From NCBI GenBank assembly GCA_919902995.1, contig CAKKSD010000016.1:1-33499 (forward strand): 33,499 nucleotides of DNA, read 5' to 3'. Position 1 is the stretch's first letter. Each line of letters starts with the position of its first letter. A program made the position numbers and the translations under genes. Origin of the DNA: Thermodesulfovibrionia bacterium (GTDB taxonomy: Bacteria > Nitrospirota > Thermodesulfovibrionia > JACRGW01). Below are positions 1 to 33,499 of the stretch, piece after piece. The notes beneath the pieces were generated by a model. The model worked only from the letters and a program-made list of their open reading frames with translations, made no database searches and was not told the origin of the DNA.

Positions 1-2
1 GG

Positions 3-30
3 CACTTAGGATACTATTTTATCCTAAGTG
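3..30. repeat. Perfect 11-bp inverted repeat (cacttaggata/tatcctaagtg, 6-nt loop) at the truncation point of the adjacent ORF
   Basis: Read directly: arms 3-13 and 20-30. Confidence 0.7.
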
Positions 31-40
31 TTGCACTTCC

Positions 41-703
41 TTATTGAACTGGGGGATTTCTTTTGTGGATATCCTTTGCAAGTTCTGTCCTCCAGATAGT
101 CAGGTCTTCAAGAAAGGATTTATCAGGCGGGATTCTTAATCTCTTGCTCTTTGTGTCTTTAGGGAGTAATGACTCTAATGAACCCTGTTCAACCCTTTCT
201 CTGGACAGCTCCCAAAGCTTTTCGATCTTATCAATGTAATCTGTATATTTGAGAGCGAATATTAAGCCTTCATCAGGAAATCTTGGATTTGGCTTTAAGG
301 AGGCATCAAAGAGCTTGAATTCTTCAAAGTCTGTGAGGATTACAAAATAAACCTCTTTAGTTGACCAGGCATAACTTTTTGCCTGTAAGATATTGTTTAT
401 ATCATCAAGGGCAACTGATGGAGCCTTTGCCTCGATAAAGAACTTTGTAGCTCCATTTATCCTGAAATTATAATCAGGCCTTCCGGTGGTTTCGGGTGAG
501 AGCTCAACAATGACATCCCTCTCATGGGGAGGCTTTTGTGCCTTGTTCTCTATGTCCCATCCGAGGGCTTTAAAGAAGGGGTTTATGAAATCTATCCTGA
601 CCTGTGCTTCGGGGTAGCCCTTTGAAAGATAGTGGTTTCTGTCCTTTTCGAACTTTGTTATTAAAGACTTAAGTCTTTCTCTAAAGGATTCTATGTCCTG
701 CAC
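41..703 (-). pseudogene. N-terminal fragment of a restriction enzyme (type I HsdR-N / Eco57I type IIG-like)
   Basis: The 220-aa ORF has the PD-(D/E)xK-like pattern 'GRPDYNFRINGATKFFIEAKAP' and the 'EAQVRIDFINPFFKALGWDI' N-terminus of large type IIG/type I R proteins. It stops where such proteins normally continue. Confidence 0.65.
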
Positions 704-933
704 AGGGAGATTATAGCAGATAAGTCCTCAACCTTAAACCTGAATTATTCAAGATTTACTAAAATGTCATTGCGAGAAGGCCCGATTAAATCGGGACGAC
801 GAAGCAATCTTGGTCATTAAAAGATGAGATTCTTCGGCTTCGCTCAGAATGACAGAAAGTGAAGGGATCAGAATGACGGTCTATATTATTCTGGATTCCC
901 GTTTGCACGGGAATGACAAAGAAAAAAATTTAA

Positions 934-951
934 CGCAGGCTAAAGCCTGCG
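934..951. repeat. 8-bp hairpin cgcaggct-aa-agcctgcg; dispersed-repeat-like, possible terminator downstream of proS
   Basis: Perfect inverted repeat just beyond the proS stop. Confidence 0.45.
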
Positions 952-960
952 GCTACAAAG

Positions 961-2640
961 CTATTTCCTGAAGAATGAGATCATCCCCGCCATATCTTCA
1001 ACCTTAAACCTTCTTTTCTCTCCTGACCTTCTCTCCTTTACCTCTACCATCCCCTCTTTCAGGTTCTTCTCGCCTATAACAATCTGATAGGGGATACCTA
1101 TGAGGTCTGCGTCCTTGAATTTTACTCCTGCCCTTTCATCCCTGTCGTCAATTAGAACCTCAATCCTATTACTTTCAAGTCCGCTATAAATTCTTTCTGA
1201 CACATCGGTTGTTTTAGGGTCTTTACTGTTGAGTGGAAGAATGTGAGCTTGGAAAGGAGAGATTGATTGTGGCCAGATGATTCCGTTTTGGTCGTGGTTT
1301 TGTTCGATAGCAGAGGCTGCAATCCTTGCAGGGCCTATCCCGTAGCTTCCCATAACGATAGGTCGTTCTTCTCCCTTTTCGTCCAGATAATTTGCCTTAA
1401 GGTGAATGGAGTATTTGATTCCGAGTTTAAATATATTTCCTACCTCAATCGCCTTCTCTATCCTTAAAGGTTTACTGCAGGAAGGACAGCCTTCCCCTTC
1501 TTTTGTAATATGAATATCAAAATACTCTGCCTTGAAATCCCTGGTAGGTGTGATTCCTTTTGTATGGTATCCCTCTTTATTCGACCCGGAGACATAAACA
1601 CCCTCTTTAAGAGAGCTATCAGCAATCTTCCTTATGTTATGCCCCATAGGCCCAATGAACCCTGACTCAACACCGAGCAACTCCTTTACCTCATCCCGGT
1701 GGGCAGGTCTGAAATTTCCTATGATCTTTTTTAGCTTTTTCTCATGGAGTGTCTGATCACCTCGTACTAAGGCAAGGACAGGACCATCTTCACCCATAAC
1801 CATGATAGATTTTATGAAAAACTCTGGAGCAATATTTAAATAAGATGTTACCTCCTCTATCGTCCTTTTCTCAGGGGTCTCGACCTCCTCAAGCTTCCAT
1901 GATGGAAATTTGGGTATAAGGGGGATCGCTCTTGCAATCTCAATGTTCGCCCCATAGCCGCAATTATCACACAAGGTGATTTCGTCTTCACCGGCAGGAC
2001 TCGGTGCCATAAACTCATGGGACATTCCTCCTCCCATTATTCCGGGATCAGATTCAACCATATAAAATTTCAGTCCGCATCTTGAGAAGATTTTTCTATA
2101 TGCCTTTTCATGGATCCTGTAGCTTTCTTCAAGACCTGACTCATCTATATCAAAACTGTAGGAATCCTTCATTAAGAATTCCCTTGTTCTCAGAACACCG
2201 CTCTTCGGTCTTGCCTCATCCCTGAGCTTCGTCTGTATCTGATACCATATTTGGGGGAGTTCACGATAGGACCGGATCTCTTTCGAAGCAAGCCAGGTCA
2301 TAACCTCCTCATGGGTCATACCGAGACACATATCCCTTCCCCCACGGTCCTTGAGTCTGAACATCTCGTCACCTATATCATGCCATCTGCCTGTCTCCTG
2401 CCAGAGTTCTGCGGGATGAAGAAGTGGTAGGGTAAGCTCCTGACCTCCTATGGTGTTCATCTCCTCCCTTATTATCCTGTTTATCTTTTCTATAACCCTC
2501 CAGCCTAAAGGGAGATATATGTATAAACCAGCCGCCAACTGCCTTACGAAACCTGCCCTCATCATGAGTTTATGGCTTATAGCCTCTGCCTCTGAGGGAT
2601 TCTCTTTTAATGTGGGGATTAAGAGTTTTGAGAATCGCAT
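961..2640 (-). CDS. proS: Prolyl-tRNA synthetase
   Basis: 559 aa with class II aaRS motifs, start 'MRFSKLLIPTLKENPSEAEAISHKLMMRAGFVRQLAAGLYIYLPLGWRV'. Overlaps the end of ispG. Confidence 0.97.
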   Translation of the reverse strand: MRFSKLLIPTLKENPSEAEAISHKLMMRAGFVRQLAAGLYIYLPLGWRVIEKINRIIREEMNTIGGQELTLPLLHPAELWQETGRWHDIGDEMFRLKDRGGRDMCLGMTHEEVMTWLASKEIRSYRELPQIWYQIQTKLRDEARPKSGVLRTREFLMKDSYSFDIDESGLEESYRIHEKAYRKIFSRCGLKFYMVESDPGIMGGGMSHEFMAPSPAGEDEITLCDNCGYGANIEIARAIPLIPKFPSWKLEEVETPEKRTIEEVTSYLNIAPEFFIKSIMVMGEDGPVLALVRGDQTLHEKKLKKIIGNFRPAHRDEVKELLGVESGFIGPMGHNIRKIADSSLKEGVYVSGSNKEGYHTKGITPTRDFKAEYFDIHITKEGEGCPSCSKPLRIEKAIEVGNIFKLGIKYSIHLKANYLDEKGEERPIVMGSYGIGPARIAASAIEQNHDQNGIIWPQSISPFQAHILPLNSKDPKTTDVSERIYSGLESNRIEVLIDDRDERAGVKFKDADLIGIPYQIVIGEKNLKEGMVEVKERRSGEKRRFKVEDMAGMISFFRK

Positions 2641-3683
2641 AGGTCCTCTACCTCTTTGACTAATATATCTGCAAGGTCTTTCTCTCTCACCTTCTTTACA
2701 ACCTCTCCTTTTCTGAAAAGTATACCCAATCCTTTTCCTCCTGCAATTCCTATATCTGCTGCCTTTGCCTCACCCGGACCATTCACGATACATCCCATCA
2801 CAGCCACATCAATAGGTTTTGTTTTACCCTGGAGTCTTCTCTCCACTTCCTTTGTTAGACCGATTATATCAATTTCGCACCTTCCGCAGGTAGGGCAGGA
2901 GATAATATTTACGCCATGCTCCCTTAGTCCCAATGCCTTAAGGATTTCGTAGGCAACCCTCACCTCTTCTACTGGGTCATCAGTAAGAGAGACCCTTATG
3001 GTATCTCCTATTCCACCATAGAGTAAGATACCTAGGCCTATAGCGGATTTGACCGTTCCTGGTATAATAGGACCTGCTTCTGAAATACCGATATGGAGGG
3101 GGTAATCAAACCTCTTTGAGAAGAGCCGGTATGCCGAAACAGTTGTAAGGACATCAGAAGATTTGAGGGACACCTTTATTTCTCTGAAATCCATATCCTC
3201 GAGTATCCTTATCTCTTCCTCAGCACTCTTTACAAGGGCTTCAGGGGTGTGTCCATATTCTTTTAATATCTCCTTTTTGAGTGATCCGGAATTGACGCCG
3301 ATCCTTATAGGTATACCTCTTTCTTTGACTGCCCTCACAACCTCTTCAACCTTCCACCTATCACCTATATTACCCGGGTTTATCCTGAGTCCATCCACGC
3401 CTTTATCGATAGCCTTGAGTGCGAGTCTATAATCGAAGTGTATGTCAGCAACGAGAGGGATAGAGATCCTTTCTTTTATTTTATTGAGTACCCCTGCTGC
3501 ATCCCTGTTAAGGACAGCCACCCTCACAATCTCGCATCCGGCATCTGCCAGTTTCTTTATCTGTGATACGGTTGCCTCTATATCCCTTGTATCGGTATTC
3601 GTCATTGACTGGACAACGATAGGTGCACCTCCACCGATTTTTACGCCGCCGACATTAATCTGTCTTGTCTTTCTTCTATTCAT
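2619..3683 (-). CDS. ispG: 4-hydroxy-3-methylbut-2-enyl-diphosphate synthase (GcpE)
   Basis: 'VQSMTNTDTRDIEATVSQIKKLADAGCEIVRVAV' and C-terminal 'CPTCGRCEID...VMGCIVNGPGEA'. Start placed at internal Met (MNRRKTRQI) because the upstream extension runs into a dispersed repeat. Confidence 0.96.
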   Translation of the reverse strand: MNRRKTRQINVGGVKIGGGAPIVVQSMTNTDTRDIEATVSQIKKLADAGCEIVRVAVLNRDAAGVLNKIKERISIPLVADIHFDYRLALKAIDKGVDGLRINPGNIGDRWKVEEVVRAVKERGIPIRIGVNSGSLKKEILKEYGHTPEALVKSAEEEIRILEDMDFREIKVSLKSSDVLTTVSAYRLFSKRFDYPLHIGISEAGPIIPGTVKSAIGLGILLYGGIGDTIRVSLTDDPVEEVRVAYEILKALGLREHGVNIISCPTCGRCEIDIIGLTKEVERRLQGKTKPIDVAVMGCIVNGPGEAKAADIGIAGGKGLGILFRKGEVVKKVREKDLADILVKEVEDLCDSQNS

Positions 3684-3701
3684 TTTAATTAGACTCTTCG
3701 T

Positions 3702-3794
3702 TGTCATTCCTGTGAAAACAGGAATCCAGAGAAAACTAAGAATCTGGATTCCGCATTCCCCATTTTCATGAGGACAAGCAAGTGCGGAATGACG
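3702..3794. repeat. MITE-like dispersed repeat with tgtcattcc ... ggaatgac(a/g) ends
   Basis: Terminal inverted 'tgtcattcctg ... ggaatgacg'. Same ends recur at 7410-7508 and near 845-917. Confidence 0.5.
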
Positions 3795-3890
3795 GACTTA
3801 TTTTTCATATATTCATGAACTTGATACCTCGCAACTCTACCGTGGGGTAGTCAATTTGTTGGTGGAACTTTGAACACTTGAATTTTATTC

Positions 3891-4898
3891 TCATCCCCCT
3901 GTCTTTTTCTCCCTGTATTTGATAACTGCTTCATGATGTTCTGAAGCGGTCCTCGAGAAATGGTGTGTACCGTCGTTCTTCGAAACAAAGAATAGATAAT
4001 TCACATCTGCAGGATAGAGGGCAGCCTTGATAGACTTAAATCCTGGGTTAGCAATAGGACCTGGCGGAAGCCCGGCAATCCTGTAAGTATTATAGGGAGA
4101 TTTATTCTTAAGGTCTTTCTTAGTTATCTTCTCATTAAGCCGTTTTATTCCGTAGATAGCGGTAGGGTCTGCCTGAAGGGGCATCCGTTTCTTTAGACGG
4201 TTGTGATATACAGCAGAAACAAGTGGTCTCTCTGAATCTACCTGTGCTTCACGCTCTATTATGGATGCAAGGGTTATCACCTGACTTATAGTAAAACCTA
4301 TCTCCTTTGCACGCTTCTCTATATCAGGTGTAATAACCTCCCTGAATCTGTTAATCATCCTCTCTGCTATCTCCTTGGATGTCATCCCCTTAGGAATGAG
4401 ATATGTATCAGGGGAAAGATAGCCTTCGAGACTCTTTGCTTCAAAACCGAGTGATTTAACAAATCCCCGATCATTGGTTATAGAAGTAAAACCCTCTTTC
4501 TTTGCTAGTCCAACCTTATCAATAATCTCAGCTATGTCTTCTATAGCCATCCCCTCAGGTATGGTCAGAGAGTATTCAATGATCATTCCCTTCTTGAAAG
4601 TCCTGAGGATTCCTATCATAGACATAGAAGAGCTGAGACTGTAATACCCTGACCTCACCTTTTTAGTAATTCCATAGGTCCTACCGAAGATATCAAAGGC
4701 GTATCCCCATTTAATAATTCCTTCCTTTTTGAGGGTTGCTGTTATCTCTTTGAAGTTCATTCCCTTTGAGATAACAATTTCTTTCCATTCTCCCCCAGGA
4801 GAATGGGGGAGGAAGAGTACAATATATAAATGGATGAGGCCTGCTATAATCAGTCCAACAAGGGTTATAATCAAAAGGTCTTTTGTGTTTTTTGTCAT
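3891..4898 (-). CDS. mltG: Endolytic transglycosylase MltG (YceG-like)
   Basis: 335 aa, N-terminal TM helix, 'ASIIEREAQVDSERPLVSAVYHNRLKKRMPLQADPTAIYGI' and 'SPYNTYRIAGLPPGPIANPG' signatures. Confidence 0.95.
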   Translation of the reverse strand: MTKNTKDLLIITLVGLIIAGLIHLYIVLFLPHSPGGEWKEIVISKGMNFKEITATLKKEGIIKWGYAFDIFGRTYGITKKVRSGYYSLSSSMSMIGILRTFKKGMIIEYSLTIPEGMAIEDIAEIIDKVGLAKKEGFTSITNDRGFVKSLGFEAKSLEGYLSPDTYLIPKGMTSKEIAERMINRFREVITPDIEKRAKEIGFTISQVITLASIIEREAQVDSERPLVSAVYHNRLKKRMPLQADPTAIYGIKRLNEKITKKDLKNKSPYNTYRIAGLPPGPIANPGFKSIKAALYPADVNYLFFVSKNDGTHHFSRTASEHHEAVIKYREKKTGG

Positions 4899-5314
4899 TA
4901 TTCTGTAGCTTTCCGATCTAAATAACCCTGAAGGATAAATTGGGCGGCAAGTTTATCCTTTAAACCTTTACGCTTCTTTCTGCTCATGTCTGCTTCGAGT
5001 AAGACCTTCTCAGCGCTTACTGTACTCAGTCTTTCATCCCAGAGTAATACAGGAAGGGATAAGGCAGTTTTTAATCTCTCAACAAAGGTTATTACCTTCT
5101 TTCCCTGAGGACCGATAGATCCATTCATGTTTTTAGGAAGACCGACAAGGATCTCTTTAACACCGTATTCCTCAATTATCTCTTTTATACTCGAAAGTTC
5201 TTCATTAAATCCCTTTCTGATAAGTGTCTTTAATCCCTGGGCGGTCCATCCCATCTCATCACTTACAGCAATCCCTATCGTCTTATCCCCTATGTCAAGT
5301 CCAAGAATTCTCAT
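4898..5314 (-). CDS. ruvX: YqgF/RuvX Holliday-junction resolvase-like nuclease
   Basis: '[19 protein letters not shown]', '[18 protein letters not shown]', '[16 protein letters not shown]'. Stop overlaps the mltG start by 1 nt. Confidence 0.94.
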
Positions 5315-5319
5315 AATTA

Positions 5320-5347
5320 AAACGGCTCCGATTAATTGGAGCCGTTT
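5320..5347. promoter_or_regulatory. Perfect 10-bp hairpin just 5' of ruvX
   Basis: aaacggctcc (5320-5329) / ggagccgttt (5338-5347), 8-nt loop, 5 nt from the ruvX ATG. Confidence 0.5.
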
Positions 5348-5418
5348 GATATTATCATAATTAATATAGGTTGTAAAGATTTAGTGATATGGAAAGAATT
5401 TATATAAAGAGATTTTTC

Positions 5419-5447
5419 TTGACACTAAAGGAGAAAAGTGGTAGGAA
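5419..5447 (+). promoter_or_regulatory. Candidate sigma70 promoter for the 5496 gene
   Basis: TTGACA (5419-5424), 17-nt spacer, weak -10 'taggaa' (5442-5447). Confidence 0.35.
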
Positions 5448-5495
5448 TAACAAGCATAAATTCTATCTGACTGGAACCTATTTAGGGGAGGCAAT

Positions 5496-7325
5496 ATGGG
5501 AAAAATAAAGAGAGGGTTCTCCTTTTTACTTTTTCTTTTTATACTTATCTTTTTATTATTATCAGACCACCAGGAAGCAAAAGGCACCACTATAACAGTC
5601 AAGCCAGGTAAGTTCAGCCATTTTATTCTTCATATTCCCTCTGCTCCCATAGCTGGCGAGAATTCTATTCTAAGACTGCAGTCTTTTGATATCTATAATA
5701 ATTTCATAACAGATTTTAATGAAACCGGTAAAGATTTTGAGATACATGTTTCAGGTAGCGCCCAGGTGGAGCCCAAGGTGTTGAAGGCATCAAGTTTCAG
5801 GGGTGGAAGTGCACTCGTAAATATCAGAGATAAAAAGGCAGAGACTGTAACCCTCTCCATCTTTGAAATGGGAGGAACATTACCGATACTATCAAAAGAG
5901 ATCACCGTAAGGCCTAATAAGCCAGATCACTTTGTCCTTCAGTCACCCTCTCAGGTAAAGGCAGGAGAATCCTTTGAGATAAAAGTGATTGCGAGGGATG
6001 CCTTTGAAAATATACTCGTGGATGATTCAGGGTTAGGGAAAAACTTCAAGGTTAATATAGCAGGAACAGGCGGGCTTAAATACACTGATACCGGGACTTT
6101 GAATTTCAGGGCGGGGGTTGCAACCGCAGGGTTTGTTCCGGGTAAGGTTGGTGAGGCAACAATAGAGATTTATGATTCACTCTCTGGGAGCAGAGGTAAA
6201 ACTACTTCAATAAGAATCATGCCTTCAGGTCTGAGTTCCTTTAGTGTGCAGACCCCTAAGGAGGGTGTGGCAGGAAATCCCTTTGAGGTTATTATAACTG
6301 CCCTTGATTCTCACGGGAACCTTGTAACTAATTACGATACAGTAGGTGATGGTGTAATACTAACTTCCAACGGGAAAGGAAGGATTCACCCTGACCGTAT
6401 TTCCCCTTCTGAATTCAGGGGTGGCAATGCCATTGCTAAGGTTGTCTATGAAGTCGCAGAAAATATACAGGTAGTAGCCACAGAGAGTAATAAAAGAGAG
6501 CGCGGAAGAAGCGGGGTTGTTAATATAAGACCGGCGACACCCGACCACTTCATTGTAACTTCGCCCAAGACAGCCTCAGCCGGACAGGGTTTCAAACTTA
6601 GGATAGAGGCATTTGATAGATTTAAAAACCTTATCCCTGATTATAATTTAATCGGAGGCGATGTTTATCTTAGCACGACAGGATCAGGTACACTTAATCC
6701 TTCTGTCATTCCTTCCTCGGAATTCATTAATGGATTAGCAGTAATAAATACCACTTATGATAAGGCAGAGTCCTTTTCAATAACAGCGAGGATGGCCCAT
6801 AGGAGGGAGGCTATAAAAATTGAAGAGAAAAAGGAAGAGGTCAAGCCGCCAGTAAAGAAGGTCGAACTGTTACCTCCAAAAGTTGCAGAAGAAAAACCCA
6901 AACCTGTTCTACCTAAGGTTAAGAAAGAAATTGCAAAGAAGCCCGAGGAAAAGAAACCCGAACCGCAGGAGGTAAAGAAGCCTGAACCAAAAAAGGGGGT
7001 CAGTCGTGGACCCTATGAGGTAAGCAATATCGGAATTGTTGAGAGTAAAAAAAGGGCAGTTGTTATTGTAACCTCAAATGGCGTCCTCGATCATACTGCC
7101 TCTCTTGTTACAAAGGATGGAAAGAGGTGGCTTAGCCTCAAGGTCTCACCTGCTGTGAGGAAGATGGAAAAGAAACAGCGGCTTAAATCGTCATTTGTTG
7201 GTGATGTAGTCCTGGAAGAAGAGAAAGATGTCCTGAACATAATGCTGGAGATACTCCCTGAGAAGGTTAAATATGAGACTAAGATTTCCAGGAATTCTAT
7301 AACGGTAACATTTACTGCACAGTAA
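5496..7325 (+). CDS. Secreted protein: four tandem ~100-aa Ig-like repeats, Lys/Pro/Glu-rich linker, C-terminal AMIN-like domain
   Basis: Signal-peptide-like N-terminus; repeated '(D/S)HF.(V/L)..P..(A/V)G..F.(I/L).(A/I).D...N...D' modules; 'PPVKKVELLPPKVAEEKPKPVLPKVKKE' linker; terminal beta-rich domain. Confidence 0.75.
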   Translation: MGKIKRGFSFLLFLFILIFLLLSDHQEAKGTTITVKPGKFSHFILHIPSAPIAGENSILRLQSFDIYNNFITDFNETGKDFEIHVSGSAQVEPKVLKASSFRGGSALVNIRDKKAETVTLSIFEMGGTLPILSKEITVRPNKPDHFVLQSPSQVKAGESFEIKVIARDAFENILVDDSGLGKNFKVNIAGTGGLKYTDTGTLNFRAGVATAGFVPGKVGEATIEIYDSLSGSRGKTTSIRIMPSGLSSFSVQTPKEGVAGNPFEVIITALDSHGNLVTNYDTVGDGVILTSNGKGRIHPDRISPSEFRGGNAIAKVVYEVAENIQVVATESNKRERGRSGVVNIRPATPDHFIVTSPKTASAGQGFKLRIEAFDRFKNLIPDYNLIGGDVYLSTTGSGTLNPSVIPSSEFINGLAVINTTYDKAESFSITARMAHRREAIKIEEKKEEVKPPVKKVELLPPKVAEEKPKPVLPKVKKEIAKKPEEKKPEPQEVKKPEPKKGVSRGPYEVSNIGIVESKKRAVVIVTSNGVLDHTASLVTKDGKRWLSLKVSPAVRKMEKKQRLKSSFVGDVVLEEEKDVLNIMLEILPEKVKYETKISRNSITVTFTAQ

Positions 7326-7409
7326 AAAATAGGAATAAATGAACCTCCCCGCAGCAAGCTACGGGGTATCTAAAAAAATTCAAATCGCATGCTGTTATTC
7401 CTGCCCCTT

Positions 7410-7508
7410 CTGTCATTCCTGCGGAAGCAAGAATCAAGTATACAGATGTGATAGTTTCCAGCTTATGCGTGAATAACGTTTGGATTCCTGTTTTCACAGG
7501 AATGACAG
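7410..7508. repeat. 99-bp MITE-like element with 12-bp terminal inverted repeats
   Basis: ctgtcattcctg (7410-7421) and caggaatgacag (7497-7508) are exact inverted repeats. Confidence 0.6.
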
Positions 7509-7687
7509 CTTAAGTTATTTTGATTTTGATACCCTGCGGTCTCTGCCGCAGGGTAATTTATTCTTTCAGGCACAAGTGATACGGTTGTCATATCAGTAAG
7601 GCCTGCGTGCCAAGGGTCGAGTACAAGATGGGATCTCAGGCTGGAATGTCCAAAGACTGCTTCTCCGTAGGCATATTGTGAGTAAAG
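7463..7687 (-). pseudogene. Start-less relic reading frame
   Basis: Manual minus-strand translation: LYSQYAYGEAVFGHSSLRSHLVLDPWHAGLTDMTTVSLVPERI..., with a stop codon immediately upstream and the C-terminus running into the MITE. Confidence 0.3.
7530..7555. terminator. Hairpin taccctgcgg-tctctg-ccgcagggta (10-bp perfect stem)
   Basis: Perfect inverted repeat in intergenic DNA followed by 'atttattctttc'. It could also be a dispersed repeat. Confidence 0.4.
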
Positions 7688-7882
7688 TTAAGCATTTTTT
7701 AACTTAATAGAATAGATTGACAATCAAGAGAAAGAGGCGTATTATTTGAATATAAACTCTGTTTAAAATATTAAAAACTTCCTGAGAGGGCAGAGATGAT
7801 GCAGTTTATCGGGATTTTCTATTCAGAGATTTTCTCTTCTTCAAATTACCTGTCAACAAACAAACCTTATGGAGATTAAATA

Positions 7883-9964
7883 ATGAAATGGATCAGACTT
7901 TTAATAACATCGAAAATTATCATTGGAATATTGTTTATTGCCTCCTGTGGCTCATCTCCGGAAGTTGAAAAAGAAGAACTTCTGGCCAGACACGCAGATG
8001 AAAGGGATATTAAAGGGAGTGTCTTCGTCAGTCCAACAGCCCATCAAAGGACATACCAGAAGGTGGCCGTTATGCCTTTTCGTGCTCCTGTTGAACTGGT
8101 AGGGGCAAGTATTTCCGATATGTTCACCACCGAAATACTTAAGACCTACAAGTATCAGCTTATAGAAAGAAGCCAGATGGAACAAGTTCTCGGAGAACAG
8201 GCCCTTGGCCTCAAGGGAGTCACTGACAGTGCACTGGCTATAAAAGTCGGCAATATCCTTGGGGTTCAGGGAGTTATAGTCGGAACCATTCCGGAATACG
8301 GATCCAAGGCATCGGGTTCAAAGGAGCTTTCCTCAGTAGGTATCAATATCAGGATGATCGATGTCACAGATGGTTCCATTGTCTGGACTATCACGGACTC
8401 GGCGATATCCGATCAGCCTGTAAGCCTTTCCTCCTTCGCCAAGAGACTGATCCAGAACATGGTCTCCCGCCTCTTCCATGAATGGATTAAGGCAGGGGAT
8501 ACATTTGCCGTAAACCTCCCTACACCTCAGATTATTTCTTCCGAAGGAAAGATCCGTGGAACTGTCATCGATATACTATCAGATTCGCCACAGACTATAA
8601 GGGAATATAAAATCCTCCGGAGCAGGACAGAAAAGGGGCCTTATCAAGAAATTACAACTCTGGAGAATCGTGGCTCTAAAACACTTCATTTTGAAGATCG
8701 TGACCTTCTTGATGCTGAAACCTACCATTACAAGATAGTTGCCAGGGCGATATCAGGGATGACCAGTACACCTTTTGGTCCTGTCAGAATAACTACTGCC
8801 GGACCGCCAGGATCAGTTGCCGGTTTATCTGCTCAATCCGGGCTTATCCGAAAGGTCATCATCAACTGGAAACCCGGCACTGACCCCAACCTGAAAGGCT
8901 ACCACATCTACAGAAAAACTCAAGGAGGATCATGGGAAAAGATCAAGATCCTCGAGGGCACATCGCAATCCACCTATACCGACGAGAGCCTGAAGGACGG
9001 AAAGCCTTACTCTTACAGGATCGTTGCCTTTAATACAGTCGGGGCGGAGTCGCCTCCTTCCCAGACAGTTACCACCACTACCAAAGGTGCGCCTTCTACG
9101 GTTAGAAATTTAAAGACTACAAATTATCAGGCGAGAAAAGTACCTCTTTCCTGGAGTCCTGTGAACGAGCCTGAGGTTATGGGATATGCTATTTACCGTG
9201 CAAGTAAAGAAAACGGGCCTTTCGAAATGATCAAATTTGTTGAGAGTAAAGATCAATCCCAATTTGTGGATGGAGGGAAAAAGGGAGCATTCAGCGATGA
9301 ACCTACACTTCAGGATGAGACACGCTATTTCTATAAAGTTACGGCTGTAAATGTGGTTGATGTTCGCAGTCCTGATTCCCCCGTTATTAGTGCCATTACA
9401 AAATCGGTTCCAAAGCCTGTTATGGGATTTAATGCTACTCAGTTAGAAGTGAAGCAGGTCAGTTTAAGCTGGCAGCCAAATCCTGAAAAGGATATCGCTA
9501 AATATGTAATCTATAGGGGTGACGACTCGAATTCTGTGACCAAACATGTTCAAGATGTGCCTACCTCGGCAACAAACTTTACAGACAGAGACCTCAAGGA
9601 TGGGACCAAATATTACTATCGGGTTCGTGCAATAGATAATGATAGTTTGGAGGGAAAGTTTTCCCATGTCGTCTCTTCATCAACCAAGCCCGTTCCGAGT
9701 AAGCCTCAAGCTCTTATGGCACAGATGGAAGGCGAGCGGTTAAAGATCTCCTGGAAACCAAATCCCGAGCAAGACATCGCCAAGTATGTGGTTTACCAAA
9801 AGGGCTTCCTGTCCTGGAACTCTGTAGGAGAGACTACTGAAACAAGTTATAATCACCGTGGGGAGTTTAAAAAGGGGAAAACCCTAACTTTCCGGGTCAA
9901 GGCCATAGACAAAGACAATCTGGAGGGTGAACCCTCATTAGAAGTGAGTATTACCATACCATAG
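7883..9964 (+). CDS. Lipoprotein: N-terminal CsgG/FlgT-like domain followed by about five fibronectin type III-like repeats
   Basis: Lipobox-like 'IASCGSS'. 'KVAVMPFRAPVELVGASISDMFTTEILKTYKYQLIERSQMEQVLGEQ...VQGVIVGTI' is CsgG-like. Repeated 'YHIYRK..', 'YAIYRAS..', 'YVIYRGD..', 'YYYRVRAID..' are FN3-like. Confidence 0.8.
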   Translation: MKWIRLLITSKIIIGILFIASCGSSPEVEKEELLARHADERDIKGSVFVSPTAHQRTYQKVAVMPFRAPVELVGASISDMFTTEILKTYKYQLIERSQMEQVLGEQALGLKGVTDSALAIKVGNILGVQGVIVGTIPEYGSKASGSKELSSVGINIRMIDVTDGSIVWTITDSAISDQPVSLSSFAKRLIQNMVSRLFHEWIKAGDTFAVNLPTPQIISSEGKIRGTVIDILSDSPQTIREYKILRSRTEKGPYQEITTLENRGSKTLHFEDRDLLDAETYHYKIVARAISGMTSTPFGPVRITTAGPPGSVAGLSAQSGLIRKVIINWKPGTDPNLKGYHIYRKTQGGSWEKIKILEGTSQSTYTDESLKDGKPYSYRIVAFNTVGAESPPSQTVTTTTKGAPSTVRNLKTTNYQARKVPLSWSPVNEPEVMGYAIYRASKENGPFEMIKFVESKDQSQFVDGGKKGAFSDEPTLQDETRYFYKVTAVNVVDVRSPDSPVISAITKSVPKPVMGFNATQLEVKQVSLSWQPNPEKDIAKYVIYRGDDSNSVTKHVQDVPTSATNFTDRDLKDGTKYYYRVRAIDNDSLEGKFSHVVSSSTKPVPSKPQALMAQMEGERLKISWKPNPEQDIAKYVVYQKGFLSWNSVGETTETSYNHRGEFKKGKTLTFRVKAIDKDNLEGEPSLEVSITIP

Positions 9965-9973
9965 GAGGTTAGA

Positions 9974-10825
9974 TTGAAGATTTCAAAACCGCTAAGCTGG
10001 GTAATTATTCTCGGATCTTTTATCCTTTTGGCCTTATCTTCTTACAGTTATGCGGCGGGTAAAGGTCATACGCCCCGTTTTATGATAATGATAGATGAGA
10101 AAAACCTTGGGACTTATAGTATTGCCGAAGCAGAAAAGATGATTACAGAGTATCTGATGTCCAAGGGAGTGGAGGTAGTGGATTCCGAGTTAATAAAGAC
10201 GAATATAGACCGTGATAAGGCACTTCAAGCAATGGCCGGTGGCCCAAGGGCAGCCGCTGCACTGGGGCTTCAATTCGGTGCTGATGTGATCATTGTGGGA
10301 AAGGCTATTTCTAAAGGTTCTGCAGAGCAGATAAAGGATACCTCTTTCAGGTCTTATCAGGCGAGCGTAAGCCTTAAGGCTATACGAACGGACAATGCGG
10401 AGGTGCTGGCTATTGAGAGTAATGATACGGCAAGAATTCATGTAGATGACATGGCAGGAGGAACCCTTGCTATCCGTGAAGCCACCGCTCCCCTGATTAA
10501 TACCTTTATTCCCAAAGTGCTCTCCCGTTGGGGAAACCCTTCCCAGAGCGAAGCAAGGAAGATTCAACTTATTGTCGGGGATGTCCAGCATGTATGGCAG
10601 ATAGCGGCACTAAAAAAACTCTTGCAGGAGAAGGTCAAAGGGATAAAAGAATTGGTCCAGAGGAGCTTTGTATCAGGTGTGGCTATCTTTGAAGTCCTTT
10701 GTAATTGCGATTCTCAGGGACTTGCTGAGGATTTGACCATGTCTGATCCAGGTTACTTCAGATTGAAGATACTGGGAATCACTCCGAATAAGTTGGATAT
10801 AAAACTGGTAGAAACAGGATCGTGA
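9974..10825 (+). CDS. Secreted FlgT/CsgG-like protein with C-terminal ~85-aa domain (TTG start)
   Basis: Signal peptide; 'GLQFGADVIIVGKAISKGSAEQIKDTSFRSYQASVSLKAI' is FlgT/CsgG-like; aggaggt RBS; C-terminus shared with the 11498 gene. Confidence 0.7.
   Translation: MKISKPLSWVIILGSFILLALSSYSYAAGKGHTPRFMIMIDEKNLGTYSIAEAEKMITEYLMSKGVEVVDSELIKTNIDRDKALQAMAGGPRAAAALGLQFGADVIIVGKAISKGSAEQIKDTSFRSYQASVSLKAIRTDNAEVLAIESNDTARIHVDDMAGGTLAIREATAPLINTFIPKVLSRWGNPSQSEARKIQLIVGDVQHVWQIAALKKLLQEKVKGIKELVQRSFVSGVAIFEVLCNCDSQGLAEDLTMSDPGYFRLKILGITPNKLDIKLVETGS
10795..10821 (+). repeat. Direct repeat, left copy: 3' end of the 9974 gene
   Basis: ggatataaaactggtagaaac (21 nt identical) plus 'aggatc'; matches 11455-11481. 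Confidence 0.85.
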
Positions 10826-10883
10826 TGGTGGAATGTGATATTATTTAGAAAGTAACTTGATATAAAGGGAGGGTATATATACA

Positions 10884-11087
10884 ATGTCTTTACTCAAAAA
10901 GGAATATAAGAGAGTAACTTTTCCTATTAGCGTTTTTAAAACAGCTGATACAAAGGAAGATCTTGAAGACTGGCTTTTATCAAAAAATTCAAGCTTCCTA
11001 AAGAGGATGCGAAGGGCAAGAAAAGATGACATTCATGGCAAAGGGAAAGATTGGAAGACTCTTAAAAAAGAGTTATGTATAAAATAA
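10884..11087 (+). CDS. Probable antitoxin of a RelE/ParE-type module
   Basis: 67-aa ORF with RBS 'gggaggg', overlapping a RelE-like frame at its 3' end. Confidence 0.6.
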   Translation: MSLLKKEYKRVTFPISVFKTADTKEDLEDWLLSKNSSFLKRMRRARKDDIHGKGKDWKTLKKELCIK

Positions 11088-11351
11088 CATTCTTACCCGA
11101 TGCCGAAGAATCATTCAAGAAACTTGATAAATCTATGCAGAAAAGAATTGCTGAAAAGATTGATTGGCTGGGAGAGAATACAGATAAAATAATTCATCAC
11201 CCTCTTGCATCATTAACCAGATGATCTGCGAGGGTTATGTAGGATGAGAATTGGTAACTATCGTCTGTTTTATTGGGTTTATTTCGAAACAAAGCATATA
11301 AAAATATATGATATCGAACACAGGGGTAAAGATTATCGTTTTATAAAATAA
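11075..11351 (+). pseudogene. RelE/ParE-family toxin with a single +1 frameshift
   Basis: MYKITFLPDAEESFKKLDKSMQKRIAEKIDWLGENTDKIIHHPLASLT, then after removing one nt near 11218-11220: DDLRGLCRMRIGNYRLFYWVYFETKHIKIYDIEHRGKDYRFIK*. Continuous RelE-like sequence over both frames. Confidence 0.8.
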
Positions 11352-11366
11352 AAATGCTATAGCTAT

Positions 11367-11399
11367 CAAAAGATCTTAAAAGTTATTTGAGATCTTTTG
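11367..11399 (+). terminator. Hairpin downstream of the RelE-like module (caaaagatct/agatcttttg)
   Basis: Perfect 10-bp arms 11367-11376 and 11390-11399 followed by T-rich sequence. Confidence 0.6.
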
Positions 11400-11454
11400 G
11401 TTTACTGGATTCCCATTTTCATGTGAATGATACCATTTGGATGGAGTTCGCTAT

Positions 11455-11481
11455 GGATATAAAACTGGTAGAAACGGGGTC
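11455..11481 (+). repeat. Direct repeat, right copy: orphan 3' end of the 9974 gene (encodes MDIKLVETGS* with the preceding at)
   Basis: ggatataaaactggtagaaac-ggggtc matches 10795-10821 with two differences; frame ends in tag directly before the next gene's RBS. Confidence 0.85.
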
Positions 11482-11497
11482 ATAGGAGGAGCATATT

Positions 11498-12658
11498 ATG
11501 AAGAGCCGTTATCTCTGGCACTGTATTATATCAGTCCCTGCCCTGGTGCTGTTGATGGTTAAAATCGATTTTTCTCTGGCAGAAGAGAAGCCAAAGTTAG
11601 ATCAAACCCGTAGTAATATTGTGATTGATGGGTTTATGTCGAAACCGGCTCAGGATGATAAGGGAGAATCCGGTATCGGGCGACCAGGTTACCGGCTCAG
11701 TCTGATGTCAGTAGAAGCAAAAAGTTTTCATGATAGCATTCAGAGAAAGATAGCCAATGGCGAGCCATTAAGCTGGGCAGATAGACAGGTAATCAGAGAA
11801 TTACAGGTGCTCCGTCAGTGGCCTGTCCCACCACAACTTGCGGATGAGCAGAAGCGGTTTGTTGAATATATCAATGGGTTGGACCGTCCTCTTAATTTTA
11901 GCGAGAGAATATTAGTTAAGCATCTGGTGGGACAAGGGCTCTGGCCTGATGGAAAGGACCTCCTACCCTCCGGTACTGATAGGTCATTCATTGATTACTA
12001 CAACAGCCTTACCCCGGAGAGACTTGGTGGGATGGCAGAACTGATGAAGTCATGGCGTACAGCTAAAGGAGTTACGATGGATATCCAGCAGAATAAGAAC
12101 ATTGTAAAAGATGAATTGCCTCCTGACAAAATACCAGACAGAGGACTACCTCTATTAGATGTAAGAAAAACTGAGGAGGGACAGGGACCCAGAGAGGCAG
12201 ATAAAAAATGGGATAAAGAGACAGCGTCTACCCCAACCAATCAAGGGATGAAGCAAGGGATAGAGGAGGGCAGGTTGTTAAAACCTGTCATTGATGCGGG
12301 TGCGGGCATGTCTTCTGTCAAGAGTCGGGAGCAGGGTTCCCCTGAGGGAAGACAGGTCATCTCCGTGAAAAACAGATCTACTACTGAGTTAAAGGAGATA
12401 CAGCTTGTAACTGTGGATGTCCATCATGTCTGGCAGGTATCTGCCCTGAAGGAACTGTTGCGCCAGATCAAGGGTATTAAAGAGGTAATCCAGCGTAGCT
12501 TTGTATCTGGTGTGGCGATCTTTGATGTCCATTTCAGTGGCGATTCTCAGGCCTTGGCTGAGGAGTTGACCCTTGCAAATTCGGGGTACTTCAGATTGAA
12601 GGTCCTTGGAGTAATGCCAAATAAGCTGGATATGAAACTGGTGGAAAGCGGGTCTTAA
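11498..12658 (+). CDS. Secreted protein with C-terminal domain paralogous to that of the 9974 gene
   Basis: Signal peptide; C-terminal 'IQLVTVDVHHVWQVSALKELLRQIKGIKEVIQRSFVSGVAIFDV...NKLDMKLVESGS'; 'aggaggagc' RBS. Confidence 0.75.
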   Translation: MKSRYLWHCIISVPALVLLMVKIDFSLAEEKPKLDQTRSNIVIDGFMSKPAQDDKGESGIGRPGYRLSLMSVEAKSFHDSIQRKIANGEPLSWADRQVIRELQVLRQWPVPPQLADEQKRFVEYINGLDRPLNFSERILVKHLVGQGLWPDGKDLLPSGTDRSFIDYYNSLTPERLGGMAELMKSWRTAKGVTMDIQQNKNIVKDELPPDKIPDRGLPLLDVRKTEEGQGPREADKKWDKETASTPTNQGMKQGIEEGRLLKPVIDAGAGMSSVKSREQGSPEGRQVISVKNRSTTELKEIQLVTVDVHHVWQVSALKELLRQIKGIKEVIQRSFVSGVAIFDVHFSGDSQALAEELTLANSGYFRLKVLGVMPNKLDMKLVESGS

Positions 12659-12684
12659 AAATTTTTAGGGATTAGATATAAATC

Positions 12685-13788
12685 ATGAAATCGAATCGAA
12701 GATATCGTCATTCAGAAATAATCGCTTCAAATCGGTCATCTCGAAAAAAAATCATAACTATTTTGCTGACTCTTTTGTTATTACTGCTTCCTTTGTTCTC
12801 TTTTAAAGCAAGGGCTGAAACTAAAAACCTTGATAAGAATACACTTCTTTATTCCGCCAAGATTCTTAATGACGTTATGGAATTCCGTAGGATGGCACTG
12901 TCGGATTATAAAGAGGCATTAACTAAATTCGGTTCCCTTAAGGTCGTAGATAAATTTAAGGAATTTGATAAATACCTCTGGCCTGTTACTAATCCACGTC
13001 TTTCCTGGTCTTACTTCTTTAATGTTTCTGTTTATGCCTTTGGTGATGTATCTAAGAAAAATCAAGTGGTTGGCTTCTATCATCCCTGGAGCGATGTCTT
13101 CTTGGTTATGGATTGGAAATTAGAAAAAGGCGACAATGCTGTGATTCAGGATGCTGAAGTTGTTGTAGGCGACTGGATTCGGAATAATGGGAACTTGCCT
13201 TTTGATCCAATACCGGCATGGCTGAGAAAGAATCAATTTAAGGTAACATCATTAGGGATAGCAACAGCAGAAGCAGTAAGAGCCTTTGAAAAATTGTTTA
13301 ATTTAACTGAAGGCAACGTTTTCAGAAATACTATATCTAGCATTAAAGACAAGGAATTGCTTGAGGATCCTAACTACTATTATGCTGCCGCAGCTCTCTT
13401 GAATAATCTAATTAAGATTGAGAATTTCGGTTCTCCCGGGATTGAGGAGGATAAAAACCTTACTTCCCTCCGCAAAGAAACGAATAAGGTTAACGAGCTG
13501 GCAGCTCAGGGCAGATGGAATCAGATTTTTAGTTCAGCGAACTATACACTGCCGGAAACAAAGGAGATGCTAAAGAAAATGCCTTCAGAGATATTTAAGA
13601 GTCTTAAGGTTGTAGATTTTTATCTGGGAAATGAAGACGGACTGGTCTTTCTCGTGCCGGTTGTTGATTCAGGATATTGCCTCAGTTTTCTCTATAAGGG
13701 AAAGGGAGGAAAATATAATATCAAACGGATCGATATCGTTAACTTTTCTGAATTCTATAAAAAATATGTCCTGCTTATAGGTTATTGA
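12685..13788 (+). CDS. Secreted hypothetical protein
   Basis: Strong signal sequence 'KKIITILLTLLLLLLPLFSFKARAE'; no family recognised. Confidence 0.7.
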   Translation: MKSNRRYRHSEIIASNRSSRKKIITILLTLLLLLLPLFSFKARAETKNLDKNTLLYSAKILNDVMEFRRMALSDYKEALTKFGSLKVVDKFKEFDKYLWPVTNPRLSWSYFFNVSVYAFGDVSKKNQVVGFYHPWSDVFLVMDWKLEKGDNAVIQDAEVVVGDWIRNNGNLPFDPIPAWLRKNQFKVTSLGIATAEAVRAFEKLFNLTEGNVFRNTISSIKDKELLEDPNYYYAAAALLNNLIKIENFGSPGIEEDKNLTSLRKETNKVNELAAQGRWNQIFSSANYTLPETKEMLKKMPSEIFKSLKVVDFYLGNEDGLVFLVPVVDSGYCLSFLYKGKGGKYNIKRIDIVNFSEFYKKYVLLIGY

Positions 13789-13811
13789 TAATGAAGTGGA
13801 GGTGTTTTAGT

Positions 13812-16664
13812 ATGGCTAAATATTACAAAACCGGACATGTACGATCCATCATTTTGTTGCTCATTACAAACTTTGTGTTCCTGTTTATGACATCGCAGTG
13901 GAGTTTAGCAGTTGGTTCTTCTTGGTCGGATGGACTTTTTTCCAGAGAAAGCGGATTTAATTTCCAGTCTGGAGCAGAAGACTCTTTCAATACGTATCAT
14001 GAGGCAAAGATGGCGGTTTTCAAAGCAAACCGTTGTCTAAATCCTGATGGGTCCATTAATAAAAACGCCCCTAATTATGGTAAGGCAGTGGAGAGGCTAA
14101 AACCATTACATGAGTCGATGATGGATGTTGCTCGTGCACAGGGTAGAGTACGAGACGCTGCTGTAACATCCGTTTTTCAAGAGGCCGGCGTGAAACCTCC
14201 GGAACATTTTACTGGAACAAATCCGAGCAGTCCGGGAGGCCGCGGTATACACAGCGATTTTGAACTTACCGCAAGATCAGGTCCAGAATATGACAAATTG
14301 TCTAAGACGTTTGTTGAAAAGTTTGGCAATAAGAATGTAGAAATAGGTCCTGACTACATTAAACATAAAGGGTCGAATACAGTCATACATCGGCCGTCTG
14401 GTGTTCAAGACCCCGTAGGTAGCTCTGCATGGGAGGCAAGGAGCGTGGCTCAAAACGTTAAAGGTGAGACATTAGGCTCAGCAGCATCGCAGGAAAAATA
14501 CCAGAAAGTAGGTGGGGAATTCGCTGCCAAAGATGCCAAAGGAGCAGGACTTGATGGTGTCAAGAAGGCCCAGGAAGCCTGGAATTCTAATCCGAATACT
14601 CCTTATGAACAATACCAGCGGACGCAGGAACTGGCCAAGGCGACCAACGAAATAAATAAGGCAGCTGGAAAACCTGTAGATTCTACCCTTAAGAAGATTA
14701 AAGAAGGGATGGATCCAGATCTGTTGCCAGAAGTGAAGAAACCGGTTAAAGAAATGGCAAGGGAACAGATAAAAGATGCGTGGAAACAAATAGAGGCCAA
14801 GAATACAGAGAACCTAACCAAACTGGACAATGCGATAAAGAAAGCCCCTACAGAGGCCGAAAAGATGGCATTAAAGTCACAGAAAATAGATATTACCGGT
14901 CGTCAAAATGCACTAACAGAACAATTGGTAAAAAATGATAGTGGAAAGGCACTGACTGAATTAACCGGTCAGCAACCCCCAAAAATACCTGACTCAAAAA
15001 TAAAACCGGGTGCTGCTCCTGAGGTAAAAGCCGGTAGCGGGATTGGTAAGGGGGCAACAGCAGCCGAAGAAGGTGCCGGAGGTGTTGGAGGTAAGGGTAG
15101 CGGCGTTGTTGGAAAGACCATAGGAAAAATCTTGTTAATCTACGGCATTTCAAACACTGCAATCAATGTCTATAATTCCAACGATAAAATAGAAACAGTT
15201 AAAGAAGAGTCAGGGGGATGGCTGGGAGGATTCTTAGGAGGCATGCTTACTGGTGGGCCCGTAGGTGCTATTACCGGAGCTATAATCGGCAGTTTATCAA
15301 CAAATAAAGATTTTTCGAACTGGCTTGCAGGTAATAAGGATCAGGTTCTCAAAGATTTACAAACCCACCTTGAAAAGGCAGGGCCAGCAATGATCGCAGG
15401 GGAACAGAAAAAGCTTGAGAAAAACATTGAAGAACTTAGAAAAACTGGAGCGCTTGAGGGTATCTTAAACCCTCCATCGCCCGGAACTGCCGGAGGGCCT
15501 ATTTATATTGATAAGGAAAAAGAAAGTTATAAAGAAAGGATTGAGGCAGAAAAGGAAAAAGAAAGAGTTGAGAAGGAACAGATTAAAGGGGGTCTCGAGA
15601 ACCTTGAGAAAACAGGAGGACTAAAGGATATAAACCCTCCATCGACCGGAACTGCAGCAGGGACTCAGGATATTGGTTCTTCAAAAATCTCTGACCTCAG
15701 AGGTTCTGAAGCCAAGACCAGCAAAATAGATAAAGAAAAACTGGAAAAATCACCTGAAGATCAGAAGGCCGGAATGGAACTGGCTAAGAATACAAAGGTT
15801 ACTGATTCCTACGACAAGGATCGGTCTCGAAAATCGAAACGGAAGGCCAAGGAGGTGCAGGATACTGCAGGGTCCACACAGAAGGAGCGGGGAGATGTCT
15901 CACAAGCAGAAGACCAGAGGGAGAAGACTAAAATTAAAGGCCAGGGTGAAGAGACAGATAGGGCAATTTCTTCATCAAAGCAGGAGCATATCTCCGCTGA
16001 AAAAGCTGCCGAGCAAGCGAGGCAGACTGCAATAGGGACTGTTATTGCCGGCGGTCTTTTTGGCGGGCTGAGTTCAGGAGTGGCTATAGGTCTTGATAAT
16101 CTTTTCGGCACCATCGGAAAAGGTGCAGGCCAGCAGGTATCCAGTAATATGGGTATCCAGCCCAAACCTTCATCCACAGGGGCAGGCAATCAGGCAACCG
16201 GAGGGACAACATCTGCTGCAGGAGACCCTCTACCCTGGACCTACAGCGGCACATGTAACGGCACTGTCAAGGCTAAAGCGAATTTCGGTGCAGGGGGAAG
16301 CGTGGGTTGCTCCTTCAGCGGACCTTCTAAGACAACTCTTAATGCTGACGGGTCGGTAACAGGGGAATCAAGCGCAGGCTTCTGGGTTGAATTTTCCGAT
16401 AGCGGAAGCGGAACGGGTTGCGCTTCGAAATCGGGTAACTCGACTTTTAACGGTTCCCATTCAAATGGTTCGGTAAACATAACCGGCAGTTCAGGTAGCA
16501 AGTTCAGCGGAAGTTATAATGCAAACTCCCTTACCTATTCGGGTGGAAGATCAGGGTCTTCCATGTCCATTAGCGGAGGGAAATCTGCAACCGCTGATGT
16601 ATCAACTTCCTGCACATATTCTCGGCAAAGCAGCGGCAGTAACACGGGTAATCCTAATAAATGA
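13812..16664 (+). CDS. Large secreted protein with coiled-coil regions, two glycine-zipper segments and a Gly/Ser-rich beta C-terminal domain
   Basis: Start chosen at MAKYYKTGHV with ggagg RBS; 'GGWLGGFLGGMLTGGPVGAITGAIIGS' and 'AIGTVIAGGLFGGLSSGVAIGLDNLFGTIGKGAG'; C-terminal 'WTYSGTCNGTVKAKANFGAGGSVGC...CTYSRQSSG'. Confidence 0.75.
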   Translation: MAKYYKTGHVRSIILLLITNFVFLFMTSQWSLAVGSSWSDGLFSRESGFNFQSGAEDSFNTYHEAKMAVFKANRCLNPDGSINKNAPNYGKAVERLKPLHESMMDVARAQGRVRDAAVTSVFQEAGVKPPEHFTGTNPSSPGGRGIHSDFELTARSGPEYDKLSKTFVEKFGNKNVEIGPDYIKHKGSNTVIHRPSGVQDPVGSSAWEARSVAQNVKGETLGSAASQEKYQKVGGEFAAKDAKGAGLDGVKKAQEAWNSNPNTPYEQYQRTQELAKATNEINKAAGKPVDSTLKKIKEGMDPDLLPEVKKPVKEMAREQIKDAWKQIEAKNTENLTKLDNAIKKAPTEAEKMALKSQKIDITGRQNALTEQLVKNDSGKALTELTGQQPPKIPDSKIKPGAAPEVKAGSGIGKGATAAEEGAGGVGGKGSGVVGKTIGKILLIYGISNTAINVYNSNDKIETVKEESGGWLGGFLGGMLTGGPVGAITGAIIGSLSTNKDFSNWLAGNKDQVLKDLQTHLEKAGPAMIAGEQKKLEKNIEELRKTGALEGILNPPSPGTAGGPIYIDKEKESYKERIEAEKEKERVEKEQIKGGLENLEKTGGLKDINPPSTGTAAGTQDIGSSKISDLRGSEAKTSKIDKEKLEKSPEDQKAGMELAKNTKVTDSYDKDRSRKSKRKAKEVQDTAGSTQKERGDVSQAEDQREKTKIKGQGEETDRAISSSKQEHISAEKAAEQARQTAIGTVIAGGLFGGLSSGVAIGLDNLFGTIGKGAGQQVSSNMGIQPKPSSTGAGNQATGGTTSAAGDPLPWTYSGTCNGTVKAKANFGAGGSVGCSFSGPSKTTLNADGSVTGESSAGFWVEFSDSGSGTGCASKSGNSTFNGSHSNGSVNITGSSGSKFSGSYNANSLTYSGGRSGSSMSISGGKSATADVSTSCTYSRQSSGSNTGNPNK

Positions 16665-16696
16665 CTAACAGCACTTAAAAAAGGTAATTAGATACT

Positions 16697-17338
16697 ATGG
16701 CAAGGATCATACAGGTTTTCATCCTAATATTAATTCAGTATATATTCCTTACTTTTTTAGTTGAGGCAAGGGAGCCCTCGTCTTCAACTCCTTCAGACAA
16801 CGACATCCAGGCAGGCATGAAACTTCTTGAGAAGCCTGATACGAATAAGATTTCCGAGGCTTTGTCTATCTTTGAGAAAGCCCTTTCAGTAGATCCGAAT
16901 CAGGAAGAAGCCAATATGGGGATCGTCTATGCAAGACTTATCGAGTTTATTGCATCCCAGGAAAAAGATCCTAAGAGACTTCAGGACGGGCTCAAACATG
17001 CAGAGGCTGTATTAAAGCATAATCCAAAACATGAAGACGCCTATTATAAAAAAAGCCAGATACTCTTTTTTATGGGAAAGCCTGAAGAAGGGCTTAAAAA
17101 TTTAAAAGATGGTTTGAATCAGTTACCAAAGTCAGAAACGCTCCATAAAGCGATGCTTACATATCTTGCAAATATGGCAATGATGTACGAAGAAACAGGA
17201 GATAATGTAAAGGCACGACTCGCCTGGATGAAACTCCGTTCAGAAACTAAAGATCCCGAACAGAAAAAAATGGCCACCGAGCATATCGAGATGCTCAGCA
17301 CCACAGGTGAGGGCGGTTATGGGGCGAGAGGGTTTTAA
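16697..17338 (+). CDS. TPR-repeat secreted protein
   Basis: TPR-like helical repeats 'ALSIFEKALSVDPNQEEANMGIVYARL', 'AEAVLKHNPKHEDAYYKKSQILFFMGKPEEGL'. Confidence 0.75.
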   Translation: MARIIQVFILILIQYIFLTFLVEAREPSSSTPSDNDIQAGMKLLEKPDTNKISEALSIFEKALSVDPNQEEANMGIVYARLIEFIASQEKDPKRLQDGLKHAEAVLKHNPKHEDAYYKKSQILFFMGKPEEGLKNLKDGLNQLPKSETLHKAMLTYLANMAMMYEETGDNVKARLAWMKLRSETKDPEQKKMATEHIEMLSTTGEGGYGARGF

Positions 17339-18408
17339 TGAGAATGAAGCACCACATTATCAAAAGGATTCTTGTTTTATTATTGTTCATATGTTTCTAT
17401 CCACAGGATGTTATGTCAGAAAGTCTGGAAGAAACCTATGCCAGCGCTATCCGCCAGCTTAATCAAGAGGGTTTTTCAGGGATAGATAAAGCCCTTAAAG
17501 TCTTTGAGGAGATTATCCAGAAAGACCCGAACTTTATAAGGGCGTATCTTAGCGCTGCCGATGCCTACTTATTGAAATATGAATTTACCGAGAAGAAAGA
17601 CAAACAATGGCTGGATACCGCCATGAACTATCTGGATACTGCTATCGGGAAAGATGGAAAACTTACGACAGCCTATTTTAAACGTGCCGTTATCCATTTC
17701 AACCTGGAAGAGCCAGATAAGGCTATAACTGATCTTAAGAAATCCATGGAATTATCTCCAGCCTATTTTGATGCAAGAATTCTTTATCTCCAGTATCTCC
17801 TGTCCGTAAAAAATAAGGAAGAGGCAGGGAAGTTTGCCGAGTCTTCAATAAAATTATTTCCTAAAGACCCTGCCCCTCTAAAATACTTTGGAGATGTGTT
17901 TTTCCAGGCGGGTGCATATCAGGAGGCGATTGAGTATTATAAAAAGGTAATCGCATTAGTTCCAAATGCCCCAAATACCCATTTTAATCTCGGAAGGTCT
18001 TATCAGAATCTTAAAAAATATGATAAAGCGATTGGATCTTTTAAAAAGGCCTTAGCCCAGAATTCTGAGCTCATTGATGCCCATTTTAACCTTGCATACT
18101 GCTTGAGCGAGATGGGTAAGTTTAAAGAGGCTATCACTCACCTTGAAACATATCTTAAAAAGACCCCAAAAGATGTCTCTGCACTAAATAATCTCGCCAT
18201 TCTCTATGAACAAACAGGAGAGGTGCCAAAAGCACGATTGACATGGCTCAAAGTCAAAGAGGCAACAGAAGATAGCTCCTATAAAGAACGTGCTGATCAG
18301 CATCTATATAGACTTCTTTCTCCAAAGGATAAGCCTAAAGCATCCCTGGAAGAAAAACCTGCATCACCTAAAACAGGAGGTAAAAAAGATGATAAAAAGA
18401 CTAAATAG
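17338..18408 (+). CDS. TPR-repeat secreted protein
   Basis: Several canonical TPRs ('AIEYYKKVIALVPNAPNTHFNLGRSYQNLKKYDKAIGSFKKALAQNSELIDAHFNLAYCLSEMGKFKEAI'). Start overlaps the previous stop by 1 nt. Confidence 0.85.
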   Translation: MRMKHHIIKRILVLLLFICFYPQDVMSESLEETYASAIRQLNQEGFSGIDKALKVFEEIIQKDPNFIRAYLSAADAYLLKYEFTEKKDKQWLDTAMNYLDTAIGKDGKLTTAYFKRAVIHFNLEEPDKAITDLKKSMELSPAYFDARILYLQYLLSVKNKEEAGKFAESSIKLFPKDPAPLKYFGDVFFQAGAYQEAIEYYKKVIALVPNAPNTHFNLGRSYQNLKKYDKAIGSFKKALAQNSELIDAHFNLAYCLSEMGKFKEAITHLETYLKKTPKDVSALNNLAILYEQTGEVPKARLTWLKVKEATEDSSYKERADQHLYRLLSPKDKPKASLEEKPASPKTGGKKDDKKTK

Positions 18409-19366
18409 AGTATTGCTCATTAATTTAATGGTTGTCTCTTTTTTGATATTCCCTTCAGTTAGTTTATCTTCCCAGGTTCAGGAAAAAGGTCTGGAAAGCA
18501 TGATTGAAAGGGTTGAAAAGGCGATAACAAAGGCCTCAGACCTATTTGAGCATGGGCAGTTACAAAAGGGAAGTCCATATATAGTTAGCATATCTCAGGA
18601 GATTGAACTTTCTTTTTCAGAAGCGACCTTTGAAGCTGATATTGAAAAGGCATTTAAGATACTTGAACAACTTATGGCCAAGAAAAATACCCTTGAGGGA
18701 GAATTAACTACCGCAACTCATGGACAGGGGCAATATCCTCCTCAATCTCGGGCGATATCTCCTCAGGGTCAGTCCTCAGACCGTCTTAATGCCTTGATAC
18801 AATCTGAAAAAGAGACCTCTAAAGGAATCCCTCCATCTGATGAGAAATTAAATTTGGAATATAGTGTCCACAAGAGTTACCAGCAGACGCGACAGGCAAA
18901 ACTCCAGGACGAAGATAAAGAAGCAGAAGCAGATAGACAGATAATTATTGCCGAAAGGCAGCAGGCAGCACAGAGACTGCAGATGAAGCGGGAGAGGGAG
19001 CAGCAACTTCAGGCCCAAGCTTCCAAATGGCAGGATGAGCTTGACAAACAGGCTAAGACATCAGCGCAGGCAGCGCTGCAGTGGGAAAAAGAGCATAGCT
19101 TCGGTGCATATACAAAAAAATTCCTCGGTATGGTGATTCAAACCTCGGTAGGCGCCTTTACCGGTGGCTTACTTGGAACCGTTTCCACCAACCTGGCAAA
19201 TAAGGCGGTAAGTAAACTCTTCCCTAATGTAGATACTAGTACACTCAGCCAGGCTGCCGCAGCTGGGACATCGAGTGCGATTACAGGTACAGCGAGTAGT
19301 ATAGGTCAAACCGCAAGTCAGGCTGCTACATCTTCTATTACAGGACAGAATCAGCCTAATTATTGA
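18389..19366 (+). CDS. Secreted coiled-coil protein with glycine-zipper C-terminal region
   Basis: Start at MIKRLNRVLLINLMVVSFLIFPSVSLSS with aggagg RBS, overlapping the TPR stop; 'FLGMVIQTSVGAFTGGLLGTVSTNLANKAV'. Confidence 0.75.
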   Translation: MIKRLNRVLLINLMVVSFLIFPSVSLSSQVQEKGLESMIERVEKAITKASDLFEHGQLQKGSPYIVSISQEIELSFSEATFEADIEKAFKILEQLMAKKNTLEGELTTATHGQGQYPPQSRAISPQGQSSDRLNALIQSEKETSKGIPPSDEKLNLEYSVHKSYQQTRQAKLQDEDKEAEADRQIIIAERQQAAQRLQMKREREQQLQAQASKWQDELDKQAKTSAQAALQWEKEHSFGAYTKKFLGMVIQTSVGAFTGGLLGTVSTNLANKAVSKLFPNVDTSTLSQAAAAGTSSAITGTASSIGQTASQAATSSITGQNQPNY

Positions 19367-19403
19367 TGGAGCCTTGAAAATGATCTGATCGCCAAAGGGG
19401 GTA

Positions 19404-19422
19404 GGGGCGACTTTAGTCGCCC
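19404..19422. repeat. Short palindrome gggcgact-tt-agtcgccc (dispersed-repeat-like)
   Basis: 8-bp perfect arms 19405-19412 / 19415-19422 in a gene gap. Confidence 0.45.
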
Positions 19423-19478
19423 ATTCCTGAACAAGGTTTTGTATTATTCTTTATGGATTATGAGAAGAGGAGAGAATC

Positions 19479-19880
19479 TTGAAGATGATCGCTCATGTAA
19501 AAGTATTGTATAATTTCATCGTTATTTGTAAAAGAATACTCCTCTGGTTTACCTGTACCGTCTTTTTGTTCTTGCTTTCTTTCAATTTCCTTGAATTGTC
19601 TCTTGCTGAGGATCAAAACCGTTACTATCAATATGACAAAAATCCTTTCCATCCTGCTAATAAATACGACCCCGATAATCCCTACAGTCCGTATAACAGG
19701 TATAACCCCGATAGCCCCTTGAACCCCGCAAATAAGTATGACCCTGATAACCCCCTAAATCCGATGAATAAGTACGATCTATCAAACCCATTTAATCCTC
19801 TCAATAAGTATGACCCTGATAACCCTCTAAGTCCAATAAACAAATATGATCCAGATAAGCCACTAAGGCCTATAAAATAA
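19479..19880 (+). CDS. Secreted/anchored protein with six tandem 12-aa NKYDPDNPLNPx repeats
   Basis: N-terminal hydrophobic segment, then 6 x 36-nt in-frame repeats up to the stop. Confidence 0.75.
   Translation: MKMIAHVKVLYNFIVICKRILLWFTCTVFLFLLSFNFLELSLAEDQNRYYQYDKNPFHPANKYDPDNPYSPYNRYNPDSPLNPANKYDPDNPLNPMNKYDLSNPFNPLNKYDPDNPLSPINKYDPDKPLRPIK
19659..19874 (+). repeat. 6 x 36-bp coding minisatellite
   Basis: Units start aataaatacgac..., aacaggtataac..., aataagtatgac..., aataagtacgat..., aataagtatgac..., aacaaatatgat... Confidence 0.9.
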
Positions 19881-19886
19881 AATGTC

Positions 19887-20558
19887 TTAAAACTCCCTTA
19901 TTATCTTCTTTGATATAAGGTCTGCCCTTCTTAATGGCTCAGGGATTCTATATCTTGTGGTACAACCGAGTACAATCCTGATTGAGTCCTTTAAATCAAT
20001 CCTGTGTCCTGGAGAAACAAAAAGAGGTTTTACATCTTCTCTTGTCCTTAAGACAGCGCCAACGGTTCTGTTCTTAAAGTTTAGAGGAGACCATTCCCCT
20101 TTACTAAATCCTGGTTCCCTATATTCTCCTATCAGCCTTGATTTAGCACATCCGATAGCAGGAATATCAAGAAGGATACCAATATGTGTGGCGATCCCTA
20201 TTCCCCTCGGATGAGCAATCCCCTGACCGTCAAAGAGTATTACATCAGGTTTGATCTTCAATCTATTAATAGCCTTTATTATTGCCGGACCTTCCCTAAA
20301 GGATAAGAAACCTGGTATATACGGAAATGGGATTTCTGCAAAAGCATATACATCTTTTATCAGGATTAAATCAGGATATCTATAGAGGCATGCAACCCCG
20401 ACAACCTTATTTTTAAAGAATGCTGCATCAACACCTGCGATGTACATCGGGTTCTTTTTTAAGGGGATAACTTTCACTTTCTTTCTAAGGGTATTCTGAA
20501 TCGTTTTTGCTTCGGTTATATTATCAGGCCATCTCATGGGGAAATTATAAATTGACAT
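19887..20558 (-). CDS. nfi: Endonuclease V
   Basis: 'YIAGVDAAFFKNKVVGVACLYRYPDL', 'YIPGFLSFREGPAI', 'DVILFDGQGIAHPRGIGIATHIGI', 'GAVLRTR...PLFVSPGHRIDL'. Confidence 0.95.
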   Translation of the reverse strand: MSIYNFPMRWPDNITEAKTIQNTLRKKVKVIPLKKNPMYIAGVDAAFFKNKVVGVACLYRYPDLILIKDVYAFAEIPFPYIPGFLSFREGPAIIKAINRLKIKPDVILFDGQGIAHPRGIGIATHIGILLDIPAIGCAKSRLIGEYREPGFSKGEWSPLNFKNRTVGAVLRTREDVKPLFVSPGHRIDLKDSIRIVLGCTTRYRIPEPLRRADLISKKIIREF

Positions 20559-20604
20559 TATTCTTTGGTATGTTATTATTTTATCCCAGATTTCACATTA
20601 ATGA

Positions 20605-20713
20605 TACACACCCCTTAATCCCCTCTTAATAGAGGGGAAAGAAAAATCTTAATCTCTTCTTAAAAGAGGGGAAATAAGAGACTCCCCTCTAAAAAGAGGG
20701 GTAGGGGTGTGTA
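20605..20713. repeat. 109-bp MITE-like element with 10-bp terminal inverted repeats and internal cccctct/agagggg palindromes
   Basis: tacacacccc (20605-20614) and ggggtgtgta (20704-20713); internal hairpins near 20619-20636 and 20684-20701. Confidence 0.65.
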
Positions 20714-20735
20714 TAAAGATTATAATACATCTTAC

Positions 20736-21848
20736 ATGATCACAGGCGTTCCGAAAGAAATAAAGAAAGAAGAATACAGGGTTGCGATTACACCTGCAGG
20801 TGTAGAAGAACTTAAAAGAGATGGTCATAAGACCCTTATAGAGAACGGGGCAGGTGAAGGGAGTGGCTTTTCAGATAATGAATATATTAAGGCAGGGGCA
20901 GATATTGTTCAAAGGGACATTTTGTTTAAAGAGTCAGATCTGATAGTGAAGGTAAAGGAGCCACTGCCATCAGAATATGATCTACTCAGGGTAGGGCAGG
21001 GAATCTTCACATTTCTCCACTTAGCACCAAATCTCGGGCTTACAGAATTGCTGATTAATAAAAAAATAACCGCCCTTGGATATGAAACCCTTGAGAAAGA
21101 TGGTAAGTTTCCCCTGCTTTCACCTATGAGTGAGATAGCAGGGAGAATGGCACCTATCATAGGGTCATACTACCTTCAAAAGATTAATGGAGGTGATGGA
21201 GTACTGCCTACAGGTGCAAGCGGGGTAAAGCCAGGGAAGGCATTAATATTAGGTGCAGGTGTTGTCGGTACAAATGCCGCCCATATCTGTGCAGGGATTG
21301 GAATTGATACTACTGTGATGAACAAAGGAATTGAGAGGTTACAGAAGATTGATGAAGTCTTTATGGGAAAGGTGAAGACCTTATCACTTACAGTATTAAA
21401 TATAAGGGAGGAGATAAAGGATGCAGATATCGTAATCGGGGCTATACTTGTCCCTGGTGGAAGGACTCCTATACTTATAACCAGGGATATGCTCAGGACA
21501 ATGAAAAGGGGAGCTGTAATAGTGGATGTATCTATTGATCAGGGTGGATGTGTAGAGACAGCGAGACCTACGACCCATGACAATCCTATCTATGAGGTTG
21601 AGGGCGTAATCCATTATACAGTTGCTAATATGCCGGGTGCATACCCCAGGACATCAACACTTGCTCTCACAAATGCGACACTCCCATATCTCAAGGCTAT
21701 AGCAAGTAAAGGGTTAGAAAAGGCGATCACAGAAGACCCAGCCATCAGGAGTGCCCTTAACACATATAAGGGTGAAGTCGTCCATAAGGCATTGGCGGAT
21801 TCTATGGGTATAGCGCATAAAAGTATTAACGAATTACTAAGACTGTGA
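20736..21848 (+). CDS. ald: Alanine dehydrogenase
   Basis: 'MITGVPKEIKKEEYRVAITPAGVEELKRDGHKTLIENGAGEGSGFSD', 'GRMAPIIGSYYLQK', 'ALILGAGVVGTNAAHIC'. Start at internal Met; the upstream extension overlaps the MITE. Confidence 0.96.
   Translation: MITGVPKEIKKEEYRVAITPAGVEELKRDGHKTLIENGAGEGSGFSDNEYIKAGADIVQRDILFKESDLIVKVKEPLPSEYDLLRVGQGIFTFLHLAPNLGLTELLINKKITALGYETLEKDGKFPLLSPMSEIAGRMAPIIGSYYLQKINGGDGVLPTGASGVKPGKALILGAGVVGTNAAHICAGIGIDTTVMNKGIERLQKIDEVFMGKVKTLSLTVLNIREEIKDADIVIGAILVPGGRTPILITRDMLRTMKRGAVIVDVSIDQGGCVETARPTTHDNPIYEVEGVIHYTVANMPGAYPRTSTLALTNATLPYLKAIASKGLEKAITEDPAIRSALNTYKGEVVHKALADSMGIAHKSINELLRL
21795..21827 (+). repeat. Direct repeat, left copy: within the ald 3' end
   Basis: gcggattctatgggtatagcgcataaaagtatt identical (33/33) to 22897-22929. 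Confidence 0.95.
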
Positions 21849-21927
21849 TAGTTAAAAATGAAGTCAACGGAGAAGACATATTTAAACAATTGATGTTTTT
21901 ATTTTTGTACTAATTTTATAGAGATAA

Positions 21928-21936
21928 TGGTATAAT
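21928..21936 (+). promoter_or_regulatory. Extended -10 element TGgTATAAT just upstream of the Panacea gene ATG
   Basis: TATAAT 21931-21936 with TG at 21928-21929; ATG begins at 21942. Confidence 0.6.
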
Positions 21937-21941
21937 AAAGT

Positions 21942-22508
21942 ATGCTTGTGGAGCATAGTAGAGAAAAATTAATCAATTCTATTATTTATTTCCTGAATAA
22001 CACAAAAAACTGTGGTAAGACAAAACTATTTAAGCTTTTGTATTACCTCGATTTCATGCATTTCCGAGAAACAGGAAGGCCTGTTACTGGTTTGGATTAT
22101 TATGCATGGGATTTCGGGCCTGTTCCTAAAAATCTATTCAATGAGATGGAAAATCCTGCTACTGATTTAAAAGAAAGCATATTCATACCCGTGAAGGCTG
22201 AAAAAGATTATAAGTCTTTTGTCGAGATAAAAGCTAAAAAGAAGTTTGATGATAAATATTTTACAAAGCGCGAACTTCGGATTCTGGAGAAGGTTGCTTT
22301 TATTTTCAAGGATGCCAATGCTGAAGATATTATAGAGACATCCCACCTGCCGAATCATCCATGGGATAAAACTATTCTGACAAAGGGTGAGAAGGCAAAA
22401 ATAGACTATACTCTTGCACTGGATAGTTCTGAAAGTTCTTTATCCCTTGAAGAGGTATTGGAGCGTATAAAGGACAAAGAGGAGATTAAAAAAGCCTTTA
22501 ATGCATAA
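21942..22508 (+). CDS. Panacea-domain (DUF4065/SocA-like) antitoxin
   Basis: 'LINSIIYFLNNTKNCGKTKLFKLLYYLDFMHFRETGRPVTGLDYYAWDFGPVPKNLFNEM' is the Panacea signature. Confidence 0.85.
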   Translation: MLVEHSREKLINSIIYFLNNTKNCGKTKLFKLLYYLDFMHFRETGRPVTGLDYYAWDFGPVPKNLFNEMENPATDLKESIFIPVKAEKDYKSFVEIKAKKKFDDKYFTKRELRILEKVAFIFKDANAEDIIETSHLPNHPWDKTILTKGEKAKIDYTLALDSSESSLSLEEVLERIKDKEEIKKAFNA

Positions 22509-22896
22509 AGGGACTATCCTTTATCATCAGGCTTTTCAATTCCAGAACGGTGAAATTGGCAAGAAACTTTTAATAATCCTTAACACACCACAAAAAGACG
22601 AGCCTTACCTTTGCTGTAAAACCACTTCAAAGCAAAAATACAACATAGACAAGGAAGGCTGCCATTATAATAAAAACATTTATGTTATCTATCCGAATAC
22701 CGATTGGTTTAAAGAAAAGACATGGGTACAGTTTCATGAACTATACGAGATCGAATCCGGCAAATTTCTGAAAGACCATTTTGATGGTAAGTTAGAAGTA
22801 AAGGGGACATTGAAAGTAAATACTATTTCTGCAATAATCAATTGTGTTAAACGCTCAGAGGATGTATCGAATTATCATCTGACATTGTTAAGGTAA
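22501..22896 (+). CDS. Putative toxin partner of the Panacea antitoxin, possible MazF/PemK-like N-terminus
   Basis: Overlaps the antitoxin by 8 nt; 'KGTILYHQAFQFQNGEIGKKLLIILNTPQKDEPYLCCKTTSKQ' resembles the PemK/MazF start by eye. Confidence 0.6.
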   Translation: MHKGTILYHQAFQFQNGEIGKKLLIILNTPQKDEPYLCCKTTSKQKYNIDKEGCHYNKNIYVIYPNTDWFKEKTWVQFHELYEIESGKFLKDHFDGKLEVKGTLKVNTISAIINCVKRSEDVSNYHLTLLR

Positions 22897-22929
22897 GCGG
22901 ATTCTATGGGTATAGCGCATAAAAGTATT
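22897..22929 (+). repeat. Direct repeat, right copy: orphan ald 3' end, starting directly after the toxin stop codon
   Basis: 33/33 identity to 21795-21827, then diverged continuation encoding ...HKSIDKLLSID*. Confidence 0.95.
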
Positions 22930-22985
22930 GATAAATTATTGAGTATAGATTGATGCTTTTCGATGAATCAGGTAGGAGATAATTA

Positions 22986-24695
22986 CTAAAGACGACCTGA
23001 TCTGAGGATAGCGATAAGTAGCCAAGCTCCGAAAAGGAAGGCTATAGCAAACCCTATCAAACCAAGGGCAGGGAGACCGTAAAGAAGTCTACCACTTCCA
23101 GAATGGATAATTACGGCTGAGCCGATTATTATGGCAGCTATTATGAGACTGAAGGATAATCGGTTACTTGATCTGTCTATATCCCTGATGAGTCTGTCAA
23201 GACCTATATGTGTTATCTTTACATGGAGATCATCCCTTATGACCTTCCTCATTACTATCCTGAGCTGACGGGGAAGGGTGCTTAGGAAATCTGCTATATC
23301 ATCAAGGCTCTTTCTGGCCTTTGTAAGAAGCCTCTTTGGACTCATCTTCCTTCTCATAAATTTTGTAGCATAGGGCTCTGCAACAGAGATGAGGTTAAAA
23401 TCCGGATCAAGGCGCCTGCCAAGGCCTTCTATCGTGAGGAGGGATTTATCTACGAGGAGAAGATCTGTAGGGAGTTTCAGGTTATGCCTTACAGCTATAT
23501 GGGTGATCCTGTCAAGATATTCTCCTATGTCTATCTGGCTCAGGGTCTTGCTATAAAGGGGTTCGACGAAATCTATCAGGTCTCTCTTAAATTCGACCCT
23601 GAATTTCTCTGTATCCATCTCTTCTGTTACGAGTCCCAGTTCTATGTATTGTTGGACCAGTCTATCGAAATCCTTATGGATCAGAGCAAGGAATGTATTG
23701 GCGATGCCCTCCATAGTCTCCTCTGACAGTCTGCCTACTATACCAAAATCCATAAGACCCATCCTTCCATCCTCAAGAATGAAGATATTGCCAGGATGGG
23801 GATCGGCATGAAAGAAGCCATCCTCAAAGAACTGTTTAAAATATGCCTCAGTCCCCTTTCTTGCTATATCCTTTCTGTCAAAACCTTCTCTATCGAGTCT
23901 CTCAAAATCATCTATCTTTATTCCGACAAGTCTTTCCATTGTGAGGACCCTTCTGGTGGTATAGTCATAATAGACCTTCGGGATATAGACCGTCTCGCTT
24001 CCCTCGAAGTTTTTCCTGAAGGTCGTTGCATTATCTGCCTCTATAATGAAGTCCATCTCCTTTTTGATATTCTTTGAAAATTCATCCACAATCCCTATGG
24101 GATTGAAGAACCTGCTCTCAGGGATATATCTAAGCATAAGCCTCGCAATCAGATAGAGTATAGCTATATCATTCTCGATATTCTCTTCTATATCGGGCCT
24201 GCAGACCTTAACTACGACATCAGTGCCATCCTTGAGTGTAGCATGGTGAGCCTGGGCAATAGATGCAGCCGCAACAGGGGTCTCATCAAAAAAGGAGAAT
24301 ACATCCTTCAAGGGTCTTTTTAACTCATCTTCGATTATTCTCACTGATTCTTCTGATGGAAAAGGTGGGACTTCATCAAGAAGTTTCCTGAATTCATCGG
24401 CAAAGGTCTTGGTTACAAGGTCAGGACGGGCACTCAGGAGCTGACCTAATTTAATAAAGGAAGGACCCAGTTCTTCGAAGGCAAGCCTTGTCCTCTTTGC
24501 AAGTGTAGCCTTCTCAAGGTAGATACCATAACGTCCAAAGGTTCTGAGTCTGCGGCTTATGGGGATATAACGTTGAAGATTTATCTCCTCTACGAACCTG
24601 CCAAGGCCATGCTTGAGAAGTACCCTTACTATCTGTCTTACCCTCTTTACGTTTCTGTAAGTCTTCCTGATATTTAAGAATCTGAGTAAGGACAT
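22986..24695 (-). CDS. AarF/ABC1/UbiB atypical kinase family protein
   Basis: 'LAFEELGPSFIKLGQLLSARPDLV', 'VAAASIAQAHHATLKDGTDVVVKVCRP', 'FHADPHPGNIFILEDGRMGLMDFG'. Confidence 0.94.
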   Translation of the reverse strand: MSLLRFLNIRKTYRNVKRVRQIVRVLLKHGLGRFVEEINLQRYIPISRRLRTFGRYGIYLEKATLAKRTRLAFEELGPSFIKLGQLLSARPDLVTKTFADEFRKLLDEVPPFPSEESVRIIEDELKRPLKDVFSFFDETPVAAASIAQAHHATLKDGTDVVVKVCRPDIEENIENDIAILYLIARLMLRYIPESRFFNPIGIVDEFSKNIKKEMDFIIEADNATTFRKNFEGSETVYIPKVYYDYTTRRVLTMERLVGIKIDDFERLDREGFDRKDIARKGTEAYFKQFFEDGFFHADPHPGNIFILEDGRMGLMDFGIVGRLSEETMEGIANTFLALIHKDFDRLVQQYIELGLVTEEMDTEKFRVEFKRDLIDFVEPLYSKTLSQIDIGEYLDRITHIAVRHNLKLPTDLLLVDKSLLTIEGLGRRLDPDFNLISVAEPYATKFMRRKMSPKRLLTKARKSLDDIADFLSTLPRQLRIVMRKVIRDDLHVKITHIGLDRLIRDIDRSSNRLSFSLIIAAIIIGSAVIIHSGSGRLLYGLPALGLIGFAIAFLFGAWLLIAILRSGRL

Positions 24696-24722
24696 AGATT
24701 TAAGGGCCTAAACTTCGTTCTT

Positions 24723-25034
24723 CTATTCCTCTGTCGTTCCACCTTCAAGTTTCTTAACCCTGACAGAAAGTGCATGGATCTTTCTGGAGAGCTTATCAAT
24801 TTCATCCCTCGTGGGGATATTCGTCTTCTCTAAGGTTTTACTCACAAATTCGCTTAGTGTCTTATTAAGCCCTTTACTACTCTCTTCAGCCTTGCCCATC
24901 CATTCCTTCATGATCTTTGCACCTTGGGCTTCACTCAATTCTCCGCTTTTGATGAGTTCATCAATAAACTCTTTTGCCTTTTCCTGAACTCCAAGCCCCA
25001 CCAATAATGCCTTTCTAACGGTTTCGAATAACAT
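24723..25034 (-). CDS. Phasin-superfamily-like coiled-coil protein
   Basis: Short helical protein 'VRKALLVGLGVQEKAKEFIDELIKSGELSEAQGAKIMKEW'; adjacent to AarF. Confidence 0.7.
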   Translation of the reverse strand: MLFETVRKALLVGLGVQEKAKEFIDELIKSGELSEAQGAKIMKEWMGKAEESSKGLNKTLSEFVSKTLEKTNIPTRDEIDKLSRKIHALSVRVKKLEGGTTEE

Positions 25035-25192
25035 TTCACACCTCCCCCACTTTAATTATTTTTAATTGTTAGTGAATAGTGAACAGTGAATAGTTCTTAA
25101 ATCTCATTAAATACTATTTACTTGAATCTTAGCCCAATCCTGAAGAGTTGTCAACTAAAGCTTAAGATTTTCAATTTTTTATTGATAAAGAT

Positions 25193-25855
25193 TCAGATGA
25201 TCCTTACAAATATTCCTTTGGCCATATCTTCATCTATGGCTATGGATGTTTCTTCTATCTCTAAAACAAAGGATGGGCTTTTCTGCTGAAGTCTGACAAT
25301 TGCCCCAGGGATAAGTCCGATTGAGCTCAGCTTTCCCATGACTGGCCCTGTAATAAAGACAACCCTTGCAGGTTTGCCAACCGATATATCTGCGAGCCTC
25401 TGGACAAGGGGACTAATCTTTTGTGTAAATATGGAACAACACTTTCCCCTTGGTATTGGTTTCCCATGAGGGCATTTGGGGGGGTGCCCGAGGAAGGTAC
25501 ATATAGCCTCTTCAACCTCCGGGCTTATTGCATGCTCGAATTTACATGCATCTGCTTCATATTCGGTTAGATCGAGGACATCTACAAAGAGTCTCTCTGC
25601 AAGGCGATGGCGTCTTGTGATGTCACTTGCCTTTTTTTCTCCTTCACTTGTAAGATAAATCTTTCCGTCCTTGATCTTTATAAGACCATCACGCTCCATC
25701 TCATTTATAGCACTTCTGTTTTCTAACTCTTTTATTACTTCTTCTTTTTTTACTTCTCCTTTCTCCCGTAGCTCCCAGATGAACTCAAGTGCCTCATCCT
25801 GAAAGAGACGTTTATCCATCCCTTGATCCATAGTTTTTTTTGACTTTTCTATCAT
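25193..25855 (-). CDS. DtxR-family metalloregulator with FeoA/SH3-like C-terminus
   Basis: 'RRHRLAERLFVDVLDLTEYEADACKFEHAISPEVEEAICTFLGHPPKCPHGKPIPRGKCC' plus FeoA-like tail. Confidence 0.88.
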   Translation of the reverse strand: MIEKSKKTMDQGMDKRLFQDEALEFIWELREKGEVKKEEVIKELENRSAINEMERDGLIKIKDGKIYLTSEGEKKASDITRRHRLAERLFVDVLDLTEYEADACKFEHAISPEVEEAICTFLGHPPKCPHGKPIPRGKCCSIFTQKISPLVQRLADISVGKPARVVFITGPVMGKLSSIGLIPGAIVRLQQKSPSFVLEIEETSIAIDEDMAKGIFVRII

Positions 25856-25876
25856 AATCAGTCCTCCAAAAAATCT

Positions 25877-27859
25877 TTAAAACTGTATTTCAAGCGCCCT
25901 TAATGCAAAATTAAGAACACCGCCAACTAAAAAGGCAAAGGGGAATATTATCCCTGCCATTAAAAGTGCAACCCTCATCCCCCGTTCCTTTATTATCATA
26001 AAGAAATTGGCAAGACATGGGACAAAGAGTGTTATCGTAACAAGACTCACTACTACCTGAAGGGGGGTAAGCATTCCCCCTTCTGAGAGTGCAAGAAGTC
26101 CAGCTGCGCCGTAATCTCTCCTCAGGAATCCAAGGATAAATGACTCTGTAGCCTTTGCGGGAAGTCCAAGGAATTCAACAACAATAGGCGAAGCAAACCT
26201 TTCTATATATATAAGGATATTCAGTTTGTTCAAGAAAAAGAGAAAAAGAGTGCCGAGGATGAAGAGGGGAACGGCCTCTTTTAGGTACCACTCAACCCTT
26301 CCGATTGTCTTTACTATCACATTCATGGTTTGTGGTAATCTTATAGGAGGGATCTCAAGAAAGAATTCTGCTTTATCACCAGGGATAACTTTGGATGCCA
26401 GAAACCCTGCAAGAAGTACTGTAGCAAACACACTTCCTGCCCATATTAATGTTGCCTTGCCAGAGATAGGGGCGAGCATACCGAGGATAACTCCCAGCTG
26501 TGCAGAGCAGGGGACGGCAAGGGCGAGGAGAAAGGTGGTAATTATCCTTTCTCTCTTAGTCTCAAGAATCCTTGTGGTCATTGTTGCCATTGTATCACAT
26601 CCAAGGCCGAGCACCATAGGTAAAACTGCTTTACCATTCAGACCCATTACCTTAAATATTCTATTAGCCATGATTGCAAGCCTTGGTAAATATCCTGAGT
26701 CCTCGAGTATCGCAAAGGCTATAAAGAATGTTGTTGTTATTGGGAGTATTATTCCTATTGCATAGGTTATAGCCATAGAAATAATACCATATTCACCGGT
26801 GAGTAATTCCTGTAAAAAGGTAACAGGCAGCAACGCATTCACAATCTTCACGGCCCAGGGATTTAAGTATTTTCCAAAAACTGCCTTCTCCATGAGATTT
26901 ACAAGTGTTCCTGCACCAAAAATACCGACAAACTGGTATATCCCATAAAGCACTAATATTAATATCGGTATTCCCCATAAAGGGTGCATACTCATCCGCC
27001 CTATAAAGGGTGCAAGATTACTGCCTTTCGGATGTGACCTTTTCAGTACCCTCTTTCCAATCCCCTCTGCTGCTTTTATCCTCGCCTCATTTATTAAATA
27101 ACTGACCGGAGTAGAAAACCTCGCCTGGGTGCTGTCCTTTATTTCTTCAAGATTCTTGATCTCCTCTGCAGACATATTGGTATTCAGCCAATCCTTCAGG
27201 CTTTCATCACCGCTCAAGATCATAAGGGCTATAGAACGTCTGGATATGTTTGCCTCAGGAAGTAGGGCTGTTATCACCTCTATCTGTGACTCGATAAGAG
27301 GATCATACCCAATCTTTGTTATCGGTATTCTTGGCCCATGGATTGCTTCTTTTAGATTATTTATACCTTTTCTCTGAGTTGCTATGGTTGTGATTGTCCT
27401 TATGCCGAGAATCTCCTCAAGTTTTTTTGTATCTATTGTGAGTCCCCTATCCCTTGCCTCATCTTTCATATTGAGATTAAGAATAAGGGGTACGCCCATT
27501 TCTCCTAACTGCAGTGTAAGCATCAGGGTCCTTTTCAGATTTTTTGCATCAGAAACCTGAACAATAGCCACAGGTTTTTCTGTCAGAAGTATATCCCTTG
27601 TAACCCTTTCGTCCTCACTCATCGGTATAAGGTTATTCACCCCAGGGGTATCAACAATAAGAAACCTCTTTCCATCGAGTGACATATTACCGTAAGATAC
27701 CTCTACAGTTGTACCTGGATAGTTGGAGACGGTTGCGTATTTACCGGTAAGGAGACCAAAGATGGCACTTTTCCCTACATTTGGGTTTCCGATAAGGATA
27801 ACCCTTTCATATTGTCCCTTTATCTTTTTAGTTCTATGTTCGTGCATCATTCTCTCCAA
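25877..27859 (-). CDS. feoB: Ferrous iron transport protein B
   Basis: 'VILIGNPNVGKSAIFGLLTGKYATVSNYPGTTVEVSYG' G-domain and multi-TM FeoB core. Confidence 0.96.
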   Translation of the reverse strand: MERMMHEHRTKKIKGQYERVILIGNPNVGKSAIFGLLTGKYATVSNYPGTTVEVSYGNMSLDGKRFLIVDTPGVNNLIPMSEDERVTRDILLTEKPVAIVQVSDAKNLKRTLMLTLQLGEMGVPLILNLNMKDEARDRGLTIDTKKLEEILGIRTITTIATQRKGINNLKEAIHGPRIPITKIGYDPLIESQIEVITALLPEANISRRSIALMILSGDESLKDWLNTNMSAEEIKNLEEIKDSTQARFSTPVSYLINEARIKAAEGIGKRVLKRSHPKGSNLAPFIGRMSMHPLWGIPILILVLYGIYQFVGIFGAGTLVNLMEKAVFGKYLNPWAVKIVNALLPVTFLQELLTGEYGIISMAITYAIGIILPITTTFFIAFAILEDSGYLPRLAIMANRIFKVMGLNGKAVLPMVLGLGCDTMATMTTRILETKRERIITTFLLALAVPCSAQLGVILGMLAPISGKATLIWAGSVFATVLLAGFLASKVIPGDKAEFFLEIPPIRLPQTMNVIVKTIGRVEWYLKEAVPLFILGTLFLFFLNKLNILIYIERFASPIVVEFLGLPAKATESFILGFLRRDYGAAGLLALSEGGMLTPLQVVVSLVTITLFVPCLANFFMIIKERGMRVALLMAGIIFPFAFLVGGVLNFALRALEIQF

Positions 27860-27885
27860 ATAATTTGTATTTAAGTATCTAAATA

Positions 27886-27980
27886 TAGAGATTGCTTCGC
27901 TTCGCTCGCAATGACAAATAATGATAAATTAAGTAAAGACAGCGCCGTCATTGCGAGGAGCGGAGCGACGAAGCGATCTC
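27886..27980. repeat. MITE-like dispersed repeat with gagattgcttcg...cgaagcgatctc arms
   Basis: 'gagattgcttcgcttcgctcgcaatgac' and 'gtcattgcgaggagcggagcgacgaagcgatctc' are imperfect inverted repeats. A related sequence occurs near 768-812. Confidence 0.55.
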
Positions 27981-28006
27981 GTTATATGGTTTATCGCACA
28001 TATAAT

Positions 28007-28426
28007 TCACCTGCATTTCCTGCAGTACCCCCGTATTTCAAGAGTGTGACTTATACCTCTAAAACCATAATCCTTGCATAACCTTTTCTGGAGTTCTTCC
28101 AATTCCTGAGAATGAAACTCAACAACTCTGCCGCAGGTAATACATATCATATGGTCATGGTGGTTATGGCCATAGGTATGTTCGTAGTGTGCGTGTTTGT
28201 CAACCTTAATAACCTCCTCCAGAAGGCCACTTTCGATAAGTAGGGGGACAGTCCTGTAAATTGATGCCTTGGATATACTACTGCCCTTCTTCCTCAATCT
28301 GATATGCAGTTCCTCCGGGTCGAAATGGCCATGAAAGGAGAATATCTCCTTAAGGATTGCCTCTCGCTCCCTTGTGAGTTTCAATCCCTTCTTCTGAAGA
28401 AATTCCTTAAAGATTGTATTATACAT
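28007..28426 (-). CDS. fur: Fur-family transcriptional regulator
   Basis: 'GLKLTREREAILKEIFSFHGHFDPEELHIRLRKKGSSISKASIYRTVPLL', 'HHDHMICITCGRVVEF', terminal CRKC. Confidence 0.9.
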   Translation of the reverse strand: MYNTIFKEFLQKKGLKLTREREAILKEIFSFHGHFDPEELHIRLRKKGSSISKASIYRTVPLLIESGLLEEVIKVDKHAHYEHTYGHNHHDHMICITCGRVVEFHSQELEELQKRLCKDYGFRGISHTLEIRGYCRKCR

Positions 28427-28537
28427 TGTAATTGATTCTCAGTCGCAATTGTAACTTATCTCAGGTATCCTGTCAATGGGAATTTTTAGGTTATCATTTT
28501 AGAGTCCAGGTTGACTATAAGGTTAGGGGGAAGTATA

Positions 28538-29050
28538 ATGCATATCCAAAATTTGAAAATGAACCCCTATCATAAAGGAGGAAGTGTGGAAAAAGAGATA
28601 GAGACTTTAGATCTTAAAGGATATAAGGAGACGATACCCCCTGTGAATAAGGGTACACTTACACTCGACAGAGATCTGATATTCGTGGCAAGAACCCAGA
28701 GGGGTTATGAATTCGAGTATGACCCTAATTTTGAATGGGGATGCTCGCCAACAGAGACACTTCTCATGAGCTTAGCAGGCTGCCTTGCGATTGATGTGGT
28801 TTCCTTCTTAAGAAAGATGAGAGCTGAAATCACGAATTTCAAAATAAATGCCTCGGGGGAAAGGAATCCGATACCGCCCCAGTATTATAAATCGATTGAA
28901 ATGGTTATAGATATCTCAGGAAAAGGGATTACTCCAAAAAAGATGGATAAGGCGATAGCTTTGTCCCAGGAGAAATATTGTTCTGTTTATCATTCCCTTA
29001 GGAAGGATATAAAGGTAGATGTGAAATATAATATAACCAATGAAGATTGA
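28538..29050 (+). CDS. OsmC family protein
   Basis: 'CSPTETLLMSLAGCLAIDVVSFLRKMR...QKYCSVYHSL'-type OsmC pattern; start at MHIQNLKM with RBS taggggg. Confidence 0.88.
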   Translation: MHIQNLKMNPYHKGGSVEKEIETLDLKGYKETIPPVNKGTLTLDRDLIFVARTQRGYEFEYDPNFEWGCSPTETLLMSLAGCLAIDVVSFLRKMRAEITNFKINASGERNPIPPQYYKSIEMVIDISGKGITPKKMDKAIALSQEKYCSVYHSLRKDIKVDVKYNITNED

Positions 29051-29062
29051 TTTTTAAGAGAT

Positions 29063-30424
29063 TCATTGACACGATTTATTCCTTATCTCCCTTAGAATCT
29101 CATAGGTGAGCCTCTTCCCTTCCTCTACCCCTGGCTGGTCAAAGGGGTTAACATTGTAAAGTGCTCCAGCAATCGCTGTTTGTACCTGAAAGAGGTACAG
29201 GAGCTGGCCTACTGTATGGGGGGTAATCTCCGGAAGGGTTATCCTCATATTCGGCCTCTTTGCCTTTGTGAGGGATATTTCTGTTGCAGTCTGTTCAGTA
29301 TTTATTAACTCTGATAGACTATGGTCTCTGAGATAGGATACCTTTTCCAAATCTTCAAAGGCCCCCGGTATCTCGATTTCCTCAGTGAACCTTTCTACCC
29401 TCAGGAATGTTATTATCTTGTCATTTGGCCCTTCGATATAAAGCTGTAGCTGTGAGTGCTGGTCTGTTGCACCGAGGGCTTTCACTGGTGTCTGTCCTGT
29501 ATTTACCACCTTTCCATTCAGATCCAGTTTTTTACCAAGACTCTCTGCCCAGAGCTGGCAGAACCAGTCTGCTACCTTCTCAAGGGCATGGCTGTATGGC
29601 ATAATTACTGAGACTTTTTTCCCCTTCTTTGTATTCGCTATATAATGTAGTATAGCCCCCATTGATGCAGGATTCTCCTCTATTTCTTTAAGGAGACATC
29701 TTTTATCCATAGACTGAGCCCCTGATAGAATTGCCTCGATATCGATCCCTGCAACAGAGGCAGGGAAAAGACCGACTGATGTGAATACAGAGAACCTCCC
29801 TCCAACACCTTGAGGAATTTCAAGTGTCCTGTATCCTTCATCTGACGCGATCTTTCTGAGTACTCCTTTCTGAGGGTCTGTCGTAGCGATAATATGATTC
29901 TGCCATCCAGAACCTATCGCCTTCTTAAGCCTTTCTCTTATGACAAGGAATGAGGCAATGGTTTCGACTGTCTCCCCTGACTTCGTGACAACATTGAAAA
30001 CAGACCTTGTAATATCTATGAGATCGAGAAGTCCTTTTAACTGGTCAGGGTCAACATTATCATAAACAAAGACTCTCGGTCTTCTCCTCATCCCTTTCGG
30101 GAGGATATTCCTGTATGGATGTGTTAGGGCATTAAGCAGTGCTGTAGCCCCTAAGGCAGAGCCACCGATTCCGAGTATAACCAGGTCATCAAAGGAGTGG
30201 CTTATCTCTTCAGAAAGACCGATGATCTTTTTTATATCCTGATATGGGAGATCTAAAAATGGAAGTTTCCCCCTTGTTCTCTCTGAACTGATTTTTCTGA
30301 GGATGTTGGATGTCTTCTTCTTTAAAGAACCTATCTCTTTAGGGAGAACACCGTGTTTCTGGTTGACAGAGCCAGCCAGCATATTTTTATAGTCAATGAT
30401 TAGAGGGCCATTTCTATGAGTCAT
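29063..30424 (-). CDS. pgi: Glucose-6-phosphate isomerase
   Basis: 'LVILGIGGSALGATALLNAL', 'VVTKSGETVETIASFLVI', 'GVGGRFSVFTSVGLFPA', 'DQPGVEEGKRL'. Confidence 0.95.
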   Translation of the reverse strand: MTHRNGPLIIDYKNMLAGSVNQKHGVLPKEIGSLKKKTSNILRKISSERTRGKLPFLDLPYQDIKKIIGLSEEISHSFDDLVILGIGGSALGATALLNALTHPYRNILPKGMRRRPRVFVYDNVDPDQLKGLLDLIDITRSVFNVVTKSGETVETIASFLVIRERLKKAIGSGWQNHIIATTDPQKGVLRKIASDEGYRTLEIPQGVGGRFSVFTSVGLFPASVAGIDIEAILSGAQSMDKRCLLKEIEENPASMGAILHYIANTKKGKKVSVIMPYSHALEKVADWFCQLWAESLGKKLDLNGKVVNTGQTPVKALGATDQHSQLQLYIEGPNDKIITFLRVERFTEEIEIPGAFEDLEKVSYLRDHSLSELINTEQTATEISLTKAKRPNMRITLPEITPHTVGQLLYLFQVQTAIAGALYNVNPFDQPGVEEGKRLTYEILREIRNKSCQ

Positions 30425-30449
30425 AGACTTTAATACCAGGAATTTTCTT

Positions 30450-31064
30450 TTATCTGTCCCTGCTACGGGGTGCTGGTGTTGTGCCCTCTCCCATGCCGGG
30501 GAATGACGGCATCGTAACCTTCTGATATCCTGCAGGGGGTTCGAAAAGACTATCAGGCTGAGGTCCTGTTTTTATTTCTTTGAATTCTGTGCTCCAGCTT
30601 CCATCAATGGCAGACGTTTTAATAGGGAAGTTTAGATCGGTTGCCAGCCACTGAAACATCTTATCTGCTCTATCACCTGATTTATAGGTTACCTCATATT
30701 TTTTTGTCGGATGGCCATTAATTACTTCTGAGCCTACCTCCACCCTGCTAACCTCCCCCATAATTTTCTTTTCGACCTGTGGTTTTTCATGGGGTTTAAA
30801 GGGCTTTAAGGGCATCTCCATATATTTCTTTTCATCAGTCATAACCATCCACATAACCTGTTTATCCTCCCTTAGGATGTTATATCTCGGTTGACCCTGA
30901 GGCTCCATCCGAACCTTTTTCTCTTTAACATACATCTTCATGCTTTGTGTCATCCTTGCCGATGTAGTGACAATTAATGCTGAAAATTCTCGAGGTTGAG
31001 CGATAGACAGAGTTACACTAAAAAGAACTGTGGCAATTAATACTATTAAAATATTTTTTTTCAT
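30450..31064 (-). CDS. Secreted DUF4412-like protein
   Basis: Signal peptide MKKNILIVLIATVLFSVTLSIAQ; 'MTDEKKYMEMPL' / 'VINGHPTKKYEVTYK' pattern. N-terminal ORF extension rejected because it overlaps the tRNA. Confidence 0.75.
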   Translation of the reverse strand: MKKNILIVLIATVLFSVTLSIAQPREFSALIVTTSARMTQSMKMYVKEKKVRMEPQGQPRYNILREDKQVMWMVMTDEKKYMEMPLKPFKPHEKPQVEKKIMGEVSRVEVGSEVINGHPTKKYEVTYKSGDRADKMFQWLATDLNFPIKTSAIDGSWSTEFKEIKTGPQPDSLFEPPAGYQKVTMPSFPGMGEGTTPAPRSRDR

Positions 31065-31103
31065 TAACAGGCCTCCTTTCTGAGGTTGTTTCTTAATTAA
31101 AAT

Positions 31104-31180
31104 TGGTGGCGGTGCAGGGATTTGAACCCCGGACTCTGCGGATATGAGCCGCATGCTCTAACCAACTGAGCTACACCGCC
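31104..31180 (-). tRNA. tRNA-Met (CAT anticodon), CCA encoded
   Basis: Reverse complement GGCGGTGTAGCTCAGTTGGTTAGAGCATGCGGCTCATATCCGCAGAGTCCGGGGTTCAAATCCCTGCACCGCCACCA folds as a full cloverleaf. CAT could alternatively be Ile2. Confidence 0.93.
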
Positions 31181-31236
31181 TATATATAAAAAAGGATTAC
31201 GGATAATCTGTAACCCATTTTGGCATTTATATTTTT

Positions 31237-31281
31237 TGGTAGCGGGGGGAGGATTTGAACCTCCGACCTTCGGGTTATGAG
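31237..31281 (-). pseudogene. 3' half of initiator tRNA-fMet (anticodon loop to CCA)
   Basis: Reverse complement CTCATAACCCGAAGGTCGGAGGTTCAAATCCTCCCCCCGCTACCA equals the 3' half of a bacterial tRNA-fMet. The 5' half is absent. Confidence 0.9.
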
Positions 31282-31569
31282 ACGAATACAGTCCATAATT
31301 ATTAATAAGCTATCACGGGTAAGGCTTTATTGTCAAAGGATTTTTAAGCTATCAGGCAGTAAAGCCTTATCCCTTATTTAGGGGTGTTTTGAAAATCTTG
31401 TTAGAAGATTGTTAGAAGGTGATACTAAAAAGGTATTAAAGAAAGAAAGCACAATGCCCTGGGGAAACCTGGGGCCTTTTTTATTTTTACTGTTGACTTT
31501 CTTAGTGATTGTGATTGGTTTTTAACCAATGAGTTTGTTCTTCTTTTAACTTTCAGAAAGGAGACGGGA

Positions 31570-31923
31570 ATGAAAATATTGGTTTTAGTTGTGATGATTT
31601 TAGGGTTAGGTATTAACTCTGTTCTTGCAGGGGGAGATTGTGAGGTTGTAGATTATTCAACTTACCAAGAAGTGCGGGGGTCAGGAGGGTATGATTCATC
31701 AGTAGATATATATACTGTATGGTGTGCATCTTTTACGATTAAGAACACTTCTGGCGAAGGAAGGTTCGATCCAATAATAAAGGCAACGCTTGTTGATGGC
31801 AAAACCAAAGAAAAAAAGATTAAAACGTCAGAATTGATGGAGGCGGATTGTATTCTGATGCTATTTCTCTTGGGGACACATCCTTCTCTTGGGGACACAT
31901 CCCGTATTCCCAGCAGTTTTTAA
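31570..31923 (+). pseudogene. Secreted protein, apparently truncated by the 79-bp repeat
   Basis: Signal peptide MKILVLVVMILGLGINSVLAGG; the last ~20 residues (LLGTHPSLGDTSRIPSSF) are translated from the repeat. Confidence 0.6.
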
Positions 31924-31962
31924 CGTCTTTAAGAAATATGGGATGTGTCCCCCATTTAAGTA
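31884..31962. repeat. Repeat A copy 1 (79 bp) with long imperfect terminal inverted repeats ggggacacatccc...gggatgtgtcccc
   Basis: 79/79 identical by eye to 33194-33272. Confidence 0.95.
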
Positions 31963-32241
31963 ATGTCTCCAATCAAACAAACAAGGATAATGGTCAGGGT
32001 AACGACTACAGAGAATATAATAGAAGGCTATATAACCAAAATAGTGGAATCAAGGACCCTTGACATCCTGAAAAGCAAGGAAAAGTTTCTTGCCGTAACT
32101 GACGCTAAGGTTTATAAAGACGGTCGAAGACCCGACCTCTATGAGCCGTGGCTCACGAGCCATAGGCCAGAGGGCGGTTACGAGGAACGAAGGTTTGTAG
32201 CGGTTAATGTCACCAATATAGTTTCTGTGGAGGAAATATAG
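31963..32241 (+). CDS. Small hypothetical protein, DUF6812-like
   Basis: 'RVTTTENIIEGYITKIVESRTLDILKSKEKFLAVTDAKVYK...FVAVNVTNIVSVEEI' appears as an intact domain; start uncertain. Confidence 0.5.
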   Translation: MSPIKQTRIMVRVTTTENIIEGYITKIVESRTLDILKSKEKFLAVTDAKVYKDGRRPDLYEPWLTSHRPEGGYEERRFVAVNVTNIVSVEEI

Positions 32242-32348
32242 CGAGCAAAATGAGTTATGGCATCCCTCTATACTCATAAGAAACACGGCTGGCAGAACGA
32301 GGACAAGTACCTGCTCGATCCCCTCTTGGATACAGTACCGAGCAGCTG

Positions 32349-32469
32349 GGATTAAATAAAAGCACCCTGTCAATCTGCCTGCGGTTAAATCAGAGACCAT
32401 AACAGGCAAATAGGTATAAGACTTCAAACCTAATCCATGACCATTTTAAAGCCTGCACATTTTTAAACT
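32349..32469. repeat. Repeat B copy 1 (121 bp)
   Basis: First 79 nt identical to 33306-33384, then diverged, then 'aaagcctgcacatttttaaact' identical. Confidence 0.93.
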
Positions 32470-32489
32470 TCTTCTCTTTTTTATTTTAT

Positions 32490-32518
32490 TTGACAATACA
32501 TCAAATTGGTTGTATATT
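32490..32518 (+). promoter_or_regulatory. Sigma70-type promoter of the HigBA module
   Basis: TTGACA (32490-32495), 17-nt spacer, TATATT (32513-32518), ATG at 32526. Confidence 0.8.
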
Positions 32519-32525
32519 ATAGCTA

Positions 32526-32888
32526 ATGCTCTTTCACTTAAATTACTGGCGTAATCCATCTGGAAGAGCACCGGTTGAGCAATATATTGATGGGATAGAC
32601 AATAAAGAAGAAAAGGCTGAGCTACTCTCTACCTTAAAAGGTATACAAGAATATGGTACGGATGCAGTAGGGGTTGAATTCAGACAGATAGAAGGTAAGC
32701 TATGGGAACTCAAAATAAGGACACATGGCAGTCAGCATAGAATATTTTATGTTGTCCTTAAAGGGAATGAAATGATTCTTCTTCATGCCTATTTGAAAAA
32801 GACACCTAAAGCACCTTTAAAAGAGATACAAACAGCCAAACAGAGGCTTAAACAATTAATGGAGGTAAACAATGAAAACCGACCTTGA
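32526..32888 (+). CDS. higB: HigB/RelE-like (phage Gp49-like) toxin
   Basis: 'VEFRQIEGKLWELKIRTHGSQHRIFYVVLKGNEMILLHAYLKKTPKAPLKEIQTAKQRL'. Confidence 0.88.
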   Translation: MLFHLNYWRNPSGRAPVEQYIDGIDNKEEKAELLSTLKGIQEYGTDAVGVEFRQIEGKLWELKIRTHGSQHRIFYVVLKGNEMILLHAYLKKTPKAPLKEIQTAKQRLKQLMEVNNENRP

Positions 32889-33156
32889 TAAACATATAGA
32901 AAGACACTTAAAGGATAAGGAATTCAGGATTTATTTTGACAGGGCAGAGGCCAAAAGGAAAATAGCCCAGGAGATAGCAGATCTAAGGAAGACACATCAC
33001 ATCACACAGGCACAGTTGGCTAAAGAGATCAAGACAAGCCAGCAGGCTATCTCAAGGCTCGAAAGCCCACATGATAAACGCATGCCTTCCCTTGAATTCC
33101 TTGACAGGATAGCAAGAGTTTTTAACAGAAGGCTTGTAATATCCTTACAGAGATAA
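32872..33156 (+). CDS. higA: HigA-like XRE-family antitoxin
   Basis: HTH 'LRKTHHITQAQLAKEIKTSQQAISRLES'; overlaps the toxin 3' end. Confidence 0.9.
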   Translation: MKTDLDKHIERHLKDKEFRIYFDRAEAKRKIAQEIADLRKTHHITQAQLAKEIKTSQQAISRLESPHDKRMPSLEFLDRIARVFNRRLVISLQR

Positions 33157-33193
33157 GTTTTAAGTAAGAAGTAAATTAAAGCAAGGGCTATTG

Positions 33194-33272
33194 TTCTCTT
33201 GGGGACACATCCCGTATTCCCAGCAGTTTTTAACGTCTTTAAGAAATATGGGATGTGTCCCCCATTTAAGTA
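33194..33272. repeat. Repeat A copy 2 (79 bp)
   Basis: Identical to 31884-31962. Confidence 0.95.
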
Positions 33273-33305
33273 GGGCGTGGTGGATCTGAGCGTAAACAGC
33301 AGTCT

Positions 33306-33426
33306 GGATTAAATAAAAGCACCCTGTCAATCTGCCTGCGGTTAAATCAGAGACCATAACAGGCAAATAGGTATAAGACTTCAACCCTACCCTATAATTA
33401 CCTAAAAGCCTGCACATTTTTAAACT
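33306..33426. repeat. Repeat B copy 2 (121 bp)
   Basis: See copy 1 at 32349-32469. Confidence 0.93.
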
Positions 33427-33452
33427 CCTTCCTAAAGAAATTTCTTGTAACA

Positions 33453-33499
33453 CCAAAATGATAATGTCCTAATTAGCCAAAATAGAAATGTCCTAATTT
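33453..33499. mobile_element. Probable insertion-sequence end (IS21-like multiple terminal repeats) running off the window
   Basis: ccaaaatgataatgtcctaatta (33453-33475) and ccaaaatagaaatgtcctaattt (33477-33499): two 23-bp direct repeats, 19/23 identical. Confidence 0.55.

Follow-up and report, generated by a model that had tools for sequence, protein, structure and literature searches.

The window, the whole 33,499-nt stretch of DNA analysed here, contains three toxin-antitoxin (TA) modules, each lying between direct repeats with cores of 22, 33 and 84 nt. In two of them the repeat is the 3' end of the neighbouring gene: the upstream genes, gene A and ald, are intact, and orphan copies of their ends lie downstream of the modules. 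Repeat comparison bears out the initial annotation on both points. The modules measure about 0.6-1.1 kb, and no recombinase gene was found among the open reading frames between the repeats in the window, where the TA pair stands alone. On balance, we lean towards the interpretation that such TA modules are recombinase-free integrative cassettes, each carrying its own copy of the target gene's end and entering by one crossover within that gene-end homology.

Module 1 follows gene A and comprises these features:
9974..10825, + strand: host gene A, intact (open reading frame; its last codons are the left repeat)
10794..10821, + strand: left repeat, the gene A 3' end (22-nt exact core)
10884..11087, + strand: putative antitoxin, 67 aa (open reading frame placed 5' of the toxin)
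11077..11350, + strand: RelE/ParE-like toxin, frameshifted (reading frames; weak ParE_toxin match)
11454..11485, + strand: orphan gene A 3' end including the stop codon (repeat comparison)

The core, TGGATATAAAACTGGTAGAAAC, is exact over 22 nt (10794-10815 and 11454-11475), with 93% identity over 28 nt. Gene A has no Pfam match, and the putative antitoxin matches no family in Pfam or NCBIfam. This module had been described as RelE-like; its bracketing repeats stand, but the toxin frame is broken and the ParE_toxin match is weak (E=0.003) and limited to positions 53-89, in the C-terminal part. The C-terminal 190 nt of gene A match a tandem paralogue (11498-12658) at 76%, and a third copy of the repeat (82%, 12627-12654) forms the end of that downstream gene.

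Module 2 lies at the end of ald:
20709..21848, + strand: alanine dehydrogenase gene (ald), intact host gene (TIGR00518, E=5e-136; conserved in relatives)
21795..21827, + strand: left repeat, the ald 3' end (33-nt exact core; similarity to 21841)
21942..22508, + strand: Panacea/SocA-like antitoxin (PF13274, E=9e-22)
22501..22896, + strand: putative Panacea partner toxin, 131 aa, overlapping the antitoxin by 8 nt (toxicity and neutralisation inferred)
22897..22943, + strand: orphan ald 3' end, beginning right after the toxin stop codon

Here the repeat is exact over 33 nt (21795-21827 and 22897-22929) and 89% identical over 47 nt. The antitoxin scores 78.5 bits against PF13274 (curated cut-off 25.7) and falls under the cut-off of NF047745. 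As in known Panacea (SocA-like) TA systems, a Panacea-domain antitoxin overlaps a small partner gene. The repeats and the antitoxin family of this module are as first described; the partner matches no named family in Pfam or NCBIfam. Ten further genomes of the class have homologues of the partner, mostly without a bracket; the best are 63% identical and unbracketed. They were rejected as additional bracketed cases for want of unique gene ends, and one of them (L042) lies in a repeat-rich region.

Module 3 differs in that its brackets are non-coding repeats:
31884..31962, no strand: left outer repeat, 79 nt, palindromic and REP-like (repeat search)
32341..32474, no strand: left inner repeat, non-coding (90% identity to the right copy; 84-nt core)
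32526..32888, + strand: HigB-like toxin, Gp49 family (PF05973, E=1e-18)
32872..33156, + strand: HigA-like antitoxin, HTH_3 (PF01381, E=4e-12)
33194..33272, no strand: right outer repeat (100% identical to 31884-31962)
33298..33431, no strand: right inner repeat (repeat comparison)

The placement of HigBA between direct repeats is confirmed; the PF05973 toxin and the downstream PF01381 antitoxin both score over their cut-offs and overlap by 17 nt. The inner core of 84 nt has one mismatch (32349-32432 and 33306-33389) and sits within a 134-nt repeat of 90% identity that showed no unusual fold. The outer 79-nt pair, overlooked at first, has a predicted hairpin of -31.6 kcal/mol (z=-6.3). The sole match in an RNA-family search of the window was a tRNA at 31107-31180, so the repeats of module 3 correspond to no known RNA.

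The same geometry was observed beyond the window. A repeat-first scan covering 1.12 Mb of the same genome identified at least six more bracketed TA loci, from the PIN, ParE/RelE, BrnT, HicAB and DUF5615/DUF433 families:
yajQ 3' end: PIN TA, 77-nt repeat
tRNA-Leu(gag) 3' end: ParE/RelE TA, 25-nt repeat
same genome: BrnT TA, 61-nt repeat
same genome: HicAB, 98-nt repeat
same genome: DUF5615/DUF433 TA, 83-nt repeat
same genome: HicA, between macro-domain gene copies

The scan also returned repeat pairs without a TA, which we excluded because they were protein-internal repeats, paralogous genes, tRNA genes or dispersed repeats. The arrangement also occurs at tRNA-Val (L245), at gdhA in a Lachnospiraceae genome (L337) and at apaH in Sulfuriferula (L361). 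Across loci, bracket lengths include 22, 25, 33, 61, 77, 84 and 98 nt, and repeat comparison found no sequence common to different loci, the core being different at each. The insert restores the 3' end of its target at gene A, ald, yajQ, tRNA-Leu, nadC and gdhA. The site need not be a gene 3' end, because some brackets derive from 5' gene parts (L164, L134, L232), terminators (L342, L330) or dispersed repeats (L140 and module 3 of the window).

An integrase typically targets tRNA and gene 3' ends, the inserted element restoring the gene end. The modules could be remnants or satellites of integrative elements, left with only the TA after a tyrosine integrase was lost or supplied in trans. The geometry equals attL/attR, and phages, ICEs and IMEs at the 3' ends of tRNA and protein genes likewise share a core, restore the gene and leave an orphan end on the far side. 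Such an origin nevertheless seems unlikely to us. Unlike those elements, the loci described here have no integrase, one TA per insert (~0.6-1.1 kb in the window) and a locus-specific core. The TA alone fills the interior, in module 2 the toxin stop codon abuts the core, and no integrase remnant was found within the window inserts. In the source genome (G000), integrase genes are few and located elsewhere, against many different sites, and terminators and 5' gene parts serve as sites too.

How often would such brackets arise around any gene? A shared capture route for TA cassettes had been proposed, with a scan against controls as a check, and TA brackets proved far commoner than brackets around random or offset intervals or around ribosomal L27 loci. 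Of the 14 ParE-family loci in the same genome, 5 were bracketed, compared with 55 of 2222 random intervals (2.5%; p=2e-5); the latter were 250-nt intervals from the same genome, and a bracket was a repeat of at least 16 nt. Among BrnT loci from many phyla, 13 of 66 were bracketed, compared with 7 of 122 offset controls. Brackets were found at 24 of 119 TA loci and at 7 of 152 controls (p=6e-5); about 80% of the TA loci tested have no bracket. G000 is a draft assembly, and short repeats can mislead assemblers, but the rate in random intervals and the recurrence of the geometry in independent genomes and other phyla leave chance or an assembly artefact hardly credible.

Comparison with relatives bears on how the brackets arose. 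At tRNA-Leu(gag), a congener (G001:C84) and a family-level relative (G002:C122) lack the module and have exactly one copy of the 25-nt repeat, and the flanks of the empty site in G001 are about 95% identical. This is the single-copy allele that the initial annotation had named as a check. At the window's own loci, module-free alleles were seen only in more distant relatives, because same-genus contigs break or are rearranged there. The ald locus of the congener was of no use, as contig G001:C57 ends at residue 316, and the ald-UbiB junction is rearranged, since the UbiB-side contig (G001:C21) carries other DNA upstream. A concatenated-flank search at other G000 loci found no usable empty site; G000 and the same-genus, same-family and same-order genomes are all draft assemblies. 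A relative that kept both copies without the module would have refuted the proposed capture, and none was seen among the relatives compared. In G001, a nucleotidyltransferase/HEPN-like TA lies between yajQ and a further copy of the yajQ end, adjoining the shared PIN TA. This TA is unrelated to the PIN TA, and its position indicates serial use of one site.

These comparisons speak against tandem duplication of a resident gene-TA pair, or decay of a paralogue, in which the orphan would be what remains of a second copy and the TA would be older. The true tandem paralogue of gene A suits that account, as do L134 and L232, where longer gene fragments lie beyond the TA. However, the tRNA-Leu empty sites show that the TA came in together with the second copy, a different TA occupies the yajQ end in G001, and the enrichment around unrelated TA families is left unexplained. 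We consider this account very improbable.

How do the two gene ends compare? At gene A, nadC (L240) and ald, the copies diverge past the exact core in a coding-like manner, and the boundary is sharp on the gene-interior side. Gene A and its orphan both end in ETGS-stop in protein, with different codons, and the gene A homologue of G001 ends in GGGTCATAG, which matches the orphan and differs from the current gene A end. At nadC, the ends in relatives leave the native tail undistinguished. Because orphan and current ends differ in this coding-like way, the gene end at several sites was probably supplied by the insert, a judgement that rests on sequence comparison alone. For the same reason, a cassette entering with the terminal segment, one of two readings offered initially, fits better than the other, an addiction module stabilising a tandem duplication. 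The argument does not apply at yajQ, gdhA and tRNA-Leu, because both copies are identical there.

At those three sites both boundaries are also sharp, and identical copies with sharp boundaries agree with insertion accompanied by long target duplication. In that process, through break-repair or a staggered cut, the target would be copied on both sides of a cassette that brings no gene end. The variable repeat length (22-98 nt), the addiction cargo and the lack of a recombinase also agree with its description for restriction-modification (RM) systems. We hold this to be possible but doubtful: the copies at gene A, ald and nadC, and those of the window's 84-nt repeat, diverge only beyond a long exact core, coding-like divergence of gene ends is unexpected for a fresh target copy, and the G001 homologue of gene A sides with the orphan rather than with the current end.

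The cassette interpretation that we favour can be set out as follows. A cassette carrying a copy of the target gene's end would insert by a single crossover, located in the roughly 20-95 nt of gene-end core that both have in common. The gene would remain intact because its upstream part is kept and the cassette's end is received; the TA would come next, and the original end would become the orphan, still adjoining the DNA that lay downstream of it before. Recombination of one core with the other would give back the empty site and free a circular molecule made of core and TA. Gene ends may be the targets observed because insertion inside a gene would destroy it, and the addictive action of the TA would retain the insert. 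What we infer here is the single crossover, the existence of a circular intermediate, the reliance on general homologous recombination and the contribution of addiction. No donor genome with the imported gene end and the same TA was found; the best relatives of the Panacea partner, as noted, are 63% identical and unbracketed.

More tentatively, TA pairs across bacteria may be minimal mobile units, with a gene end as address tag, general recombination in place of a mobility enzyme, and retention by addiction; the cassette's version would then replace the last codons of the gene. If true, this would explain the spread of solitary chromosomal TA modules of unrelated families. How such modules spread in the absence of plasmids, phages or transposases can be tested directly by comparing genomes, because the structural signature recurs with clean empty sites. 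If the cassette interpretation is right, TA modules join RM systems as self-moving addiction genes, and the accumulation of TA genes at certain gene ends is accounted for.

Judging from the portions available of the articles that describe it, the closest precedent is the insertion of RM systems with long, variable target duplication (Nobusato et al. 2000; Furuta et al. 2010; cited in PMC3874152 and PMC3031569), with direct repeats of about 100 bp (PMC3874152). Those portions likewise report addiction-type pairs, no recombinase and variable direct repeats, found by comparison of related genomes, and a one-copy empty site in a related genome has its counterpart here at tRNA-Leu. Unlike that case, the cargo here consists of TA pairs of several families, and replacement of a gene end with synonymous divergence is not mentioned in the same portions. 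We found no description of such insertion for TA modules in the literature, subscription papers and preprints being outside the scope of our search.

Two other systems share features with these loci. The dif modules of Acinetobacter are small accessory modules between XerC/XerD recombination sites, some with TA genes, that move without a recombinase of their own (PMC6449649); they use one conserved XerCD site type, whereas the repeats here share no sequence. Integron cassettes are compact and often carry TA genes, but here there is no common attC-like site and no insertion at attI, and the repeats are locus-specific. One array resembles them: 3' of rnj, co-oriented TA genes alternate with a ~50-nt repeat present in at least five copies, which was rejected as an attC-like site because a folding check, made without attC models, gave no strong hairpin.

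The bracketing of TA modules by direct repeats is a genuine finding, seen repeatedly across the genome and also in other phyla. The initial annotation had claimed that three unrelated TA modules in this contig lie between direct repeats, two of which are the host gene's own 3' coding end, and all three repeat pairs are present where it placed them. As far as the data permit a check, nothing that would have refuted the TA-cassette reading came to light. The initial annotation did not mention a frameshift in the RelE-like toxin of module 1, nor a second repeat pair around HigBA, whose identical 79-nt copies (31884-31962 and 33194-33272) are strong, REP-like palindromes with an 18-bp stem. The left copy also provides the final codons of the ORF at 31570-31923. 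Further features of the contig are:

7883-9964: CsgG/fn3 protein, adjoining the tandem paralogues
9974-10825 (gene A) and 11498-12658: tandem paralogous secreted proteins with a common 63-aa C-terminal region, family unknown
22501-22896: Panacea partner, 131 aa; it falls into no named family, has ten homologues in other genomes of the class and is possibly an undescribed toxin family
33453-33498: a 24-nt unit (CCAAAATGATAATGTCCTAATT) present twice at the extreme end of the contig, probably the repeat at which assembly stopped

The window is one complete contig (C16) of a 2.01-Mb draft genome, of which we scanned approximately 1.12 Mb, in stretches, for exact 18-mers lying 250-4000 nt apart. 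This repeat-first scan is blind to gene content. Once protein-internal repeats, paralogues, tRNA genes and a few dispersed repeats are set aside, what it returned are pairs that bracket TA modules:

PIN TA at the yajQ 3' end, 77-nt repeat
ParE/RelE TA at the tRNA-Leu(gag) 3' end, 25-nt repeat
BrnT TA, 61-nt repeat
HicAB, 98-nt repeat
DUF5615/DUF433 TA, 83-nt repeat
HicA, flanked by macro-domain gene copies
Co-oriented TA gene array directly 3' of rnj (contig C8, stretch 60001-80000, local positions 600-4850; L149)

In the rnj array, one repeat of about 50 nt occurs in five or more copies between the TA genes, which comprise a PIN with antitoxin, DUF5615/DUF433, another PIN, further small ORFs and a second antitoxin copy of identical 81-aa sequence. 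The notable pairs that do not fit are 220-nt copies separated by 3 kb (L137) and dispersed repeats of 22-24 nt (L166).

TA loci are bracketed more often than random, offset and L27 controls; a control scan against random intergenic intervals had been proposed in the initial annotation. Within the genome, 5/14 ParE-family loci are bracketed, compared with 55/2222 random 250-nt intervals (repeats of at least 16 nt; p=2e-5), a conservative test because TA loci were left inside the random set. Across the class, 5/30 BrnT loci are bracketed and 0/30 ribosomal L27 loci; the BrnT brackets include one tRNA-Val end and one nadC end. In the whole bacterial collection the figures are 13/66 for BrnT and 7/122 for offset intervals of the same loci (p=0.004). 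In a Lachnospiraceae genome the BrnT module is followed by a repeat of the final 29 nt of gdhA, and the apaH end is repeated at a BrnT locus in Sulfuriferula. These counts include some terminators and dispersed repeats, and not all are gene ends.

For comparison there was a genome each from the same genus, the same family and the same order. The predicted module-free allele with a single repeat copy exists at tRNA-Leu, where the congener and the family-level relative both lack the TA and retain exactly one 25-nt copy. The congener's flanks are ~95% identical to ours, and the flank outside the orphan copy matches the flank of its empty site. At yajQ, on two overlapping congener contigs (C55 and C153; L179, L182), a nucleotidyltransferase/HEPN-like TA whose HEPN gene is truncated lies between yajQ and another yajQ-end copy, followed by the same PIN TA as in our genome (97% identical) and then nadB. 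Since this unrelated TA is additional to the shared PIN TA, the yajQ end has taken up modules at least twice. A trkH-like gene directly follows ald in the family-level relative, only one copy of the ald end is present in other relatives, and the congener's gene A homologue is followed by another gene and no TA; synteny is too loose for these to be called exact empty sites.

Aligned in gene orientation, the repeats start sharply on the gene-interior side, and at gene A, ald, nadC and the window's 84-nt repeat the other side fades through a still-homologous stretch. Both gene A ends encode ETGS-stop with different codons, and both ald tails are open and similar. At nadC (L240, 72-2170), a DUF4258-like module with a YgiT-type zinc-finger protein and then BrnT with its antitoxin separate the gene from an orphan end with synonymous differences; of the eight codons that differ in the tail, counting the stop, six are unchanged in meaning. 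A newly made duplicate would show no differences, and a functionless, decaying orphan would not change in a coding-like manner; two gene-end alleles therefore probably met at these sites. For gene A alone, sequence agreement suggests a native orphan and an imported current end, because the final GGGTCATAG of the congener's homologue and of the downstream paralogue match the orphan. Which nadC tail is native remains ambiguous.

Insertion with long, variable target duplications has been described by Kobayashi's group for restriction-modification systems (PMC3874152, PMC3031569); in the passages concerned, their 2013 review names these systems and not TA (PMC3874152). We found no report of this insertion type for TA modules in the open-access literature searched. 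To those descriptions the present loci add TA cargo and, at several sites, evidence for an exchange of the gene end itself.

A circle carrying the core, an imported tail and the TA would be expected to produce the observed arrangement by a single crossover with the chromosomal gene end. The same outcome would follow from a linear molecule that recombines by homology at one side and is end-joined at the other. General homologous recombination works with lengths such as those of the 22-98 nt cores. A dedicated recombinase is unlikely, though not excluded, because the window modules contain no integrase, integrase genes are few in the genome and the repeats share no common site sequence. Support for the mechanism is moderate; the circle, the transfer route and any part played by addiction are inferences. 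Selection accounts for the preference for gene ends, since an inserted internal fragment would disrupt the gene. Gene 5' ends and terminators are also used as bracket sites. On contig C43 (L232, 81-2267), a RelE TA has a complete TolC-like gene on one side and a paralogous N-terminal fragment of 65 aa on the other, which is the same logic at a 5' end.
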